A stretch of DNA of 64,000 bases from Streptomyces sp. NBC_01478. GTDB taxonomy: Bacteria; Actinomycetota; Actinomycetes; Streptomycetales; Streptomycetaceae. This document shows, in pieces, positions 1 through 64,000 of the stretch. The position numbers were made by a program, and so were the translations under genes. Where the stretch lies: assembly GCF_036227225.1 (NCBI RefSeq), contig NZ_CP109444.1:1984001-2048000 (forward strand). The letters are read 5' to 3'. The notes beneath the pieces were generated by a model. The model saw nothing but the letters and a program-made list of their open reading frames with translations, did not search any database and was not told where the DNA came from. How positions within the stretch are numbered: position 1 is the stretch's first letter; every line of letters starts with the position of its first letter.

Positions 1-823
1 GCTGGTTGGCGACGCCGATGTGGTGCCCGAGACGGTATTCGAAGTCGATGCCGGCCTGTTCGGCGACGGCCTGCGTGCCGGCGGCCCGGGTGAGGAAACC
101 GGGGAGGGTGAGGGAGCGGGTGAACTCGCCGTACGCGGCGACCAGGTCCGCGTCCGGGGGCAGGGATGCCCGGTTGATCTGGGCTTTGGCCGAGGCGAGT
201 GAGGTGCGGTCGAAGGAGGCGAGCCGGGCGGCGACGGTGCCGACGAAGGCGTCGAGGTCGCTGTCGGGGAGGGTGCGGGTGACCCAGCCCCAACGCTCGG
301 CGGTGTCGGCGTCGTAGTCGTCGCTGGTGAGGATGGCTTCCAGGGCGCGGTCGCGTCCGATGGCGCGAGGGAGGCGTTCGGTGCCGCCACCGCCGGGCAG
401 CAGTCCGCTGCCGACCTCGGGCTGCCCGAAGATCGCCTTCTCACGACTGGCGTAGCGCAGATCGAGGGCGAGGGCGAGCTCGTTCCCGCCGCCGCGGGTG
501 CGTCCCCGGATGGCCGCGATGGTGATGTACGGCGCCCTGGAGAGTTCCAGGACCAGATTCGTCCATGCCGGCACCGCGTCCGGGTCCTCGGGGGCGGGGA
601 AGTCGGCGGCGGCGGCCAGGTCGAAGTGGTTGTAGAAGAAGTCGGGGGTGGCGCTGTCGAACAGCACGACCTGGATCTCCGGGTCGGTGGCCAGTTCTTC
701 GACGATCTCGATGAGGCGCAGGACGGTCTCGCCGGCGATGAGGTTGACGGGCGGGTTGGCGAAGGTGATCTTCGCGATCTGCGGTGAGGTGCGCTCGTAG
801 TGGATGGTGCTGTGCTCGCTCAT
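1..823 (-). CDS. Enoyl-CoA hydratase/isomerase family protein (3' end outside window)
   Basis: Crotonase-fold protein, 274 codons visible, running off the left edge. Near residues 105-117 it has the RGRTRGGGNE segment typical of the CoA-thioester oxyanion hole, and about 20 residues later a GQPEVGSGLLPGGGG loop typical of the family. An upstream AGCCAGCC-rich leader shows no strong Shine-Dalgarno, but the ATG begins a standard crotonase N-terminus. It is the last visible gene of a minus-strand group with an EthD-like protein, an alpha/beta hydrolase and a quinone-oxidoreductase-like gene, so a role in degrading or modifying a small organic acid or ketone is plausible. The substrate cannot be read from the sequence. 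Confidence 0.9.
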   Translation of the reverse strand, partial: MSEHSTIHYERTSPQIAKITFANPPVNLIAGETVLRLIEIVEELATDPEIQVVLFDSATPDFFYNHFDLAAAADFPAPEDPDAVPAWTNLVLELSRAPYITIAAIRGRTRGGGNELALALDLRYASREKAIFGQPEVGSGLLPGGGGTERLPRAIGRDRALEAILTSDDYDADTAERWGWVTRTLPDSDLDAFVGTVAARLASFDRTSLASAKAQINRASLPPDADLVAAYGEFTRSLTLPGFLTRAAGTQAVAEQAGIDFEYRLGHHIGVANQ

Positions 824-947
824 GGCTGGCTCCGGATACGGATTGGGATGCGTGATGGGTGTCAGACGGGGGCGCGAGGAGGGCCGGGAAGCGTGGGGCG
901 GCTGAACTGCTGAGCAGATCCGGCGGTCCGCTTCTCGCTCGCGCCGC

Positions 948-1754
948 TCACTCCTCGTAGTGCGGGAGGATGGCGCCGTTCTTGACGTAGGTGAGCGCGG
1001 CGGTGACGTCGTAGGCGTGGATCGCGGAGACCTGCGGTGCCAGCCGGTTGGACAGGTCCTGGATCACCTGGCCGGTGAAGAAGGCGTTCCGTGCCTCTGT
1101 GTCGGTGAACCCGAGGCTGAGGGAGGCGTGGAAGTGCTGGTCGTGGGGGTTGTCGTGGGCGACGTCCGGCGTGTCCCAGAGCTTTTCGATCCAGGGCAGG
1201 AACGTCTGCGTGCGCAGTTCCTTCAGCACTCCGGTGCCGGCGAGCGCGGGAGTGAGCTGCTCGTTGACGAACTTCCGGAAGGCGCCGGCGCCGACGCCGT
1301 CTCTGCGGCGCAGGTAGACGAGAGCGCGGGCACCGACCGTCTGTCCGGGGCCTGCAACGTCGTACCAGCGGGATGAGTTCGGCGGGCCGGCGTAGAGCAG
1401 GGTGCGGCGGAACACGTTGATCTCGTCGGCGTAGGCCAGCTTCGTCTGCTTGCGCCCCTTCAGGGGTGCGAGCGCCGATTGGAAGGTGACTTCCGCGACG
1501 CCGTCGATCTTCCGGTCCGCGGGGATCGCGGTCTGGACCCCGTCGGTGGCCGGCCACCGGCCCGGGTTGTGCTCGGCGAGGTGGATCTGCCGGTACTCCT
1601 CCAGGCCCGGGGTGGCGGAGATGATCCCGGAGTGCGGGCCCTTCCAGTGGTCCATGCCGGTCTGGCGGGGCTGATCGGTCCGCACCCACAGCAGGATCGA
1701 GGAGGTGAGGTGCTTCGTCACTTCCAGGGGTACGACGGCCGGTGACGTGCTCAT
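948..1754 (-). CDS. EthD-like / dimeric alpha-beta barrel protein, hypothetical
   Basis: 268 residues. The first half contains a DHWKGPHSGIISATPGLEEYRQ-like stretch resembling EthD ferredoxin-like domains (W..pH..l...pgl..Y). A second block (about residues 140-250, ending near HFHASLSLGF) could be a second copy of the fold. There is no signal peptide or membrane segment. Close homologues in streptomycetes are usually uncharacterised. It lies between an alpha/beta hydrolase (33 nt upstream) and a crotonase, so it probably belongs to the same transcript. An accessory or small-ligand-binding role is inference; the domain call is by eye. Confidence 0.7.
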   Translation of the reverse strand: MSTSPAVVPLEVTKHLTSSILLWVRTDQPRQTGMDHWKGPHSGIISATPGLEEYRQIHLAEHNPGRWPATDGVQTAIPADRKIDGVAEVTFQSALAPLKGRKQTKLAYADEINVFRRTLLYAGPPNSSRWYDVAGPGQTVGARALVYLRRRDGVGAGAFRKFVNEQLTPALAGTGVLKELRTQTFLPWIEKLWDTPDVAHDNPHDQHFHASLSLGFTDTEARNAFFTGQVIQDLSNRLAPQVSAIHAYDVTAALTYVKNGAILPHYEE

Positions 1755-1787
1755 GGTGTTGCCCTTCTCTTCCTGGTCAGGCGGTTG

Positions 1788-2654
1788 TCATCGGGCGAGG
1801 AACTCGACCGCCACGGGGGCGAACTCGTCGTAGTACTGGAAGATGCCGCCGTGCCCGGAGTCGGGGTAGATGATCACCTGGCTGTCCTTGATGCGCCGGT
1901 GCAGGTCCTCCGACAGGACCGACGGCACCATACGGTCGTTGTCGCCGTTGGCGATCAGGGTGGGCTGCGTGATCGACGACAGGTTGTCGGGGGCGGAGCG
2001 CCCCCACTTCTTGATCGCCTTCAACTGTGTCTGGAACGCCTTGGTCTTGATCTCCGCGTCGCGGTCGACGGTGCGCTCCTTGAGCCGGTCGACGAACGCG
2101 CGCCCGGCGGCCTTGCCGGTGGCGTTGCGGTTGAAGAACAGGAACTCCTTGGGGTCCGAGCGCGTCAGGGTGGCGCGCAGGATGTCCCAGTAGGTGGTTC
2201 CGGCGACCTTGTCGATGTCCTTGCCGCCCTTGGGCCCGGTGCCGGTGAGGACGAGCTTGCGGACGAGCTCGGGGTGCTTCACCACCAGGGCCTGGGCGAC
2301 CATGCCGCCGAGGGAGAAGGAGAAGACGTCGATCTTGTCGTACCCGAGCGCCTTGATGAAGCTGTAGGCGTCGTCGGCCATCGCCTCGACACTGTCCGGC
2401 ACCTGGCCGGTGGACGCCCCGACACCGCGGTTGTCGAAGGCGATGACGTGACGGCCCTTCGCGACGGGGTCGACGATGCGGGGGTCCCAGTTGTCCAGGG
2501 TCGCGGCGAGGTGGACGAAGAAGACGACGGGGATGCCGCCCTTCGGTCCCAGCTCGCGGTAGGCGTAGGTGACGCCGCCGGCGCTGACGGTGCGGGCCGG
2601 GGCCTTCGCGTAGGAGGTGATGACGGCTTCGTTCGGGGTGCCGGTGCTGCTCAT
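1788..2654 (-). CDS. Alpha/beta hydrolase
   Basis: 288 residues with an alpha/beta hydrolase core. The nucleophile elbow is S112-F-S114-L-G116, so the first small residue is Ser instead of the usual Gly, with S114 as candidate nucleophile. The acid is in NGDND (D238/D240) and the histidine in DSGHGG (H268). The oxyanion loop reads VHLAATLDNW rather than the common HG motif. The ATG has a clear GAGGAGA ribosome site. It sits between an MDR oxidoreductase and an EthD-like gene in a four-gene minus-strand group; substrate unknown. Confidence 0.88.
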   Translation of the reverse strand: MSSTGTPNEAVITSYAKAPARTVSAGGVTYAYRELGPKGGIPVVFFVHLAATLDNWDPRIVDPVAKGRHVIAFDNRGVGASTGQVPDSVEAMADDAYSFIKALGYDKIDVFSFSLGGMVAQALVVKHPELVRKLVLTGTGPKGGKDIDKVAGTTYWDILRATLTRSDPKEFLFFNRNATGKAAGRAFVDRLKERTVDRDAEIKTKAFQTQLKAIKKWGRSAPDNLSSITQPTLIANGDNDRMVPSVLSEDLHRRIKDSQVIIYPDSGHGGIFQYYDEFAPVAVEFLAR

Positions 2655-2703
2655 GACGGATTCTCCTCGTGTGCTGTGTGTCGCCCGTCGCGGTTGCGGC
2701 GGG

Positions 2704-3699
2704 TCAGATGTTGCCGATGACGGCCTTGCCGCGGATGCCGCCCTGGGACAGGGACTGCAGCGCCTGCGGGGTCTCGTCGAAGCGGACCACCTTTCCCACG
2801 ACCGGGCGCACCACGCCCTGGTCGATCAGGGTGGTGATCTGGCGGAGCTGGTCGCCGCTGGCGCGCATGAGCAGGAACTCGTACGTCACGCCGAGCTTCT
2901 TCGCCTGCTTGCGGATCTTGCGGCTCAGGGCTGCGACCGCCAGGCGCAGCAGCGGGTTCAGGCCGGCCTCGCGGGCGAACGCGGGGTCCGGGGGACCGGC
3001 GATCCCGATGGCCTTGCCGCCGGGCTTGAGCACCCGCAGGGACTTCTCGAGATTCTCACCACCGATGCCGTCCAGCACCAGGTCGTAGCCGGTCAGGAGC
3101 TGCTCGAAGTCCTGGGTGCGGTAATCGATCACCGTGTCCGCGCCGAGCGCGCGCACGAAGTGCGCGTTGGAGGCGCCGGCGGTCGTGGCGACGCTCGCAC
3201 CGAGGTGCGCGGCGAGCTGGATCGCGATCGAACCGACCCCGCCGGCGCCGGCGTGGATGAGAACCTTCTGCCCGGGCCGCACCTTCCCGCGCTCCACCAG
3301 CGCCTGCCACGCCGTGAGCGCCACCAGCGGCAGCGAGCCGGCCTCATCCATGCTGATCGAGGCGGGCTTGAGCGCCACGTCGCCCTCCGCGACGGCGATG
3401 CGCTCGGCGAACGTGCCGATGCGGTCCTGGGCGGGCCGGGCGTAGACCTCGTCTCCGGGCTTGAAGCCGCGAACCGCCGCCCCGACACCGATGACGGTCC
3501 CCGCGACGTCGTTGCCCAGGATCAGTGGCAGCTTGTAGGGCAGGATCTGCTTGAACTCACCGGCGCGGATCTTCTCATCCAGCGGGTTCAGCCCGGCGGC
3601 CTCCACCCGCACCAGCACGTCGTGCTCCCCGACGGTGGGCTCGGGGACGTCCGCCTCCTGCAGCGGCTCCTTGTACTTCGTGACGACGAACGCCCTCAT
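2704..3699 (-). CDS. NADPH:quinone oxidoreductase-like MDR protein
   Basis: 331 residues of the zinc-independent medium-chain dehydrogenase/reductase type. It has an N-terminal GroES-like fold (GNDVAGTVIGVG near 62-73) and a Rossmann motif GAGGVG at 151-156, with no zinc-ligand cluster visible. Family members reduce quinones, enones or other activated carbonyls with NADPH. It is the first gene of the minus-strand operon and is divergent from a TetR gene; the shared 150-bp region holds two palindromic boxes, so that TetR is the likely repressor. Confidence 0.88.
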   Translation of the reverse strand: MRAFVVTKYKEPLQEADVPEPTVGEHDVLVRVEAAGLNPLDEKIRAGEFKQILPYKLPLILGNDVAGTVIGVGAAVRGFKPGDEVYARPAQDRIGTFAERIAVAEGDVALKPASISMDEAGSLPLVALTAWQALVERGKVRPGQKVLIHAGAGGVGSIAIQLAAHLGASVATTAGASNAHFVRALGADTVIDYRTQDFEQLLTGYDLVLDGIGGENLEKSLRVLKPGGKAIGIAGPPDPAFAREAGLNPLLRLAVAALSRKIRKQAKKLGVTYEFLLMRASGDQLRQITTLIDQGVVRPVVGKVVRFDETPQALQSLSQGGIRGKAVIGNI

Positions 3700-3797
3700 G
3701 AGGTGTCACTCCTTGCCTTCATCCTATTTATCCAGGTCTGAGACCAGGTCGGCCAGCTCAGCGCGACCTCCGGGGTCTCGCCTCACTCAGTCAATCC

Positions 3798-3823
3798 GAG
3801 TACACTCAACTATGAGTGCACTC
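3798..3823. promoter_or_regulatory. Tandem TetR operator boxes
   Basis: Two 10-bp boxes lie 16 bp centre to centre between the divergent MDR and TetR genes: GAGTACACTC (3798-3807, near palindrome) and GAGTGCACTC (3814-3823, perfect palindrome). Placement and symmetry fit a TetR dimer site controlling both directions. Confidence 0.65.
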
Positions 3824-3847
3824 AGAATTATTGTCAAGGGAGGCCCC

Positions 3848-4471
3848 ATGGGAAGCGGTCACATGCCGATCGGGCGCCGCGAGAGGGCCAAACAGGACAA
3901 GCGCCAGCGCATCATGACCGCAGCCCGCGAGCTGTTCGCCGAACACGGCGTCAGCGGGGTCACGACGCAGCAGATCGCCCACCGGGCCGACGTCGCGATC
4001 GGCACCCTCTACCTGTACGCGTCCACCAAGGCCGAGTTGCTGATCATGGTGCAGAACGAGAAGTTCGCCGCCGCCATCGATTCCGGCCTCGCCGCTGCGA
4101 ACGCCGCCGTCGGACAGGGCGCGCTGGAGCCTGTCATCGCTCTCATCCGTCCCGTGGTGGAGTGCGTGAGGGAGCACATCGAGAACGGCCGCACCTACCT
4201 GCACGAACTCGTCTTCGGCGACCCGGCCGAGCCCTACCGGCAAGCAGGTCTAACCCTTGCCGGCCGTCTCGAGAACGGCGTCACCGGCCTGCTCATCCGC
4301 AACGAGCACATCGGCGCCGCCGACGCGGCAACGCTGGCGCGGGTGATCACCGCGATCATCCACATCAGCACCACCGCCACCGTGTATCTGCAGCGCAGCG
4401 ACGAAGCCGTCCTCGCCGACATCCGCGACCAGATCCACGCCACCCTGGCGCCCCACCACCGCGCCGCATGA
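3848..4471 (+). CDS. TetR/AcrR family regulator
   Basis: 207 residues. The N-terminal helix-turn-helix is at about residues 18-62 (IMTAARELFAEHG, then TTQQIAHRADVAIGTLYLYASTKAEL), followed by a helical ligand-binding domain. The start is taken at the ATG preceded by GGGAGG at 3839-3844. An in-frame ATG at 3812 is less likely because it overlaps the operator boxes and has no ribosome site. Divergent from the MDR/hydrolase operon, which it probably represses along with itself. Confidence 0.9.
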   Translation: MGSGHMPIGRRERAKQDKRQRIMTAARELFAEHGVSGVTTQQIAHRADVAIGTLYLYASTKAELLIMVQNEKFAAAIDSGLAAANAAVGQGALEPVIALIRPVVECVREHIENGRTYLHELVFGDPAEPYRQAGLTLAGRLENGVTGLLIRNEHIGAADAATLARVITAIIHISTTATVYLQRSDEAVLADIRDQIHATLAPHHRAA

Positions 4472-4521
4472 CTGCTCACTCCACGAACCAACCGTCAACC
4501 ACCCTGGAAAGGGGGCACGTC

Positions 4522-4605
4522 ATGAGCGCGCACTACGGCGTCGTCGCCCTTGGCGCCGGCTCGAGCGGGCACGTCGCCGCGATCCGCGCCGCGCAACTCG
4601 GCAAG
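4522..4605 (+). pseudogene. 5' fragment of a dihydrolipoamide dehydrogenase-like gene
   Basis: A good ribosome site (GGAAAGGGGG) precedes an ATG whose first 28 codons (MSAHYGVVALGAGSSGHVAA...) match the FAD-binding N-terminus of lipoamide dehydrogenases, in which the dinucleotide motif is normally GxGxxG. Here the last glycines are replaced (GAGSSGH). Homology stops abruptly at about 4605, where an antisense IS21 transposase remnant begins. No further part of the gene is seen. Interpreted as a gene broken by an IS insertion and later deletion. Confidence 0.6.
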
Positions 4606-5135
4606 AACATCCGGCCCGGCAGTGCGGACAACGGACAGGTGCACGGCCTTCCCGGAGAACGAGAGCCGGAAAACGAACAGGCAGCACAGGGTACGCACGC
4701 CGTCGAGCGTGATGCAGACGTCTCCGAAGTCGACCTCGGCCTCCTCGCCGGGGCGGTGCGTCTGCGGGATGAACACGCTGGGTGGTCCGCGGCCCTCCTC
4801 GACCCAGATCTCGGGCTTGCGGCGCCTGATGTAGTCGCGGACCCGGCCTTAGGAGCCGCTGTCCATCCCCTGCTCGTCCACCAGCCGGTCGAAGACCCGC
4901 TTGGCGGTATGGCGCTGCTTGCGCGGGGCATCCAGATCAGCACGCAGAATCGCGTCGATCAGATACTTGTAGGGGTCGATCACCGAAGGCCGCGGAGGCA
5001 TCGGCTTGCGGGGCGCCGGCCACGGGGACGTCAGAGCTTCGCGTACCAGACGCCGGTGGACCCCGTAGTGGCGCGACAGTTCATGGATCGACAGCTTCTC
5101 GGTACGGGAGTCGCGGCGGATCTCCCTGGAAAGCG
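4606..5135 (-). pseudogene. IS21-family transposase (IstA) remnant with internal stop
   Basis: One minus-strand reading frame gives LSIHELSRHYGVHRRLVREAL (helix-turn-helix), DPYKYLIDAILRADLDAPRKQRHTA and then RPGEEAEVDFGDV, all typical of IstA; the last stretch holds the first catalytic aspartate region. A TAA at 4849-4851 interrupts the frame where a Tyr codon is expected (SGS-stop-GRVRDY). The N-terminal few codons and the whole C-terminal half are missing. No istB and no terminal repeats were seen, so the element is dead. Confidence 0.82.
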
Positions 5136-5144
5136 CGGGTGGTG

Positions 5145-5846
5145 TCACTTCTTCAGCTGGGCGTACATGGCTTCCAGGTCGGAGGACAGCTGGGACTTGA
5201 CCCAGCGGGTGGTGTCGTCGGCGAGCACCTCGTGCGCTCCCGCCTCGATGCCGTCGAGCGCGGACACGGCGATGTCGCGGGGGTCGGCCTTGGGCGCGTC
5301 GACACCCGACGTCATGTCGGTGTCCACGTAGGCCATGTGGAGCCCGGTCACCGCGATGCCGCGCGGCTGCAGCTCCAGGCGCAGGGAGTTGGTCTGCGAC
5401 CACAGGGCGGCCTTGGAGGCGCCGTAGGGCGTGCCGTCAGCCAGCCAGGACAGGACGGAGTGGGCGTTGAGGATGTGACCCCCGCCGTTGCGCTCGATGA
5501 TCGGTACGAAGGCCCGGGTGACCAGCAGCGGCCCGTAGAAGTTGGTCTCCAGATCCCGGCGTACGTCCTCCATCGGGGAGTTGAGGTACGAAGCGCGGAC
5601 GGATGCACCGGCGTTGTTGATCAGGATGGTGACGTCCTGGGCCTGCTCGGCTGCGGCTGCCACGGATGCCGGGTCAGTGGCCTCGAGCGCCAGCGGAACG
5701 GCATCGGGGTGGGTCACCGTGCGCGGGTCACGGGTCGTGGCGTAGACCTTGCCGGCCCCACGGGCATAGAGCTCCTCGACCAGCATCTTGCCGATGCCAC
5801 GGCTGCCTCCGGTGACGAAGACGTTGGCGCCCTTGATTGCTGTCAT
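5145..5846 (-). CDS. Short-chain dehydrogenase/reductase (SDR)
   Basis: 233 residues. Cofactor motif GGSRGIG at 13-19, NNAG at 77-80, catalytic S130, Y141 and K145 (YGASK). The start chosen is the ATG at 5846 with GGAGG seven bases upstream; a GTG 12 nt further upstream overlaps that ribosome site. The gene has its own promoter with two AAACCGATCGGTTT boxes. It is less similar to the two SDR genes at 6.2 and 20.4 kb than those are to each other. Substrate unknown. Confidence 0.92.
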   Translation of the reverse strand: MTAIKGANVFVTGGSRGIGKMLVEELYARGAGKVYATTRDPRTVTHPDAVPLALEATDPASVAAAAEQAQDVTILINNAGASVRASYLNSPMEDVRRDLETNFYGPLLVTRAFVPIIERNGGGHILNAHSVLSWLADGTPYGASKAALWSQTNSLRLELQPRGIAVTGLHMAYVDTDMTSGVDAPKADPRDIAVSALDGIEAGAHEVLADDTTRWVKSQLSSDLEAMYAQLKK

Positions 5847-5866
5847 GACTACCTCCACGAAGATGA

Positions 5867-5914
5867 AAACCGATCGGTTTCCACCACCGTAAACCGATCG
5901 GTTTCGTCATGCAA
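5867..5914 (-). promoter_or_regulatory. Promoter P1 with two AAACCGATCGGTTT boxes
   Basis: Minus-strand promoter for the SDR ending at 5145. The -35 is TTGCAT (5909-5914), the spacer 17 bp and the -10 TACGGT (5886-5891). A perfect 14-bp palindrome AAACCGATCGGTTT (5891-5904) fills the spacer and an identical one (5867-5880) lies just downstream of the -10, 24 bp centre to centre. A bound TetR-type dimer would block RNA polymerase. Confidence 0.75.
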
Positions 5915-6241
5915 GTCGGGTTGAGCACCGGATGACGCCGGCATGCCGGGTCGAGGTGGAGTCGGGCGGAGCTCAGGCTTTGGGAGTTGGCCTCGTGTCC
6001 ATCGGCGAAGCCCGTACTCGCCCGTCGTAGGCCGGTGAAACCGCGAGCCCGCCGACAGTGATCGACGTGGCCTCGCTGGGCCTCAGGCGGAGTTCAGCGG
6101 AGTGACGTGAGGAGTGGCGTGCGGGACGGCTCGGTGTCGCCGGCACCCCCGGCCGGCCCGGGGCCGGCGACCAAGGGCAGCCGACAGCCAACGTCGCAAG
6201 GACCGCTCAAGTACGGCGGGGTGTGTGAGTGCGGTCAGGCG

Positions 6242-7063
6242 TCAGCCGGCCAACTGGTTCATCTTGCGGATCTGCCGGTCGAAGGCCCAGGCGGGAACGA
6301 AGCGGAGCAGGCGTGCCCGTCCGGCCGTGGGGCCGGCGGCGTAGCGCAGTTTCGGCTTCGCGTCGGTGGCTGCCGCGACGACCGCCCGGGCGACCACGGC
6401 GGGGTCGTCGCCGTCCCTGATCGCCTCCGCCATCACGCGGCCGACGGTCCGCCGCTGCTTCTCGTAGGCATGGAGGGGTGTGTCGGGCCGCGCGCTGTTG
6501 GTCTCGAATCCGGTGTTGGTGTAGGCGGGTTCGACGAGAAGCGCCCGGATGCCGTGGTCACGGACCTCATGGTCCAGGGACTCGGTGTAGCCCTCGACCG
6601 CGTGCTTGGAGGCGGCATAGACGGCCATGTAGGGCTGGGGCACGAATCCGACCACGGAGGAGAGGTTGATGATGCGCCCGCGCCCCTGGCCGCGCATGTA
6701 CGGCAGGACCTCGTTCACCATGCGCATGACCCCGAAGACATTGGTGTCGAAGACGCCCTGGGCCTGTTCGAGGGAGGTTTCCTCGGCCGCACCCAGTGAG
6801 CCGATTCCGGCGTTGTTGACCAGGACATCGATCCGCCCGAACCGCTCGCTCACCTCCTGGACCACTGTGGCGACCGAGGCGTCACTGGCCACGTCGAGGT
6901 CGAGGAACGTCACACCGTCGAGCGGGGCGACGCGCGAGGTGTCGCGGCCGGTGCCGACCACGTTGAATCCGGCTGCGACCAGGGCGAGCGCGGTTTCCTT
7001 CCCGATGCCGGATGACGCACCCGTCACGAGTGCCACCGGCCGGTTGTTCGTCGTCGTCATCAT
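6242..7063 (-). CDS. Short-chain dehydrogenase/reductase (SDR), paralogue of the 20.4 kb gene
   Basis: 273 residues. TGASSGIG at 14-21, NNAG near 83-86, catalytic serine near 135 and YAASK with Y149/K153. The C-terminal extension (PKLRYAAGPTAGRARLL...) resembles the SDR subgroup often labelled oxidoreductase/retinol dehydrogenase-like. Start chosen at the first of two adjacent ATGs, 18 nt downstream of an operator box. It is nearly collinear with the SDR at 20413-21228 and, like it, is divergent from a TetR gene. Substrate unknown. Confidence 0.92.
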   Translation of the reverse strand: MMTTTNNRPVALVTGASSGIGKETALALVAAGFNVVGTGRDTSRVAPLDGVTFLDLDVASDASVATVVQEVSERFGRIDVLVNNAGIGSLGAAEETSLEQAQGVFDTNVFGVMRMVNEVLPYMRGQGRGRIINLSSVVGFVPQPYMAVYAASKHAVEGYTESLDHEVRDHGIRALLVEPAYTNTGFETNSARPDTPLHAYEKQRRTVGRVMAEAIRDGDDPAVVARAVVAAATDAKPKLRYAAGPTAGRARLLRFVPAWAFDRQIRKMNQLAG

Positions 7064-7080
7064 GGATTCCCGACTCACTA

Positions 7081-7130
7081 GAAACTGATCAGTTTCCATC
7101 CACAGTAAACCGATCGGTTTCCGCGTGCAA
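7081..7130 (-). promoter_or_regulatory. Promoter P2 with paired palindromic boxes
   Basis: Drives the SDR at 6242-7063. -35 TTGCAC (7125-7130), 17-bp spacer, -10 TACTGT (7102-7107). Box AAACCGATCGGTTT (7107-7120) sits in the spacer; a variant AAACTGATCAGTTT (7082-7095, extended to a 16-bp palindrome with flanking G/C) lies downstream of the -10, 25 bp away. The symmetric change in both half-sites of the variant suggests selection for dyad symmetry. Confidence 0.75.
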
Positions 7131-7363
7131 GCTCAAACGCCAACCCGATCTTGGCCGTGCCCTCGTCTGCACGCCGAGGTCGATCGGGCTGCGCGGCGGC
7201 TGCGGCGGCTCGTTCAAGACGGGGCGGGGTGCCGCTTGCGACGCTCGGCAGACGGGAGCCCGTCTCATGGCGGTCGGCCGCCACAAGGGCCCTGCGGACC
7301 CTGCGTCCGGTCAGGCACCTTGCCGGCTGACGCAAACGGACCGGCGCCTGCCACAATGGCGGC

Positions 7364-7897
7364 ATGGCCAGGGTCAGCGCGCAAGAGAGACGCGAAAGCG
7401 TCGTCCGCGCAGCGATCGCCGAGTTCGCGCTCAAGGGCTACTACGGGACCTCCACCGAGGCGATCGCCAAACGCGTCGGCGTCACGCAGCCGTACCTCTT
7501 CCGACTCTTCCCGGGCAAGAAGGCGATCTTCGTCGCCGCGTTGGTGCGGAGTATGGAAGACACCCGGCTGGCTTTCGAGCGGGCGGCCGACGGGGCGGAG
7601 GGCGGCGAGCAGACCCGGCGTGCCATGACGGACGCGTACGCGCGGCTGATCTCGGCGCGCCCCGAGACGCTACTGATGCAGATGCAGGGATACGCCGTCG
7701 TCGCGGCCGCCGAGACAGAGGGCGACGACCAGACGGGCGAGCTCGTCCGGGCCGGCTGGATGCGACTGTGGGAAACCGTGCACCTGTCGCTGGGTGCCGA
7801 CGTCCACGAGACCACAAGCTTCCTTGCCTGCGGCATGCTCGGCAACACGCTTACGGCGATCGGGCTTTCCTCCGATCACCGGGAGGCAAGGGCGTGA
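7364..7897 (+). CDS. TetR family regulator (TetR1)
   Basis: 177 residues. Helix-turn-helix at about 15-55 (AAIAEFALKGYYGTSTEAIAKRVGVTQPYLFRLFPGKKAIF), then a short helical ligand domain. Divergent from the SDR at 6242 with a 300-bp intergenic region that contains promoter P2 close to the SDR. A decayed homologue lies in the same position next to the paralogous SDR (21396-21840). Either this protein or TetR2 (7985-8554) is the likely reader of the AAACCGATCGGTTT boxes; the sequence alone does not decide. Confidence 0.9.
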   Translation: MARVSAQERRESVVRAAIAEFALKGYYGTSTEAIAKRVGVTQPYLFRLFPGKKAIFVAALVRSMEDTRLAFERAADGAEGGEQTRRAMTDAYARLISARPETLLMQMQGYAVVAAAETEGDDQTGELVRAGWMRLWETVHLSLGADVHETTSFLACGMLGNTLTAIGLSSDHREARA

Positions 7898-7984
7898 GCC
7901 CGTGGGCGCTGCTCCGGCTGCCGGAGACTGGCATCAACCCGAAAGAGAGCTTCGGTCGCCGAGCCTGGTCGAACCCGGGGCGCG

Positions 7985-8554
7985 TCAGCGCATGTCTGCC
8001 GCGTCGAGCAGGGTGACCACGGTGGGTGCGACGAGCCCCGTCAGGTTGTCGGCCTGGATTCCGGCGCGGGCGCTGGCGCCGTCGAAGACCAGGATGAGCT
8101 GCCGGGCCAGCAGGTCGGGGTTGCTCGCCCCGCCCTGTTCGGCCTCGGAACGGAAAAAGGCTGTCAGGTTCGCTTTGATCTGGTGGGCCACCCGACTCGC
8201 GGGGTGGGTCTGGTCCTTGAGCTCGATCTGCACAGCCAGGTACCGGCAGCCCTGGAAGTCGGGCGCATCCGCCTGCGACTCCACCCGCCCGAAGACGTAC
8301 AGGATCCGCTCGCGGGGGGAACGGCCGTCATCCGCCGGGGGCAGGAGGCTCGCCCCGAAGGCGGCGGCACGCTCCTCCAAGCTCGCCGCCAGCAGTTCAT
8401 CCTTGCTCTCGAACAACTGGTACATGGAGCGCTTCGACACCCCCGCCGCCTTGCACAGCGCCTCGACGCCGATGCCGACGCCGTCGCGGTAGGTGAGCGT
8501 GGCCGCTGCCTCCAGCAGCCGCTCCCGGGGGCTTTGCTTCACTTTGGTGGTCAT
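7985..8554 (-). CDS. TetR family regulator (TetR2)
   Basis: 189 residues. Helix-turn-helix at about 12-55 (LLEAAATLTYRDGVGIGVEALCKAAGVSKRSMYQLFESKDELL), followed by a TetR C-terminal domain. A single perfect AAACCGATCGGTTT box lies 33 bp upstream of its ATG, suggesting autoregulation and making it a candidate regulator of the other five box-containing promoters. It is convergent with TetR1. A remnant of a second copy, with its C-terminal codons and the AHxIK stretch, survives at 21921-22040. Confidence 0.9.
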   Translation of the reverse strand: MTTKVKQSPRERLLEAAATLTYRDGVGIGVEALCKAAGVSKRSMYQLFESKDELLAASLEERAAAFGASLLPPADDGRSPRERILYVFGRVESQADAPDFQGCRYLAVQIELKDQTHPASRVAHQIKANLTAFFRSEAEQGGASNPDLLARQLILVFDGASARAGIQADNLTGLVAPTVVTLLDAADMR

Positions 8555-8585
8555 ACCGCGAGGTTAACTCGAATCGGACGAAAAA

Positions 8586-8601
8586 GAAACCGATCGGTTT
8601 C
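8586..8601 (-). promoter_or_regulatory. Single AAACCGATCGGTTT operator upstream of TetR2
   Basis: A 16-bp palindrome (the 14-bp box plus flanking G/C) 32 bp upstream of the TetR2 start. Unlike the paired sites it has no clear -35/-10 around it and no second perfect box; only a degenerate half site (AATCGG) lies nearer the gene. Confidence 0.65.
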
Positions 8602-8656
8602 CGTGGGGTGTCGGGAAGACACCCGTCGCCGCGCGGCCGCCTGAAGGCCGCTCAGA

Positions 8657-8696
8657 GGCTCGGTGACGGTCTCGGGGGAAAGACCGTCGCCGAGCC
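8657..8696 (-). terminator. Stem-loop downstream of the membrane protein gene
   Basis: Arms GGCTCGGTGACGGTCT (8657-8672) and AGACCGTCGCCGAGCC (8681-8696) pair over 16 positions with one wobble; loop 8 nt. It lies between the end of the ABC-2-like gene and TetR2 on the same strand. No U-run follows, as is common in streptomycetes. Confidence 0.6.
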
Positions 8697-8742
8697 CTGA
8701 TGGTGCACGTGCCTCTCGTCCCCGCAGAGGGCGCCGCGCACC

Positions 8743-8766
8743 GGGGCCACTCCGAGTAATGGCCCC
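8743..8766. terminator. GC-rich stem-loop
   Basis: GGGGCCA (8743-8749) and TGGCCCC (8760-8766) form a 7-bp stem with a 10-nt loop immediately after the membrane protein stop codon; probably part of the same transcription end as the larger hairpin. Confidence 0.45.
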
Positions 8767-8788
8767 GTCTTGAGTGAGCCGCCTTCCG

Positions 8789-10087
8789 CTACGCCGGGGC
8801 AGCGGTCTTCTCGGGCTCCGTCCCGGCGGGGATGCGATGCAGCCCCTTTCGGTCGTACCAGCCCGTCACGCCGAAGCCGAAGAGGGCGGCTGCCGCGAGG
8901 CCGACGGCCATCATGACCCAGCCCCGGGTCAGGCCGGCGTCGGCCTGGGCGTCGTAATAGAGGATCGAGCGGATGCCGCCGGTGATCTGCCGCAGTGGTT
9001 CGAACTCCGCCAGGAACCGGTAGAAGCCGGGCAGCGCCTGAAGCGGTGTGGTGGCGTTGGCCGTCGGCACCGCCATCCCGATGAAGACCAGCGTGACCAC
9101 CAGCATGCCGGGCGTGCCGAAGACGGCTAGCAGGGTCAGCGCACCGATCCCGGAGACCGCGATGGCGCACACCGAGTACAGCCACAGCAGGGGCAGATGG
9201 GCGGCGTGCATTCCCATGAGGCCGACCGCGCCCGCCATGACCAGGCTCCCCATCAGCAGGGACAGCCCGGCCATGAGAGTGCTGCTGATGGCGAGGGTCT
9301 GCACCCGGGTCGCCCGGATGAGCGGGCGGTGCAGGCGCAGCGGGCCCATGTCGTTGTGGGTGTAGCCGAGGGCGTGGTCCACCTGGCCGCTGATGACGTT
9401 GGCGGAGAGCATGCCGCAGACCACCAGGACGAGGGCGTAGTAGAACGCCGTCAGGCCCAGGCCGCTGTGCGAGTCGAGCGGATGGCCGTCCTTGACCATG
9501 ACGGCGGCCGGGTCGGCGAGCAGGACGCGGGCCGCGGCGGGCAGCTTCGCCTGCCCGGTCCCGATCTGGGACGTGAGCTCCTTGCCCACCTGGAGCGAGG
9601 CGCTTTCGGCCGCCTGTGTCGTCGCCGTCCGGGCCAGGCTGGAGCCCACGCTGCCGGCGGACTGGTTTGTCAGCACCGTCAGCGTCGGGCGGGCTGGGGT
9701 CCCAGCGGTCACGGAGGCAGTGAGTGCGGTGGTGGCGGAGGTGAAGTCGGCGGGGACGACGAGCGCGCCGTACAGCTTGCCCTTGCCGAGTTCCTCCTTC
9801 ATCTCCTTCTCGTCCATCACCTTCCAGTCGATCTTGGCCCCGCTCGCGGTGGACTTCTTGATCGACTCGGTGATCCCAGCCCCGAGGTTGACCTGCTTGC
9901 CGCCGACAGCGGCCCCCTTGTCGGCGTTGACCAGGCCGACGGGCAGATTCTTCATGTGATCGACGGGATCGATGTTGGCCCCGACGTAGAACACGGTGAA
10001 CAGCAGCGCGAGAACGCCAGTGATGACGCCATTGGCGATCCACAGGGGTTTGGCACGCAGCACGCGGAACGGGTGAATCCCACTCAT
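8789..10087 (-). CDS. DUF3533/YhgE-Pip-like ABC-2 type membrane protein
   Basis: 432 residues. One membrane segment at about 15-37, a large extracytoplasmic domain (about 40-210) with a VGLVNAD motif typical of the YhgE/DUF3533 group, then five hydrophobic segments (about 212-235, 265-295, 300-325, 330-350, 395-415). Such proteins resemble ABC-2 permeases but no ATPase is adjacent, so energy coupling is unknown. Expression is probably under promoter P3, which has two of the palindromic boxes, linking it to the SDR genes and suggesting export or tolerance of the inducing compound. Confidence 0.85.
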   Translation of the reverse strand: MSGIHPFRVLRAKPLWIANGVITGVLALLFTVFYVGANIDPVDHMKNLPVGLVNADKGAAVGGKQVNLGAGITESIKKSTASGAKIDWKVMDEKEMKEELGKGKLYGALVVPADFTSATTALTASVTAGTPARPTLTVLTNQSAGSVGSSLARTATTQAAESASLQVGKELTSQIGTGQAKLPAAARVLLADPAAVMVKDGHPLDSHSGLGLTAFYYALVLVVCGMLSANVISGQVDHALGYTHNDMGPLRLHRPLIRATRVQTLAISSTLMAGLSLLMGSLVMAGAVGLMGMHAAHLPLLWLYSVCAIAVSGIGALTLLAVFGTPGMLVVTLVFIGMAVPTANATTPLQALPGFYRFLAEFEPLRQITGGIRSILYYDAQADAGLTRGWVMMAVGLAAAALFGFGVTGWYDRKGLHRIPAGTEPEKTAAPA

Positions 10088-10239
10088 GACTTACTCCGGT
10101 CTCGGACAACACACTCATATCCGGAGAGGGGCGGACAGCTTCATTGCGGTCCGGCGACCCTCGGAACGTTCAATCTCGGCACACACGGCCGTCGACGCGG
10201 AACCGGAGATGCAGCACCCCGCCGGGACTCCGACTGATG

Positions 10240-10290
10240 AAACCGGTCGGTTTCAAGCTCATCGTAAACCGATCAGTTTACAAATTCCAA
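10240..10290 (-). promoter_or_regulatory. Promoter P3 with paired boxes, upstream of the membrane protein
   Basis: -35 TTGGAA (10285-10290), 18-bp spacer, -10 TACGAT (10261-10266) on the minus strand. Box AAACCGATCAGTTT (10266-10279) lies in the spacer and AAACCGGTCGGTTT (10240-10253) downstream of the -10, 26 bp apart. Both carry one mismatch from the perfect palindrome. The start codon is about 170 bp downstream, leaving an unusually long leader. Nothing else was seen in the 10088-10461 gap. Confidence 0.7.
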
Positions 10291-10461
10291 GTCGAGGCGC
10301 CGGCCCCTGTCCCAGCGGCGCGAGGAAGCCGATACCGTGCTCTATCCGCTCGATCGACACCGACTCCCTGCGGAGCTGGAAGTTCACGGCCAGGTCTCTG
10401 GTCGCGGGTCTATGTGATGTCGTGATCAATCCTGCCGATCGAAGCCGGTAGCAAGGCGATC

Positions 10462-10640
10462 GTGACGCGCAGGCAACTCACCGACAAGCAGGAGCAGTTG
10501 ATCGATCCGTTCCTGCCGATGGGCAAGCACGGTCCGTACCCTGAGCGGATGCGCGAGCAGTTCGGGGGGACGATCTGGCGGTTCCGCGCCAGCAGTCAGT
10601 GGCGGGAAATGCCGGGCCGGTTCGGCCGACGGTCTACCGG
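10462..10640 (+). pseudogene. IS5-family transposase N-terminal remnant
   Basis: The frame from 10462 encodes MTRRQLTDKQEQLIDPFLPM..GPYPERMREQFGGTIWRFR..SQWREMP, the standard N-terminus of IS5-type (DDE) transposases in actinomycetes. A frameshift follows at about RFG, where the expected STVYxRF continues in the next frame, and homology ends near 10640. No catalytic DDE residues remain. Confidence 0.82.
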
Positions 10641-10693
10641 GAGGCGGGGACTGGAAACCGAGCGGCGGCCACCGCGCAAGCGCCTGCCCCGGC

Positions 10694-11362
10694 TCAGGAG
10701 GGTGTGCGCGTTCGCGCCAGCTCGGCTGTTACGGCGTCGGCTACCGCATCCCTCACCTGCGCCTCCGTGGGCGTGGGCCGGCCGAGTTCGGCGGCGAGTT
10801 GAGCCAACGAGGTCATCCGGACACCGGGCAGGGCGCAGGCCGTGAACGTGGTGTAGACGTCGAGGTCCGGGTCTATGTTGAGCGCGAATCCGTGGCTGGT
10901 GACGCCGCCGCTGATGCGCATGCCGATGGAGGCGATTTTGCGGTGGCCGGGGGTCCACACGCCGACCAGGCTCTCGGCGCCTCGGGGTGTGTCCCGGCGT
11001 ATCGCCTCGAATCCGAGTGATCCCAGCGCGCGGATCAGGGCGTGCTCGATCCGGCGTATCAAGCCGCGCGGTCCCAGCTCGCGCACGTTCAGCACGAGAT
11101 ACCCGATCAGCTGCCCTGGCCCGTGATAGGTGGCATGACCTCCCCGGTCGACTTCGACCAGACTGATCGGCGAAGCCGGTTCTGGCAGTTGGTCGGCCGG
11201 TGTCCGCGCCGTGTAGGTGATCACGGGAGGGTGGGTGAGCAGAAACAGCCGATCCCCAGTACGCCCCTGCTTCCGCTCGGCCACCCAACCGGCCATGTCG
11301 GCCTGCGCCACCTCATACGGCACCTCACCCAGATCGACGCGTTCCATCTCCCCTGGCTCCAT
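10694..11362 (-). CDS. lipB: Lipoyl(octanoyl) transferase LipB-like
   Basis: 222 residues. It shows the LipB signatures RGGHATYHGPGQ (73-84), KIASIGMRI with K142, and a TACALPG segment with C176. Lysine and cysteine at these positions match the catalytic dyad known from the Mycobacterium tuberculosis enzyme. LipB transfers octanoate from acyl carrier protein to lipoyl domains. The usual genomic partner lipA is absent here, so this is probably a second, accessory copy; the neighbour on its 3' side is an IS5 scar. Start chosen at the ATG after GGGAGAGG; a second ATG lies 15 nt inside. Confidence 0.88.
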   Translation of the reverse strand: MEPGEMERVDLGEVPYEVAQADMAGWVAERKQGRTGDRLFLLTHPPVITYTARTPADQLPEPASPISLVEVDRGGHATYHGPGQLIGYLVLNVRELGPRGLIRRIEHALIRALGSLGFEAIRRDTPRGAESLVGVWTPGHRKIASIGMRISGGVTSHGFALNIDPDLDVYTTFTACALPGVRMTSLAQLAAELGRPTPTEAQVRDAVADAVTAELARTRTPS

Positions 11363-11377
11363 TGCCTCTCCCGTGTC

Positions 11378-11399
11378 TTCGAGGCGACGTCGCCTCGAA
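11378..11399. promoter_or_regulatory. 22-bp perfect palindrome upstream of lipB
   Basis: Arms TTCGAGGCGAC and GTCGCCTCGAA meet with no spacer, 16-37 bp upstream of the lipB start. It could be a repressor site, or a cruciform/hairpin in the leader. No linked regulator gene is evident. Confidence 0.5.
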
Positions 11400-11526
11400 C
11401 TGCGCCTGCGAACTCCTGGTCTGGTGTCGCCGATGAACAAACTGTGCGTCGTAGGGGCTCGGCATGCAGCCAGGTCAGGTGTTGTCACCCATGACCGCGA
11501 CCGACCACAGCCGCCTGGTGCCGGCT

Positions 11527-12744
11527 TCAGCGTGGCGTTCCGTACCCGTGGATCCCCGGGATGGCGAGTTTTCCGCCCGTCTGTCCGGCCTGGTTGATGT
11601 CGGCGTCGTCCAGGCCGAGTTGGAGCTTGAGGTCGAGCTTCCCGACCGTGTCGTAAAGCCACTGCGGAATGGTGTCCGGGGTGAGGTGCAGGCGGAGGAC
11701 GGGCGGTACGGGAACGCCTTCGACGCCGGAGAGGGTGCCCGTCAGGCTTTCGACGTACATGGTGATGCCGCCGCCTCGCAGCGTGGACGTCGAGCCGGGC
11801 GCCCCGTCGATGTGCTGGATCTGCGGGCCGACGGGCACCGCCATCTTCAGGTCGCGGATCGTGACGCTCCCCGCGGAGAACTTGAGCACACGCTTGGGTC
11901 CGGCGGCCGTGTCCACGGTCACCACGCCGCCGAAGACGAGGTCGTGCAGTTCGAGGCGGCTCCCCTTCATGTTCCATGCCTCGGCGGAGAATCGGCCGGC
12001 CTCATGTTCCTCGGGGGCCTTGAGATCGCTGATGTCGCAGGTTCGGGAGGTTCCCCCGGTGGAGTCCGGTCGGGGCGACGGCTCGACGGCCCGGTGGCTG
12101 GGAGCAGGTGACACAGGCGTGGTGGACAACCGGGGCTCGGGCAGTGCTCCGGACTCCGGCCTCGAAGTTGCCGAGCTCGGTGAAGGGCTCGCGTGGAGTG
12201 AGGGGCTCGCGTCGGGTGACGGGCTCTCCTGCGCGGCGTCGTCGTGGAAGAGGGGACCGAGGATGTCCGCGAGGCTCGTCGTGGCGGAGGTTGTGCTGGG
12301 CGAGGGGGTGGGAGTGGCGGTCGGTGCTGGGGCCGGGCCCGCTCCCTCGTCGTCCGCGTGCGACGGCGGCTTGACGGGCTCCCCACTCGGGTGAGCGCCG
12401 ACCGTGTGGGGATCAGCGGACGGGGTGGGGTGTGCGGGAGTGTTCGTCGCAGAGGGTGAGGTGTCATCGGGACGGGCACAGTCGACACCGCTGGTTCCAG
12501 GCGCGCCTGATCCCTCTTCGGAAACGGAGAGCGCTGCGGGGGCGCTCGTGTCCGCGGACTCGGGCAGGCGTTGACTCCCCAGGATGAGGGCGGTCGGCAG
12601 CGCGGTGAGCGCGAGAGCCCTCCCGACCGGCAGACGCAAGCGTGTCAGCGCGGACGTACGCGGAATGGCGTGCCGGCCTCTCGGCGGCCGGGCGAAGCGG
12701 GGTTCTGCGGTCTCGCCCTGAGTGTCGGGCGACTGGTCACTCAC
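11527..12744 (-). CDS. Ser/Pro-rich membrane-anchored protein of the DUF6230 operon
   Basis: 405 residues. A cytoplasmic N-terminus rich in Arg is followed by one hydrophobic segment (LALTALPTALILGS, about residues 45-62), a low-complexity Ser/Thr/Pro linker of about 150 residues, and a C-terminal folded domain (about 230-405) resembling the DUF6230 domain encoded two genes upstream (SLTIRDLK/DLVFGGVVTVDT-like strands). GTG start overlaps the preceding gene by 8 nt (GTGAGTGA), so translation is coupled. The arrangement suggests a surface-exposed domain on a cell-wall-spanning stalk. Function unknown. Confidence 0.8.
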   Translation of the reverse strand: MSDQSPDTQGETAEPRFARPPRGRHAIPRTSALTRLRLPVGRALALTALPTALILGSQRLPESADTSAPAALSVSEEGSGAPGTSGVDCARPDDTSPSATNTPAHPTPSADPHTVGAHPSGEPVKPPSHADDEGAGPAPAPTATPTPSPSTTSATTSLADILGPLFHDDAAQESPSPDASPSLHASPSPSSATSRPESGALPEPRLSTTPVSPAPSHRAVEPSPRPDSTGGTSRTCDISDLKAPEEHEAGRFSAEAWNMKGSRLELHDLVFGGVVTVDTAAGPKRVLKFSAGSVTIRDLKMAVPVGPQIQHIDGAPGSTSTLRGGGITMYVESLTGTLSGVEGVPVPPVLRLHLTPDTIPQWLYDTVGKLDLKLQLGLDDADINQAGQTGGKLAIPGIHGYGTPR

Positions 12745-13228
12745 TCCCCTGTCCTCCCGCCCGGACGACTGCGGCTGACGGCTCTTCAGGTCCGTCGGGT
12801 ACGTCCTCCGGATGCCCGTCCCCGCCCACCGGGCCCCATGCCAGAGCCAGGAGTCCGCCCGTCGCCGCGAGCAGCGTGCCGAAGAAGAAGCCGCCGAAGT
12901 TGGAGATGGGAAGGGACAGCACGCCGAGGAACACCGCGACGCAGCCCGCGAAGAACCTGATGATCGGCTGGAACCAGAGGAGTCCGCCAAGGACGATCAG
13001 AGTCAGGCCGATGACCAGCGACCCAGCCCCTGCGGTGGTGGACATCGCCACGGACAGGGCGCCCAGGGAGAGGTTGAAATACGGGAAGTAGATGATGGGC
13101 GCAGCGGCAAGGAGCACCAGCAGGCCCGCCCAGAAGGGGCGGGTGCGCCGCCAGGTCCGGAAGTCCCGGCGAGCGCGGGTGAAGCCGCTGTCACTGTGGG
13201 GGTGCGCGGGCGCACCGGCACTCGTCAT
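12737..13228 (-). CDS. DUF6114 family membrane protein
   Basis: 163 residues with four hydrophobic segments (about 35-55, 60-80, 85-105, 110-135), a basic N-terminus (RARRDFRTWRRTRPFW) and an acidic hydrophilic tail. Small four-helix membrane proteins of this type are found next to DUF6230 genes in streptomycetes, as here. Translation is coupled to the downstream Ser/Pro-rich gene. Role unknown; a membrane partner for the two exported proteins is plausible. Confidence 0.85.
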   Translation of the reverse strand: MTSAGAPAHPHSDSGFTRARRDFRTWRRTRPFWAGLLVLLAAAPIIYFPYFNLSLGALSVAMSTTAGAGSLVIGLTLIVLGGLLWFQPIIRFFAGCVAVFLGVLSLPISNFGGFFFGTLLAATGGLLALAWGPVGGDGHPEDVPDGPEEPSAAVVRAGGQGSE

Positions 13229-13280
13229 GTGGCAGCTCCCAAGTCGTGAGTGGGTGAGGGTGTCCGCGAGGACGGTGGAA

Positions 13281-13343
13281 CGCTGCCGCCCCCTGGGCAG
13301 TCGCCGGTCGCTTTCGCGCGCGGGAGGCGAGGGGGCGGCAGCG
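13281..13343 (-). terminator. 13-bp inverted repeat between DUF6230 and DUF6114 genes
   Basis: CGCTGCCGCCCCC (13281-13293) and GGGGGCGGCAGCG (13331-13343) are perfectly complementary with a 37-nt loop. It may act as a partial terminator or RNA stabiliser giving more DUF6230 transcript than downstream message. Confidence 0.55.
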
Positions 13344-13346
13344 AGG

Positions 13347-13961
13347 TCAGAAGCAGTCGTGGCGGCCGGACGCGATGTTCATGTGCAGGCCCGCCAGTTC
13401 GAACGTTCCCGCAGTCGTGGCCCAGACCGTCTGGTGGGCATCGATGATCTCGACCGCGTCCGCCTCCTGGGCGTAGCCGTCGGGATCGACGTGGTCCTTC
13501 GGGTTGACCTGGCCCTTGGTCATGGAACCGGTGGCGACGCCGATGTCGACGTTCTTGAAGGTGCCCTTCTTGGCCTGGAGGTCTGTCATGTCGATGTACA
13601 GGTCCTTGGCCTTGACCGGCGTACCCGACCCGCCGGCCTTGAGCGACATCGTGTAGGTCCCGAGGACGGGGATGTCCACCGGGACGGACTGACACATGTC
13701 GGTGACCTTCGCGTTCTTGATGGACGAGACGGAGACGGGCACGTGCTTGCCGTTCTTGGCGACGTCCACCGTGGCGTAGTTGGCGAATCCGGTGCCGCTC
13801 AACTTGCCGGCCGAGACCTGGAAGGCGGAACCGGAGATGCTGAACGAAGCGGCCAGGGCGCCCTGGGCCATGGAAATGGCGACGGCAGCCGTGGCGGCCA
13901 CGGTCGGCACCGCGCCGATGGCGAAACGCTTCCAGTGGGTCTTGCCGATTCGCTGGGACAT
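13347..13961 (-). CDS. DUF6230 family exported protein
   Basis: 204 residues. N-terminal signal-like segment (KRFAIGAVPTVAATAAVAISMAQGALA, about 12-38) followed by a beta-rich domain with FSISGSAFQVSAGKLSG. The ATG at 13961 follows GGAG and begins MSQRIGKTHW, a conserved start in this family. First gene of a three-gene operon with DUF6114 and a Ser/Pro-rich protein, divergent from a MerR regulator whose likely operators lie between them. Function unknown. Confidence 0.88.
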   Translation of the reverse strand: MSQRIGKTHWKRFAIGAVPTVAATAAVAISMAQGALAASFSISGSAFQVSAGKLSGTGFANYATVDVAKNGKHVPVSVSSIKNAKVTDMCQSVPVDIPVLGTYTMSLKAGGSGTPVKAKDLYIDMTDLQAKKGTFKNVDIGVATGSMTKGQVNPKDHVDPDGYAQEADAVEIIDAHQTVWATTAGTFELAGLHMNIASGRHDCF

Positions 13962-14133
13962 GGTGTTGGTCTCCGTTGTCGATGCGTACGAGACGACCGG
14001 ACCCAGAACTGACTGCCCCGGGCCCGGGGTGGGGAGAGAACTGCGGCTGGGTGTGGCCGTGGCGGTGCAGGCGGCTTCCGCGGGCGCATTTCGTCCACGC
14101 GCACGGAGGAAGTGGGCACACCGAAGAAGCACT

Positions 14134-14173
14134 CGATAGTGTTACTACCGAGCACCCGATAGTGGCACTATCG
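14134..14173. promoter_or_regulatory. Two MerR-type dyad boxes
   Basis: CGATAGTG-G-CACTATCG (14157-14173) is a perfect 17-bp dyad, and CGATAGTGTTACTACCG (14134-14150) an imperfect copy 23 bp away. Both lie in the divergent region between the DUF6230 operon and the MerR gene. The spacing suggests two dimers on the same DNA face. Confidence 0.7.
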
Positions 14174-14235
14174 ATCCCGTCGGGGCAACCCCCGGTAACG
14201 CGATACTGGTGGGACAGTTGAGCGTGAGGGAGCGC

Positions 14236-14946
14236 ATGAGGATTTCAGAGCTCAGCCGACGGTCCGGGGTGCCGATGGCGACCATCAAGTACTACCGGCG
14301 GGAAGGGCTGCTTCCCGAGGGGCGCGCGCTGAACGCGACGGCGGTCGAGTACGGCGAGGAGCACATCCAACGGCTCCGTCTGATCCGTTCGCTCATCCAG
14401 CTCGGCGGGCTGTCCGTCGCCCGTACCCGTGAAGTGCTCGATGCGGTGGACCGTCCACTGGACGGGTTCGAGACCCTGGGCGTCGTCCACCACGCACTCC
14501 CCGTGCCCTCCGCAGAGACGCACGGCAAGAGCGGCGCGGACAACGAGGACAGCCCCGGAGCGGAGAACACCGCCGACGAGGCTGTACCGGGCGGAGCCGC
14601 CACGAGGGTCGAGGCTCTCATCGAGAACATGGGCTGGCGGATCTCCGACGCGTCACCGCACCGCCCCGCACTCGCCGAAAGTCTCGCCGCGCTGAGCCGC
14701 CTCGGCACCGACTACACGGTCGACGACCTCGTCCCCTACGCACAACTCGCCACCTCCACCGCCGATTTGGACTTCGCGCAGTTCGAGGGGATCGAGGACC
14801 GCATCGCCCTCGCCGAGCGGGCGGTGGTCCTCACCGTGCTGTTCGAGCCGGTCGTCCGGCTGCTACGGCGCCTGGCCCAGGAGGACGCGAACCACCGGCG
14901 CCATGATCGCCGTGCATGCGAGCGCAGCGAGCAGCCGGAGGAGTGA
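14236..14946 (+). CDS. MerR family regulator
   Basis: 236 residues. N-terminal MerR helix-turn-helix (MRISELSRRSGVPMATIKYYRREGLLP) and the second wing/coil helix (QRLRLIRSLIQLGGLSVARTREVLDAVD), followed by a long C-terminal domain with no cysteine cluster, so not a metal sensor of the classical type. ATG preceded by GAGGGAG. Probably regulates the divergent DUF6230 operon through the CGATAGTG dyads. Confidence 0.9.
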   Translation: MRISELSRRSGVPMATIKYYRREGLLPEGRALNATAVEYGEEHIQRLRLIRSLIQLGGLSVARTREVLDAVDRPLDGFETLGVVHHALPVPSAETHGKSGADNEDSPGAENTADEAVPGGAATRVEALIENMGWRISDASPHRPALAESLAALSRLGTDYTVDDLVPYAQLATSTADLDFAQFEGIEDRIALAERAVVLTVLFEPVVRLLRRLAQEDANHRRHDRRACERSEQPEE

Positions 14947-14995
14947 GTCCCCAGCAGTGCACCACCGGCACCCCCGTTCACGACGGCAGCGAGGA

Positions 14996-15023
14996 CCGAA
15001 GTGCCCCGGTGAAGACACTTCGG
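14996..15023. terminator. Stem-loop between convergent merR and mmpL genes
   Basis: CCGAAGTG (14996-15003) pairs with CACTTCGG (15016-15023) around a 12-nt loop in the 91-bp convergent gap, so it could terminate both transcripts. Confidence 0.55.
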
Positions 15024-15037
15024 CCTCTCGGGAGGGT

Positions 15038-17215
15038 TCAGCCCGTGGCGACGGGGACTCGCTCGTCGGTGTCCTCCGGCACGTCCGTCTCCTTGATACC
15101 GAATCGGTCGTAGAAGCGGGCGAGCGGGCCCGGAGCCCACCAGGCCGCCCTGCCCAGCAGTCTCATGACGGCCGTTCCCAGCAGGATGCGCACCACCAGC
15201 ACGTCCACCAGGACCGCGAACACCATGCCGACGCCGAACAGCTTGATGGTCAGCACATCGCTCATCCCGATCGCCGCGAGCGGCACGCACATCAGCACCG
15301 CCGCGCTCACGACCAGACGGCCGATGGACCGCAGCCCCATCGCCACGGCTTCCGTGCTGTCGCCCTGCTTGTCGTACTGCTCCCGCATCCGGGACACCAG
15401 GAACACCTCGTAGTCCATGGAGAGCCCGAAGATCAGCGCGAACAGCATGATCGGCATGTTGGGCTCGATGTTGCCCGTCGGATCGAAGCCGAGCAGGTTG
15501 TGCAGATGGCCGTCCTGGAAGATCCAGACCAGGACACCGAAGGTCGCGGACAGCGACAGCATGTTCATCGCGATCGCCTTCAACGGCAGCAGCACCGAGC
15601 CGAATGCGAGGAACAGCAGGACGTACGTCATCACCGCGATGTAGAGCAGCATCCACGGCAGGGTCTCGCCCAGTGCGTCCAGGGTGTCGTCGTACACCGC
15701 CGACTCGCCGCCGAAGTACGCCCGGGCGCCCGGCGGTTCGGGGACGTCCTTGAGCCGGTTCACCAGGTCGCGCGCGTGGGTCGAGATGGGATTGCCGTCG
15801 TAGGTGACCGACACCCGGGCCGTGGTGCCCTCCACGCCGCTGATCCGGGCGCTCGTGGCGCCCTCGGTGGCACCGAGCCGCTCGGCGTACGCCTTCAGCG
15901 CCGCGCCCTGCTCCTTCGAGGTCCCGTCGGACTTCAGCACGAGCAGCGAGTCGATGGACTTCACCGCGTCGCCGTCGAAGTCGTGCTCCATGGCGTTGAA
16001 GACCTGGCGGCCCTCGGAAGTGCTCGGCAGCTGCTGCGCGTTGATGGAACCGAACTCGATCTTGGAGAACGGCAGGGCGAGCGTCAGCAGCAGGCCCACC
16101 GCGCCCACCACCACGACCCACCGCCGCCGCATCAGGCCGTGCCCGAACCGGTACCAGGCACCCTCGCCCGCCGCCGTCGACCGCCCTGCCTTCTTGCGGC
16201 GCAGCGAGAAGGCGTTGACCTTCGGTCCCATCGCGGCGAGCAGCGCGGGCAGCGCGACCAGTGAGAAGAGCACCGCCAGCAGGACCGCTGCCACGCCGCC
16301 GTACGACATCGACTTCAGGAACGTCGACGGGAAGAGGGTCAGTCCGGCCAGCGCCGCCGCGACCGTGGTGCCGGAGACCATCACGGTGCGCCCGGCCGTG
16401 GCGAGGGTGCGCCCGATCGCCGTTTCGCCGGTGTAACCGGCCGCCAGTTCCTCGCGGTAGCGGCTCACGATCAGCAGGCCGTAGTCGATGGCGACCGCGA
16501 GACCCAGGATCGTGACCAGGCTCATGGAGAACACGGACACGTCGGTGATGTTCGCGATGGTCCGCAGGACGGCCATCGAACCGAGGATGGAGAGCACGCC
16601 GACGAGCAGCGGGAGGAAGGCCGCGGTCAGACCGCCGAACACGACCAGCAGGAGCAGGAAGAGCACGGGGGCCGAGATGATTTCCGCGGTTCTCAGGTCG
16701 TGTTCGATCTTCTCACTCGCCTGGTGACCGGTGGGCACCGTGCCGCCCTGCAGCGTCTGAAGGCCCGGTGCCGGGATCTTGTCCTTGACCGCCTTGTACG
16801 CGTCCTCCTTGGCCTTCTCGCTGCTGCCGTGCAGGTTCAGGGCCACGTAGGTGGCGTGCCGGTCGTGGCTGACCTGCGCCGGCATCCTGGTCGTCCAGAA
16901 GTCCAGGTAGCCGGTCACCTCCGACTTCGGCAGGGACTCCAACTGCTTGACGACCGCCCGCTGGAAGGACGGGTCGTCGACGGTACGGTCCTTGTCGCGG
17001 TAGACGATCACCGCGTCGGGTGTCCGCTGCGGGAACGCCTTCTCGGCGATGTGGGCAGCGCGCACGCTGTCCGAGCCGGGGTCCTGGAAGCCGAGCGGTG
17101 TCAGGGAGCCGAAGACTCCGGCGCCGTAGGCCCCGGACAGGACGGCGAACAGCATGGTCAGTATCAGCACCGGCTTTCGCCTGCGGTACAGCAGCCGCCC
17201 GAACCCCTCAAACAT
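15038..17215 (-). CDS. MMPL/RND family transporter
   Basis: 725 residues. Two repeats of a membrane helix, a large extracytoplasmic domain and five to six helices each, as in MmpL lipid/drug exporters. The GLAVAIDYGLL and FGLSMDYEVFLVSR segments are the paired helix-4/helix-10 motifs carrying the Asp-Tyr proton-relay pairs. ATG at 17215 follows AGGAGA. Divergent from a TetR gene with shared GCGTTGCA elements in the intergenic region, so expression is probably substrate-induced. Cargo unknown. Confidence 0.93.
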   Translation of the reverse strand: MFEGFGRLLYRRRKPVLILTMLFAVLSGAYGAGVFGSLTPLGFQDPGSDSVRAAHIAEKAFPQRTPDAVIVYRDKDRTVDDPSFQRAVVKQLESLPKSEVTGYLDFWTTRMPAQVSHDRHATYVALNLHGSSEKAKEDAYKAVKDKIPAPGLQTLQGGTVPTGHQASEKIEHDLRTAEIISAPVLFLLLLVVFGGLTAAFLPLLVGVLSILGSMAVLRTIANITDVSVFSMSLVTILGLAVAIDYGLLIVSRYREELAAGYTGETAIGRTLATAGRTVMVSGTTVAAALAGLTLFPSTFLKSMSYGGVAAVLLAVLFSLVALPALLAAMGPKVNAFSLRRKKAGRSTAAGEGAWYRFGHGLMRRRWVVVVGAVGLLLTLALPFSKIEFGSINAQQLPSTSEGRQVFNAMEHDFDGDAVKSIDSLLVLKSDGTSKEQGAALKAYAERLGATEGATSARISGVEGTTARVSVTYDGNPISTHARDLVNRLKDVPEPPGARAYFGGESAVYDDTLDALGETLPWMLLYIAVMTYVLLFLAFGSVLLPLKAIAMNMLSLSATFGVLVWIFQDGHLHNLLGFDPTGNIEPNMPIMLFALIFGLSMDYEVFLVSRMREQYDKQGDSTEAVAMGLRSIGRLVVSAAVLMCVPLAAIGMSDVLTIKLFGVGMVFAVLVDVLVVRILLGTAVMRLLGRAAWWAPGPLARFYDRFGIKETDVPEDTDERVPVATG

Positions 17216-17302
17216 GACTTCTCCTAGATCGTTGGCCAGCGCCGGACAGGACCGTCCCAAGGTCGGCGCCGAACGAACCGTAACAGTGTTTTTATTGCTC
17301 GA

Positions 17303-17316
17303 TGCAACGCTGTTGC
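17303..17316. promoter_or_regulatory. Inverted repeat in the mmpL leader
   Basis: GCAAC-GCT-GTTGC (17304-17316). The 8-mer TGCAACGC (17303-17310) recurs inverted (GCGTTGCA, 17461-17468) next to the divergent TetR start, so both may be bound by that TetR. Confidence 0.5.
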
Positions 17317-17460
17317 GTAGCTCTCATTCGGGGAGTGGGCGCGTTCCTCAGCTCTGACCTGCTGGTATGTGAGAGGAGCTCGTTCGGAGGCGGCGGGTCC
17401 TGGTGCGGGGCGGGGCGGGACGACAACAAGTTAAAGCGGTGCCGATAGGCATTCATAACG

Positions 17461-17475
17461 GCGTTGCAATACGAT
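17461..17475 (+). promoter_or_regulatory. Putative -10 and operator half-site of the TetR gene
   Basis: GCGTTGCA (17461-17468) directly precedes TACGAT (17470-17475), a plausible -10. The ATG is 7 bp further, so the transcript may be leaderless; no ribosome site is seen. Confidence 0.45.
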
Positions 17476-17481
17476 GACGCC

Positions 17482-18117
17482 ATGGCCAGGCTCAAGACAC
17501 ACGACGAAGCACTCCGGCTCCGGCTCCTGCACCGCGCGGCCGCCACGGTCTTCGACCGCGGCACCGCCGCGCTGAGCCTGCGACAGCTCGCCGCGGACGT
17601 GAAGACCTCGACCACGGCGGTCTACTCACTGTTCGGCAACAAGGCGGGTCTGCTCAGGAGCCTGTACGAGGAGGCCGCGCGGCTCTTCGTCGCACGCCTG
17701 GCAGCCATCCGTCCGACGGACGACCCGGCCGCCGACGTGATCCGACTAGGGCTCGTCTATCGCGAATACGCCATCGCCAACCCGCATCTCTACGCGATCC
17801 TCTTCGCCGACCGCAGCGTCCAGTGCCCGTCCGAGTCGGAGTCGGAGAGGCCGCGTGAAGCCATCGAGACCTACCGGCCCCTCGTCGACGCCGTCCGGCG
17901 CGGACAGCAGGCAGGGCAGTTCAGTTCGGAGTCCGACCCGGAGGTCATCGCGCTGTCGGTCTGGGGAACGGCCCATGGCCTGGTGTCCCTGGTGCTGTCG
18001 GGGAACGAGCCGCCCGGGCTCGCGGTCGCCGACTGCTACGAGCGGGCCTTGGGGGTATTGGTAGCGGGGTGGCGAGTCAGCGAGGGGAAGGTTCAGGCGT
18101 TCGCGGACGTGCCGTGA
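17482..18117 (+). CDS. TetR family regulator with WHG-type C-terminal domain
   Basis: 211 residues. Helix-turn-helix at about 15-60 (RAAATVFDRGTAALSLRQLAADVKTSTTAVYSLFGNKAGLL) and a C-terminal domain of the TetR_C/WHG type (YREYAIANPHLYAILF, AHGLVSLVLSGN). Start taken at the ATG at 17482 rather than an upstream TTG. Divergent from the MMPL transporter gene, its likely target. A strong hairpin begins immediately after the stop. Confidence 0.9.
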   Translation: MARLKTHDEALRLRLLHRAAATVFDRGTAALSLRQLAADVKTSTTAVYSLFGNKAGLLRSLYEEAARLFVARLAAIRPTDDPAADVIRLGLVYREYAIANPHLYAILFADRSVQCPSESESERPREAIETYRPLVDAVRRGQQAGQFSSESDPEVIALSVWGTAHGLVSLVLSGNEPPGLAVADCYERALGVLVAGWRVSEGKVQAFADVP

Positions 18118-18142
18118 GCCCGGAGCCGGTACGGCTCCGGGC
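18118..18142 (+). terminator. Perfect 11-bp hairpin after TetR stop
   Basis: GCCCGGAGCCG (18118-18128) and CGGCTCCGGGC (18132-18142) with a 3-nt loop, starting at the base after the TGA. Confidence 0.75.
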
Positions 18143-18171
18143 CTGAACGTGCTGTTCAGCGCCTTGAGGGC

Positions 18172-18208
18172 GTCGAGTTGTACGGAGACTGTCGAGTTGT
18201 ACGGAGAC
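18172..18208. repeat. 18-bp direct repeat, two copies
   Basis: GTCGAGTTGTACGGAGAC occurs at 18172-18189 and 18191-18208, separated by one T. It lies in the 243-bp gap between the TetR terminator and the convergent propeller gene. No gene is visible around it. Confidence 0.8.
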
Positions 18209-18360
18209 CATGGCCTGCCCGAAATCGACCGCAGCGCCGCGCACTACACCGGCAAGCCCTGCCCCGCCCGGGTCCGCGCCCGCGTCAAGGTCGCCCGCGG
18301 TACGGCCGGGGTGCACACTGATCCCCCGCCGAGGCGGCCGCCCGACGCGGGCCGGCGAGG

Positions 18361-19518
18361 TCACACGAGCCTGACGGGCCCGGCGTCGATCGGCAGGCGG
18401 ACCAGGAGATAGGGCTTGCGACGCAGGTCCTGGCCCTCGTGGAAGGGCGCCAGCCGGTCGAGTTGGTTGGCGGTGGCGTACAGGTGCCGGTCCGAGGCGA
18501 TGGACAGGGTGTCGATCCAGTTCAGGTCGCTCCCCTGGGCGAGGGTCCGGTAGGTGCCGTTCGGGCTCCTGCGCCAGATGGCGTTGTGTTCCAGGTCGCC
18601 GCCGTAGAGCCGCCCCTTGTCGTCGCTCTCCAGGCCGTCGGCCATCGGCTTGAACCCGAGATCCTCGACCGTCGCCGCCACCTCGGCGTCCGTGGTGTCC
18701 GGGTCGGCGAGGGCGTCGGTGGACACGCTGTGCAGTCGGCGGCTGGAGAGCGGGCAGTAGTAGAGGCGCGTGCCGTCGGCGCTGAGAGCGATGCCGTCGG
18801 AGCCGGTCTCGTAAGAGGTGGGCTCGCCGCCCGCGGGGCGGACCATGAAGGGCTGGCCATCGATGACCGGAACGAAGTCCGGGTCCGGGAGTGCCGAGGG
18901 GTGCCCGGTCAGTCGCCGCCAGGAGCGGCCCGTGGCGAGGTCGACCACGATGATGCCGTTGGAGCCGCCCGAGTCGGTGATGAAGGCCATGCCCTCGGCG
19001 CCGCGCCGCAGGTCGAAGCGCACGTCGTTGGGGTAGCTGTTCGCCGGCACCACCTCGGGCGGGAAGAGGATCTTCCGTACGATCCGGTCGGTGCGCAGGT
19101 CGACCGCCACGAGCTTGGGACCGCCGTAGGAGGACCCGGCGAACAGCGGGCTTCCGGTGTCGAGGATCCACAGCCGGTCGGCCGGGTCGACGACGACGCT
19201 CTGCACCGACTGGAAGTGCCCGGCCAGGTCTGAGGCGTCCTGACGGTTCACCTCGGCGTCGGGGTAGGCAACCGGCTTCCCGCCGCGCAGTTCGGCGACG
19301 GTGAACGGGACGTCGTCGCCCCAGCGGGGGAAGTTGACGAAGATGCGGCCGCGGCGCGAGACGGTAACACCCGTCGGCATCGCGCCCCAGAAGCGGGCAA
19401 CGACCTCGTAGTGACCGGCTGTTGAACCGGAGGGGGAGGCGGAGGCGGAGGCGGGTCCGGCGAGTTGGGTGGCGGCCAGCGACGCGGTGGTCGCCGTAAG
19501 GAACGTACGTCGCTTCAT
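18361..19518 (-). CDS. Exported major-royal-jelly/yellow-like beta-propeller protein
   Basis: 385 residues. Starts MKRRTFLTATTASLAATQLAGPASA, a twin-arginine signal (RRTFLT), preceded by GGAGA. The mature part contains the MRJP/yellow hallmarks: SVQSVVVDPADRLWILDTG, PNDVRFD, AFITDSGG and GIALSADGTRLYYCPLSSRRL. This family folds as a six-bladed propeller; bacterial members are uncharacterised or bind small amines/sugars. ATG chosen because upstream in-frame sequence lacks signal-peptide character. Single-gene unit. Confidence 0.88.
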   Translation of the reverse strand: MKRRTFLTATTASLAATQLAGPASASASPSGSTAGHYEVVARFWGAMPTGVTVSRRGRIFVNFPRWGDDVPFTVAELRGGKPVAYPDAEVNRQDASDLAGHFQSVQSVVVDPADRLWILDTGSPLFAGSSYGGPKLVAVDLRTDRIVRKILFPPEVVPANSYPNDVRFDLRRGAEGMAFITDSGGSNGIIVVDLATGRSWRRLTGHPSALPDPDFVPVIDGQPFMVRPAGGEPTSYETGSDGIALSADGTRLYYCPLSSRRLHSVSTDALADPDTTDAEVAATVEDLGFKPMADGLESDDKGRLYGGDLEHNAIWRRSPNGTYRTLAQGSDLNWIDTLSIASDRHLYATANQLDRLAPFHEGQDLRRKPYLLVRLPIDAGPVRLV

Positions 19519-19817
19519 GGGAGCGTCTCCTACTGGGTCAAGTTGCCGGAAGGCGCGGCGAGTTGACGCATCACCTCGGCGCGTGAGGGGGATTGGCCGG
19601 ACGTTGCCGTAGCCGGTGAGGGACGGTGCCTCCGGCAGCCGCTCCCGGGAGTCGGCTTCGCCCGTGGGGTCAGGGCGCGCCGGAGCACACCTGGGCGCCA
19701 GATACCTCGTGCGTTCCTGCGACCTGAAGCAGCCTGCCGGGGACATCGCCGGCGGCTGCCGCCAACTCCTGGAAAGGGAACGGGGCCAGACGGCCGGTGG
19801 ACCTGGTGCTCTCAGGT
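19519..19817. other. Non-coding gap, nothing recognised
   Basis: The 299 bp between the propeller gene start and the SnoaL-like gene stop (both on the minus strand) contain the promoter region of the former. No convincing gene, repeat or hairpin was recognised. Confidence 0.5.
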
Positions 19818-20330
19818 CTACCGGGCTGTCGGCCGGGTCTTCGCGACCATGCTGCTGTCCCCCGAGGAGACCATCGCGTGAATGGGTACAGTGCTGACGC
19901 TCATGAGCGCCGCAAGGCCCCGGCGGCCCTGCTGGCGAGCGAGCGCCGGACCCATGAGGTGCATCAGGGCGGTGAGCGCGGGCATCGGACGCCCGAAGAG
20001 CGTGATCTCCGTAATACGTGCTTGGTCGTCGAGCCGCAGCAACTGCACCTCCTCGAACGACTGGGAACCCACCCGCGCCCGGTAGACCAGCGCGTACGCG
20101 TCGCCCTCGCCGGTCTGGGTGTGGTAGCGGACGTCCTTGACCGCCGCGAACGCCACGGTCAGGAAGTCACGTAGCTGGTCAGATCCCTCAAAGCGGAACT
20201 GGTCGGTGAGCGGCGAGCTGAGCACGACGTCCGGGCTCAGGCACGCGACCGCGGCATCGACGTCACCGTGTTCCTCGGCGGAGCGCCAGCTCGCCACGGT
20301 GGCGGCGGCGGAGTGCAGCGTCTCGGACAT
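19818..20330 (-). CDS. SnoaL-like/NTF2-fold protein
   Basis: 170 residues. The NTF2/SnoaL-like pattern spans residues 1-115: AAATVASWRSAEEHGDVDAAVACLSPDVVLSSPL, FEGSDQLRDFLTVAF, then beta strands ending ITEITLFGRPMPAL. ATG preceded by GGGAGAG. It lies 82 bp downstream of the SDR at 20413 on the same strand and is probably co-transcribed from promoter P4. Members include cyclases, isomerases and dehydratases; the catalytic role here is not evident. Confidence 0.8.
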   Translation of the reverse strand: MSETLHSAAATVASWRSAEEHGDVDAAVACLSPDVVLSSPLTDQFRFEGSDQLRDFLTVAFAAVKDVRYHTQTGEGDAYALVYRARVGSQSFEEVQLLRLDDQARITEITLFGRPMPALTALMHLMGPALARQQGRRGLAALMSVSTVPIHAMVSSGDSSMVAKTRPTAR

Positions 20331-20375
20331 GGGTCTCTCCCGGTATCAACGGCGCGAACGAGTTTGTGGGTGGAC

Positions 20376-20407
20376 GGGGTTTGCGGGTGGTGGGGTTTGC
20401 GGGTGGT
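20376..20407. repeat. 16-bp tandem repeat, two copies, just after SDR stop codon
   Basis: GGGGTTTGCGGGTGGT is repeated exactly at 20376-20391 and 20392-20407, five bases beyond the stop codon of the SDR at 20413. Confidence 0.85.
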
Positions 20408-20412
20408 GGGTG

Positions 20413-21228
20413 TCAGCCGACGAGCTTGTTCATCGTGCGGATCTGCTTGTCCAGGACCCAGGCGGGAACGAAGCGGAGCAGGCGTGCGCGTCCGGCCGTG
20501 GGGCCGGCGGCGTAGCGCAGTTTCGGCTTCGCGTCGGTCGCGGCCGTGACAACCGCCTTGGCGACCACGGCGGGGTCGTCACCGCTCTTGATCGCGTCCG
20601 CCATCAGGCGGTCGAAGACGTGCCGCTGGTCGGCGTAGGTCTGCAGGGGGGTGTCGGGCTTGGCGCTGTTGGCCTCGAACCCGGTGTTGGTGTAGGCGGG
20701 TTCGACCAGGAGCGAGCGGACGCCGTACTGCCGGACCTCGTGGTCCAGGGACTGGGAGTAGCCCTCGATCGCGTGCTTGGACGCGCCGTAGACCGCCATG
20801 TAGGGAGCGGGGATGAAGCCCTGCACGGACGAGAGGTTGATGATGCGTCCGCGCCCCCGGGCGCGCATGTGCGGCAGGACCTCCTTCACCATGCGAATGA
20901 CCCCGAAGACGTTGATGTCGAAGACGCCCTGGGCCTGCGCGAGGGAGGTCTCCTCGGCCGCGCCGATCGAGCCGATGCCGGCGTTGTTGACCAGGACGTC
21001 GATCCGCCCGAACCGGTCGATCACCTGCTGGACCACCGCGGTGACCGACTTGTCACTGACCACGTCGAGGTCGAAGAACGTCACGCCCTGGAGCGGGGTG
21101 ACACGTGAGGTGTCTCGGCCCGTGCCGGCCACCTCGAAACCCGCCGCGACCAGCGCGAGCGCGGTCTGCTTCCCGATGCCGGAGGAGGCGCCCGTCACGA
21201 GGGCCACCAGTCGATTTGTCGTCATCAT
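20413..21228 (-). CDS. Short-chain dehydrogenase/reductase (SDR), paralogue of the 6.2 kb gene
   Basis: 271 residues, collinear with the SDR at 6242-7063 along its full length (same TGASSGIG, NNAGIGS, YxASKHA and PKLRYAAGPTAGR segments). Two adjacent ATGs; the first is taken. Catalytic tyrosine and lysine are in YGASK. It has its own promoter P4 with two perfect palindromes. The neighbouring TetR1 copy is a pseudogene, so control is presumably exerted in trans by the intact regulators at 7.4-8.6 kb. Substrate unknown. Confidence 0.92.
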   Translation of the reverse strand: MMTTNRLVALVTGASSGIGKQTALALVAAGFEVAGTGRDTSRVTPLQGVTFFDLDVVSDKSVTAVVQQVIDRFGRIDVLVNNAGIGSIGAAEETSLAQAQGVFDINVFGVIRMVKEVLPHMRARGRGRIINLSSVQGFIPAPYMAVYGASKHAIEGYSQSLDHEVRQYGVRSLLVEPAYTNTGFEANSAKPDTPLQTYADQRHVFDRLMADAIKSGDDPAVVAKAVVTAATDAKPKLRYAAGPTAGRARLLRFVPAWVLDKQIRTMNKLVG

Positions 21229-21249
21229 GCACTCCCGAACTCTTGAAGG

Positions 21250-21304
21250 AAACCGATCGGTTTCGCCTCGCCTCACTGTAAACCGATCGGTTTCCAGTGC
21301 GCAA
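21250..21304 (-). promoter_or_regulatory. Promoter P4 with two perfect AAACCGATCGGTTT boxes
   Basis: -35 TTGCGC (21299-21304), 18-bp spacer, -10 TACAGT (21275-21280). Boxes at 21280-21293 (in the spacer) and 21250-21263 (downstream), 30 bp apart. Both remain perfect although the adjacent regulator copies have decayed. Confidence 0.75.
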
Positions 21305-21395
21305 GCTCTCAAGCAGGGAACTGATCCCGGGCCACGTCATAGGCCGGCTTCAGGTCGAGCTGACCGGCGCCCGCCGGCATGGCGGCACGCACCGA

Positions 21396-21840
21396 ATGAG
21401 CAGGCAGGAGAGACGTGGGAGCGCCATCCCCGCACTGCGATCGCGAGTTCGCGCTCAAGGGCTGCTACGGCACCTCCCGAGGCGATTGCCAGGCGTGTCG
21501 GTGTCACGCAGCCGTACCTCTTCGGCGTTCGAGAGCGTGGCCAAAAGGATGAGGGGCAGCTCTGCCGAGGCGATTGCCAGGCATGTCTCGGCCCACCCCG
21601 AAACACCTCGGATGCATATGCAGGGATACGCCGTCGCGGTAGCCACCGACGCGCGGGCAATGACCAGATCGGCGAGCGTCCGGGCCGGCCGGATGAGGCT
21701 CCGGGAAACGGTGACCATGCCCTGCCGCCGGGCGCCGATGCCGACAAGACCACAGCCTCCCCCGCGCCCGGCTGCTCATCAATTCCCTTATGTTCATCGG
21801 GCTTTACCCCGGGTGCCGGGGAGCAAGGGCATCAGGTCAC
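21396..21840 (+). pseudogene. Decayed second copy of TetR1
   Basis: Nucleotide-level similarity to 7364-7897 in the same position relative to the SDR: the FALKG(C/Y)YGTS, AIA.RVGVTQPYLF, and M.MQGYAV segments are recognisable but in different frames. A 17-bp direct repeat CGAGGCGATTGCCAGGC (21478-21494 and 21566-21582) marks an internal rearrangement that replaced the codons after PYLF. Not translatable as a regulator. Confidence 0.8.
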
Positions 21841-21920
21841 GCGGGCCGTGCCGGTTACCAGAGACCGACATCAGCTCGGAGAACACATCCGTCACCGAAC
21901 CTGCCCGGAAAGGCGATACG

Positions 21921-22040
21921 TCATCGCATGCCTGCCGCATCGAGCAGGGCGGCCACAGCGAACGCGATAAGCCCGGCCTCGGTGGGAAAAGGGCGTCAGC
22001 CCTCCCTTGATCCGGTGTGCCACCTGGCTCGCAGGGCAGG
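21921..22040 (-). pseudogene. 3' remnant of a second copy of TetR2
   Basis: On the minus strand the frame ending at 21921 gives ...VAALLDAAGMR-stop, matching the TetR2 C-terminus TLLDAADMR-stop. Just upstream an ASQVAHRIKG stretch (near 22005-22040) matches TetR2 ASRVAHQIKA. About 110 bp between them in TetR2 are deleted and the N-terminal half is absent. Confidence 0.75.
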
Positions 22041-22330
22041 GCACTCAGCGGGCCTGGGCATGTGCAGGCGTCCGGCGACAACGGCAGGGTCGGGTCCGTC
22101 GCGGGCCAGGACCCGGGGCGCGCGCCGGCAGCGCAGGCGGCAGGTGATCCGCGATCGTTCAGCAGTTCCCGCGACGCGACGGGCCCGCCGTGGTTCGCAG
22201 CCGCTCAGCCCGATCGCGCTGCGTCGCTTCCGGATGGATGACGGGTGCGAGACCCGTCCGACAGTCGAAAACCAGCAGGTGCGCCGCACCTGCGTTCATC
22301 GTGTCCCTGAAGGAATCCGGGCCGGCGTGA
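22041..22330. other. Degenerate intergenic sequence
   Basis: About 290 bp between the TetR2 remnant and the next TetR gene. No gene, repeat or hairpin was recognised; it may be the far end of the duplicated segment. Confidence 0.4.
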
Positions 22331-22972
22331 TCAGGACTGATCGCTGATGGCTCGGTAGGCCGCGATGAACAGGGTGTAGGACAGGTCGATCAGTTCTTCG
22401 ACGGCTGCCTTCTGGTGACCGAGCGTCCAGTCCACGAGGAGTTCGTTGACTCCGCCGACCAGGCTCATCGCGGTCATGGCGAGCCGGCTGGAGGAGGCTT
22501 CCGGGGCGGGGAGCGGTCCGACGACGGCGGCGACCATCGCGGCGAATTCGTGCAGGACCTCACGGCGACGCACTTCGAGGCGGGGACTGGCGCCCACGAC
22601 CTCGATGAGCACCAAGCGGGCCATGCGGGCGTCGCCGGCCAGTGTGCGGATGAACACCTCAAGACCGGCGCGCAGTTGGGCGTCGACATCGGGTGCGGCG
22701 GCGGCAGCGGCCTGCGCGGTTTCGGCTTGGATCGTAGCGATCAGGTCGTTGTAGACCCCGGCGAGAAGGTCTTCGCGGTCGCGGAACGACTCGTAGAAGT
22801 AGCGCTGGGTCAGTCCGGCATGCGAGCACACCTGCTTGACGGAGACCGACGCGTATCCGGACGTGCCGAACAGGTCGAGGCCCGCCTGGATGAGTCGGGT
22901 GCGGCGCTCCTGCTGTCGTTGCGCCGCTTCACGTCCGCCGTAGCGCCGCCCGGCGGTCTGTGTGGCGGTCAT
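22331..22972 (-). CDS. TetR family regulator of the divergent oxidoreductase operon
   Basis: 213 residues. Helix-turn-helix at about 25-70 (LIQAGLDLFGTSGYASVSVKQVCSHAGLTQRYFYESFRDREDLL); helical C-terminal domain. Start chosen at the ATG after GGGGAGA, giving MTATQTAGRR. Divergent from the five-gene operon beginning at 23125; three dyads in the intergenic region are candidate operators. Likely a ligand-responsive repressor of that operon. Confidence 0.9.
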   Translation of the reverse strand: MTATQTAGRRYGGREAAQRQQERRTRLIQAGLDLFGTSGYASVSVKQVCSHAGLTQRYFYESFRDREDLLAGVYNDLIATIQAETAQAAAAAAPDVDAQLRAGLEVFIRTLAGDARMARLVLIEVVGASPRLEVRRREVLHEFAAMVAAVVGPLPAPEASSSRLAMTAMSLVGGVNELLVDWTLGHQKAAVEELIDLSYTLFIAAYRAISDQS

Positions 22973-22995
22973 TTCTCCCCTTCGCAGAGGTGTTG

Positions 22996-23058
22996 ACACC
23001 GGTGTGCTCCGAACTGACACTCTAGCTTGTCAGTTCATCTGACACGTCAACGTGTCAG
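22996..23058. promoter_or_regulatory. Cluster of three dyads between TetR and the operon
   Basis: ACACCGGTGT (22996-23005, perfect); GAACTGACA ... TGTCAGTTC (23011-23019 and 23028-23036, 8-bp gap); CTGACACGT-CA-ACGTGTCAG (23039-23058). The last two share the element TGACA/TGTCA. The position between divergent starts fits a TetR switch. Confidence 0.7.
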
Positions 23059-23124
23059 AAGCGTGTGGGGGCCGCTTGCCGCTCAGCGGTCCGCTCGTGC
23101 CCAGGGCAAGGAAGGGGCTCGACC

Positions 23125-24036
23125 GTGGCAGCACCGCCCAAATACCCGTACACATTCAGCCGGAGAGACCGCGAGGGGCTCTCCCGCACACAACCGCTGA
23201 CCGGCCGAGTGATCGCGGTCACCGGGGCGGGCCGCGGGATCGGGCGTGCCGTCGCAGCCCGGCTCGCTGCGGCCGGAGCCGCCGTGGCGATCGGCGATCT
23301 CGACGCGGAGCTTGCCAGGGAGACGGCCGGCGCCATCGGCGCGCGTCCCGGTGGCCGACTGCTCGGGCTGTCTCTCGACGTGACCGACACTCCTTCCTTC
23401 GATGACTTCCTGCGCACCGTCGAGACCGAGCTGGGGCCGATCGACGTACTGATCAACAACGCCGGAATCATGTGGGTGGGCCCTTTCGCGGAGGAACCGG
23501 AGGAAGCCGCCCTGCGCCAGTTCGACGTCAACGTCCACGGCGTACTGCGTGGGATGAAACTCGTGATCCCGGGGATGCGGAAACGCGGGCGCGGCCACGT
23601 GGTGAACATCGCCTCCGCCGCCAGCAAGGTCGCCCCGGCGGGCGAGGCGACCTACGCGGCGACGAAGCACGCCCTCCACGGCTACAGCACAGCCGTCCGC
23701 GCCGAACTGCGCGGCACCGGAGTGCACGTGTCCCTGGTGATGCCCGGCGTCGTGGACACCGAGCTGGCCGTGGGCACCGCGACCGGCCCCACCCGGCGCC
23801 TGACGACGGATCAGGTTGCCGACGCGGTGCTCGACGTCGTGCTGCGCCCGCGGTTCGAGGTCTTCGTTCCACGCCGGATAGCAGCCCTGACCCGGTTGGC
23901 CGCGCTGCTGCCGGGCCGCGCCCGCGACGCCCTGCATCACCTCCTTGTCCCCGACCAGCTCGCCGCTCTGCCCGACCGGTCGGTCCGCGCGGCCTACGAG
24001 CAACGCACCCGGACCGCCCGCCTGCCCGAAGGATGA
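23125..24036 (+). CDS. Short-chain dehydrogenase/reductase, first gene of the diiron operon
   Basis: 303 residues. TGAGRGIG at 33-40, INNAGIM and YAATK catalytic segment, with a C-terminal extension (FVPRRIAALTRLAALLPGRARDALHHLL) that could associate with the membrane. GTG start chosen because AAGGAAGGGG lies 7 nt upstream. First gene of a tight operon with a metallo-hydrolase, an alpha/beta hydrolase, a ferritin-like protein and a reductase; likely oxidises or reduces an alcohol/ketone intermediate in the same pathway. Confidence 0.9.
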   Translation: MAAPPKYPYTFSRRDREGLSRTQPLTGRVIAVTGAGRGIGRAVAARLAAAGAAVAIGDLDAELARETAGAIGARPGGRLLGLSLDVTDTPSFDDFLRTVETELGPIDVLINNAGIMWVGPFAEEPEEAALRQFDVNVHGVLRGMKLVIPGMRKRGRGHVVNIASAASKVAPAGEATYAATKHALHGYSTAVRAELRGTGVHVSLVMPGVVDTELAVGTATGPTRRLTTDQVADAVLDVVLRPRFEVFVPRRIAALTRLAALLPGRARDALHHLLVPDQLAALPDRSVRAAYEQRTRTARLPEG

Positions 24037-24040
24037 GCCC

Positions 24041-25201
24041 GTGACCACCACGCCCAAGCCGGCGCCCAGCGCGAAGAAGGCCCAGGACAAGGCCGAGGAC
24101 GAGGCCCAGGACGCCGCCGCTCCGCGTCCCATCCCCGAATTCGAAGGTGTCCACGACGTATGGCCCCGCGGTGACCGGCTGCGCGCCGTGCGCAGTGCGG
24201 CGGCCACCTACCGTGAGCGGTTCGTCCAGCAGGGCCGCATCCACGCCGTCCGCAGTTTCGACATCGCCGCCGCCCCGTACCCGACCCGGTTCGGCTTCCA
24301 CGGCGCCGCGCTCGCCGTCAACCCGTTCGTGAGCATCGTCAACCGGATGCTCGTCGTGCAGTTCGACGGCTTCGACGGTGAGCCGAAAACACTGGTGTGG
24401 GAGCCGACCGTCGCCGCCGGAACGGCTCAAGCGCCGTTCTACGCCCAGCTCAAGCGGCTGGCGGGGGACTTTCTCACCGAGCACGTTTTCGCCCGCTTCT
24501 ACCAGGATCCGGACACCGTCCTGCCCTCCTGCGGTCTGCGACCCGAAGACGTGGACTTCGTCAGCTTCGACCACCTGCACGTCCAGGACGTGCGCATGAT
24601 CATGGGAAGTACCAGCACGATTCCGGGCGAACGGGCGCCGCGCGAAGCCCTGTTCCCGCGCGCCCGGCTGCTGGTGCACCGCAGGGAGCTGGGCACCTTC
24701 GAATCGGTGCATCCGATGCAGTGGGCCTGGTACGTCGACGGAGGCATGGACGGGGTGCCGGGCGAGCGCGTCACCGCCTTCGACGGCGATGTCGAACTCG
24801 GTGTCGGCGTCAGCCTGTTGTGGACCCCCGGCCACACGGACGGCAACCACTCCCTGGTGCTGAACACCCCCGACGGCGTGTGGGTCTCCTCCGAGAACGG
24901 CATCTCGGCCGACAACTGGCAGCCCGATCTCTCCCGCATCCCCGGGGTGCGCCGCCACGCCGCGTTCTACGGCCAAGAGGTGGTGCCCAACGCCAACACC
25001 CTGGAGGACTCTCTCGACCAGTACGACTCCATGGTCAAGGAGAAGACCCTCGCCGACCCCAGCCGGCGCGATCCGCGCTGGCTGCAGATCCTGCCCTCCT
25101 CGGAGCTGGCCCCCTTCAAGCGGCACTGGCCGGTCCTGCCCAGCTTCTTCCACGGCGGTCTGGACTACGGCGAGTTGACCCCTGCCGGTGGTGGCCGATG
25201 A
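24041..25201 (+). CDS. Metallo-beta-lactamase-fold hydrolase
   Basis: 386 residues. Metal-binding signature H-L-H-V-Q-D (in FDHLHVQD) and a second-ligand GHTDGNHS segment, as in lactonase/glyoxalase-type MBL enzymes. An Ala/Lys-rich N-terminus precedes the domain. GTG start follows GAAGGATGAG, 5 nt after the SDR stop. Could hydrolyse a lactone or ester formed by oxygenation; this is inference from context. Confidence 0.85.
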   Translation: MTTTPKPAPSAKKAQDKAEDEAQDAAAPRPIPEFEGVHDVWPRGDRLRAVRSAAATYRERFVQQGRIHAVRSFDIAAAPYPTRFGFHGAALAVNPFVSIVNRMLVVQFDGFDGEPKTLVWEPTVAAGTAQAPFYAQLKRLAGDFLTEHVFARFYQDPDTVLPSCGLRPEDVDFVSFDHLHVQDVRMIMGSTSTIPGERAPREALFPRARLLVHRRELGTFESVHPMQWAWYVDGGMDGVPGERVTAFDGDVELGVGVSLLWTPGHTDGNHSLVLNTPDGVWVSSENGISADNWQPDLSRIPGVRRHAAFYGQEVVPNANTLEDSLDQYDSMVKEKTLADPSRRDPRWLQILPSSELAPFKRHWPVLPSFFHGGLDYGELTPAGGGR

Positions 25202-26127
25202 CCGGCCCGGCCGCCCGCCGGATCGCAGGGGTCGGCGTGGAGTTGGCCGCCTACCAATGGGGAGCGTCCACGGCTCCTGCGGTGGTGCTGGTCCACGGCT
25301 ATCCGGACACCAGCGCCGTGTGGCGCCCGGTCGCCGAGCGCCTGGCCGACCAATTCCACGTCACGGCCTTCGACGTGCGGGGAGCCGGTGCCTCCCACCG
25401 GCCCAGGGGGCTGCGCGCCTATCGGATGTCCTGTCTGGAAGCCGACCTGGAGGCGGTGCTCGACGCCGTAAGCCCCGACCGCCCGGTGCACCTGGTCGGA
25501 CACGACAGGGGATCGATCCACTCCTGGGAGTCGGTCACCGGCACCCGCCTGGCCGGGCGGATCGCCTCGTTCACCTCCATCTCCGGACCCTGCCTGGACC
25601 ACGTCGGCCACCTGATCCGTGCCCGCCTCCGACCCCGGCATCCGGATCTGCCGAAGATGCTGCGACAGGCCGCACGGTCCTGGTACATCGCCTACTTCCA
25701 TTTCCCGCTCCTGCCCGCCCTGACCTGGAGAGCACTGGGACACCGCTGGCGCGCCTTCCTCACCGGCTCCCAAGGCGTGCCCGGGGACACCCCCTACCCC
25801 GCGCAGACGCTGGCCCGCGACGCCGTGGTCAGCACCGCGCTCTACCGCGCCAACATGCTGCCCCGCCTGCTGCGCCCCCGGGACCGGCGAACCACTGTCC
25901 CGGTTCAACTCATCATCCCCACCCGCGACTTCTGCGTCACCCCAGTGCTGTCGTACAGAGTGGAGCACTGGACGGGCCGGATACAACGGCGCCCGATCGA
26001 CGCCGGGCACTGGGTACAGCTCAGCCACCCCGAGGAGATCGCGTCCCGGATCGCGGAATTCGCCCACCGCATCGAGGACGGCTCCCGCCGCACTCACACT
26101 CCGGGCCACACCGCGTATCCGATCTGA
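25198..26127 (+). CDS. Alpha/beta hydrolase with aspartate nucleophile (epoxide hydrolase/dehalogenase type)
   Basis: 309 residues. HGYPD at 33-37 (oxyanion loop) and GHDRG with D103 at the nucleophile elbow, as in epoxide hydrolases and haloalkane dehalogenases; the histidine is in DAGHWVQLSHPEE near the C-terminus. ATG overlaps the MBL stop (ATGA), so the two are translationally coupled. An epoxide hydrolase would fit an operon containing a candidate diiron oxygenase. Confidence 0.87.
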   Translation: MTGPAARRIAGVGVELAAYQWGASTAPAVVLVHGYPDTSAVWRPVAERLADQFHVTAFDVRGAGASHRPRGLRAYRMSCLEADLEAVLDAVSPDRPVHLVGHDRGSIHSWESVTGTRLAGRIASFTSISGPCLDHVGHLIRARLRPRHPDLPKMLRQAARSWYIAYFHFPLLPALTWRALGHRWRAFLTGSQGVPGDTPYPAQTLARDAVVSTALYRANMLPRLLRPRDRRTTVPVQLIIPTRDFCVTPVLSYRVEHWTGRIQRRPIDAGHWVQLSHPEEIASRIAEFAHRIEDGSRRTHTPGHTAYPI

Positions 26128-26206
26128 CAGCCCAACAGACCACCAGTACTGGACGTCTGCCTGACCGCCCCTTCGCACACACCGACCGCTGACGGAGGAA
26201 CCTGTC

Positions 26207-27118
26207 ATGTTCCGAGCCGCACATGCCCACCCGGAGCGTCCGTCCGAGCCCATCGACCACCACGACCTGGTGCTGCAACCCCGGGACGTCACCTTCGACT
26301 GGGGCACCACCCCGCTGCACTGGCTGCCGGGTGAGCCCTTCGCGACCCACACCTTCGATGTGCTCCACCTCATGCTCCCCGAACTCGAACGCTGGTTCGT
26401 GCGCACCTTCGAGCAGGCACTGCCACTGATCACCGACGACCGGCTGCGCGAGGACGTGCGCGGTTTCATCGGCCAGGAAGCGATGCACGCCGAGGCGCAC
26501 CAGGAGGTCCTGGAGCACCTGCTCGCCAAGGGGCTGGACCCGACTCCGTACACCCTGCAGTCCGAATGGATCTTCCGCAGGGTGCTCGGAGACCGGCCGG
26601 AGCTGACACCGGCCGCCACCCACGCGCACCTCCTCCAACGACTCGCCCTCATAGCGGCCTTCGAGCACTTCACCGCGTACATGGGTCACTGGATTCTCAG
26701 CAACGGGCACCTGGACCAGGTCGGCGCGGACCCCGCGATGCTCGATCTGTTCCGCTGGCACGGCGCGGAAGAGGTCGAACACCGCTCGGTCGCATTCGAC
26801 CTGCTGGTGCACCTCGATCCCCGCTACCGGCGCCGCGTGGTCGGCATGCTCGTCACCGCTCCGGTGCTGACCCGGTTGTGGATCCGCGGAGTCCGCTTCC
26901 TGATGAGCGCCGACCCCGAACTCGACGACCGGGTCAAGGTCCGCTTCCGCGACTACCTGGCCGCGGCCCGCAAGGACCTGTTGCCCCCGCCGGTCTCGTT
27001 CGCCCGCTCGGTGCTGCGCTACTTCCGCCCCGGCTACCACCCGACCCAGGAGGGCTCGACCCAGCAGGCGGTCGCCTACCTGGCGGCGTCCCCTGCCGCC
27101 CGAGCGGCTGCCCAGTGA
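26207..27118 (+). CDS. Ferritin-like putative diiron protein (predicted metal-dependent hydrolase, PF10118 type)
   Basis: 303 residues. Usually annotated 'metal-dependent hydrolase'. Ligand-like residues appear in the order expected for a four-helix diiron carboxylate site: E59/E61 in LPELERW, E91-x-x-H94 in GQEAMHAEAH, E153 in AAFEHFTAYMGH, and E189-x-x-H192 in AEEVEHRS. ATG after GGAGGAA. It sits directly upstream of a flavin/[2Fe-2S] reductase gene (23 nt), which suggests a redox-active enzyme fed with electrons rather than a hydrolase. Substrate unknown. Confidence 0.85.
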   Translation: MFRAAHAHPERPSEPIDHHDLVLQPRDVTFDWGTTPLHWLPGEPFATHTFDVLHLMLPELERWFVRTFEQALPLITDDRLREDVRGFIGQEAMHAEAHQEVLEHLLAKGLDPTPYTLQSEWIFRRVLGDRPELTPAATHAHLLQRLALIAAFEHFTAYMGHWILSNGHLDQVGADPAMLDLFRWHGAEEVEHRSVAFDLLVHLDPRYRRRVVGMLVTAPVLTRLWIRGVRFLMSADPELDDRVKVRFRDYLAAARKDLLPPPVSFARSVLRYFRPGYHPTQEGSTQQAVAYLAASPAARAAAQ

Positions 27119-27141
27119 CCCGGCAACCAGCAAGGCCTCCC

Positions 27142-28242
27142 ATGAACACCATCACATCCGTCACCCGGCCGCCGGACCTGTACGGCAGGCCGCGCAGCGA
27201 CTCCTTCATGCAGAAGCTGGCGGCTTTCAGCGACAACGCGGTCACGCGCCTCGCGCGGCGCAGCACTCCTCCCCGGCGTCCGCCGGCCACCGAGATGCCC
27301 GTGATCCGGGAACTGGTGGTCGCCACCAAGCACCAAGAGGCCGAGGACGTCGTCTCCCTGCGGCTGGCAGCACCCGACGGGTCGAAACTCCCGCCCTGGC
27401 AGCCCGGCGCCCACATCGAACTGCACCTGCCCTCCGGCCGCAAGCGGCAGTACTCCCTGTGCGGCGACTCCGCCGATCGGTACCGGTACCGCATCGCGGT
27501 GCGCCGCGTCGCCAACGGGGCAGGCGGTTCGGCCGAGGTGCACGACACCCTCGGAGAGGGCATGAGGGTCGCCATCTCCGGGCCCCGCAACGCCTTCCCC
27601 TTCGCCGCAGAGGCATCCATCCTGCTCATCGCGGGCGGCATCGGCATCACCCCCATCCTGCCGATGGCCCGAGAAGCCGCCCGCCGCGGGCTGGACTGGA
27701 GGCTCGTGCACACCGGCCGCAGCCGCGCCTCGATGCCCTTCGCGGCAGAACTGGCCGAACTCGCGGCCGCAGCCCCTGGCCGGGTCTCCATCCGTCCTGA
27801 CGACGAGTCCGGCGTGCCCGAAACAGCCGATCTGTTGAACTTGAGCCCGGCGGCGGGTGCGGTGTACTGCTGCGGGCCCGCGCCCATGATCGACGGCGTT
27901 CGGCGCGCGTTCGGTGACAGCCGCGCGTCCGCCCTGCACTTCGAGCGTTTCGCCCCGGCCCCGATCACGGACGGCCGTCCCTTCGAACTCCAACTGGGCG
28001 ACACCGGACGGGTTCTGCCGGTGCCGTACGACCGCTCCGCCCTGGATGTTCTCCAGGAGGCACTGCCGGACCTGCCCTTCTCCTGCCGCCAGGGGTTCTG
28101 CGGCACCTGCCGGGTACGGGTGGCCCAGGGCCATGTCGATCACCGTGACCGCCGGCTCACCGCCACCGAACGCGCGGCCGGCGCCATGCTGCCCTGCGTC
28201 TCACGTGCACCGGAAGGAGAGCGGTTGGTGCTGGAGGTGTGA
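27142..28242 (+). CDS. Phthalate-dioxygenase-reductase-type oxidoreductase (PDR/VanB family)
   Basis: 366 residues. FMN motif RQYS (102-105), NAD-binding GGIGITP near 172-178, CCGP segment, and C-terminal plant-type [2Fe-2S] ligands C315, C320, C323 and C352 (CX4CX2C...C). The N-terminal ~50 residues form an extra Arg-rich extension. Passes electrons from NAD(P)H to an oxygenase component. No Rieske oxygenase is nearby; the adjacent ferritin-like protein is the best candidate acceptor. Last gene of the operon. Confidence 0.92.
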   Translation: MNTITSVTRPPDLYGRPRSDSFMQKLAAFSDNAVTRLARRSTPPRRPPATEMPVIRELVVATKHQEAEDVVSLRLAAPDGSKLPPWQPGAHIELHLPSGRKRQYSLCGDSADRYRYRIAVRRVANGAGGSAEVHDTLGEGMRVAISGPRNAFPFAAEASILLIAGGIGITPILPMAREAARRGLDWRLVHTGRSRASMPFAAELAELAAAAPGRVSIRPDDESGVPETADLLNLSPAAGAVYCCGPAPMIDGVRRAFGDSRASALHFERFAPAPITDGRPFELQLGDTGRVLPVPYDRSALDVLQEALPDLPFSCRQGFCGTCRVRVAQGHVDHRDRRLTATERAAGAMLPCVSRAPEGERLVLEV

Positions 28243-28374
28243 GCGATGTCCGAGCGCCCGTCGAGGAAGTCTTGCGTGACGCCGTCAGAGGGGTCTGCAC
28301 GGTGAGCGGTGTAACTCTTGCGCTGGAAGCGGCAGTTGATGACTGACGTGACGAGTGACACCGAGGCCCGGAAG

Positions 28375-28466
28375 GCTGCCTCCTGCAACATCTGACCAAG
28401 CGGGTGCTGGAGTCTGCGCCGGACGGCGAGCTCACTGATCATCTGGGGCACGAGTCCGGTGAGCGG
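28375..28466 (+). pseudogene. IS256-family (mutator) transposase fragment
   Basis: About 30 codons (LLQHLTKRVLESAPDGELTDHLGHES) match the N-terminal region of IS256-type transposases. It is cut on both sides and ends where the antisense IS701 fragment begins. Confidence 0.72.
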
Positions 28467-28469
28467 GCC

Positions 28470-28747
28470 GAGGGTGGCCGGCGGATTCGGCCCGTTGCCA
28501 GCCGTTCTTGCGGCCGACCGGGCCGAGCAGGGGCACGGACGTAGTCCCGCATACGGCGTCGCAGCTCCGCGCGGCCGAAGCGGTGGCCGACGCGGAGAAA
28601 GAGGTCTTCGAGTTCGCGGTCCCAGGTGGTGTCCGCAAGGTCGTCGATCACGTTGGGAGACTGCCAGGATCGCACCGCGGCCAGTTCTGGTATCGACTCC
28701 TTGGAGGGGCGGTCCGCCAAGACCGCCCCTGACACGCCATCAGCCAA
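28470..28747 (-). pseudogene. IS701-type transposase N-terminal fragment
   Basis: Frame from 28747 encodes IDDLADTTWDRELEDLFLRVGHRFGR..LRRRMRDYV; the following LLGPVGRKNGWQ is found one frame over, so a frameshift lies near 28540. This is the standard N-terminus of IS701-like (DDE) transposases, with all catalytic parts lost. A 10-bp stem (28705-28730 region) lies at its start. Confidence 0.78.
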
Positions 28748-28789
28748 CTACACTCCGCCGGCTCATCCGACTCCGTTGCGATGCGGGTT

Positions 28790-29161
28790 TCAAGGCTTGA
28801 GCACCGCCAGTACATCGTCGAGCGAAACGTTGGCGGGGTCACTCATATCGAGACCATCGAACGTCTGCCAGACATAGGACGCCGTCCCGTTCTCCCGCAG
28901 CGGATGGAAGTCGGCCAAGTCCGGAGCGTCCCGGAACTTGTTGAACGCCTCTTCGGACTCCCATTCGACGACAAACAGAACCTGCCGTGGCGCGAGGTCA
29001 CCGGCTACGGTGTCTCGGAAACGACCAAACGCCACCATTCGACCACCGTATTGCGGAGCCTCTTCAGGCAAACGGCGGAAGTACGCGAGGTACTTCTCCA
29101 AATCGGCCACGTCAAACATATTCAGGGCGTAGAACTTCTTCTTCTGTGAATTCGCACTCAT
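28790..29161 (-). CDS. DUF1330 family protein
   Basis: 123 residues: KKKFYALNMFDVADLEKYLAYFRRLPEEAPQYGGRMVAFGR, then FVVEWESEEAFNKFRDAPD, the pattern of small ferredoxin-fold DUF1330 proteins (YxxYxxxxxxxxxxyGGxxl and W.s.eaa..f..). ATG preceded by GGAGAGGG. It is downstream of a decayed SDR and promoter P5 on the same strand. GC content at silent sites appears somewhat lower than in neighbours, which may reflect transfer. Function unknown. Confidence 0.85.
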   Translation of the reverse strand: MSANSQKKKFYALNMFDVADLEKYLAYFRRLPEEAPQYGGRMVAFGRFRDTVAGDLAPRQVLFVVEWESEEAFNKFRDAPDLADFHPLRENGTASYVWQTFDGLDMSDPANVSLDDVLAVLKP

Positions 29162-29189
29162 TGCCAATACCCTCTCCGGTATCAGGAAA

Positions 29190-29470
29190 CTGGCGTTCGC
29201 TGCTCTAGGCGGGCGCGGGGCACCGGCGGCAGGACGCGCGCATTGTTGATGATGATGTTGACGTCGATCGCGACTTGCGTCATCTCGGAGACCGACTGTG
29301 AAGAACGCACTTCCGGCGCTCGGGCGAAGACTGAGGCCGCGGGAATCCGGCGACGCTTCCCGTGCCATTGGGTACACCTTTCCGGCCCCGTGCGGCACAC
29401 AGCCTCGTCGACCAACGCCGCACCGAGACCCCCGCAGCCACTATCGACGGAGTACCAGGGCGGCTGCCTT
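29190..29470 (-). pseudogene. Frameshifted SDR remnant downstream of promoter P5
   Basis: Three minus-strand frames in order give LGAALVDEAVCR, then GAGKVYPMAREASPDSR, then VAIDVNIIINNARVLPPVP. These line up with IGKMLVEELYAR, GAGKVYATTRD and AQDVTILINNAG of the SDR at 5145-5846. The part before the glycine motif and everything after NNA are lost, leaving roughly the first third of an SDR. Confidence 0.65.
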
Positions 29471-29541
29471 TTGCGTCGCACGGGGAAGCCATCCGCACTC
29501 CTAAGCAATGGGGGTCGGAACCCGCCCGCCTCCACAGCGAG

Positions 29542-29588
29542 AAACCGATCGGTTCCCTCAGCGTAAACCGATCGGTTTTCGCACGCAA
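29542..29588 (-). promoter_or_regulatory. Promoter P5 with paired boxes, orphaned
   Basis: -35 TTGCGT (29583-29588), 17-bp spacer, -10 TACGCT (29560-29565). Box AAACCGATCGGTTT (29565-29578) in the spacer; AAACCGATCGGTTC (29542-29555, one mismatch) downstream, 23 bp apart. It now drives an SDR remnant and perhaps the DUF1330 gene 380 bp further on. Confidence 0.72.
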
Positions 29589-30024
29589 GTCCGAGTGGGG
29601 GGCGCCGTTCGGTGCCCCCGGTCGATCCCGGCGGCCTCGTCCGGTCGCTCACGCCGTCGTCGTGTCTTGGCGCTGCACGCGACCCCGCAGCGTCAACGGC
29701 GACAAGGCCACGCTGGAGCGATCCCTCGCCCGTATTGCGAAGCAACCCCACTCCGGCCCGGCGACAGACGCCGCCCCAACTACCGCTGCGTCGCCCACCA
29801 AGATCCGGACCATACGCGGGCCGGAGCCTGCCAACTCCCCTACCGACGGCACATTTATACGGGTCAGACGCATGCAACGGCTGTGTACTCGGCACGTTGC
29901 TCGGCGGCCGGCCACCGTCCTGGCCGTCGCCGCGCTCTGTCTGCCCGTGGCACTCGACGTTCTGAAAGGGATCCCGACAGGACGTGGACGGCGGCGGCGA
30001 GAGACGACCGGCGGACCGGACCGG
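29589..30024. other. Degenerate region without an intact gene
   Basis: About 435 bp between promoter P5 and the MFS remnant. Only frame-broken fragments are seen, including a hydrophobic stretch RRPATVLAVAALCLPVALDVL near 29900-29960 that may belong to the decayed MFS gene. Confidence 0.4.
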
Positions 30025-30284
30025 ACCCGCGCGTGGAGTTCGCCCGGCTCGCCGAGCCGAGGCTGATCCTGGTGATGCTGCTCGGCGCGCTGGTGAACGC
30101 GGCGGCCTTCGCCGCCTTCACCTTCCTGGCCGGCTCGTGCCCGACCGCCGCACTCGACATCGGCGCCGCCGCAGGACCACTCGTCGCCGCGACCACCCTC
30201 ACCACACCGGCCGCACTGCTCATCGCGTTCCCTCCGCGCACGATGATCGCGCCCGGCCGGCGGACTACCGAAGTGCGACGCTGA
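30025..30284 (+). pseudogene. C-terminal MFS transporter remnant
   Basis: Encodes RLAEPRLILVMLLGALVNAAAFAAFTFLA, then ALDIGAAAGPLVAATTLTT, two segments normally far apart in drug-efflux MFS permeases (start of the second half, and the last helices). The N-terminal half and the intervening helices are missing. It overlaps the 3' end of the convergent aldehyde dehydrogenase gene by 20 bp. Confidence 0.7.
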
Positions 30285-31695
30285 CCGTCTTGAGCTGGGT
30301 GTACTCGTACAGGGCCGCGATGCCCTTCTCCCGGCCGATGCCGCTCATCTTGTACCCGCCGAACGGTGTCTCGACGCCCATCACCCCACCGTTGACGGCG
30401 ACTTGACCGGCCTCGATGCGGTGGGCCAGGGCGATCCCACGGGCGGCGTCGCCGCACCACACGGCGCCGGCCAGGCCGTACTCGGTGGCGTTGGCGAGGG
30501 CGACGGCCTCGTCCTCGGTGTCGAACGGCATGGCGACCAGCACCGGCCCGAAGACCTCCTCGCGTGCCACCTGCATGTCGGGCTTGACGTCGGTGAGGAC
30601 GGTCGGCTGGACGTAGAGCCCCCGCTCGGGCACGCCGTCCTCGTACTCGTGCCCGCCGACGGCGGCATGGGCGCCCTCCTGCCGTGCGGTGGCGAGCATC
30701 CCGAGGACCTTGTCGAACTGCGGTGGGGTGACGATCGGGCCGAAGTCCTCGCCGGGCCGCTTGGCGTCCAGGATCGCGCCGATACGACGGACCAGCTCGT
30801 CCTGCACGCCACGCTCGACCAGCAGCCGGGTGGTCGCGGAGCAGACCTGCCCGGAGTTGACCAGGACGGACATCGCCGCCGCCCTCGCGGCGGCGTCGAG
30901 GTCGGCGTCGGCGAAGACCAGGATCGGGCTCTTGCCGCCCAGTTCGAGGGCGGCCGGTACGACGCGCTCGGCGGCGATGCGGCCGATGGCCCGGCCGGTG
31001 GCGGCCGAGCCGGTGAAGCTGATCCGGCGGACGAGGGGGTGGGAGACCAGCGGGACGCCGACGGCGGGGCCGAGTCCGGTGACGATGTTGAGGACGCCGT
31101 CGGGCAGTCCGGCCTCGGCGGTGATCCGGCCCAGCTCCAGGGAGGTGGCGGAGGTGAACTCGCTCGGTTTGAGCACGACCGTGTTGCCGGCCGCCAGCGC
31201 GGGGGCGATGCCGCGGCTGCCCTGGTTGAGGGGGCCGTTCCACGGGGTGATGACGGCGACGACGCCGTAGGGCTCGTGCCGGGTGTAGGTCAGGTTCTGC
31301 GGGCCCTGGTCGATCGTGTCGCCGGCGAGGGTGCGCACGATGGAGCCGTAGTAGTCGAAGTAGTCGGCGGCGATGAGGAGTTCCATGCGGGCGGGGACGG
31401 GCAGTTTGCCGCCCTCGGCGCATTCCAGCTCGACGAGCCGGTCGATGTTCTCCCGGATGCCGGCCGCGACGGAGATGAGGAGCCGGGAGCGCTCCGCGGT
31501 GGACGTCCGCCCCCAGGCAGGCTGGGCCCGGTGGGCGGCGAGGACGGCGCGCTCGACGTCCTCGGCGGAGCCGTCGGCGATGCGGAGCACCGGTTCGCCG
31601 TCGTGGGGGCTGGTGGAGTCCAAATGGCGGCCCGAGACGGGCGGCACCGGGTGGCCGTCGATCCAGTGCTCGAACTGCGGGATGGTGCTGGTCAT
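30265..31695 (-). CDS. NAD(P)-dependent aldehyde dehydrogenase
   Basis: 476 residues. All catalytic features are present: N153 (TPWNGPLN), K176 (VLKPSE), E251 (ELGGKSP) and nucleophile C285 (SGQVCSATT), plus FTGS near 227-230. ATG after GGAGAA. It oxidises an aldehyde to its acid; substrate not deducible. It lies 60 bp downstream of the AttH-like gene on the same strand and may share its transcript with the DJ-1-like gene. Confidence 0.94.
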   Translation of the reverse strand: MTSTIPQFEHWIDGHPVPPVSGRHLDSTSPHDGEPVLRIADGSAEDVERAVLAAHRAQPAWGRTSTAERSRLLISVAAGIRENIDRLVELECAEGGKLPVPARMELLIAADYFDYYGSIVRTLAGDTIDQGPQNLTYTRHEPYGVVAVITPWNGPLNQGSRGIAPALAAGNTVVLKPSEFTSATSLELGRITAEAGLPDGVLNIVTGLGPAVGVPLVSHPLVRRISFTGSAATGRAIGRIAAERVVPAALELGGKSPILVFADADLDAAARAAAMSVLVNSGQVCSATTRLLVERGVQDELVRRIGAILDAKRPGEDFGPIVTPPQFDKVLGMLATARQEGAHAAVGGHEYEDGVPERGLYVQPTVLTDVKPDMQVAREEVFGPVLVAMPFDTEDEAVALANATEYGLAGAVWCGDAARGIALAHRIEAGQVAVNGGVMGVETPFGGYKMSGIGREKGIAALYEYTQLKTVSVALR

Positions 31696-31726
31696 GACGT
31701 TCTCCGTTCTTCCGGCGGCGCAGTCC

Positions 31727-31762
31727 CAGGCCTGGTTCCAGGCCCGGTTCCAGGCCTAGTTC
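31727..31762. repeat. 12-bp tandem repeat, three units, spanning a stop codon
   Basis: CAGGCCTGGTTC, CAGGCCCGGTTC and CAGGCCTAGTTC at 31727-31738, 31739-31750 and 31751-31762. The stop codon of the AttH-like gene (31756-31758) is inside the third unit; the units are in phase with its reading frame. Confidence 0.85.
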
Positions 31763-32838
31763 CAGAGGCCGAACTGCTCGACATAGGCGTCACCCGTGAC
31801 CGGTCGCCCCTGGTAGGTGCCGCGCACCGATGAGTCGGCCTCGTTGATTCCCGGTGTGAACGGCTGGTTCGCCTGGATCTCCTGGAGCACGGGCTCGGCG
31901 GTCACGACGAGTTCGGTGTGCAGGGCGGGGATCGTGACGGTCCACTTGCCGGCGTAGCGCTGGCCGGTCGTGGGGCTGGTCTCGAAGCGGGTGGCCCGCG
32001 GGGCGAGCGGATCGACCGAGACAACGCGGTGCGTGCCGTCGGGACCGAGCACGGTGGCCCAGTGCTTTTCACCGTTGTCGTCGAACAGGTCCCACAGGTT
32101 GAGGACTTGACCGTTGTCGAGCCGCACGGCCATCCAGGTCCACTTGTGCAGCGTGTCCCAGTTCCAGTCGCCCCACTGGCGGTCGAGCCAGGACGTGCCG
32201 GTGACCTGCCGGGTCGAGCCGTCCAGTGTGAGGGTGCCGGTGGTCTGCAGGTCGGGCAGCGAGTAGTAGTAGCTGGTGTCGTCCAGGAAGGGGAACAGGC
32301 CGGTGCCGTTGTTGTAGAGCGCGGGGCCCACGGCCTTCAGCTTGAGGTCCAACACCCCCTTGCCCTGGGGCAGTCCGGCCTTCAGGTGCATGGCGTCGAG
32401 CGGGCCGGACAGTGACGCGTTCGGCATCCGTACATCGAGTTCGCCGGCGGACGCGCTGAACTGGTCGGGCTTGAACGCCTTCTGCTCCGAGGTGTACGCC
32501 CCGGTCTCCTCGTCGGTGATGGAGATCTGCGTGATGCCCTTGCGGCTGAGCTGCACCTCGTAGCCGTACTTGTGACCGCCGGCCCGGATGTGACCGACGG
32601 TGTACCACCACTCCTGCTGGGAGTTCGGGTGTGCCGCCTGGTCGGCGGGGAGGTGGACGAAGGTGGGGAAGCCCGGGTCGGTGCCCGGACCTGGCCGCGA
32701 CGCCTCCTGCGAAACGGGGTGTGCGTGGCCGCTCGCGGCGTCGTCCGCCGCGGCCATTCCGACGGAGCCCGCGAGGGCGACTCCGGCAAGGGCGATCGCC
32801 GTCGCCCGGCGTCCGTGGAGCCGGTTCACTGTGCGCAT
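31756..32838 (-). CDS. Secreted AttH/CrtC-like (lipocalin-like) protein
   Basis: 360 residues. Sec-type signal (RRATAIALAGVALAGSVGMAAADDA, cleavage near residue 33). The mature region has QQEWWYTVGHI, GYEVQLSRKGI, TGTSWLDRQWGDWNW and WTWMAVRLDNG, diagnostic of the AttH/carotenoid 1,2-hydratase-like fold. ATG after AGGAGA; start overlaps the DJ-1-like gene by 13 nt. Bacterial exported members bind or modify hydrophobic compounds; function here unknown. Twelve-bp tandem repeats span its stop codon. Confidence 0.87.
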   Translation of the reverse strand: MRTVNRLHGRRATAIALAGVALAGSVGMAAADDAASGHAHPVSQEASRPGPGTDPGFPTFVHLPADQAAHPNSQQEWWYTVGHIRAGGHKYGYEVQLSRKGITQISITDEETGAYTSEQKAFKPDQFSASAGELDVRMPNASLSGPLDAMHLKAGLPQGKGVLDLKLKAVGPALYNNGTGLFPFLDDTSYYYSLPDLQTTGTLTLDGSTRQVTGTSWLDRQWGDWNWDTLHKWTWMAVRLDNGQVLNLWDLFDDNGEKHWATVLGPDGTHRVVSVDPLAPRATRFETSPTTGQRYAGKWTVTIPALHTELVVTAEPVLQEIQANQPFTPGINEADSSVRGTYQGRPVTGDAYVEQFGLWN

Positions 32839-33908
32839 CGGTCTTCTCCTCTGAACGTGTCGGCCGGGTGTGACCAGCGCGTGGGCGAAGGGGAGTTGTG
32901 GGCCCGGCCGCGCACGATCTCGGCCAGGCGGGCGGCCTGTTCGTCGACGGCCTGGGGTCCGTTGCCGGTCAGCAGTGAGTGGTCGGCGTCCCAGATCACC
33001 TTGGCGGCCGAGGGGTTGAGAGTGAGGTTGACGTCGTAGTCGGCTTCCTTGAGCGCCACGTCGACGTAGTAGGTCAGGCGCGTGCGTTCGCCGGGCACCT
33101 TCGGGTAGTTGAACGCGAGCACGGTCTTTTCGCCGTACTTGGCCACGGTGGTGATCCGTGCGCCCTTGAAGCCATGGTCGGGATCGGTCGTGACGGTCCC
33201 GTCGCCGTCGACCCGGTAGCGCGCCGAGGTGAGGGCGATCGGGGCATGGCAGATGAGGGATATCGGGACGTCGACCTCGCGCAGGGTGTGGAGCAACTCC
33301 CCCATCCACGGGTTGTCGTGGAAGTCGACCATCGGGCCGTGTCCGCCGGGCATGTGCACGAAGGCCAGGTCCGCCAGCGAGAAGTCGGAGGCGGGATCGC
33401 GGTGCCGTTCGATCAACTGCCGGATGGACAGGTACTCGCGCTGCGGCAGCGCCTCGAAGCCGGCGACGACATCGCCTCGGACGGAGACGGCCTCCGCGTC
33501 GGTCCTGGGAAGCGGCTCGGAGACCAGGACGCGGCCGAGAAGCCGGTGGGCGAGGGCGAGTTCGGTGTCGCGGCGCTTGAGGAGGTCCGGGTTCTTCTCG
33601 CGCAGCTTCTCGGGGCTGAACCGCTCGACCCCGCTCTGCATGGTGGTGCGGGCGGTGGCGAGACCGAGGTTTCCGCCCGCCTGGAAGTTGAGAGCGAGTC
33701 CGTTGACGTCGAGCTGCGGGAGTTGGCCGTCCGGCGTGGCCAGGATGAAGTCGTAGTCGTTCTCGAACTGCGCCATCACGGCGGCGAGTTCGACGAGGAA
33801 GAACCCGGTCGGTATCCCTGGGTGCCCGGCGGGCGCGCTCAGCGGGAGCACGCGTGCCGACGACAGGACGATCAGGGCCTTGGGCCGAGGGCTGGTGGAT
33901 TCGGACAT
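32826..33908 (-). CDS. DJ-1/PfpI (Hsp31-like) superfamily protein
   Basis: 360 residues. Candidate nucleophile C220 in SLICHAPIAL with H221, conserved glutamate E40 in FFLVELA, and HMPGGHGPM (186-193). The length and insert around 90-165 resemble Hsp31-type class I glutamine amidotransferase-like proteins, known as glyoxalase III/deglycase or chaperones. Start chosen at the ATG with GGAGG upstream; another ATG 24 nt earlier also has a weak site. Co-directional and overlapping with the AttH-like gene. Confidence 0.87.
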   Translation of the reverse strand: MSESTSPRPKALIVLSSARVLPLSAPAGHPGIPTGFFLVELAAVMAQFENDYDFILATPDGQLPQLDVNGLALNFQAGGNLGLATARTTMQSGVERFSPEKLREKNPDLLKRRDTELALAHRLLGRVLVSEPLPRTDAEAVSVRGDVVAGFEALPQREYLSIRQLIERHRDPASDFSLADLAFVHMPGGHGPMVDFHDNPWMGELLHTLREVDVPISLICHAPIALTSARYRVDGDGTVTTDPDHGFKGARITTVAKYGEKTVLAFNYPKVPGERTRLTYYVDVALKEADYDVNLTLNPSAAKVIWDADHSLLTGNGPQAVDEQAARLAEIVRGRAHNSPSPTRWSHPADTFRGEDRCAQ

Positions 33909-33997
33909 GGTCTTGCCTCCGCTTTCGGGCATGGTCTTTCCTTCACTGCTGAATGGGCGGCGGATTCTTGGGAGTTGCCGGTGTCAGAGCGGCGCGT

Positions 33998-34834
33998 TCA
34001 CGCCGGCACACCGGACGAGCGTTTGACGAGCGCGTCGAAGCCGCGGTCCGGCAGCAGCCTGCTGAGGAAGATGAGGGGGCGCGCTCCGAAGCCGACGCGG
34101 TAGCGGGTGCGCGGACGGCGGGCCGTCGCCGCCGTGACCACGGCCTTGCCGATGACGGTGGCGGGTGAGGTCATGCGGGAGCCGGGCCGCGAGCTTCGCT
34201 CCAGGGACGCGGCCATCGCGTCGGCCTGCTCGGCGTACGGCCCCTGGGAGGAGGTGGCACGCAGCTTGTCGGCCGCGATCGCGCCCCACGCGGTCCGGAT
34301 GGAGCCGGGTTCGATGAGCACGACGTCGATTCCGAACCGCTTGAGTTCCAGGCGCAGTGCGTCGCTGAGGCCTTCGACCGCGTACTTGCTGGCGTGGTAC
34401 CAGGCGCCCATGGGTGTGGCGAACCGGCCGCCCATGGAGCTGATGTTCACGATGGTGCCGCTTCCCTGGGCGCGCATGTGCGGCAGGACGAGCTGGGTCA
34501 GCCGCGCGAGGCCGAACACGTTCACCTCGATCTGGGCGCGGGCCTCCTCCATGGGTACGTCCTCCAGCGCGCCGTAGGAGCCGTAGCCGGCGTTGTTGAC
34601 GAGCACGTCGATGCGGCCCTCGGCCGCGATGATCTCGGCGACCGCGTTGCCGGTGGAGGTCTCGCTGGTGACGTCGAGCGCGAGCGTGCGCACGCCCGAC
34701 GCCGCCAGGGTGCTCATCCGGTCGGTGCGCCGGGCCGTGCCGTAGACGATGAAGCCGGCCTGCTGAAGCTGTCGGGCGGCGGCTTCGCCGATGCCTGAGG
34801 AGGCGCCGGTGACCAGGGCTACTTTCTTCGTCAT
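33998..34834 (-). CDS. Short-chain dehydrogenase/reductase
   Basis: 278 residues. TGASSGIG near 8-15, NNAGYGSYGALED, catalytic Y and K in YHASKYA, and a C-terminal extension (FGARPLIFLSRLLPDRGFD). Start at the ATG after GAGGAA; an upstream ATG at 34855 overlaps no ribosome site. Divergent from a TetR gene with three repeated dyads between them, so it heads a regulated transcript that may continue into the DJ-1-like gene 89 bp downstream. Confidence 0.92.
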   Translation of the reverse strand: MTKKVALVTGASSGIGEAAARQLQQAGFIVYGTARRTDRMSTLAASGVRTLALDVTSETSTGNAVAEIIAAEGRIDVLVNNAGYGSYGALEDVPMEEARAQIEVNVFGLARLTQLVLPHMRAQGSGTIVNISSMGGRFATPMGAWYHASKYAVEGLSDALRLELKRFGIDVVLIEPGSIRTAWGAIAADKLRATSSQGPYAEQADAMAASLERSSRPGSRMTSPATVIGKAVVTAATARRPRTRYRVGFGARPLIFLSRLLPDRGFDALVKRSSGVPA

Positions 34835-34883
34835 TGCGGATTCCTCACGAGTCATGGACCTGATGGCGAACCGGCCCCAGCTA

Positions 34884-34957
34884 ACAGACCGGCGGGCTCT
34901 TCGGACTCCTCGAGCATAAGAGACCTTCGGTCTCTACACAAGGGACCGGGGGTCTGT
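34884..34957. promoter_or_regulatory. Three AGAGACC-N3-GGTCTCT operator boxes
   Basis: ACAGACC-GGC-GGGCTCT (34884-34900), AGAGACC-TTC-GGTCTCT (34919-34935, perfect) and AGGGACC-GGG-GGTCTGT (34941-34957), all between the divergent SDR and TetR genes. Centre spacing is 35 and 22 bp. The third box ends 12 bp before the TetR ATG. Confidence 0.72.
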
Positions 34958-34968
34958 AATATGTCGGC

Positions 34969-35646
34969 ATGAACACGTTCCAGCGCGCCAGAAACGAGGA
35001 GCAGCGCGAAGTGCGCCGCCGGAGCATCCTGGAGACGGCGGCGACGATGCTCAGCGAGATGCCGGTCTCGGCCTTGAGCCTCAATGAGCTCAGCCGCCGG
35101 GTGGGACTGGCGAAGTCCAACGTCATGCGCTACTTCGAGTCGCGCGAGGCGGTCCTCCTGGACCTCCTGGAGAGCCTGACCCGCGATTTTCTGACGGAGG
35201 TGGTCGATCAGCTCCCCGCCTGCGTCGACCGGACGGGCTCCGCGACCGCGAGGGCGAAGGCGGTGGCATCGAGCCTGGCCGCGTCGTTCGCGTCCCGCCG
35301 GATGCTCTGCGAACTGCTCAGCGCCCAGGCCGGCATCCTTGAGCACAACGTCTCCGCCGAACTGGCCGCCCGGTACAAGCGGGGGGCCCACGACGGTCTC
35401 GCCGGTCTGGCAGGCATGCTGCGGGAGATCCTCCCCGAGCTCGGCGACCGCGAGGCCGCCGAAGCGGCCAGCATGACGATCGTTCTCGTCGGAGCACTGT
35501 GGACACACAGCCATCCGGCGGAGGCCGTCCGCACCGCCTACGCCACCGACCCGAGCCTCGTGTTCCTCCGCACCCCCTTCGCCGCGACGCTGGAGCGGGC
35601 GATCACGATCTATCTGATCGGCCTGCTGTCCGCCTCCGACCGGTGA
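34969..35646 (+). CDS. TetR family regulator
   Basis: 225 residues. Helix-turn-helix at about 18-62 (SILETAATMLSEMPVSALSLNELSRRVGLAKSNVMRYFESREAVL); C-terminal helical domain of the TetR_C_17-like type (SRRMLCELLSAQAGILEHNVS). No strong ribosome site upstream of the ATG. Divergent from the SDR at 33998 and flanked by the AGAGACC dyads, which it probably binds. Confidence 0.9.
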   Translation: MNTFQRARNEEQREVRRRSILETAATMLSEMPVSALSLNELSRRVGLAKSNVMRYFESREAVLLDLLESLTRDFLTEVVDQLPACVDRTGSATARAKAVASSLAASFASRRMLCELLSAQAGILEHNVSAELAARYKRGAHDGLAGLAGMLREILPELGDREAAEAASMTIVLVGALWTHSHPAEAVRTAYATDPSLVFLRTPFAATLERAITIYLIGLLSASDR

Positions 35647-35668
35647 TCACGGCCGCCATACTCCCCGC

Positions 35669-35986
35669 ATGGACACACCGATCGGCCCCGTGATCATTTT
35701 CGACGACGACTTCTACATGTACGTCCTGAGGGACCGGGCCTCCGCCGAAGCGTGGTGGGAGATGCCCGACGAGTTCACTCACGGATTCGACGCACTGGCC
35801 AGGCCCCTGGGGATGACGGGCGAGCCCCATCAGGTCCGCCTCGAACTGACCGGCGGGGCGGCGGACGAGGCAGAGCTGCGCCGGTTGGTCGCCGGCCACT
35901 ACCGGCGCCATCTGCGCGGACAGGAACCGCCGCGGACGTCTTCCCTGTCGGACTTCGTGGCGGCGCTGCCCCGCGAGGGACGGTGA
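35669..35986 (+). CDS. Hypothetical protein
   Basis: 105 residues, soluble, no signal peptide: IIFDDDFYMYVLRDRASAEAWWEMPDEFTHGFDALARPLG, then HYRRHLRGQEPPRTSSLSDFVAALP. Not recognised as a named family. It starts 22 bp after the TetR stop. The 177-bp gap after it holds no visible gene. Confidence 0.6.
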   Translation: MDTPIGPVIIFDDDFYMYVLRDRASAEAWWEMPDEFTHGFDALARPLGMTGEPHQVRLELTGGAADEAELRRLVAGHYRRHLRGQEPPRTSSLSDFVAALPREGR

Positions 35987-36163
35987 CCCTCACAGCTCGG
36001 CGGTGTCGGTTCCCAGGCGGAGGCGGGCCGCGCCGGACGTGACGGAGCCGAGGCCACCTGAGGCGCCTTGCTCCACGCCGACCACCTCGGCCGCCTCGGA
36101 CTCCGGTCACCCCGGCAAGTCCTCCTGAACTCCCCTCACTTGCGCGCCCCATCGCCCTCCCGC

Positions 36164-37219
36164 TCACTCCCGCCCTGCTGTTCCGTTCCGCGGGGCGGGG
36201 CCGCACCCCTCCGTAGCCGCCCCCGTGCCCAGGGCGTCGGACATGCCGTGCGACCGGTCGGTTGCCGCCGTGTCGAGGTCCCGCCACGCCTCCTCGGTCA
36301 GATCCGTGGCGGCCCAGCGGACAGCGGACCTGACCTCCTCCGGAGTGCGGAAACCCGCGACCACGCAGGCCACACCGGGGGCGCGCAGCGGAAAGCGCAG
36401 GGCGGCATGCGGGAGTGCGGTGCCGTGTCGCGCGGACACCTCGGCGAGGAGCCGGGCGCGGCGCAGTGCCGATTCCGGCGCGGGGCCGTAGTCGAAGGTG
36501 GCGTCGCTCGCGGGGTAAGTGCGGCTGAGGAGCCCGGAGTTGAAGGGGGCGGCGGCCACCACCGCGACCCCGCGTTCGGCGCACGCGTCCAGCAAGCGGC
36601 GGGCGGTGCGGTCGAGGAGGGTCCACCGCCCGGCCACCATCACGGCGTCGACCTCCGCCTCCGCGACGATGCGCAGCAGCGGGGCGACCGCGTTCATGCC
36701 GACCCCCACGGCACCGATGACACCCTGGTCGCGCAGGGCCGTCAACGCCGGCAGGGCGTGGTCGAGGGCCGCGTCCAGGTGGTCGTCCGGGTCATGGACG
36801 TACACGATGTCCACATGGTCAAGTCGCAGGCGGTCCAGGCTGCTTTCGAGGCTTCGCAGTACGCCGTCCCGTGAGTAGTCGGGGCGGCGGACCAGCGTGT
36901 CGGGTACGGCGAAGCCTCCTGCCGTCAGGTCGGATCCGGTGGGTGCCGGGTGGGGTTCCAGCAGTCGGCCGACCTTGGTGGAGACGGTGAACTCCGTCCG
37001 TGGCCGGTGCGCGAGGGCGTCGCCGAGTCGCCGTTCGGACAGACCGAGGCCGTAGTGCGGGGCGGTGTCGTAATAGCGCACTCCCGCGTCCCAGGCGGCA
37101 TCGAGGGTGGCCCGTGCCTGGCCGTCGTCGACCTGGCTGTGGAGGTTGCCGATGGAGGCGGCGCCGAATCCCAGCGCGCCGACCTGGACGCTCGTACGAC
37201 CGAGTGGGCGTGCCCTCAC
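36164..37219 (-). CDS. Aldo/keto reductase, D-threo-aldose (L-fucose) dehydrogenase-like
   Basis: 351 residues from the GTG chosen because RARPLGRTSVQVGALGFGAASIG is the normal family N-terminus; an ATG 51 nt upstream has no ribosome site. AKR tetrad: D51, Y56 (YYDTAPHYGLGLSER), K82 (STKVGR) and H142 (VHDPDDH). The YDTAPHYGLGLSE segment and overall length resemble the D-threo-aldose 1-dehydrogenase/L-fucose dehydrogenase group, which oxidises sugars to lactones. Divergent from the sugar-locus regulator, so probably part of that locus. Confidence 0.87.
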   Translation of the reverse strand: MRARPLGRTSVQVGALGFGAASIGNLHSQVDDGQARATLDAAWDAGVRYYDTAPHYGLGLSERRLGDALAHRPRTEFTVSTKVGRLLEPHPAPTGSDLTAGGFAVPDTLVRRPDYSRDGVLRSLESSLDRLRLDHVDIVYVHDPDDHLDAALDHALPALTALRDQGVIGAVGVGMNAVAPLLRIVAEAEVDAVMVAGRWTLLDRTARRLLDACAERGVAVVAAAPFNSGLLSRTYPASDATFDYGPAPESALRRARLLAEVSARHGTALPHAALRFPLRAPGVACVVAGFRTPEEVRSAVRWAATDLTEEAWRDLDTAATDRSHGMSDALGTGAATEGCGPAPRNGTAGRE

Positions 37220-37429
37220 GAGGTTCCCGCTTCCACGGCCCTCGCCGCATAGAGAAGGGATCTGCTTCATCTGGCAGGCAGGACCCTAAGGATGGGATCC
37301 ATTTCGCGCAACATCCTGACAGGAGTGCGTAGTTCATCATGTTTTGTCAGCGTATTCGCAGGACTTCAGCCCGAGATGCGTCCGATCTCTTCCCAACTCA
37401 CAGCCCCAGTGCCATATTGGCCCCGGAAA

Positions 37430-37444
37430 ATGAACCTGATTCAT
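37430..37444. promoter_or_regulatory. Short dyad upstream of the FadR-type regulator
   Basis: ATGAA-CCTGA-TTCAT, 25 bp upstream of the TTG start, within the ~250-bp divergent region shared with the aldo/keto reductase. A possible autoregulatory site. Confidence 0.4.
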
Positions 37445-37468
37445 CCGTGAAGCAAGAGGGGATTCGCC

Positions 37469-38230
37469 TTGGGCGACTCAACACCGGCCTACCGTCCGGG
37501 GTATGAACTGGTCGCGGAGCAACTGCTGGAGTACATAACCCAGCAGAACCTGCGCCCCGGCGACCGCCTCCCCACCGAACAGGGCCTGGCCGAGATCCTG
37601 GGAGCATCCCGCAACGTCACCCGGGAGGCCGTGAAGGTGCTGGCCGCCATCGGCCGGCTCCAAGTGCGGCGCGGTGCGGGCATCTTCGTCGCCGCCTCGG
37701 TCGGCGGGCTGCTGGACGACGAGCTCTCGCACTTCCGGCCGACCGGCATGGAAGACGTCCGCATGCTCCTGGACTACCGCAAGGTGATCGAGTCGGAGAC
37801 CGCACGCCGTGCCGCCTCCCACGCCACCCCGATCGAGGTCCGGGCCATACGGGAGAGCGCGGAGAGCTCCCTGACGGCGGCCACGATGAACGACGTGGAC
37901 ACCTTCGCCAAGGCGGACGCGGCGTTCCACGACGCGGTGGGAGCCGCCTCGCACAACGTGTTCCTGAGGGCGAGCGTCGCCGGCGTACGGCGCCTGGCCT
38001 CCCAGTCCGACGTACTGCTCTTCCACGGTGACGTGCCCGGATCGCTGGAAGTCGCCGCCCATCAGCACGTTGCCATAGCGGAGGCGGTCGCCGCGGGGGC
38101 GGCCGATCTCGCCGAGCGGCTGATGGTGGAACACATCGCCACCACCCAGAGCCAGTTCGAGAACAAGATCCGTGACCGGCTGTTCAGTCCCGGGGCCCAA
38201 CCGCCCTCCCCGGAGGCGCCGGCCTCGTAG
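37469..38230 (+). CDS. GntR/FadR family regulator of the sugar locus
   Basis: 253 residues. N-terminal winged helix (LRPGDRLPTEQGLAEILGASRNVTREAVKVLAAIGRLQVRRGAGIFV, about 32-78) and C-terminal FCD helical domain with metal-ligand-like D..H..H pattern (AFHDAVGAASHN, HQHVAIAEAV). TTG start with GAGGGG 9 nt upstream. It sits between the aldo/keto reductase and the polysaccharide-degrading and uptake genes, so it most likely controls both directions in response to a sugar acid or similar metabolite. Confidence 0.9.
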   Translation: MGDSTPAYRPGYELVAEQLLEYITQQNLRPGDRLPTEQGLAEILGASRNVTREAVKVLAAIGRLQVRRGAGIFVAASVGGLLDDELSHFRPTGMEDVRMLLDYRKVIESETARRAASHATPIEVRAIRESAESSLTAATMNDVDTFAKADAAFHDAVGAASHNVFLRASVAGVRRLASQSDVLLFHGDVPGSLEVAAHQHVAIAEAVAAGAADLAERLMVEHIATTQSQFENKIRDRLFSPGAQPPSPEAPAS

Positions 38231-38284
38231 CACCGGCCGCCCCCGCATGTGCCGCGGCACGGCGATCGGGCCGCCCGACGCCCT

Positions 38285-38311
38285 CAAGTCCCGGTGGACG
38301 ACCGGGACTTG
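38285..38311. terminator. 27-bp perfect inverted repeat between regulator and beta-helix gene
   Basis: CAAGTCCCGGT (38285-38295) and ACCGGGACTTG (38301-38311) with a 5-nt loop, 55 bp after the regulator stop and 35 bp before the next start. It could terminate the regulator transcript or serve as an operator for the downstream genes. Confidence 0.6.
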
Positions 38312-38345
38312 CAGGTATCAACCTCCCTCAGGCGATTGGATACGT

Positions 38346-41300
38346 GTGTCTCATCCGTCTGCGCGCAGGGGCGCCTTCTTGCCGCTGCGAAGAAGATCCA
38401 GCTCCGCCTTCACGGCCGCCTTCTCGGTGGCCGCGATGGCCGCGGCCCTGCTGAACGCCGCGCCGGCCCAGGCGGCTCCCCCGCCGCCGGACCTGAATGT
38501 CTATGTCTCGCCGACCGGCCGGGACGTGGGTTCGGGCAGCGCCGCACACCCCTTCAAGACCCTCGACCACGCGCGGGACTACGTGCGCGAGGTCAAGCAG
38601 AAGGCAAAGGGCGACATCCACGTCCGGCTCCTGTCCGGTACTTACCAACTCAGCCGTACGTTCGCCCTGACCGCCCGCGACTCCGGCACCAACGGGCACC
38701 GGATCTTCTACGAGGCCGCCCCCGGCGCGCACCCCGTGATCAGCGGAGGACAGCGCATAACCGGCTGGGTTCCGGCCGACGGCGCGGGACAGGTCTACAA
38801 GGCCAAGGTCGGCGACTTCGACACCCGACAGCTCTATGTGGACGGCGAGTTGGAGACCCGGGCGCGCAGCGGCAAGAACCCCGCCGGCTTCAGCCAGACG
38901 TCGACCGGCTATGCCTTCACGGACGCCGGCCTCAACGCCTACAAGCGTCCCGCGGACCTGGAGGTGGTCAGTTCCTGGGGCTGGAAGCTGATGCGCTGCC
39001 CCGTGCAGTCGATCTCCGACTTCAAGATGACCATGCAGCAGCCCTGTTGGCACAACGCCCATCTCCAGCAGGGCCAGGAGATCCAGAACCCGACCTGGCT
39101 GGAGAACGCCCGCGAACTGCTGGACACACCCGGTGAGTGGTACCTGGACAAGGGCGCGGGCGAGATCTACTACATGCCCAAGTCCGGCCAGAACCTCGCC
39201 ACTTCGACCGTCACCGTGCCGCTCGTGCAGGACCTGGTGGACCTCGACGGCACCAGGACGGCCCCGGTCGGCAACGTGTCCTTCCAGGGCATCACCTTCT
39301 CCTACTCCACCTGGCTCGCGCCCAGTTCGTCCGAGGGCCTCATCGAGGGCCAGGCCGGTTTCCGGATGGTCGGCAACGACCCCGACTTCGACGCGACCCG
39401 CCTGAAGTGGCAGAAGACGCCCGGCGCCGTGAATGTCAACTACGGCCACGGCATCGGCTTCGAGGGCAACACCTTCACCCATCTCGGCGCGGTCGGGCTG
39501 AACTTGAACACCGGTACGCGGGGCACCGACATCACGGGCAATGTCTTCCGCCAGATCGCCGCCACCGGCGTCCAGATCGGCGGGGTCGAGGTGATCGACG
39601 CCCACCCCGACGACCCCCGGGACATCACCAAGGACACCCAGGTCGCCAACAACGTGGTCACCAAGGTCGCCGACCAGTACAACGGCTCCATCGGCATCCT
39701 GGCCGGCTACACCGACCACACCACCATCACCCACAACAAGGTCTACGACCTGCCCTACACCGGCATCTCCGTCGGCTGGGGCTGGGGCCTCACCGACCAG
39801 GGCGGCGACACCAACTACCCCGGGAATCTGGGCGTTCCGATCTGGGACACCCCCACGACCAGCCGCGACACCGAGGTCACGGACAACGAGATCTCCGACA
39901 TCATGAAGTCGCAGGCCGACGGCGGCGCCATCTACACGCTGAGCTCCAACCCCGGCGGTGTGGTGTCCGGCAACTACATCCACGGCACGCCACCGCCCGC
40001 CTACGGCGCGATCTACCACGACGAGGGCAGCCGGTACTGGACGAACACCGGCAACGCCCTGTGCGACGTCGCCTACCAGTGGCTGTTCCTCAACCACGGC
40101 ATGGACATCGACGCCACCGGCAACTACACCACCCAGCCCGCCTTCTCCACCCAGGCCAACAGCACGGGCAGCACCATCAGCGGCAACACCACCGTGGGTT
40201 CCTGCGCCCAACTGCCGGCCTCCATCGTCAACAACGCGGGCCTGCAAGCGAGTTACCGCCACCTCGACCCGGGCCCCGCCGTCGTCGACCACCAGGCGCC
40301 CAGCAGGCCCGGCACACCGAGCGCGGTCACCGACTTCCCGACGATCGCGGACCTCACCTGGGCCGCGTCCACCGACGACACCGCCGTCACCGGCTACTCC
40401 GTCTACCGCGACGGCAAGCTGGTCAGCGCCACCGGCACCACCTCGGTACGCCTCCCGGGCCTGACCGCCGGGCAGACGTACGACTTCAGGATCACCGCCC
40501 GTGACGCCGCGGGCAACGAGTCCCAGCCCAGCCAGACGCTCAAGGTCACCATGCCCTCCGGCTCCGACCTCGCCCTCAAGAAGCCGATCACCGCCTCGTC
40601 GTACTCGGAGGCCAACACCCCGGAAAAGGCGGTCGACGGAGACCTGTCCACGCGCTGGGCGCAGGGCCTGGGCCTGCCCGACCCGTCCTGGATCCAGGTC
40701 GATCTCGGTGCGTCGTACGACGTGAACGGCGCGATCACGACCTTCGAGAAGGCGAGCGGCTACAAGTACCGCATCGAGGTCTCCCCCGACGAGGTCCACT
40801 GGAAGACCCTCGCGGACCGCACCGCCGCGAACACCACGGCGGCGACCGACTACACCCACACGGACACCCCGGTCGCGGGCCGCTTCGTCCGACTGACCGT
40901 CACCGGCTCCAGTTGGAACGGCGGCAGCATCTACGACTTCCAGGTCTACGGCACCCCCAGGACCGTCACGGACCACACGGCCCCGACCGCCCCGGGACAG
41001 CCCACGGTCAAGCCGCTGCTGCCCGGTCTGGTGGACGTCAGTTGGCCCGCGGCCACCGATGACACCGGCGTCACCAGTTACGTCGTCCACCAGGACGGCA
41101 AGCGGATCGGTGTCACCGACGCCACGACCCTGCGGGTCTCCGGCCTGACCGCCGACACGCAGTACTCCTTCACCGTCGTGGCCCGCGACGAGGCGCTGAA
41201 CACCTCCGACCCCAGCAAGACGGCCGTCGTCACCACGCCGGCCGACAACGACCTGGCCCTGAACAAGCCCGTCGTCGCCTCGTCGTCGTACGACGCGGAC

Positions 41301-41648
41301 CACGCGCCCGAGAAGGCGGTGGACGGGAATCCCGCCACCCGCTGGGCGCAGGGCGCGGGCCTGCCCGATCCGTCCTGGATCCGGGTCGACCTGGGCCAGG
41401 ACACCGCTCTCTCCAGCGTGGTGACCACCTTCGAGTTGTCCGGCGGCTACAAGTACCGCCTGGAGTACTCCACCGACGGCACGACCTGGTCCCTTTTCGA
41501 GGACCACACCTCCGCCGCCACCTCGTCGTCGACCGTCTACTCCTTCGCCGGCGCACCCGTCACCGCACGCTATCTGCGCCTGACCGTCACCGGTTCCGGC
41601 GGCAACGGCGGCAGCGTCTACGCGCTCCAGGCGTACGGCGGCTTCTGA
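38346..41648 (+). CDS. Secreted right-handed beta-helix carbohydrate-active enzyme with FN3 and F5/8C modules
   Basis: About 1100 residues from a GTG that gives a basic-then-hydrophobic signal peptide ending AAPAQA. Residues ~50-640 form a right-handed parallel beta-helix (NVYVSPTGRDVGSGSAAHPFKTLDHAR start, repeated GNxF/NxI turns), resembling GH141-like and related polysaccharide enzymes. Then FN3 (~648-740), F5/8 type C/CBM32-like (~740-875), FN3 (~878-968) and a second F5/8 type C (~968-1100). Likely cleaves an extracellular glycan and binds its galactose- or fucose-like residues. No ribosome site of note; the start is uncertain by several codons. Confidence 0.87.
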   Translation: MSHPSARRGAFLPLRRRSSSAFTAAFSVAAMAAALLNAAPAQAAPPPPDLNVYVSPTGRDVGSGSAAHPFKTLDHARDYVREVKQKAKGDIHVRLLSGTYQLSRTFALTARDSGTNGHRIFYEAAPGAHPVISGGQRITGWVPADGAGQVYKAKVGDFDTRQLYVDGELETRARSGKNPAGFSQTSTGYAFTDAGLNAYKRPADLEVVSSWGWKLMRCPVQSISDFKMTMQQPCWHNAHLQQGQEIQNPTWLENARELLDTPGEWYLDKGAGEIYYMPKSGQNLATSTVTVPLVQDLVDLDGTRTAPVGNVSFQGITFSYSTWLAPSSSEGLIEGQAGFRMVGNDPDFDATRLKWQKTPGAVNVNYGHGIGFEGNTFTHLGAVGLNLNTGTRGTDITGNVFRQIAATGVQIGGVEVIDAHPDDPRDITKDTQVANNVVTKVADQYNGSIGILAGYTDHTTITHNKVYDLPYTGISVGWGWGLTDQGGDTNYPGNLGVPIWDTPTTSRDTEVTDNEISDIMKSQADGGAIYTLSSNPGGVVSGNYIHGTPPPAYGAIYHDEGSRYWTNTGNALCDVAYQWLFLNHGMDIDATGNYTTQPAFSTQANSTGSTISGNTTVGSCAQLPASIVNNAGLQASYRHLDPGPAVVDHQAPSRPGTPSAVTDFPTIADLTWAASTDDTAVTGYSVYRDGKLVSATGTTSVRLPGLTAGQTYDFRITARDAAGNESQPSQTLKVTMPSGSDLALKKPITASSYSEANTPEKAVDGDLSTRWAQGLGLPDPSWIQVDLGASYDVNGAITTFEKASGYKYRIEVSPDEVHWKTLADRTAANTTAATDYTHTDTPVAGRFVRLTVTGSSWNGGSIYDFQVYGTPRTVTDHTAPTAPGQPTVKPLLPGLVDVSWPAATDDTGVTSYVVHQDGKRIGVTDATTLRVSGLTADTQYSFTVVARDEALNTSDPSKTAVVTTPADNDLALNKPVVASSSYDADHAPEKAVDGNPATRWAQGAGLPDPSWIRVDLGQDTALSSVVTTFELSGGYKYRLEYSTDGTTWSLFEDHTSAATSSSTVYSFAGAPVTARYLRLTVTGSGGNGGSVYALQAYGGF

Positions 41649-41745
41649 GCACCCCGCTGCCGAGCCCACGCCTTTCCCGCGGAAGCCGAAACCTTTCTCC
41701 GTACAGCTCTCCCAGCAGCTCTCCCTACAGAAGACGAAAGCCAGG

Positions 41746-42843
41746 ATGAAGATCACCCATGTCGAAGTACACCGGATCGATGTTCCGGCAGCCAGTCCGC
41801 CCTTCCGCTGGCGCGACGGGCTGAGCGGCAGCGCTCCGGTGGGCGACGGCGCGGTCCTGCACATCGGGACGGACGAGGGGGCCGAGGGTGTCGCGCTGTT
41901 CGCCCGCCCTGGCGCCCACCTCGTCCTGCGGGACCTGGTGGACCGGGTCTTCCGCGCGGAGCTGGTCGGAGCCGACCCGTTCCAACGCGAATGGCTGTGG
42001 CACCGGGTGTGGGAGCTGGACCGTATCCACGAACTCCCGCTCCCCACCCTGGGGTTGATCGACATCGCCCTGTGGGACCTGGCCGGCCGCTACCACGGCG
42101 AACCGGTCTGGCGCCTGCTCGGCGGTTTCCGGGACGCCATCCCCGCCTACGCCTCCACCTCGACGTTCTCGAGCATCGCGGAGTTCCTCGACGTGGCGGA
42201 CCAGTGCCTGGCCCTGGGGTATCGCGGGATCAAACTGCACGCCTGGGGTGACGCCCGCCGTGACGCGGAACTGTGTCTGGCCCTGCGCGAGCACGTCGGT
42301 CCCGACGTCCCTCTGATGTACGACGGTTCCGCGGGCTTCGACCTGCCCGACGCGATCCGGCTGGGGCGGGCGCTCTCCGAGGCCGACTACCTCTGGTACG
42401 AGGAGCCGATCCGCGAGTTCAGCATCTCGGCCTATCAGCGGCTCGCCGAGACCGTGGCCGTACCGCTGCTGGTGGCGGAGACCTCCGACGGGGCGCACAT
42501 GAACGCGGCGGACTTCATCCGGGCCGGTGCCGCCACCTTCGGTGTCCGGGCCGGCACCACCCTCCGGGGCGGCATCACCGGCGCCATGCGCACCGCGCAT
42601 CTCGCCGACGCCTACCGGCTGCGGGCCGAGGTGCACGGTTCGGACATTCCCAACCACCACCTGTGCATGGCCATCTCCAACACCACCTACTACGAGTCCC
42701 TGGTGACCTCGGCGAACGTCGTCCGAGAGCGCCACGTGGACGACCAGGGCCTGGTGCACGCCCCCACGGGGCCCGGCATCGCCCTCCCCCTCGATTTCGG
42801 CTACGGCAGCCAACTCCTGCCGTTCGTCGAGCAACCGCGCTGA
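41746..42843 (+). CDS. Mandelate racemase/muconate lactonizing enzyme family (sugar-acid dehydratase candidate)
   Basis: 365 residues, enolase superfamily. Metal ligands D193 (LMYDGSAG), E219/E220 (WYEEP) and E245 (VAETSDG). The catalytic second-strand motif is K163-L-H165 rather than the K-x-K of classical MR-group racemases. Candidate general bases in HGSDIPNHH. Acid-sugar dehydratases of this superfamily act on aldonates, so it could use the product of the nearby aldose dehydrogenase-like AKR. First cytoplasmic gene after the secreted enzyme. Confidence 0.9.
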   Translation: MKITHVEVHRIDVPAASPPFRWRDGLSGSAPVGDGAVLHIGTDEGAEGVALFARPGAHLVLRDLVDRVFRAELVGADPFQREWLWHRVWELDRIHELPLPTLGLIDIALWDLAGRYHGEPVWRLLGGFRDAIPAYASTSTFSSIAEFLDVADQCLALGYRGIKLHAWGDARRDAELCLALREHVGPDVPLMYDGSAGFDLPDAIRLGRALSEADYLWYEEPIREFSISAYQRLAETVAVPLLVAETSDGAHMNAADFIRAGAATFGVRAGTTLRGGITGAMRTAHLADAYRLRAEVHGSDIPNHHLCMAISNTTYYESLVTSANVVRERHVDDQGLVHAPTGPGIALPLDFGYGSQLLPFVEQPR

Positions 42844-42875
42844 GCGGCGCAAGAACAGAAAGGCAAGGCAAGACG

Positions 42876-44261
42876 ATGGAGTCTTCCCGATCTCGGAGAA
42901 CCGGCCGGCGTCACTCGCTGCTCCGCGCGGCGGCCGTCACGCTGTCCCTGGCCACCGCGGCCGCCCTGGCCGGTTGCGCCAGCGCCGACACCAGCACCCC
43001 GTCCTCCTCCGGCACGTCGGCGTTCAAGCCGGCCGCGCAGAAGGCGGGTTCGCAGATAACGGTGTGGGCCGACTCGACCAGGCTGCCGTCGGTGCAGGCG
43101 TACCAGAAGTCGCACCCCGACGTGAAGCTGAAGATCGTCACGTACGACGGCGGCGCCGACGGATCGACGTATCTGCAGTCGAAGGTGCAGTTGTTCGACC
43201 GGACCGGCAGCGGCTGGCCGGACGTGGTGTTCGGCAATCCGACCGACGTGACCTGGGCGTCGGAAGCGACCAAGCCCGGCGCGCGGCCCTTCGCCGCACC
43301 CCTGGACGAGAAGCTCGTACCGCAGACCACACTGGACGGCTTCGCCAAAGGCTCGCTGACGCCCTGTCAGTTCGACGGCCACACCTACTGCATGCGCAAC
43401 GACATCGCGCAGGTCCTCCTCTGGTACAACAAGTCCCTTATGGACAAGTGGGGTTACCAGGTCCCCACGACATGGCAGGAGTACGAGGCCCTCGGCAAGA
43501 AGGTCGCCAAGGAGCACCCGGGCTATCTGGTCGGTTCGGTCGGCGACACCAACTCCCATGAGTCGTACTTCTGGTCGGGCCAGTGCCCCGCGTTCAACCT
43601 GGTGAAGCCGGACACCCTGCGCACCGACCTGCAGGACCCGAAGTGCACCCGGATGGCGACGCTGCTGGACAACCTGATCAGCGCCAAGGCCATCGCCACG
43701 CAGGGCTTCTTCAGCCAGGGCTTCGCCAAGAACAGCGGCTCCAAAGTCCTTATGGCGTACGGCCCTTCGTGGTACGGCCAGTACCTGTTCAAGGCCGGCT
43801 TCAAGACTCCGGCCAAGCAGATCGCCGCGGCTCCCCCGCTGACCTGGCAGGGCGAGACCACGGCCGCCACGGGCAACGTAGGCGGCGGTGTGTGGATGGT
43901 GTCCTCGCACAGCGCGAACCTCAAAGCGTCCTCGGACCTGGTCACTTGGCTGACCACGTCCGACGAGAACCAGGCCACCGCGCCGACCTATCCGGCGTAC
44001 ACCCAGGCCGCGAAGGCCTGGCTGGCGAACCCGGCCAACAAGGACTACTTCGCCAATGATGTGAGCGGGCCGTTCGAGCAGGCCGCGAACGAGGTGTGGA
44101 CCGGCTGGTCGAACACCAGGTTCTCGGACTCCACCGCCTGGTCCAGCGTCGTCCTGCCGGCGCTGACCGCCGGAAAGAGCCTGACCGAGACGCTGCCCGC
44201 CTGGCAGCAGGAGATCGCCGGCGAGGCAAAGACCCAGGGCTACAAGGTGGTCGATCAGTGA
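42876..44261 (+). CDS. ABC transporter sugar-binding lipoprotein
   Basis: 461 residues. Lipobox LAGC with C34 follows a basic n-region (RSRRTGRRHS) and hydrophobic core. The body is a cluster-B-type solute-binding protein (SQITVWADSTRLPSVQAYQKSHPDVKLKIVTYD, NDIAQVLLWYNKSLMDKWG, TTWQEYEALGKK). Ribosome site AAGGCAAGG. Delivers an oligosaccharide or sugar to the two permeases encoded next. Confidence 0.93.
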   Translation: MESSRSRRTGRRHSLLRAAAVTLSLATAAALAGCASADTSTPSSSGTSAFKPAAQKAGSQITVWADSTRLPSVQAYQKSHPDVKLKIVTYDGGADGSTYLQSKVQLFDRTGSGWPDVVFGNPTDVTWASEATKPGARPFAAPLDEKLVPQTTLDGFAKGSLTPCQFDGHTYCMRNDIAQVLLWYNKSLMDKWGYQVPTTWQEYEALGKKVAKEHPGYLVGSVGDTNSHESYFWSGQCPAFNLVKPDTLRTDLQDPKCTRMATLLDNLISAKAIATQGFFSQGFAKNSGSKVLMAYGPSWYGQYLFKAGFKTPAKQIAAAPPLTWQGETTAATGNVGGGVWMVSSHSANLKASSDLVTWLTTSDENQATAPTYPAYTQAAKAWLANPANKDYFANDVSGPFEQAANEVWTGWSNTRFSDSTAWSSVVLPALTAGKSLTETLPAWQQEIAGEAKTQGYKVVDQ

Positions 44262-45190
44262 CCTTGCTGGAGACCGAGCGCGTCGCCGCCTCCCCCGTGC
44301 GCCGCGGCACCACGCCGCGGCGCACGGGCCGCGGCCGCGCGGGCTATTTCTTCGTCGCCGGGTACGCGCTGCTGCTGCTCGCGTTCGGCGTCTTCCCCAC
44401 CGGGTACGCGTTCTACCTGTCGCTCACCAACGACCGGGGCCAGTTCACCGGGCTCAACCAGTTCGTGAAGGTCGTCCAGGACTACCGCTTCGCCCCGGCC
44501 TTCACCCACATGCTGATCTACCTGGTCATGTGGCTGGTGACCCTCGTCGTCCTGGTCGTGCTGACCGCCGTGGTCCTGCGCAGCCGGGTGCGTCCGGGCA
44601 CCTCGGCGCTCTTCCGCTTCCTCTACTACATCCCCGGCGCCCTCGCCGGAGTGGCGAGCGTGCTGGTCTGGCTGTTCATGCTGGACCCCGATGTCAGCCC
44701 GGTGTCACGGCTGTTGACCGCCCTGGGGTTCAAGACGTTCGCCGCCGTCCTGGCGCCCGGCAACCTGCCGCTGATCCTCATGCTGATCGCCTTCTGGACC
44801 GGCGCCGGTGGCTGGATGGTCGTGATGTACGGGGCGTTGAACAACATCCCCGACGAGGTGCTGGAAGCGGCCCGCATGGACGGTGCGGGCCCGTGGCGCA
44901 CCGCCTGGCACATCCAGATCCCGATGATCCGGCAGTGGATCGTCTACATGGCGATCATGGCCTTCGCGACGGGCACCCAGTTGTTCGTGGAGCCCCAACT
45001 CCTCCAGACGGCCAGCCTCGGCCGGGTGAGTCCCACCTGGTCCCCGAACCAACTGGCCTACGTCTACGCCTTCCAGCAGGGCGACTTCAACGGCGCCGCC
45101 GCCATCTCGGTCGTCCTGCTCGCCGTGGGCCTCCTCGCCGCCGGTCTCCTGGTCGCCCGCTCGAACCTGTTCACGTTGGACGAGAAATGA
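44258..45190 (+). CDS. Carbohydrate ABC transporter permease 1
   Basis: 310 residues, six membrane segments. EAA loop: EVLEAARMDGAGPWRTAWHIQIPMI. GTG start overlaps the lipoprotein stop by 4 nt (GTGA). Pairs with the next gene as the heterodimeric channel. No ATPase is encoded in the locus; in streptomycetes the shared MsiK-type ATPase commonly energises such importers. Confidence 0.94.
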   Translation: MTLLETERVAASPVRRGTTPRRTGRGRAGYFFVAGYALLLLAFGVFPTGYAFYLSLTNDRGQFTGLNQFVKVVQDYRFAPAFTHMLIYLVMWLVTLVVLVVLTAVVLRSRVRPGTSALFRFLYYIPGALAGVASVLVWLFMLDPDVSPVSRLLTALGFKTFAAVLAPGNLPLILMLIAFWTGAGGWMVVMYGALNNIPDEVLEAARMDGAGPWRTAWHIQIPMIRQWIVYMAIMAFATGTQLFVEPQLLQTASLGRVSPTWSPNQLAYVYAFQQGDFNGAAAISVVLLAVGLLAAGLLVARSNLFTLDEK

Positions 45191-46101
45191 CACAGACGAC
45201 TCTCTCCCTGACGGCCGTGAGGCGACGCGTCCGCCCGTCAAGGAGCCTCCCCTTCCTGATAGTCGGCCTCCTCCTGGCCCTTCTCCTGGTGTTCTTCGTG
45301 CTGCCGGTGATCTGGCTGCTGCTGGCCCCGTCGAAGACCGCCGGCGAAGTGGTGCGGGACAACCCGCTCTCCTTCGGTTCGTTCCATCAGATCGGCACAG
45401 CCTGGCGGCACTTGTTCGCCTTCCAGGACGGCGCGATGTCGAGGTGGCTGCTCAACTCGGCCATCTACTCGGGCGGTTCACTCGTCCTGACGCTGGCCGT
45501 CAGTGTCCCGGCCGGCTACGCGCTGGCGCTGACGAAGTTCCGGGGCCGCAAGACGCTCCTGGTGATCACCCTGGTCACCATGATCATGCCGCAGGCCACC
45601 CTGGTGCTGCCGATCTTCCTGGAGCTCAACCGCTTCCATCTCATCGGCACCGTCTGGTCGTTGATCCTCCCCTTCTCCTTCTATCCGTTCGGCGTGTACC
45701 TGGTCTACATCTACTTCGGCAGCAGCCTCCCCAGGGACCTGCTGTCCGCCGCGCGGATCGACGGCTGCACGGAGTGGCAGCTCTTCTCCCGCATCGCACT
45801 CCCGCTCGCCAAGCCGGTGGTCGGACTGGTCGCGTTCTTCAGCTTCGTGGGCAACTGGAACAACTTCTTCCTGCCGTATCTCGTGCTGCCGAACAGCGAG
45901 CAGTTCCCCGTCCAGGTGGGCCTGAACCAACTGCTCACCTCCACACCGTCGTTCAACCCCGTCGCCGGCGCGGGACTGAACATCACCATCCCCGAACTCG
46001 CCCTGGCCATCGTCATCGCCATCCTGCCCGTGCTGGTGCTCTTCCTCTTCTCGCAGCGCACGCTGGTGTCCGGGATGCTCGCCGGATCGAGCAAGGAATG
46101 A
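45187..46101 (+). CDS. Carbohydrate ABC transporter permease 2
   Basis: 304 residues, six membrane segments (first at about 22-45). EAA loop: DLLSAARIDGCTEWQLFSRIALPLAKP. ATG overlaps the previous stop (ATGA). Second half of the importer channel; C-terminal tail SQRTLVSGMLAGSSKE is typical of the MalG-like partner. Confidence 0.94.
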   Translation: MTQTTLSLTAVRRRVRPSRSLPFLIVGLLLALLLVFFVLPVIWLLLAPSKTAGEVVRDNPLSFGSFHQIGTAWRHLFAFQDGAMSRWLLNSAIYSGGSLVLTLAVSVPAGYALALTKFRGRKTLLVITLVTMIMPQATLVLPIFLELNRFHLIGTVWSLILPFSFYPFGVYLVYIYFGSSLPRDLLSAARIDGCTEWQLFSRIALPLAKPVVGLVAFFSFVGNWNNFFLPYLVLPNSEQFPVQVGLNQLLTSTPSFNPVAGAGLNITIPELALAIVIAILPVLVLFLFSQRTLVSGMLAGSSKE

Positions 46102-47825
46102 GCGGCACCCTGTCCTCGAAAGGAAACCCCGTGTACCGGCTCGATCCGCGCCACGCCCCCGCCCCGCAGGCCGTCCTCCACACGGGATGGCAGGCAGTGG
46201 CCGCCCAACTCCCCGACGGCCCGGCGGTGTTGGCCGTCGACGGCCCCCCGTCCGTCGACTGGTCCCTCCTGGCCGATCGCCTCGCACAGGAGCTGACCGG
46301 GCGCGGCACCCCCGTCACCCTGCTCGACATCCGGAGCCACTACGCACCGCCGGCGCACATCAGAAGCCGTACCGAACGCCCGGCGGACGCCGACGACCCC
46401 TACTTCCGCAAGCTCGCCGACAACCCCCTCGACGACCTGTTCGAGACTCTCCCCGTACCCGCATCACCCCACGAGGGACTTCTCCTTGTCTACGGCCCCG
46501 GCGCCGCCCTCGTCGAGCACGACCTGCTCTGGTACGCCGATGTGCCCAAGCGCTGTGCGGAGGCCGCCGTCGGCGCGGGTGAGCCGGGCGCCAACCTCGG
46601 CCTGCCGGGCGCAGAGCCCGACTTCAGACGCCTCTTCTACATCGACTGGCCGATGCTCGACCGGCACCGCGACGCGCTCGCACCCCGCCTCGACGCCTGG
46701 CTCGACATGCAGCACCCCGACCACCCGGCGTGGATCGACGGAGCAGGCCTGCGCGCCACCTACGCCGAGCTGGCCGGCAAACCCGTCCGCACCCGCCCGT
46801 ACTTCAACTCCACGCCCTGGGGCGGCCATTGGGCCCAGCGCGAGCTCGGCTTCAACCCCGACTCCCGCAACACCGCGCTCGGTTACGAGCTGATCGCGCC
46901 CGAGGCCGGCATCCTCGTCGGCACCGGACCGGAGGCCCAGGCCGAGGTGCCGTTCCAACTCCTGTGCGTGCTCGAACCGTTGAGCATGTTGGGGGCAGAG
47001 GTGCACGCCCGCTTCGGCACGTCCTTCCCGATCCGCTTCGACTACCTGGACACCGTCGGCGGCGGCAGCCTCTCCGTGCACTGCCACCCCAAGGAGTCGT
47101 ACATGCGCGAGCGTTTCGGCTGGGCGTACACCCAGCACGAGACGTACTACCTGACCCTCGGCAGCACCGACACCAAGGTGTACCTCGGCCTGCGCGAGGA
47201 CGCCGACGTCGACGTCTTCCGCAAGGAGGTGGAGCGGGCCATCACCGACGGAGTGCCCATGGACCCCGAGGACCACGTCCTGGCCTTCCCCGCCGAGCAG
47301 GGCCAGTTGTTCATGATCCCGGCGGGCACCCCGCACGCCAGCGGCGCGGGCAACCTCGTGCTGGAGATCAGCGCGACCCCCTATCTGTACAGCCTGCGGT
47401 TCTACGACTGGCTGCGTCCCGGTGCCGACGGCAACCCGCGCCCGCTGCCGTACGAGCACGGGTTCGCCAACCTGGAGACCGGACGGCGCGGTGCGGCCGT
47501 CGCCCGTGACCTGGTGCAGGAACCGCGCACCCTGCGCGAGGGCGCCGGCTGGCGGGAGGAGGTCATCGGCGGGCTGGCCGAGATGTTCTACGAGGTCAGG
47601 AGGTTCGTGCTCGACGCCGACGCCGAGGCCGCCGACGACACGCAGGGCCGGTTCCACATCCTGAACGTGGTGGAGGGGGAAGGCGTCACGGTGCACACGG
47701 CGGCCGGAGACCGGCACGAACTGGCCTACGCGGAGACCCTCACCGTGCCGGCCGCGGTCGGCCGGTACACCCTGCGGGCGGCCGGCGGCGGCCCGGTGCG
47801 TGTCGTGAAGGCGTTGGTCCGTTGA
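46098..47825 (+). CDS. Type I phosphomannose-isomerase-like enzyme with extra N-terminal domain
   Basis: 575 residues. C-terminal two thirds carry the cupin/PMI type I signature: PWGGHWAQ, SVHCHPKESYMRERFG with metal ligands H-x-H and E, and GQLFMIPAGTPHASGAGN. The first ~190 residues (VLAVDGPPSVDWSLLADRLAQEL, LLLVYGPGAALVEHDLLWY) look like a nucleotide-kinase-type fold without a P-loop. ATG overlaps the permease stop; an in-frame GTG at 46131 with GAAAGGA is the alternative. Probably interconverts a hexose 6-phosphate after the ROK kinase. Confidence 0.85.
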   Translation: MSGTLSSKGNPVYRLDPRHAPAPQAVLHTGWQAVAAQLPDGPAVLAVDGPPSVDWSLLADRLAQELTGRGTPVTLLDIRSHYAPPAHIRSRTERPADADDPYFRKLADNPLDDLFETLPVPASPHEGLLLVYGPGAALVEHDLLWYADVPKRCAEAAVGAGEPGANLGLPGAEPDFRRLFYIDWPMLDRHRDALAPRLDAWLDMQHPDHPAWIDGAGLRATYAELAGKPVRTRPYFNSTPWGGHWAQRELGFNPDSRNTALGYELIAPEAGILVGTGPEAQAEVPFQLLCVLEPLSMLGAEVHARFGTSFPIRFDYLDTVGGGSLSVHCHPKESYMRERFGWAYTQHETYYLTLGSTDTKVYLGLREDADVDVFRKEVERAITDGVPMDPEDHVLAFPAEQGQLFMIPAGTPHASGAGNLVLEISATPYLYSLRFYDWLRPGADGNPRPLPYEHGFANLETGRRGAAVARDLVQEPRTLREGAGWREEVIGGLAEMFYEVRRFVLDADAEAADDTQGRFHILNVVEGEGVTVHTAAGDRHELAYAETLTVPAAVGRYTLRAAGGGPVRVVKALVR

Positions 47826-48709
47826 TCCCGGTCCTGGAGATCGGCGGCACCCATGTCACCGCCGCGCTCGTCGACCTGCGCGCCGGTCACGTCACCAGCC
47901 GTACGCGCGAGCCGCTCGACGCGGACGGCGCTGCCGACGCCATCCTCGACGTCGTACGGTGCTGCGCCGACGGGCTGTCGGCACCGCCCGGCGCACGGTG
48001 GGGCGTGGCGGTGCCCGGGCCGTTCGACTACGCACGCGGGGTCGCCCTCTTCAAGGGCGTGGGCAAGTTCGACGCCCTGTACGGGACGGACATCCGGGCA
48101 GCACTCCTACAGGGACTGCGACAGCGCCCCGGTGACGTCGTGTTCCTCAACGACGCCCACGCCTTCCTGACCGGCGAGTGGTCCGCGGGTACCGTCCGGG
48201 GGCATCGCCGCGCCGTGGGCATCACGCTCGGCACCGGTGTCGGTTCGGCCTTCCTCGCCGACGGCCGCATCCGCGACCACGGTCCCGGCATACCGCCCGA
48301 GGGACGGATGGACCTCGCCGAGATCGACGGCCGCCCCCTGGAGGACACCGTCTCCCGCCGCGCGATCCTCGCCCGCTACGGCGACCCCGCCGCCGATGTA
48401 CACGACATCGCCGACCGGGCCAGGGCAGGAGAGAAACGGGCCCGACGCGTACTGGACGACGTCTTCACCGGCCTGGGCATAGCGCTGGGCCCGCGCCTGC
48501 TGGACTTCGGCGCGACCGCCCTGGTCGTCGGCGGCTCCATGGCCCGCTCCTGGGACCTCGTCGCCCCCGCTCTGTCCGCCGGTCTCGTGACGGGGGGCTG
48601 GACACCGGAGGACCCGCGTGCCGACGCACCGCGCACTCGCGCGCTGAAGCCCGCCGGCCCCGCGGGGGACGCCGCGCTGGTGGGCGCGGCCCACGCGGCG
48701 GCGACGTGA
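47822..48709 (+). CDS. ROK family sugar kinase
   Basis: 295 residues. N-terminal phosphate loop EIGGTHVTAALVD, catalytic-base region VFLNDAHAFLTGEW (D of LND), and TLGTGVGSAFLADGRI. The usual ROK zinc-cysteine cluster (CxCGxxGC) is absent. TTG start overlaps the isomerase stop (TTGA). Phosphorylates a free hexose released from the imported sugar. Last gene of the transport operon; its stop lies in a ~120-bp tandem duplication. Confidence 0.9.
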   Translation: MIPVLEIGGTHVTAALVDLRAGHVTSRTREPLDADGAADAILDVVRCCADGLSAPPGARWGVAVPGPFDYARGVALFKGVGKFDALYGTDIRAALLQGLRQRPGDVVFLNDAHAFLTGEWSAGTVRGHRRAVGITLGTGVGSAFLADGRIRDHGPGIPPEGRMDLAEIDGRPLEDTVSRRAILARYGDPAADVHDIADRARAGEKRARRVLDDVFTGLGIALGPRLLDFGATALVVGGSMARSWDLVAPALSAGLVTGGWTPEDPRADAPRTRALKPAGPAGDAALVGAAHAAAT

Positions 48710-48942
48710 GACCACGCACAGCGCAGCGAAGAACTCCGGACCGACCCGCCGCACCAACTCCCGGACGACGTACGGCTGTTCCCGACCTCACGACGTAGAC
48801 CATGGCTTCCTCAGGCACGGCACGACGTGGGACCACGCACAGCACAGCCAAGAGCTCCGGACCGGTCCCGCGCCAACTCCCCGACCGCGTACGGCTGTCC
48901 CGGACCTCACGGACGTAGGACACGGCCTCCTCCGGCACAGCC
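48703..48942. repeat. ~120-bp tandem duplication over the ROK kinase 3' end
   Basis: Copy 1 (48703-48823) begins at GACGTGAGACCACGCACAGC inside the ROK stop codon; copy 2 (48824-48942) begins GACGTGGGACCACGCACAGC. The two align over their length with scattered substitutions and small indels. The rest of the 48710-49026 gap shows no gene. Confidence 0.85.
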
Positions 48943-49026
48943 CCGACTGAACCTCCGCGGCGGGCGTTGCGTATCCATCCCAGAGGGACAGCTCCGGTCT
49001 GTGCCACGGGACGTAAGGAGAGCGCC

Positions 49027-49872
49027 GTGTCCATACCGACCGCGTCCGACTCACCGGACGACCGCACCGCGCTGGAGCCCATCCGCGTGCTGCGCCCACG
49101 CAACACCGACGCGCTGGCCCAACTGCTCGACGAGATACGCCAGGACGAGCACTACCGCGGCCACGCGACCGACACCCCACCCGTCGTCCGGCACACGCCG
49201 ACCGACGGCGAGACGGAGAAACTCCCCGCGCACGACGGCACCGCCCGCCCGCCGCGCCCCGAAGACCGCGCGCGGCTGGGTCCCGGACAGCGCCGTGCGG
49301 CCGTGACGATCGCGATCGCCGCGGCGGCGGTCGCCGGCCTCGGCGGCTCCCTCCTGATCCCCAGCCCCACGAAGGCCACCCCGGCCGCACCCTCGGCGAG
49401 CGCGTCGGCCGCCGCCCGTACATCAGCCGCCCCGACGTCGGCCGCGCCGACAGCAGTCGGGGCCTCCGCCGCCCTGGCCAACCCCGGCTTCGAGTCGGGT
49501 GGCGTCTCGCCGTGGAACTGCGCGGGCAACCCGGGCTCGATCGTCGCCTCCCCCGTCCACTCGGGCTCCAAAGCCCTTCAGGGGACGGTGAGTTCGAGCG
49601 ACACCGGGCAGTGCGACCAGACCGTCGAGGTACGGCCGAACACCACCTACTCGCTCAGCGGCTGGGTCCGCGGCTCCTACGTCTACCTGGGCGTGAGCGG
49701 CGGCACCTCCACCTGGACGACCTCCCCCTCCCGCTACAGCCCACTGACCGTCTCCTTCACCACCGGCCCGTCCCAGACCAGCGCGACCGTCTACGTGCAC
49801 GGCTGGTACGCACAGGGCGGTTACCACGCCGACGACATCAGCCTGAAGGGGCCCGGCGGCGGTCACACCTAG
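49027..49872 (+). CDS. Membrane-anchored protein with carbohydrate-binding-like beta-sandwich
   Basis: 281 residues. Cytoplasmic N-terminus ~90 residues, one membrane segment (AVTIAIAAAAVAGLGGSLLI, about 91-110), an Ala/Ser/Pro linker, and a C-terminal domain starting NPGFESGGVSPWNCAGNPGSIVASPVHSGSKALQGT and ending YHADDISLKGPG, the layout of CBM4/9- or CBM-like jelly-roll modules. GTG after GGAGA. Its position just after the sugar locus fits a glycan-binding surface protein, though it is separated by 317 bp. The N-terminal part resembles regions seen in Streptomyces anti-sigma/DUF proteins only loosely. Confidence 0.75.
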   Translation: MSIPTASDSPDDRTALEPIRVLRPRNTDALAQLLDEIRQDEHYRGHATDTPPVVRHTPTDGETEKLPAHDGTARPPRPEDRARLGPGQRRAAVTIAIAAAAVAGLGGSLLIPSPTKATPAAPSASASAAARTSAAPTSAAPTAVGASAALANPGFESGGVSPWNCAGNPGSIVASPVHSGSKALQGTVSSSDTGQCDQTVEVRPNTTYSLSGWVRGSYVYLGVSGGTSTWTTSPSRYSPLTVSFTTGPSQTSATVYVHGWYAQGGYHADDISLKGPGGGHT

Positions 49873-49938
49873 AGGCTGCCGTCAGGTTCCCCAGGGGAAT
49901 CACGTGTCCCGTGCCTTGATGTGACGCAAAATCACCAC

Positions 49939-50466
49939 ATGACTCAACATCAGAGCGACCCGGCGCCGGCGACCGGCGCGGCCGACTCCTACCTGGCGGG
50001 ACTCCGTGAACGGCTGGCGGCCGACGGGTCGGTGGTGACCGGGACCACCTGGCGCGACCGCCCGGTGCTGATAGGCAGCCGGTCGGACCGCAAGGCCCGC
50101 TGGTTCGGCACCAAGTCGGAGTTGTTCGTCCTCGCCGCCGCGGTCCCCGAGGTCGACCAGGCCTTGCTGACCGAGTACACCAGGTGGGCCCTGGACTACG
50201 CGAAGGACCTGCGGAGCGGGCTGTCCGGCGCCCGCAACGCGGCGATGGCCCTGCCCGCACTGGTCACGGCCAACGCCCGGCCGGCCGCCCGGAGTTGGGC
50301 CACCCAGGACGCCCGGGTCCTCGGAACATCCGTGATCGGGCGGCCCGTCACCGTGGAGACGTCCGGAACGGGAGTCACCCGGGTCACCCTGTACCGGGGC
50401 AGGAGCATGTACGGCGGGATGTTCACAGGGCACGTCCTGGAGAAGGCGGCACTGTACTTCCCGTAG
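49939..50466 (+). CDS. Conserved hypothetical protein
   Basis: 175 residues, soluble: YLAGLRERLAADGSVVTGTTWRDRPVLIGSRSDRKARWFGTKSELFVLAAAVPEVDQALLTEYTRWALDYAK. No catalytic motif or named domain recognised. ATG chosen; an upstream GTG at 49921 is in frame but adds only six residues. Convergent with the DUF2848 gene, 17 bp away. Confidence 0.7.
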   Translation: MTQHQSDPAPATGAADSYLAGLRERLAADGSVVTGTTWRDRPVLIGSRSDRKARWFGTKSELFVLAAAVPEVDQALLTEYTRWALDYAKDLRSGLSGARNAAMALPALVTANARPAARSWATQDARVLGTSVIGRPVTVETSGTGVTRVTLYRGRSMYGGMFTGHVLEKAALYFP

Positions 50467-50483
50467 CACCGAGCCCGGCCGCG

Positions 50484-51170
50484 TCAGCCGATCGGCTCCG
50501 GCATCGGCCGTACGTCGTAGGCGAGGCTGATGGTGTCCCCGGCCGCCGGGTCGGCCAGTTCCACGCGCCACCTCTCGGCGAACTGGTCGACGCCCGGGGC
50601 CATGGGGATGGTGCCGGAGACCAGGACGGTGCCGGGGCTCAGTTCGCCGCGGGCGCGCAGGACGTCGACCCAGTAGGCCGGGGTGAGGAGTTCGGCGAGC
50701 GTGCCGGTCTGGATCTCGGTCTCGGTGCCGGCGTGGCCGACCCAGGCGCGCAGGGTGAGTTCGTCGATGCGGGACGCGACGTCGGCCAGGCGCCAGGCGC
50801 GGCGGGCGAGGACGTCGGGGCCGGCGTTCTTGCTCCACGCCACCCCGTGCACCTCCAGGTCGCGATCGGTGTGGTCGCAGGCCGCGGTCAGCAGCAGTTC
50901 GCCGTCCGCCGCGACGACCAGCGCCCACTCGGCCTCGCCTGAGGTGCGGCCGTGCTGGGCCGCGACCCGCTCGGTCTGCTGGGCGAGATACGGGGACACG
51001 GGGTAGAGCGCGGGCGTCACGGACGGGCCGGGCACGCCCAGCTCGGCGAGTTCCGCGACGTGCGCGGCGACATCGTCCTGGCTGCGCCCGGCGTACCCGG
51101 CGTTGAGGACCTGGACGACGTCGACCTCGCGCGTCGATCCGTCGGGCAGTTCGAAGGTCAGCACGGCCAT
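50484..51170 (-). CDS. DUF2848 family protein
   Basis: 228 residues from the ATG after GGGAGGG. DUF2848 pattern: AGYAGRSQDDVAAHVAELAELGVPGPSVTPALYPVSPYL, HTDRDLEVHGVAWSKN and GTVLVSGTIPM, resembling the fumarylacetoacetase-like fold in its second half. Divergent from an MHS transporter; the shared promoter region contains the GCATAC-N5-GTATAC operator. Part of a small catabolic module; reaction unknown. Confidence 0.85.
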   Translation of the reverse strand: MAVLTFELPDGSTREVDVVQVLNAGYAGRSQDDVAAHVAELAELGVPGPSVTPALYPVSPYLAQQTERVAAQHGRTSGEAEWALVVAADGELLLTAACDHTDRDLEVHGVAWSKNAGPDVLARRAWRLADVASRIDELTLRAWVGHAGTETEIQTGTLAELLTPAYWVDVLRARGELSPGTVLVSGTIPMAPGVDQFAERWRVELADPAAGDTISLAYDVRPMPEPIG

Positions 51171-51220
51171 GAGGGCCCTCCCAAACAGAAACGGGTCCGC
51201 GGATCCGGATTTCTCCGCGG

Positions 51221-51260
51221 TTGACTTCCGGCGCAGGGCTTGCGCATACGACCTGTATAC
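51221..51260 (+). promoter_or_regulatory. Promoter and GntR operator of the transporter operon
   Basis: -35 TTGACT (51221-51226); the dyad GCATACGACCTGTATAC (51244-51260) covers the expected -10 position. The same GCATAC-N5-GTATAC dyad occurs upstream of the GntR gene at 54487-54503, so that regulator probably represses here and also affects the divergent DUF2848 gene. Confidence 0.72.
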
Positions 51261-51306
51261 AAGAAGTATGCCGGAAGGTCGATGTCCCCGAGCAAGGATG
51301 GGCACC

Positions 51307-52671
51307 ATGCACGACACCCCGAAGAGCGACGCCGAGGCAGCGGAGAGGCACTCCGGCGTCCGCCGCGCCTTCGTCGCGAGCCTCACCGGCACGGCCCTGG
51401 AGTGGTACGACTTCGCCGTCTACTCGGCGGCGGCCGCCCTGGTCTTCGGCGATCTGTTCTTCCCCTCCGAGGACCCGCTCACCGGCACGCTCCTGGCGTT
51501 CTCCACCTACGCGGTCGGCTACCTCTCCCGTCCCCTCGGCGGCTTCGTCTTCGGCCGGCTCGGTGACGTGATCGGCCGCAAGAAGGTGCTGATCGCCACC
51601 CTCGTCCTGATCGGCGTGGCCACCTTCCTGATCGGCCTGCTGCCCGCCTACGGCACGATCGGCGTCGCCGCGCCGATCGCGCTGGTCGTGCTCCGCTTCG
51701 CCCAGGGCGTCGGCGTCGGCGGGGAGTGGGGCGGCGCCGTACTGCTGTCCAGCGAGTTCGGCGACCCGCGCCGCCGGGGCTTCTACGCCTCCGCCGCGCA
51801 GGTGGGCCCGCCCGCGGGCAACCTGCTCGCCAACGGTGTGCTGGCCGCCCTCGGCGCGCTGCTGACCGAGGCGCAGTTCGAGTCGTGGGGCTGGCGGGTG
51901 GCGTTCCTGCTGTCCGGCGTCCTGGTCGGCTTCGGGCTCTGGATCCGCGCCAAGCTGGAGGAGACCCCGGTCTTCAAGGCGATGGAAGCCGAACAGTCCC
52001 GCCCCCAGACCCCCGTCCGCGAGGTCTTCACCACCCAGCCCCGCGCCCTGACCGCCGCGATCCTGTGCCGGGTCGGCCCGGACGTGCTGTACGCCATGTT
52101 CACCGTCTTCGTCCTGACGTACGCCACCCGGGAACTCGGCATGTCGCGCGGTTCCGCCCTCGCGGCCGTCCTCATCGGCTCCTCGGTCCAGATCTTCCTG
52201 ATGCCCCTGGCCGGCGCGCTCTCCGACCGCGTCAACAGGCGCCTGCTGTACGGCATTTCAGCGGTGGCCGCCGCCGTGTGGCCGTTCGTGTTCTTCCCGA
52301 TGGCGGCCGGCGGTTCCTGGCCGCCGCTCGCCGCCGGCGTCCTCGTGGCCCTCGTCATCCACTGCTGTCTCTACGGCCCGCAGGCCGCCTTCATCGCCGA
52401 GCAGTTCTCGCCACGGCTGCGCTACACCGGCTCCTCGCTCGCCTACACCCTGGCCGGGATCATCGGCGGCGCCATCGCCCCGCTGCTGTTCACCACCCTG
52501 CTGAGTGCCTACGAAAGCTGGGTACCACTGGCCCTGTACATCGCCCTCGCCTCCGCGATCTCCCTGGTGGGCGTCCTCCTGGGCCGCGACCCCGAGGCCG
52601 CCGTCGAGGAGGACGCACAGCTCGCCGCGCCGAGGACCCCGGCCGCGGCGGACCTCCCCCTGCCCCGCTGA
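51307..52671 (+). CDS. MHS-family MFS metabolite transporter
   Basis: 454 residues, about 12 membrane helices. MHS signatures: GTALEWYDFAVYSAAA, YLSRPLGGFVFGRLGDVIGRKK, RFAQGVGVGGEWGGAVLLSSE. These are proton symporters for carboxylates, betaines and similar metabolites. ATG at 51307 with AAGG nine bases upstream; in-frame ATGs at 51298 and 51268 lack good spacing. First gene of a transporter-nitrilase-cupin operon. Confidence 0.92.
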   Translation: MHDTPKSDAEAAERHSGVRRAFVASLTGTALEWYDFAVYSAAAALVFGDLFFPSEDPLTGTLLAFSTYAVGYLSRPLGGFVFGRLGDVIGRKKVLIATLVLIGVATFLIGLLPAYGTIGVAAPIALVVLRFAQGVGVGGEWGGAVLLSSEFGDPRRRGFYASAAQVGPPAGNLLANGVLAALGALLTEAQFESWGWRVAFLLSGVLVGFGLWIRAKLEETPVFKAMEAEQSRPQTPVREVFTTQPRALTAAILCRVGPDVLYAMFTVFVLTYATRELGMSRGSALAAVLIGSSVQIFLMPLAGALSDRVNRRLLYGISAVAAAVWPFVFFPMAAGGSWPPLAAGVLVALVIHCCLYGPQAAFIAEQFSPRLRYTGSSLAYTLAGIIGGAIAPLLFTTLLSAYESWVPLALYIALASAISLVGVLLGRDPEAAVEEDAQLAAPRTPAAADLPLPR

Positions 52672-52699
52672 CCACGCCCCAGACAAGGAGAGACCGCCC

Positions 52700-53491
52700 A
52701 TGCGGATCGCCCTCGGCCAGCTCACCACCGGCCCCGACCCAGAAAAGAACCTGCGCCTCGTCGAGGAGTGGACGCGCCGCGCCACCGACGCCGGAGCCCG
52801 CGTCGTCGTCTTCCCGGAGGCGTCGATGGCCTGCTTCGGCACACCGCTGGCCCCGCTCGCCCAGCCCCTCGACGGACCGTGGGCCGACGGCGTCCGCGAG
52901 ATCGCCCGGTCGACCGGCACGGTCGTCGTGACCGGCATGTTCACCCCGGCCGGCCAGGGACGGGTGACCAACACCCTGCTGGCCACCGGCCCCGGCGTCG
53001 AGGAGTCGTACGACAAGATCCATCTCTACGACGCGTTCGGCTTCCGCGAGTCCGAGGGCGTCGCCCCGGGTTCCCGCCCCGCCGTGATCGACGTGGACGG
53101 TGTCCGACTGGGCCTGGCCACCTGCTACGACGTCCGTTTCCCCGAGCTGTTCCGGGCGCACGCCGACGCCGGGGCGGTGGGCACACTGCTGGCGGCCTCC
53201 TGGGGTGCCGGCCCCGGCAAGCTCGACCAGTGGGAACTGCTGGTGCGGGCCCGCGCGCTGGACGCCACCGTCTGGGTCACCGCCGTCGGCCAGGCCGATC
53301 CCGGCACCGGTCCGGGCCCGGTGCCGACCGGCATCGGGCACAGCCTGGTGGTGGGCCCCGACGGGACCGTACGGGCCGCTCTCGGCGCGGAGCCGGAGCT
53401 GTTGGTGACCGACCTGGACGTCGACGAGGTCGGCGCGGTCCGTGAGAAGACATCCGTACTGGCGAACCGGCGGCCGGAGGTGTGGCGATGA
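52700..53491 (+). CDS. Nitrilase-superfamily carbon-nitrogen hydrolase
   Basis: 263 residues. Catalytic triad E40 (FPEAS), K106 (YDKIHLYDAFG) and C142 (TCYDVRFPE). YDKIHLYDAFGFRES places it with the Nit/omega-amidase-like amidohydrolases rather than true nitrilases. ATG after AAGGAGA. Hydrolyses an amide or related C-N bond, probably of the compound imported by the upstream MHS transporter. The downstream cupin ATG overlaps its stop. Confidence 0.92.
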   Translation: MRIALGQLTTGPDPEKNLRLVEEWTRRATDAGARVVVFPEASMACFGTPLAPLAQPLDGPWADGVREIARSTGTVVVTGMFTPAGQGRVTNTLLATGPGVEESYDKIHLYDAFGFRESEGVAPGSRPAVIDVDGVRLGLATCYDVRFPELFRAHADAGAVGTLLAASWGAGPGKLDQWELLVRARALDATVWVTAVGQADPGTGPGPVPTGIGHSLVVGPDGTVRAALGAEPELLVTDLDVDEVGAVREKTSVLANRRPEVWR

Positions 53492-53826
53492 GCGGGCCCG
53501 AGCTGGAGTTCCACCGCCCCGACGGACCCTGGCGCGCGCCGGCCGGCGCCGGACCCGGCGTCGAGGAGTGCGTCCTGGCCGAGGACCCCGAGAGCGGCCG
53601 GCGCACCGCGCTCGTCCGGTGGGCGCCGGGCACGGACTCCTCGGCGGCGGGCGTGGCCCTGCACGACGTATGGGAGGAGGTCTATCTCGTCGAGGGAGCG
53701 ATGCACGACCTGACGCTGGACCGGACCTTCACGGCAGGCATGTACGCCTGCCGTCCGCCGGGCATGCCGCACGGGCCGTGGACCTCGGCGGACGGGGTGA
53801 CCATGCTCGTGATCACCTATCCCTGA
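53488..53826 (+). CDS. Small cupin-domain protein
   Basis: 112 residues. Single cupin: LHDVWEEVYLVEGAMHD (first motif, with H..E and E) and MYACRPPGMPHGPWTS (second, PPGxPHG). ATG overlaps the nitrilase stop (ATGA). Could be a metal-dependent enzyme or sensor in the same pathway; convergent with the GntR gene 16 bp away. Confidence 0.88.
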   Translation: MSGPELEFHRPDGPWRAPAGAGPGVEECVLAEDPESGRRTALVRWAPGTDSSAAGVALHDVWEEVYLVEGAMHDLTLDRTFTAGMYACRPPGMPHGPWTSADGVTMLVITYP

Positions 53827-53842
53827 CCGCCGAGGAGTGGCT

Positions 53843-54469
53843 TCAGCCGTCGAGGAGCACCTTGAGGGTCGACTCCAGGTGGTGGTCGATGGCCGCGCAC
53901 GCGGCCCGCGCGTCACCGGCGGCGAGGGCGTCCACGATGGCCTCGTGCTCGTCGAGCACCGCCTTCTGCCGGCCCTGTTGGTTGAAGACGGCGACCACTC
54001 CGGCGCGGACCTGGCGGCTGCGCAGGCCGTCGTAGTGCCGGTCCAGCAGGGTGTTGCCGACGGCCGAGACCAGGGACGCGTGGAAGCGGTGGTCGACGGC
54101 GATGAACTCCCGGGTCTCCTCGGCGCCGGTGAGCGCGCGCTGCCGTTCCAGCAGCGCGCGCAGTTCCTCCACGGGCACCCGGTCGGCCGCGACGAGCCGC
54201 TCGGCCGCGTACCGCTCGGCCATGCCGCGCAGCTCCATCAGCTCCCGGACCTCGCGTCCCGTCAGGGGTGCCACCCGGGCACCGCGCTTGGGCACGAGTT
54301 CGACCAGGTCCTCCGCGGCGAGCATCAGCAGCGCCTCGCGGATGGGGGTGCGGGAGACACCGATACGATCGGCGAGGTCCTGCTCCGACAGGAAGGCCCC
54401 CTGCATCGCGGGGTCCGTCAGTACCGTGTCCTTGAGATACGCGTAGGCCTTCTCCCGACCGGACGCCAC
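53843..54469 (-). CDS. GntR family regulator with FCD domain
   Basis: 208 residues from the GTG chosen here ([16 protein letters not shown]), because an upstream ATG at 54490 lies inside the operator. Winged helix at about 8-68 ([40 protein letters not shown]); C-terminal FCD domain with D..H...H..H pattern ([33 protein letters not shown]). Carries the same GCATAC-N5-GTATAC dyad upstream as the DUF2848/MHS promoter, supporting autoregulation and control of that module. Confidence 0.9.
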
Positions 54470-54486
54470 GGCAACCCCCAGACATC

Positions 54487-54503
54487 GCATACAGTTTGTA
54501 TAC
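54487..54503 (-). promoter_or_regulatory. GntR operator GCATAC-N5-GTATAC
   Basis: GCATACAGTTTGTATAC, identical in both 6-bp half sites to 51244-51260; it lies 18-34 bp upstream of the chosen GTG. Confidence 0.75.
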
Positions 54504-54674
54504 CGACGCTACCACGGCCCTTCCCGCCCCACACCGGGCCGCCGTGCGGGCCGGTCTGCGGATAGAGTTCGACGGACTGGACTCCGATCAGAGCCCTTTG
54601 AAGTAACGGCCCGGCGCACGGCACACGGCCGCGCCGGGCAGAGGGTGCAACACACCGAAAGTGACAAATTGACC

Positions 54675-55169
54675 ATGAGTAACGTCTACTTCGACATCAC
54701 CATCGACGGCGCCCCCGCGGGCCGCATCGTCTTCAACCTCTTCGACGATGTCGTCCCGAAGACCGCCCGGAACTTCCGCGAGCTGGCCACCGGGCAGAAC
54801 GGCTACGGCTACGCGGGCTCGGGCTTCCACCGTGTCATCCCGCAGTTCATGCTGCAGGGCGGCGACTTCACCAACCACAACGGCACCGGTGGCAAGAGCA
54901 TCTACGGTGAGAAGTTCGCCGACGAGAACTTCACCCTGAAGCACGACCGCCCGTACCTGCTGTCGATGGCGAACGCCGGCCGCAACACCAACGGCTCGCA
55001 GTTCTTCGTCACCACCGTCGTCACCTCGTGGCTCGACGGCAAGCACGTCGTCTTCGGCGAGGCCGTCGAGGGCACGGAGATCATCGACAAGATCGAGTCC
55101 CTGGGCTCGCAGTCGGGCGCCACCAAGGCCAAGATCGAGATCGCCGCGTCCGGCGTCGTCGAGAGCTGA
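54675..55169 (+). CDS. Cyclophilin-type peptidyl-prolyl cis-trans isomerase
   Basis: 164 residues, single cyclophilin domain. Active-site segments [33 protein letters not shown] and [17 protein letters not shown] (R, F, M/Q, W at [11 protein letters not shown]). No signal peptide, so cytoplasmic. Divergent from the GntR gene across 200 bp; a strong hairpin follows its stop. Housekeeping folding catalyst unrelated to the neighbouring catabolic module. Confidence 0.95.
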
Positions 55170-55202
55170 ACCAGCCGCGGGAACAGAGCGACTCCGCACG
55201 CG

Positions 55203-55234
55203 GGCCCCGGGGACGACGCTTCGTCCCCGGGGCC
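55203..55234. terminator. Strong bidirectional stem-loop
   Basis: GGCCCCGGGGACGA (55203-55216) pairs perfectly with TCGTCCCCGGGGCC (55221-55234) around a 4-nt loop, in the 105-bp convergent gap between the cyclophilin and response regulator genes. Confidence 0.82.
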
Positions 55235-55274
55235 TGCGGTATGTCCAAGGTCGCCCGACCTCCTTGTCGACGGC

Positions 55275-55991
55275 TCACCCGCGGCCGCGGCCACCCGCGC
55301 GCGTCGTCCCCGCACCGGTGTCCTCGGACGCGCCGGGGCTGACGAGTCCGGTCTCGTACGCCACGACGACCGCCTGGGCCCGGTCGCGCAGGGAGAGCTT
55401 GGCGAGGATGTGGGAGACGTGGGTCTTGACCGTGGCCTCGGAGAGGTGGAGCCCGGTGGCCAGTTCGGCGTTGCTCAGGCCTTGGGCGAGCAGGCGCAGG
55501 ACGTCCAGTTCGCGGGGTGTGAGGGCGGCCAGGTCGCGGTGGAGCGAGGCCGTCTCCGGGGTCCGGCGGGCGAAGCGTTCGACCAGGCGGCGGGTGATCG
55601 CGGGGGCGAGCAGCGCGTCACCGGCACGGACCGTGCGGACCGCGGCGACGAGGTGCTCCGGCGTGACGTCCTTGAGCAGGAACCCGCTGGCTCCGGCGGC
55701 CAGCGCCGCGTAGACGTAGTGGTCGAGGTCGAACGTGGTCAGCATGACCACGCGCGGGGCGTCCCCGGCACCCGCCAGGATGCGCCGGGTCGCCTCCAGG
55801 CCGTCCATGTCGGGCATCCGGATGTCCATCAGCACCACGTCGGGCCGGGTGCGCCGGACCGCGTCGACCGCTTCGGCGCCGTCGGTGGCCTCGGCGACCA
55901 CCTCGATGCCGTGGGCGTCGAGGATCAGCCGGAAGCCGGTGCGCACGAGGGCTTGGTCGTCGGCGACCACGACGCGCGGGGCGCGGTTCAC
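55275..55991 (-). CDS. NarL/LuxR-family response regulator
   Basis: 238 residues. Receiver domain with D11/D12, phosphoacceptor D56 (VVLMDIRMPDMDG), T in MLTTFD and K in FLLKDV; C-terminal LuxR helix-turn-helix (LTPRELDVLRLLAQGLSNAELATGLHLSEATVKTHVSHIL). GTG overlaps the kinase stop (GTGA). Partner of the sensor kinase encoded just upstream; the truncated ABC ATPase gene on the other side of the kinase may once have been its target. Confidence 0.94.
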   Translation of the reverse strand: MNRAPRVVVADDQALVRTGFRLILDAHGIEVVAEATDGAEAVDAVRRTRPDVVLMDIRMPDMDGLEATRRILAGAGDAPRVVMLTTFDLDHYVYAALAAGASGFLLKDVTPEHLVAAVRTVRAGDALLAPAITRRLVERFARRTPETASLHRDLAALTPRELDVLRLLAQGLSNAELATGLHLSEATVKTHVSHILAKLSLRDRAQAVVVAYETGLVSPGASEDTGAGTTRAGGRGRG

Positions 55992-57256
55992 GCGTCCTCC
56001 AGGGGGATCAGGGCCCGCACCCGGTAGCCGCCGAGCGGGCGCGGGCCGGTGCGCAGGGTGCCGCCGTAGACGGCGAGGCGTTCGCGCAGACCGATCAGGC
56101 CGCGGCCGTTGCCGGTGGCCGCGGCGGGACCGGGCCGGCCGCCGGTGTCGGTGACCTCGACGTGGAGTTCGTCGTCGCCGTACGACACCTGGACGCTCGC
56201 GTCGGCTCCGGACGCGTGCTTGACGGTGTTGGTCAGGGCCTCCTGGACCACGCGGTAGGCGGCCAGTTCGATTCCGGCGGCAAGGGGGCGGGGCGATCCG
56301 GAGACGGTCAGTTCGACCGGTACGCCCGCGCCACGCATCCGGCCGATCAGCGCCTCCAGGCGCGCAAGACCCGGTTGCGGAGCCAGGTCGTCCGGCTCGA
56401 CGGGGTCCGGGTCCAGGTCCGTGGTGAGCAGGCCCATCACATCGCGCAGCTCCCCCATCGCGGCCCGGCCGCCCGCCTCGACGGCGAGGAGCGCCTCGCG
56501 CGCCCGCTCCGGGGACCTGTCCATGATCGTGCGGGCGGCGCCGGCCTGGATGAGCATCACGCTGACATTGTGCGTGACCACGTCGTGCAACTCCCGTGCT
56601 ATCCGGGCGCGTTCGTGTTCCACGGCCCGACGCAGCTCCTCCGCCCGGGCGCTCTGCACCGCCGTGAGCCGGGTGCGGGTCTCGGCCGCCCGGAGTTTCC
56701 AGGTGCGCAGTCCGATGGCGGCCACGACGATCGGCACCGAGATGAACAGGGGGACGTACTGGGTGGGCACGGTCGGGGCGACGTAGACGTACGGGTCGGG
56801 CGGGCCGACCCGGCCGGATCTGCTGATGACGGCGACCGCCACGGCGAGGCCGGTCAGGGTCGGCAGGCGGTGGGGGCTGTAGGCCGCCGCGCTGTAGGCG
56901 GCGACGACGCAGGCGTAGAAGGTGAGCCGGGCGACGTCGTCCGGGGTCAGTGCCGTCGCGACCGTCACGATCCACAGGACGGCGAGGGGGTAGCGGCGCC
57001 GCCACGCGAGCGACGCCGAGGCCAGGAACACCAGGATCACGAGGTCGGTCATGCGGTACCGGTGGGCCTCGTCGTAGCCGTCGCCCCACGCGTACTGCAC
57101 CGAACCGAAGGTGAGGACGAGCGCGAGCGCGGCGTCGGCGAGCCGCTGTCGCCCTGTGGGGCGCGGCAGTTGACCACCGGGACGCAGCAGCGCGCCGACC
57201 GCTCGGCGCAGCCGGACCGGGACCGGCCGGGCCCGGACTTCCTCTCCCACCGTCAC
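55988..57256 (-). CDS. Sensor histidine kinase (HisKA_3 type)
   Basis: 422 residues. Four to five membrane segments in the first ~185 residues, then dimerisation/phosphoacceptor helix with H224 (ERARIARELHDVVTHNVSVMLIQAG) and an HATPase domain (VVQEALTNTVKHA, GRGLIGLRERL). GTG start. Typical of NarL-type two-component systems beside ABC exporters of cell-envelope-active compounds; stimulus unknown. Confidence 0.94.
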   Translation of the reverse strand: MTVGEEVRARPVPVRLRRAVGALLRPGGQLPRPTGRQRLADAALALVLTFGSVQYAWGDGYDEAHRYRMTDLVILVFLASASLAWRRRYPLAVLWIVTVATALTPDDVARLTFYACVVAAYSAAAYSPHRLPTLTGLAVAVAVISRSGRVGPPDPYVYVAPTVPTQYVPLFISVPIVVAAIGLRTWKLRAAETRTRLTAVQSARAEELRRAVEHERARIARELHDVVTHNVSVMLIQAGAARTIMDRSPERAREALLAVEAGGRAAMGELRDVMGLLTTDLDPDPVEPDDLAPQPGLARLEALIGRMRGAGVPVELTVSGSPRPLAAGIELAAYRVVQEALTNTVKHASGADASVQVSYGDDELHVEVTDTGGRPGPAAATGNGRGLIGLRERLAVYGGTLRTGPRPLGGYRVRALIPLEDA

Positions 57257-57458
57257 CGGCCCATTCTCTCGGGTGCCGGCGGCGCCCGGAATCCCTCCGA
57301 CGGACGGGCCGCGTACATCCGTCGGCTACATCTCAGGGATGAGGTCGTGGGCCATCGCCCTTGTGCGGTACGGCAATTGGTCCGGACGACCGGCGCGGCC
57401 GGGGCGGCCGGCTTCCTGGCGTCGGGGGCGTCCGGTCCGACAGCCGAGGAAGGCCACC

Positions 57459-57899
57459 ATGACGACACCGCTCATCGAACTGCTCGATGTGAGCCGCCGC
57501 TACGGCAGCGGGCCGCCCGCGCCGGCGGACGCGTCGCTGAGTGTGCGGGCCGGTGAGGCGGTCGCGGTCCTCGGACCGTCGGGCAGCGGCAAGTCGAAGC
57601 TGCTGAATCTCATCGCCGGTCTGGACCGGCCGGACTCCGGGTCCGTCACGGTGGACGGGGTGCGGGTGGACCGGCTGGGCGAGGCCGGGGCGGCGCGTTA
57701 CCGGCGGGCGAAGATCGGGATGGTCTTCCAGTTCTTCCATCTGCTGGACGATCTGTCGGTCGCCGACAACGTGGCGCTGCCCGCACGGCTGGCGGGCCTC
57801 GGGCGACGCGAGTCGCGGAGCAGGGCGGCCGAACTGCTGGAGTCGCTCGGCATCGCCCGGCACGCCGGGGCCGCTCCGGGCCGGTTGTCCGGCGGTGGC
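57459..57899 (+). pseudogene. Truncated MacB/LolD-type ABC ATPase
   Basis: Starts with a good ribosome site (GAGGAAGG) and encodes ~147 residues: Walker A GPSGSGKSKLLNLIAGLD, Q-loop GMVFQFFHLLDDLSVADNVALPARL, and the beginning of the signature motif RLSGG. It breaks exactly there: Walker B, D-loop and H-loop are absent and no permease follows. The frame stays open through the DUF779 gene to 58352. Its position divergent from a two-component system fits a former self-regulated exporter. Confidence 0.8.
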
Positions 57900-57992
57900 G
57901 ACCGCGCTCCGTGCCGAATAGGCACGCAACCTTCTCGCAACCTCGCGTGTGCTGCGATGGGTCATCGCATCCGGCTCCCTGGGACGGCTGAC

Positions 57993-58352
57993 ATGGACGA
58001 CACCACCCCGCGCGTCGAACTCACCCCCGCCGCGGCCGATCTGCTGCGTCAACTGCACGCACAGCACGGCCCGTTGATGTTCCACCAGTCCGGCGGCTGC
58101 TGCGACGGCAGCGCGCCCATGTGTTATCCGGAGGGCGAGTTCCGCACCGGTGGCTCGGACGTCCTGCTCGCCGAGCTGGCGGTCGACGGCGTGCCGGAGC
58201 CCGTGACGTTCTGGATCTCGCGCAGCCAGTACGAGGTGTGGAGCCACACCCGCCTGATCGTGGACGTCGTAGCGGGTCGCGGCAGTGGTTTCTCGCTGGA
58301 AGCACCCGAGGGGGTGCGTTTTCTCACTCGTTCCCGTGTAGTCGGCGCCTAG
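57993..58352 (+). CDS. DUF779 family protein
   Basis: 119 residues: LTPAAADLLRQLHAQHGPLMFHQSGGCCDGSAPMCYPEGEF, IGGSDVLLAEL-like, and FWISRSQYEVWSHTRLIVDVVAGRGSGFSLEAPEGVRFLTRSR, the full DUF779 pattern including the CC...C cluster. ATG preceded by GGGACGG. The family is usually found beside aldehyde dehydrogenases, none of which is adjacent here. Direct repeats of CGCAACCT near 57920-57945 may be part of its promoter. The upstream ABC fragment is in the same frame. Confidence 0.88.
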   Translation: MDDTTPRVELTPAAADLLRQLHAQHGPLMFHQSGGCCDGSAPMCYPEGEFRTGGSDVLLAELAVDGVPEPVTFWISRSQYEVWSHTRLIVDVVAGRGSGFSLEAPEGVRFLTRSRVVGA

Positions 58353-58427
58353 CCGCCCCGCCGGTCACCGTCTTCTGATGCACTTCCCCTGAGACCTGGG
58401 AGAGTTGACGAGACATCAGGGGATTGC

Positions 58428-59666
58428 GTGACGCACCGTCAAAAGCCTTTCAGAGCAAGCAGATCCGTACTCACCTATCTCACTGCACTCGGCGCGCTGG
58501 CCGGTGCGGCCCTGGCGGGGGCGGCACCGGCCGGCGCCGTGCCGGACAGCACGCGGCTCGCGCCGGGCGTCACCTACCGGCAGTTCGACATCACGGCGGC
58601 CAAGGGGGTGACCCACGCCCATGTGGTCGTCGTGGACCTGCGCAGCTCCCATGTGCGCGTCAACCTGCTGTACCCGGGTGCGGTGGCGGCCCGGCTGCCC
58701 GTCTCCCGGTTGGCCGACTCGGCGGGTGCCGTCGCGGGCGTCAACGGTGACTTCTTCAACATCACCGAGACTCAGCACCCGGGCGTCGAGGCCACCGGCT
58801 CCACCGACGGACCGGCGATCGCGAGCGGTGTCGCGCTCAAGGCGGCGGTACCGGACGGCCAGCGCTTCGGCCCCGCGCTGCCGCCCGGCACGAACACACG
58901 GGACGTGCTCGGGGTGGGTGTCGACCGGGTGGCCCGGCTGGACCGCCTCACCCTCAGCGGGTCGGTCAGCACCCCGCAGGGGCGGCTGACGCTCGGCGGG
59001 TTCAATCAGTACGCGCTGCCGGAGAACTCCATCGGTGCGTTCACCACACAGTGGGGCAGCGTCTCCCGGGTGCGTACCACCTGCGGCACGGACACGAACC
59101 GGGCCGGCGCCTGTAGTGCGGACACCTATGAGGTGACCGTCCGCGGCGGCCGGGTCGTGTCGTCCGCCAACACCCCCGGCAGTGGTGCCATCGCCGCCGG
59201 CACCACCGTCCTCGTCGGCCGTGAGGCGGGCGCACAGCGACTGCGGAAGCTGTTCGCCGGCGAGCGGGCGCAGGTGCGGCACCGACTGGTGGCGTCGAGG
59301 TCGGGGGTCGCGTACAGCTTCGCCCTCGGCGGCTACCCGGTGCTGCGCGGCGGCCGGCCGCTGACCGGTCTCGACGACACGACCTCGGCCGTGCGCACCG
59401 CCGTGGGGATCGCCGACGGCGGCCACCGGCTGGTGCTGTTCGCGACGGACGGCGCGGTCGCCTACCGCAGCGGTCTGACGATCGCCGAAGTCGCCGCCCA
59501 GATGCGCAAGTTGGGCTCGGTCGACGCCTTCAGCCTGGACGGCGGCGGCTCGACGACCCTGGTCGCCCGCGCACCCGGCGCGAGCGCCGTCACGGTACGG
59601 AACCATCCCAGCGGCGGCGCCGAGCGTCCCGTACCGAACGGCATCGGGGTCTTCTCAACCGGCTGA
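58428..59666 (+). CDS. Secreted phosphodiester glycosidase-like (NAGPA-domain) protein
   Basis: 412 residues. Sec signal ending GAAPAGAV (about residue 37). NAGPA-type domain: VAGVNGDFFNI, GVGVDRVARLDRL, and near the C-terminus VDAFSLDGGGSTTLVAR, the conserved DGGGS motif. GTG start follows AGGGGA. Related proteins act on phosphodiester-linked sugars or are linked to exopolysaccharide/wall polymers. Monocistronic as far as seen. Confidence 0.9.
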   Translation: MTHRQKPFRASRSVLTYLTALGALAGAALAGAAPAGAVPDSTRLAPGVTYRQFDITAAKGVTHAHVVVVDLRSSHVRVNLLYPGAVAARLPVSRLADSAGAVAGVNGDFFNITETQHPGVEATGSTDGPAIASGVALKAAVPDGQRFGPALPPGTNTRDVLGVGVDRVARLDRLTLSGSVSTPQGRLTLGGFNQYALPENSIGAFTTQWGSVSRVRTTCGTDTNRAGACSADTYEVTVRGGRVVSSANTPGSGAIAAGTTVLVGREAGAQRLRKLFAGERAQVRHRLVASRSGVAYSFALGGYPVLRGGRPLTGLDDTTSAVRTAVGIADGGHRLVLFATDGAVAYRSGLTIAEVAAQMRKLGSVDAFSLDGGGSTTLVARAPGASAVTVRNHPSGGAERPVPNGIGVFSTG

Positions 59667-59668
59667 CC

Positions 59669-59863
59669 TCACGGATGCAGCCCGCTCACCAGATCCGCGG
59701 TGGCCGTGAGGCCGCTGTGGATCGTGGGCGCCATGCTGGTGCTCGCCATGAAGAACCCGAGCAGTGCGCAGACCAGCGCATGGGAGAGCTTCAGCCCGCC
59801 GCTGCGCATGAAGATCACCGCAAGGATCAGGAGCAGCAGCACCACAGAGATGGAAATGGCCAT
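59669..59863 (-). CDS. Small two-helix membrane protein
   Basis: 64 residues with two hydrophobic segments (about 2-20 ISISVVLLLLILAVIFM and 27-45 ALVCALLGFFMASTSMA) joined by RSGGLKLSH. ATG preceded by GGAGGAGG at suitable spacing; an upstream GTG is too close to that site. A recognisable small streptomycete membrane protein of unknown role; convergent with the NAGPA gene, three bases apart. Confidence 0.75.
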   Translation of the reverse strand: MAISISVVLLLLILAVIFMRSGGLKLSHALVCALLGFFMASTSMAPTIHSGLTATADLVSGLHP

Positions 59864-59966
59864 CGTCACCCTCCTCCGCCACGCCGAGATGCCTGGTTCG
59901 CGGCGTTCGGCCGCAAGTGTGGCGTAGCGGAGGGTTCGTTCGGGCTACCGACGTGTCCCCCGAACG

Positions 59967-60011
59967 TGTGGTGTCACAACATGTGCCGTCACCCCATGTG
60001 GTGTCACACCG
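59967..60011. repeat. 15-bp tandem repeat, three units, spanning a stop codon
   Basis: TGTGGTGTCACAACA, TGTGCCGTCACCCCA and TGTGGTGTCACACCG at 59967-59981, 59982-59996 and 59997-60011. The stop codon of the PI-PLC-like gene (60004-60006) lies in the last unit. Confidence 0.82.
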
Positions 60012-60867
60012 TGCGGCGGGCGTCCAGGAACGCTTCCAGACCGGCGAGGTCGTCGGTGTTGAGGAAGTCCACACCGGCGGCGAACAGTTCGCCCCACAGC
60101 GCGTCCCGGGCTGGGCCCGCCACGTCCGGGGTGTTCCAGAACCGTACGGTCTGCCCGGCCGCGTGCGCCTGCCCCACGATGGTGCGCAGCTTCTGCCGCT
60201 CGGCGTCGGGGAAGGCGCCGTCGCCGAGCCAGGTGAAGTTGGTCTGCCAGTTGTCGCTGATGAGCGAGACGAAGGAGGCGGGCGCCGCGCTGCCGAGGTC
60301 GGTGAGCCGGCCGTCGTAAAAGGCGCGTCGTACGGTCTGTGCCTCCATCGGCGTACGGGCCGCGCGGTCGCCGGAGATCACGTTGGTGACGGCCCCCTGG
60401 TGCACGCGTCCGTGGGCGTAGGTCGTGAACAGGTGCCGGTAGCGCAGGAGATGGCGGTCGAGTTCGAGGTAGGTCGAGGAGCCCTCGGTCTTGATGTCGA
60501 TCAGGAGTTGGAGCGGCTTGTCCCAACCCCGGTACACCGAGCCGTGGTTGGCCTTCACGAGGGCGGCGAGCGGGTCGAGGTAGAGGGATTCGAGCGTGCG
60601 GCTCGGGTCGAGTTCGGTCGCGTCGTGACCGATGAGGAGTTGGTCGCCGACGAGGAAGATGTCGGCCTCGACGCTGCCGAAGCGGTGGTCGAGGGCGTCG
60701 AAGAGCGGGCGGGGGTGTTCGTAGTCGTTGTGGGCGTGGGCGCGCCACAACGGCCGCGGGCGGCGCCCTTGTTCGCCGGCGAACGCGCTGCCCGCGGGCG
60801 GGGCGAGGACGGCCGCGAGGGTGGCGCCGAACGCGGTGAGGGCTCTGCGACGGGTGATGAGGGCCAT
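60004..60867 (-). CDS. Exported PI-PLC-like phosphodiesterase
   Basis: 287 residues. N-terminal RRRALTAFGATLAAVLAPPAGSAFA signal, Tat-like. The mature part has RAHAHNDYEHPRPLFDALDHRFGSVEADIFLVGDQLLIGHD, the TIM-barrel phosphodiesterase (GDPD/PI-PLC) layout with two histidines and acidic metal ligands, then LLIDIKTEG and VRFWNTPD. ATG after GGGAGG. Likely acts on secreted or environmental phosphodiesters or has lost activity; tandem repeats cover its stop codon. Confidence 0.86.
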   Translation of the reverse strand: MALITRRRALTAFGATLAAVLAPPAGSAFAGEQGRRPRPLWRAHAHNDYEHPRPLFDALDHRFGSVEADIFLVGDQLLIGHDATELDPSRTLESLYLDPLAALVKANHGSVYRGWDKPLQLLIDIKTEGSSTYLELDRHLLRYRHLFTTYAHGRVHQGAVTNVISGDRAARTPMEAQTVRRAFYDGRLTDLGSAAPASFVSLISDNWQTNFTWLGDGAFPDAERQKLRTIVGQAHAAGQTVRFWNTPDVAGPARDALWGELFAAGVDFLNTDDLAGLEAFLDARRTV

Positions 60868-60997
60868 GGTGTTCCTCCCTGTGGGGCGGGGTCGGACCAC
60901 AGGGAGTATGAGGCTGTCGGGACGCCAACGAACCTGTACCTGACAGGAGTTGGCCGGACCGCCCTCGCGTGTTCACTCCTTCGGCGCAGGCTCACGG

Positions 60998-61027
60998 AAA
61001 AGCCCGCCCCAGGTGGGACGGGCTTTT
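60998..61027 (-). terminator. Rho-independent terminator of the acyl-CoA dehydrogenase operon
   Basis: AAAAGCCCG ... CGGGCTTTT with an inner CCC/GGG extension and a one-base mismatch; U-rich tails in both orientations. Located 22 bp after the acyl-CoA dehydrogenase stop on the minus strand. Confidence 0.85.
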
Positions 61028-61049
61028 AGCGGGCTTCACCTCATGATGG

Positions 61050-62123
61050 TCAGGGCGCTCGCAGGTCGACGAGTTCGGCCAGCGCCGCACGGTGGGCGCC
61101 CGCCGTGCCGTAGGCGATCGAGTCGGCCTTGGCCCGCTTCAGGTAGAGGTGGGCGGGGTGCTCCCACGTCATGCCGATGCCGCCGTGCAACTGCACGGCC
61201 TCCTCGGCCGCGTGGACGGCGACGGACGCCGCGTAGGCCTGCGCGACGGCCACCGCCACGTCGGTGTCGTCACCGGTCGCGAGAGCATCGGCCGCGTTGC
61301 GCGCCGCCGCCCGCAGGCTGACGACCTCCAGCCACAACTGCGCCAGCCGGTGCTTGAGCGCCTGGAACCCGCCGACGGGCCGGTTGAACTGCTTGCGTTC
61401 CTTCAGATACCGGACCGTCTCCGTCAACGTCCAGTCGGCGACGCCCAGTTGCTCCGACGCGAGCAGCCCGGCACCGGCCCGCAGGGCGCGTCGCACGGCG
61501 GGCTCGGCGTCACCGATCCGGCGCGCGGACGCTCCGTCGAAGACAACCCTCGCCAGCGGCCGGGTCAGGTCCAGGGACACCTGCGGTACGACGGTCACGG
61601 CGCCCGCGTCGACGGCGTACAGCCCGCCGTCCGCACCCGGCACCAGCAGCACGTCGGCGGCGGCCGCGTCGGCGATCCCGGTCAACTCCCCGTAGAGGGA
61701 ACCGTTCTCGTGCCGTACGGCCTGGTGGGCGGCGCCCGGAGCGACGCTCAGGGAGACGGCGAGGACGCCGATCCTGTGGCCCGAGGCCAGCTCGGCGAGG
61801 AGGTCGTCCGCGTCGCACGCGAGGAGCGCCTCGGTCGCCACGACCGCGCTGGTGAGGTACGGGACGGGCGCGACGGCGCGGCCCAACTCCTCCAGTACGA
61901 CGGCGGCTTCGCGGTGGGTGGCGCCCTGGCCGCCCTTCGCCTCGGGCACCAGGAGGCCGGCCAGGCCCATGCCGTCGGCGAGGGACTTCCACAGCGACAG
62001 GTCGTGCGGGGCGTCCGACTCGGTGCGCGCGATGACACTCGCGGCGTCGCAGTGGTCGGTGAGCAGGTCCCGGACGGCGGCGCGCAGCGCCTCTTCCTCC
62101 TCCGAGTAGAGAAGATCTGTCAT
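61050..62123 (-). CDS. Acyl-CoA dehydrogenase (small-subunit-like)
   Basis: 357 residues. ACAD fold: EEEEALRAAVRDLL N-terminus, VLEELGRAVAPVPYLTS, and C-terminal RKQFNRPVGGFQALKHRLAQL and VQLHGGIGMTWEHPAHLYLKRAK. The catalytic base Glu in the usual place is not obvious, as in the partner subunits of heteromeric actinobacterial ACADs. ATG overlaps the previous stop. Probably forms an alpha2beta2 enzyme with the next upstream gene. Confidence 0.92.
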   Translation of the reverse strand: MTDLLYSEEEEALRAAVRDLLTDHCDAASVIARTESDAPHDLSLWKSLADGMGLAGLLVPEAKGGQGATHREAAVVLEELGRAVAPVPYLTSAVVATEALLACDADDLLAELASGHRIGVLAVSLSVAPGAAHQAVRHENGSLYGELTGIADAAAADVLLVPGADGGLYAVDAGAVTVVPQVSLDLTRPLARVVFDGASARRIGDAEPAVRRALRAGAGLLASEQLGVADWTLTETVRYLKERKQFNRPVGGFQALKHRLAQLWLEVVSLRAAARNAADALATGDDTDVAVAVAQAYAASVAVHAAEEAVQLHGGIGMTWEHPAHLYLKRAKADSIAYGTAGAHRAALAELVDLRAP

Positions 62124-63304
62124 CGGGCGAGGTCCTTCCAGGCGACGTCCTTGTCGGTGCGCGGCTCGGCCGGCAGGCCCAGGACGCGTTCGGCGACGAT
62201 GTTCAGCAGGACCTCGCTGGTCCCGCCCTCGATGCTGTTGCCCTTGGAGCGGAGGTAGCGGTAGCCGGCGTCACGGCCGGTGAAGTCCACCAGTTCCGGT
62301 CGGCGCATGGTCCAGTCGTCGTACAACAGGCCTTCCTCGCCCCGGAGTTCGACCTCCAGGCCGCTGATCTCCTGGTTGAGGCGGGCGAACGAGAGCTTCA
62401 TGCCGGAGCCTTCGTGGCCGGGCTGGCCCGCCACGAGCTGCTGGCGCAGCCGCTCACCGGAGAGCCGGGCGACCTCGGCCTCCACCCAGAGCTTGAGGAG
62501 GCGCTGGTGGAGGTCGTGGGTGCGCAACTCCGGGCGTGCGCGCCAGGTTTCGCTGACCGGGCCGATCATGCCGCCCTCGCGGGGGATGCGCATGCCGCCG
62601 ATGGAGACGCGCTCGTTCATCAGCGTGGTCTGCGCGACCCGCCAGCCGTCGCCGACCTCACCGAGGCGATGGGCGTCGGGGATCCGGACGTCGGTGAGGA
62701 AGACCTCGTTGAACTCGGCCTCGCCAGTGATCTGGCGCAGTGGCCTGACCTCGACGCCGGGGTCGGTCATGTCGCAGATGAAGTAGGTGATGCCCGCGTG
62801 CTTGGGCACGTCCGGGTCGGTGCGCGCGATGAGGATGGCCCACCGGGCGAGGTGGGCGCTGGAGGTCCACACCTTCTGCCCGTTGACGATCCAGTCCTCG
62901 CCCTCGCGGACAGCCCGCGTGCCGAGCGCGGCCAGGTCGGACCCGGCGCCGGGCTCGCTGAAGAGCTGGCACCAGACCTCCTCGCCGACCCAGAGGGGCC
63001 GCAGGAACTGCTGCTTCTGCTCCTCCGTGCCGTACTTCAGGATCGTCGGAGCGGCCATGCCGAGGCCGATGCCGATGCGGCGGGGGTCGTTGTCGGGGGC
63101 GCCCGCGGCCGCCAACTCGGCGTCCACGACGGCCTGGAGAGCGCGCGGGGCACCGAGTCCGCCGAGGCCCTCGGGGTAGTGGATCCACGCGAGTCCGGCG
63201 TCGAAGCGCGCCTTGAGGAAGGCGGTTTTGTCGGTCTCCAGCGGTGGGTGCGTGGCCAGCAAATCGGCCGTGCGACGCCTGAGTTCAGCTTCGTCGATCG
63301 TCAT
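62120..63304 (-). CDS. Acyl-CoA dehydrogenase (large-subunit-like)
   Basis: 394 residues. FAD/substrate segments WCQLFSEPGAGSDLAALGT, VWTSSAHLARWAILIARTD, and RYLRSKGNSIEGGTSEVLLNIVAERVLGLP. ATG at 63304 overlaps the oxidoreductase stop by 4 nt and fits the family start. With the downstream gene it resembles the paired FadE-type dehydrogenases of actinobacteria used in steroid or branched acyl-CoA oxidation. Confidence 0.93.
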   Translation of the reverse strand: MTIDEAELRRRTADLLATHPPLETDKTAFLKARFDAGLAWIHYPEGLGGLGAPRALQAVVDAELAAAGAPDNDPRRIGIGLGMAAPTILKYGTEEQKQQFLRPLWVGEEVWCQLFSEPGAGSDLAALGTRAVREGEDWIVNGQKVWTSSAHLARWAILIARTDPDVPKHAGITYFICDMTDPGVEVRPLRQITGEAEFNEVFLTDVRIPDAHRLGEVGDGWRVAQTTLMNERVSIGGMRIPREGGMIGPVSETWRARPELRTHDLHQRLLKLWVEAEVARLSGERLRQQLVAGQPGHEGSGMKLSFARLNQEISGLEVELRGEEGLLYDDWTMRRPELVDFTGRDAGYRYLRSKGNSIEGGTSEVLLNIVAERVLGLPAEPRTDKDVAWKDLAR

Positions 63305-64000
63305 GCGGCGGTTCCGTTCTCCAACGACGAGTTCTCCGGCGACGGGTTCTCCAGCGACGGCAGGATGACGACCCGGCCGGTCGTGACACCGTCGGCGACC
63401 CGCTGCACGGCGGCGGCCGCACCGCTCAGCGGCACGCGCTCGCTCACCAGGGGCTTGATGACACCTCGGGCGGCCAGGTCGGTGAGCTGCTCGTGGCAGT
63501 GGAGGATCAGCTTCGGGTTCTTGGTGGCGTACAGGCCCCAATGCAGGCCCAGGACCGAGTAGTTCTTCACGAGGGCGTGGTTGAGCGACGGGCTCGGGAT
63601 CGTGCCGCTCGCGAAGCCCACGACCACGATCCGGCCCTCGAAGGCGACGACCTTCGTGGACTGCGTGTAGGCGTCGCCGCCGACCGGGTCGTAGATCACG
63701 TCGGCACCGCGCCCGCCGGTGGCCGCCTTGACGGCCGCGACGACGTCCTCGGTACGCCGGTCGATCACGACGTCGCAGCCCAACTCCCGTGCCACGGCTG
63801 CCTTTTCAGCACCGCCGACGACGCCGATGACGGTGGCGCCGGCGGCTTTGCCGAGCTGTACGGCCGCGCTGCCGACCCCGCCGGCGGCGGCGTGCACGAG
63901 GAGGGTCTCGCCGGCTTCCAGGTGAGCGCGCCGGTGGAGGCCGAACCAGCCCGTCTGGTAGCCGATGTGGAGTGCGGCGGTCTCCGCGTCGTCCAGCGAG
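63301..64000 (-). CDS. NADPH:quinone oxidoreductase-like MDR protein (5' end outside window)
   Basis: About 233 residues visible, start beyond the right edge. Rossmann motif in LLVHAAAGGVGSAAVQLGKAAGATVIGV, then YDPVGGDAYTQSTKVVAFEGRIVVVGFASG, typical of zinc-free MDR quinone reductases. The last ~15 residues are a repetitive tail (SLENPSPENSSLENGTAA) encoded by three 15-bp tandem units. First visible gene of the acyl-CoA dehydrogenase operon; all three genes overlap by 4 nt. Confidence 0.9.
   Translation of the reverse strand, partial: SLDDAETAALHIGYQTGWFGLHRRAHLEAGETLLVHAAAGGVGSAAVQLGKAAGATVIGVVGGAEKAAVARELGCDVVIDRRTEDVVAAVKAATGGRGADVIYDPVGGDAYTQSTKVVAFEGRIVVVGFASGTIPSPSLNHALVKNYSVLGLHWGLYATKNPKLILHCHEQLTDLAARGVIKPLVSERVPLSGAAAAVQRVADGVTTGRVVILPSLENPSPENSSLENGTAA
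63316..63360. repeat. 15-bp in-frame tandem repeat, three units, at a gene's 3' end
   Basis: GTTCTCCAACGACGA, GTTCTCCGGCGACGG and GTTCTCCAGCGACGG encode a five-residue repeat ending in E-N at the C-terminus of the quinone-oxidoreductase-like protein, 12 bp before its stop. Confidence 0.88.

Follow-up and report, generated by a model that had tools for sequence, protein, structure and literature searches.

The 64-kb window (the whole 64,000-nucleotide stretch of DNA that was analysed) carries a repeated promoter with a palindrome inside it, which raises the question of what reads these sites and whether a single regulator serves them all. As claimed in the original prediction, five minus-strand promoters share one design: a TTG-N17/18-TACNNT promoter, an AAACCGATCGGTTT-type box that fills the spacer, and a second box downstream.

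5867 to 5914, minus strand: module 1, TTGCAT-N17-TACGGT; box 2 5867-5880, -10 5886-5891, box 1 5891-5904, -35 5909-5914
7082 to 7130, minus strand: module 2, TTGCAC-N17-TACTGT; box 2 7082-7095 (two mismatches), -10 7102-7107, box 1 7107-7120, -35 7125-7130
10240 to 10290, minus strand: module 3, TTGGAA-N18-TACGAT; box 2 10240-10253 (one mismatch), -10 10261-10266, box 1 10266-10279 (one mismatch), -35 10285-10290
21250 to 21304, minus strand: module 4, TTGCGC-N18-TACAGT; box 2 21250-21263, -10 21275-21280, box 1 21280-21293, -35 21299-21304
29542 to 29588, minus strand: module 5, TTGCGT-N17-TACGCT; box 2 29542-29555 (one mismatch), -10 29560-29565, box 1 29565-29578, -35 29583-29588

The final T of the palindrome is also the first T of the -10 element, and the start-to-start distances between the boxes are, in module order, 24, 25, 26, 30 and 23. 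Scanning the window for AAACCGATCGGTTT identified 11 boxes with no more than two mismatches (seven exact, three with one and one with two), starting at 5867, 5891, 7082, 7107, 8587, 10240, 10266, 21250, 21280, 29542 and 29565. The remaining four of the 15 matches listed had three mismatches each; shuffled controls, also allowing up to three mismatches, gave a mean of 0.88 and a maximum of 4 matches. Housekeeping (HrdB-type) promoters have a TTGAC-like -35, a TANNNT -10 and a spacer of 17-18. By sequence, the predicted module promoters conform to this type, and the operators overlap the predicted target promoters at all five modules. An Rfam scan of the window gave no matches.

The following genes lie behind the modules.

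5145 to 5846, minus strand: SDR1, target of module 1 (NF006119, PRK08264.1-5 subfamily, 368.6 bits)
6242 to 7063, minus strand: SDR2, target of module 2 (NF004823, PRK06179.1 subfamily, 389.4 bits)
8789 to 10087, minus strand: YhgE/Pip-like membrane protein (TIGR03061), target of module 3
20413 to 21228, minus strand: SDR3, which shares 79% identity with SDR2; target of module 4
28790 to 29161, minus strand: intact DUF1330 protein behind the SDR remnant, probable working target of module 5
29230 to 29450, minus strand: SDR remnant of about 70 residues behind module 5

Of the targets named previously, the SDR genes and the SDR remnant were found, but the membrane protein, described as ABC-2-like, is YhgE/Pip-like. 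With 95.2 bits it falls just short of the curated TIGR03061 cut-off of 96.15, and a module-type arrangement also precedes four Pip homologs elsewhere. The remnant shares 31-34% identity with SDR-A proteins (when compared within a small set, E about 1e-5). Module 5 probably drives the intact DUF1330 gene behind it; in another locus (L058), a DUF1330 homolog begins 62 bp behind the module.

A palindrome frequent at random positions across the genome would have counted against the prediction. The 12.12-Mb genome contains 15 sites with at most one mismatch to AAACYGATCRGTTT, compared to one for the reversed-pattern control. The window contains 11 of them; a second locus (10.48 Mb) has three more, and one is a stray. 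We rejected the idea of a randomly frequent sequence. The second locus encodes an SDR and a broken tetR, so that the window's TetR2 (see below) probably serves both loci.

The likeness of the modules could still result from recent duplication only, the copies having had no time to diverge and being under no selection. The SDR2 and SDR3 modules indeed sit in a duplicated block (84% identity over 906 columns by blastn), and two of the five modules are therefore not independent. Judged by its sequence, one further stretch represents the decayed regulators of this block:

21362 to 21974, no strand assigned: remains of TetR1 and of TetR2's end (81% across 165 blastn columns, 71% across 396)

But the recurrence of the module across the genus argues against duplication as the sole cause. 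Of 295 congeners, 75 contain the pattern AAACCGATCGGTTTACNNT and none its reversed control; the 146 sites of the pattern yielded 144 distinct modules after sites less than 45/140 bp from a locus end and identical contexts had been dropped. As TACNNT was itself searched for, finding it conserved adds no independent evidence. The pattern contained neither the TTG, which is present at 17 or 18 nt in 132 of the 144 modules, nor the second box, found in 134; nine of the 12 modules without TTG also lack the second box. Flanking positions mostly carry 0.05-0.3 bits, whereas CTTGC and GG beside the box reach about 0.9-1.5 bits. Moreover, the 81 modules with less than 55% flank identity still keep the TTG in 76 cases and the second box in 76. 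The modules also precede unrelated gene families, namely two deeply split SDR groups, alpha/beta hydrolases, a 4Fe-4S protein, YhgE/Pip, DUF1330 and a metallo-beta-lactamase-fold protein (23 of the 144 modules, which had no gene call in the 400 bp downstream, were left out of this assignment). We therefore rejected mere duplication, which we regard as extremely improbable, and the flank information and the low-identity modules bear out the view that boxes and promoter elements are kept under selection while flanks differ. In a phylum-level sample of 296 genomes, the exact 14-mer was detected in six of nine congeners and two of 287 others. One of these two (G326, locus L256), in which no TetR2 or SDR homolog was found, is probably a chance occurrence. 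A plasmid collection search matched one of 72,556 records, at 58% identity.

Two TetR-family proteins encoded in the window are candidates for reading the boxes.

7364 to 7897, plus strand: TetR1, divergent from SDR2
7985 to 8554, minus strand: TetR2, proposed reader, differing from PDB 3jsj in 20 of 188 aligned residues
8561 to 8600, minus strand: tetR2 promoter; box 8587-8600 overlaps the putative -35 (8584-8589), putative -10 TAACCT at 8561-8566

The single box expected ahead of TetR2 is thus present. Six bases separate the putative -10 from the ATG, and the tetR2 mRNA is probably leaderless. TetR2 has an N-terminal TetR_N helix-turn-helix (PF00440, 36.2 bits, cut-off 24). When 11 candidates were scored per genome, a TetR2 match (E<=1e-50) was obtained for all 75 module genomes, which are thereby nested among the TetR2 genomes, and for eight of the 220 others (Fisher 1.7e-61, a value that ignores relatedness and overstates independence because the species are related). 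In six of these eight, boxes with at most one mismatch adjoin tetR2, as determined by coordinate subtraction; the remaining two are G147, which has a stop within tetR2, and G168, with a three-mismatch box beside a broken SDR. Among the best 80 of 152 loci, all from named genomes, a box ends 32 bp (78 loci) or 33 bp (one) ahead of the tetR2 start in 79; in the sole exception (L194), no box was found even when three mismatches were allowed. The tetR2 promoter is conserved among 78 ortholog promoters. In the fetched loci, 71 of 80 TetR2-like ORFs have a box upstream and nine have none in reach. The recognition helix SKRS(M/L/V)Y was found in all 69 helices located by pattern among 77 proteins (eight were not located). 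Eight distant homologs (38-45% identity) with the helix ARRSLY have TAGAMC..TCTA-type boxes instead. In another family (L271), a 34% homolog with SKRTLY occurs with two boxes next to an SDR, one matching AAACCGATCGGTTT and one differing from it at a single position.

TetR1, alone or jointly with TetR2, might also read the boxes. It is divergent from SDR2 with a box pair in between, a box lies no more than 250 bp from 10 of the 19 TetR1-like ORFs of the fetched loci, and all 11 genomes with its close clade (>=71% identity) carry the module. However, this clade is confined to 11 of the 295 congeners and absent from 64 of the 75 module genomes, and many of the 179 genomes (out of 295) that have its remoter paralogs (E<=1e-40) lack the module. 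Furthermore, its recognition helix (TQPYLF) is unlike that of TetR2, and the nearest box in the window is 243 bp from its start. TetR1 was rejected as main reader on its distribution; any role in reading the boxes, alone or as a helper of TetR2, seems very unlikely to us, and it is probably a passenger or a target. By sequence comparison, it is TetR2 that fits both the genome distribution and the putative autoregulatory site. The earlier suggestion that a TetR protein reads the module, and that one regulator reads all sites, has thus gained support, and TetR2 very probably controls all five promoters.

The variable distance between the boxes had been taken to indicate independent dimers. Such binding is possible, but the distance is not freely variable: among the 134 two-box modules it is 23-26 in 93, 29-35 in 41 and 27-28 in none. 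The gap, here at 27-29, is also present after dereplication (81 modules, of which 76 divide into 45 short and 31 long), and the class switched at least five times on the SDR tree. Two dimers that cooperate in a set geometry, as a dimer pair or small loop, would agree with these observations. We consider this doubtful, since the separation of the classes is not a whole number of turns, the long class is broad, and at 76 of 80 loci the tetR2 promoter has a single box, none further appearing in the 90 bp examined. Spacing also clusters by gene family, so common descent explains much of it. Equally tentative is the proposal of a genus-wide standardised -35/box/-10/box cassette, recruited to unrelated families and scattered loci rather than copied with the gene, in which two spacings are permitted and a forbidden 27-28 bp zone reflects paired TetR2 dimers sharing the DNA with RNA polymerase.

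The reading we hold with high confidence is that housekeeping-type promoters are controlled by one dedicated, autoregulated TetR-family repressor, TetR2, which would be released by a ligand. With AAACCGATCGGTTTA-type DNA as its predicted binding site, one TetR2 dimer on the box in the spacer and another on the downstream box, which coincides with the expected transcription start or lies just behind it, would exclude RNA polymerase, and the box over the tetR2 -35 would let TetR2 repress its own gene. If TetR2 bound a small molecule, probably one that the SDR or hydrolase enzymes take as substrate, it would leave its sites, and the SDR, YhgE/Pip and DUF1330 genes would be switched on together.

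A TetR clade with a solved structure (3jsj) thereby receives a proposed operator and regulon as well as a proposed autoregulatory promoter, in a system present in about a quarter of the sampled Streptomyces genomes. The targets are mostly SDR and hydrolase enzymes, which can now be tested as members of a single pathway. Distant homologs have a different regulator-operator pair, and the TetR2/operator pair could be used in Streptomyces as an orthogonal switch.

The regulator-site pairing appears to be new, and the promoter design ordinary. No paper on the 14-mer operator and no mention of PDB code 3JSJ was found in the literature searched. This putative TetR-family regulator is in practice the same family member as TetR2, but represents a structure only. 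In the accessible part of one report (PMC7022988), the measured 16-bp consensus of Thermus thermophilus TTHB023 (PfmR), (a/c)Y(g/t)A(A/C)YGryCR(g/t)T(c/a)R(g/t), admits the Streptomyces core ACCGATCGGT. Compared by eye, the inner 10 bases of GAAACCGATCGGTTTC fit but the outer three on each side do not, so we rejected membership in this regulon, whose targets there are fatty-acid metabolism genes. In TetR-tetA, with its divergent operators, a dimeric TetR repressor acts on two palindromic operators over promoters and is autoregulated, according to the sections available from PMC3511530. The system proposed here from sequence shares the features of such a repressor, but its operator has another sequence, its enzyme targets lie at dispersed loci, and each target promoter has an operator within its spacer. 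As far as the same text describes it, Streptomyces coelicolor SCO7222/SCO7223 combines a TetR-family regulator with three repeats of TGGAACGNCGTTCCA (PMC3511530). Both systems have palindrome repeats ahead of an oxidoreductase-type gene, but SCO7222/SCO7223 has another operator and a divergent neighbour as target, compared to six promoters at two loci here.

The original prediction placed five copies of one promoter design on the minus strand, and both its box positions and the repeated design were borne out. The window holds 11 boxes with at most two mismatches to the 14-bp palindrome, compared with a mean of 0.88 boxes at up to three mismatches in shuffled sequences, and all five promoters pair TTG with TACNNT across a spacer of 17 or 18 nt. 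The contig, at 12,124,816 bases the scope of our genome-wide search, holds the window at 1984001-2048000 (G000:C1) and contains 15 sites with at most one mismatch to AAACYGATCRGTTT, 11 of them inside the window, versus one for the reversed control. Sites at 10,484,642 and 10,484,674 form a sixth full module upstream of another SDR (73.6% identity to SDR1), and a box at 10,487,761 precedes a broken relative of TetR2, the proposed reader of the boxes. Opposite-strand genes separate this SDR from the broken relative. A lone stray box at 6,933,596 has TACNNT on neither side, and no box at up to two mismatches lies near the window SDR genes 23065-24036 and 33998-34855.

Stretches referred to in the text
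L016 6643-10152 (G000:C1:10484642-10488151): second locus of this genome, with the sixth module, its SDR and the broken relative of TetR2, preceded by a box of its own
Window 21362-21974: decayed copies of TetR1 and of the TetR2 end next to SDR3, the product of a block duplication
L271 4636-6319: TetR2 homolog (34%) with two boxes beside SDR genes

Sequence comparison shows that the SDR2-TetR1-TetR2 block and the SDR3 region arose by duplication, with 84% identity over the SDR part; the SDR3 copy retains its gene and module alongside decayed regulators. Elsewhere in the window, an ORF matching DUF4096 (IS4/5-type transposase, 34.4 bits; 10462-10845) lies directly upstream of module 3, a 461-aa ORF (18361-19746) has a 118-bit match to PF03022 (major royal jelly protein), and one ORF (55275-57089) ends in response-regulator and LuxR-type domains.

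We then considered 295 congeners, 75 of which carry AAACCGATCGGTTTACNNT (146 sites), while the reversed pattern gave no match among them. The loci compared were 110 stretches covering 141 sites outside the genome under study, and architecture was counted on 144 distinct modules. Because TACNNT was part of the search pattern, its conservation is no independent test; neither TTG nor the second box was included. TTG is present at a 17-nt spacer in 107 modules and at 18 nt in 25, and at neither in 12. A second box (up to three mismatches) was found in 134/144 modules versus 8/864 control windows. After dereplication to <55% flank identity, TTG and the second box were each kept in 76/81 modules. 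The operator consensus is G(G)AAACCGATCGGTTTC.

The predicted variation in box-to-box distance was confirmed, but free variation was not: start-to-start distances fall into two classes, 23-26 bp (93 of 134 modules) and 29-35 bp (41), with none at 27-28 bp. The class tracks gene family (for instance, 4Fe-4S modules, 8/8 at 23; hydrolase modules, 19/21 at 24), yet in the tree built from 85 SDR proteins, whose bootstrap is not fully settled, it switched at least five times.

A called gene lies within 400 bp of 121/144 modules; the remaining 23 have no assigned target. SDRs account for 85 modules, in two groups (64 and 21) split by very long branches. The other targets, assigned by Pfam from one representative per kind except for YhgE/Pip, are alpha/beta hydrolases (21 modules and one further module), 4Fe-4S-domain proteins (8), YhgE/Pip (4), DUF1330 (1) and a metallo-beta-lactamase fold protein (1). 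The predicted SDR-like remnant at module 5 is indeed there, but an intact DUF1330 gene stands behind it; in L058, another of the compared loci, a DUF1330 homolog directly follows the module, 62 bp away.

With 11 candidates scored per genome, TetR2 was matched (E≤1e-50) in 83/295 genomes. By set comparison these include all 75 module genomes; no module occurs in the other 212 (Fisher, 1.7e-61, relatedness ignored). Six of the eight TetR2 genomes without an exact module carry boxes at up to one mismatch. G147 and G168 have none at this threshold; G147 has a stop in tetR2, and G168 has a box with three mismatches and its SDR in pieces. TetR1 at ≥71% identity occurs in 11/295 genomes, every one with a module, and at E≤1e-40 in 179/295.

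Among the top 80 of 152 named loci, a box ends exactly 32 bp before tetR2 in 78 and 33 bp before it in one; L194 has no box there. Across the fetched loci, 71/80 TetR2-like ORFs have an upstream box. In all of these 78 loci with the box at 32 bp, TAACCT lies six bases ahead of the ATG, and therefore the tetR2 mRNA is probably leaderless, with the box covering the -35. The named loci belong to Streptomyces (74), Nonomuraea (4), Actinomadura (1) and Streptacidiphilus (1). Since TetR2 of Nonomuraea and Actinomadura is ~84% identical and has the same box at 32 bp, movement between genera is suggested. One of 72,556 plasmid records contains a relative.

Read from sequence, the pairing of recognition helix and operator matches the prediction of a TetR2-box partnership. 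The clade helix is SKRS(M/L/V)Y in 69/69 helices located by pattern (77 proteins examined). Eight distant homologs (38-45%, L261-L268) with the helix ARRSLY have, by eye, TAGAMC..TCTA-type boxes in the same region; these upstream boxes are paired, a sister regulator-operator pair. In L271, which comes from a different family within the class, a 34% homolog with the helix SKRTLY adjoins AAACCGATCGGTTT and ACACCGATCGGTTT.

The established behaviour of TetR-family repressors is the basis for the mechanism proposed here. TetR2 dimers bound at the spacer and start-site boxes would block access of RNA polymerase, negative feedback would come from the box over the tetR2 -35, and a ligand would free TetR2 from all sites. 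Two TetR2 matches are listed for this genome, one of them broken, and therefore a single protein probably serves both the window and the second locus.

In the literature searched, with subscription papers mostly outside its scope, we found neither the 14-mer operator nor a mention of the code 3JSJ. Aligned over 188 residues, TetR2 and the putative TetR-family regulator in PDB entry 3jsj differ at 20 positions. The nearest known operator is that of TTHB023 (PfmR of Thermus thermophilus; PMC7022988), which has the inner ten bases in common with our box.
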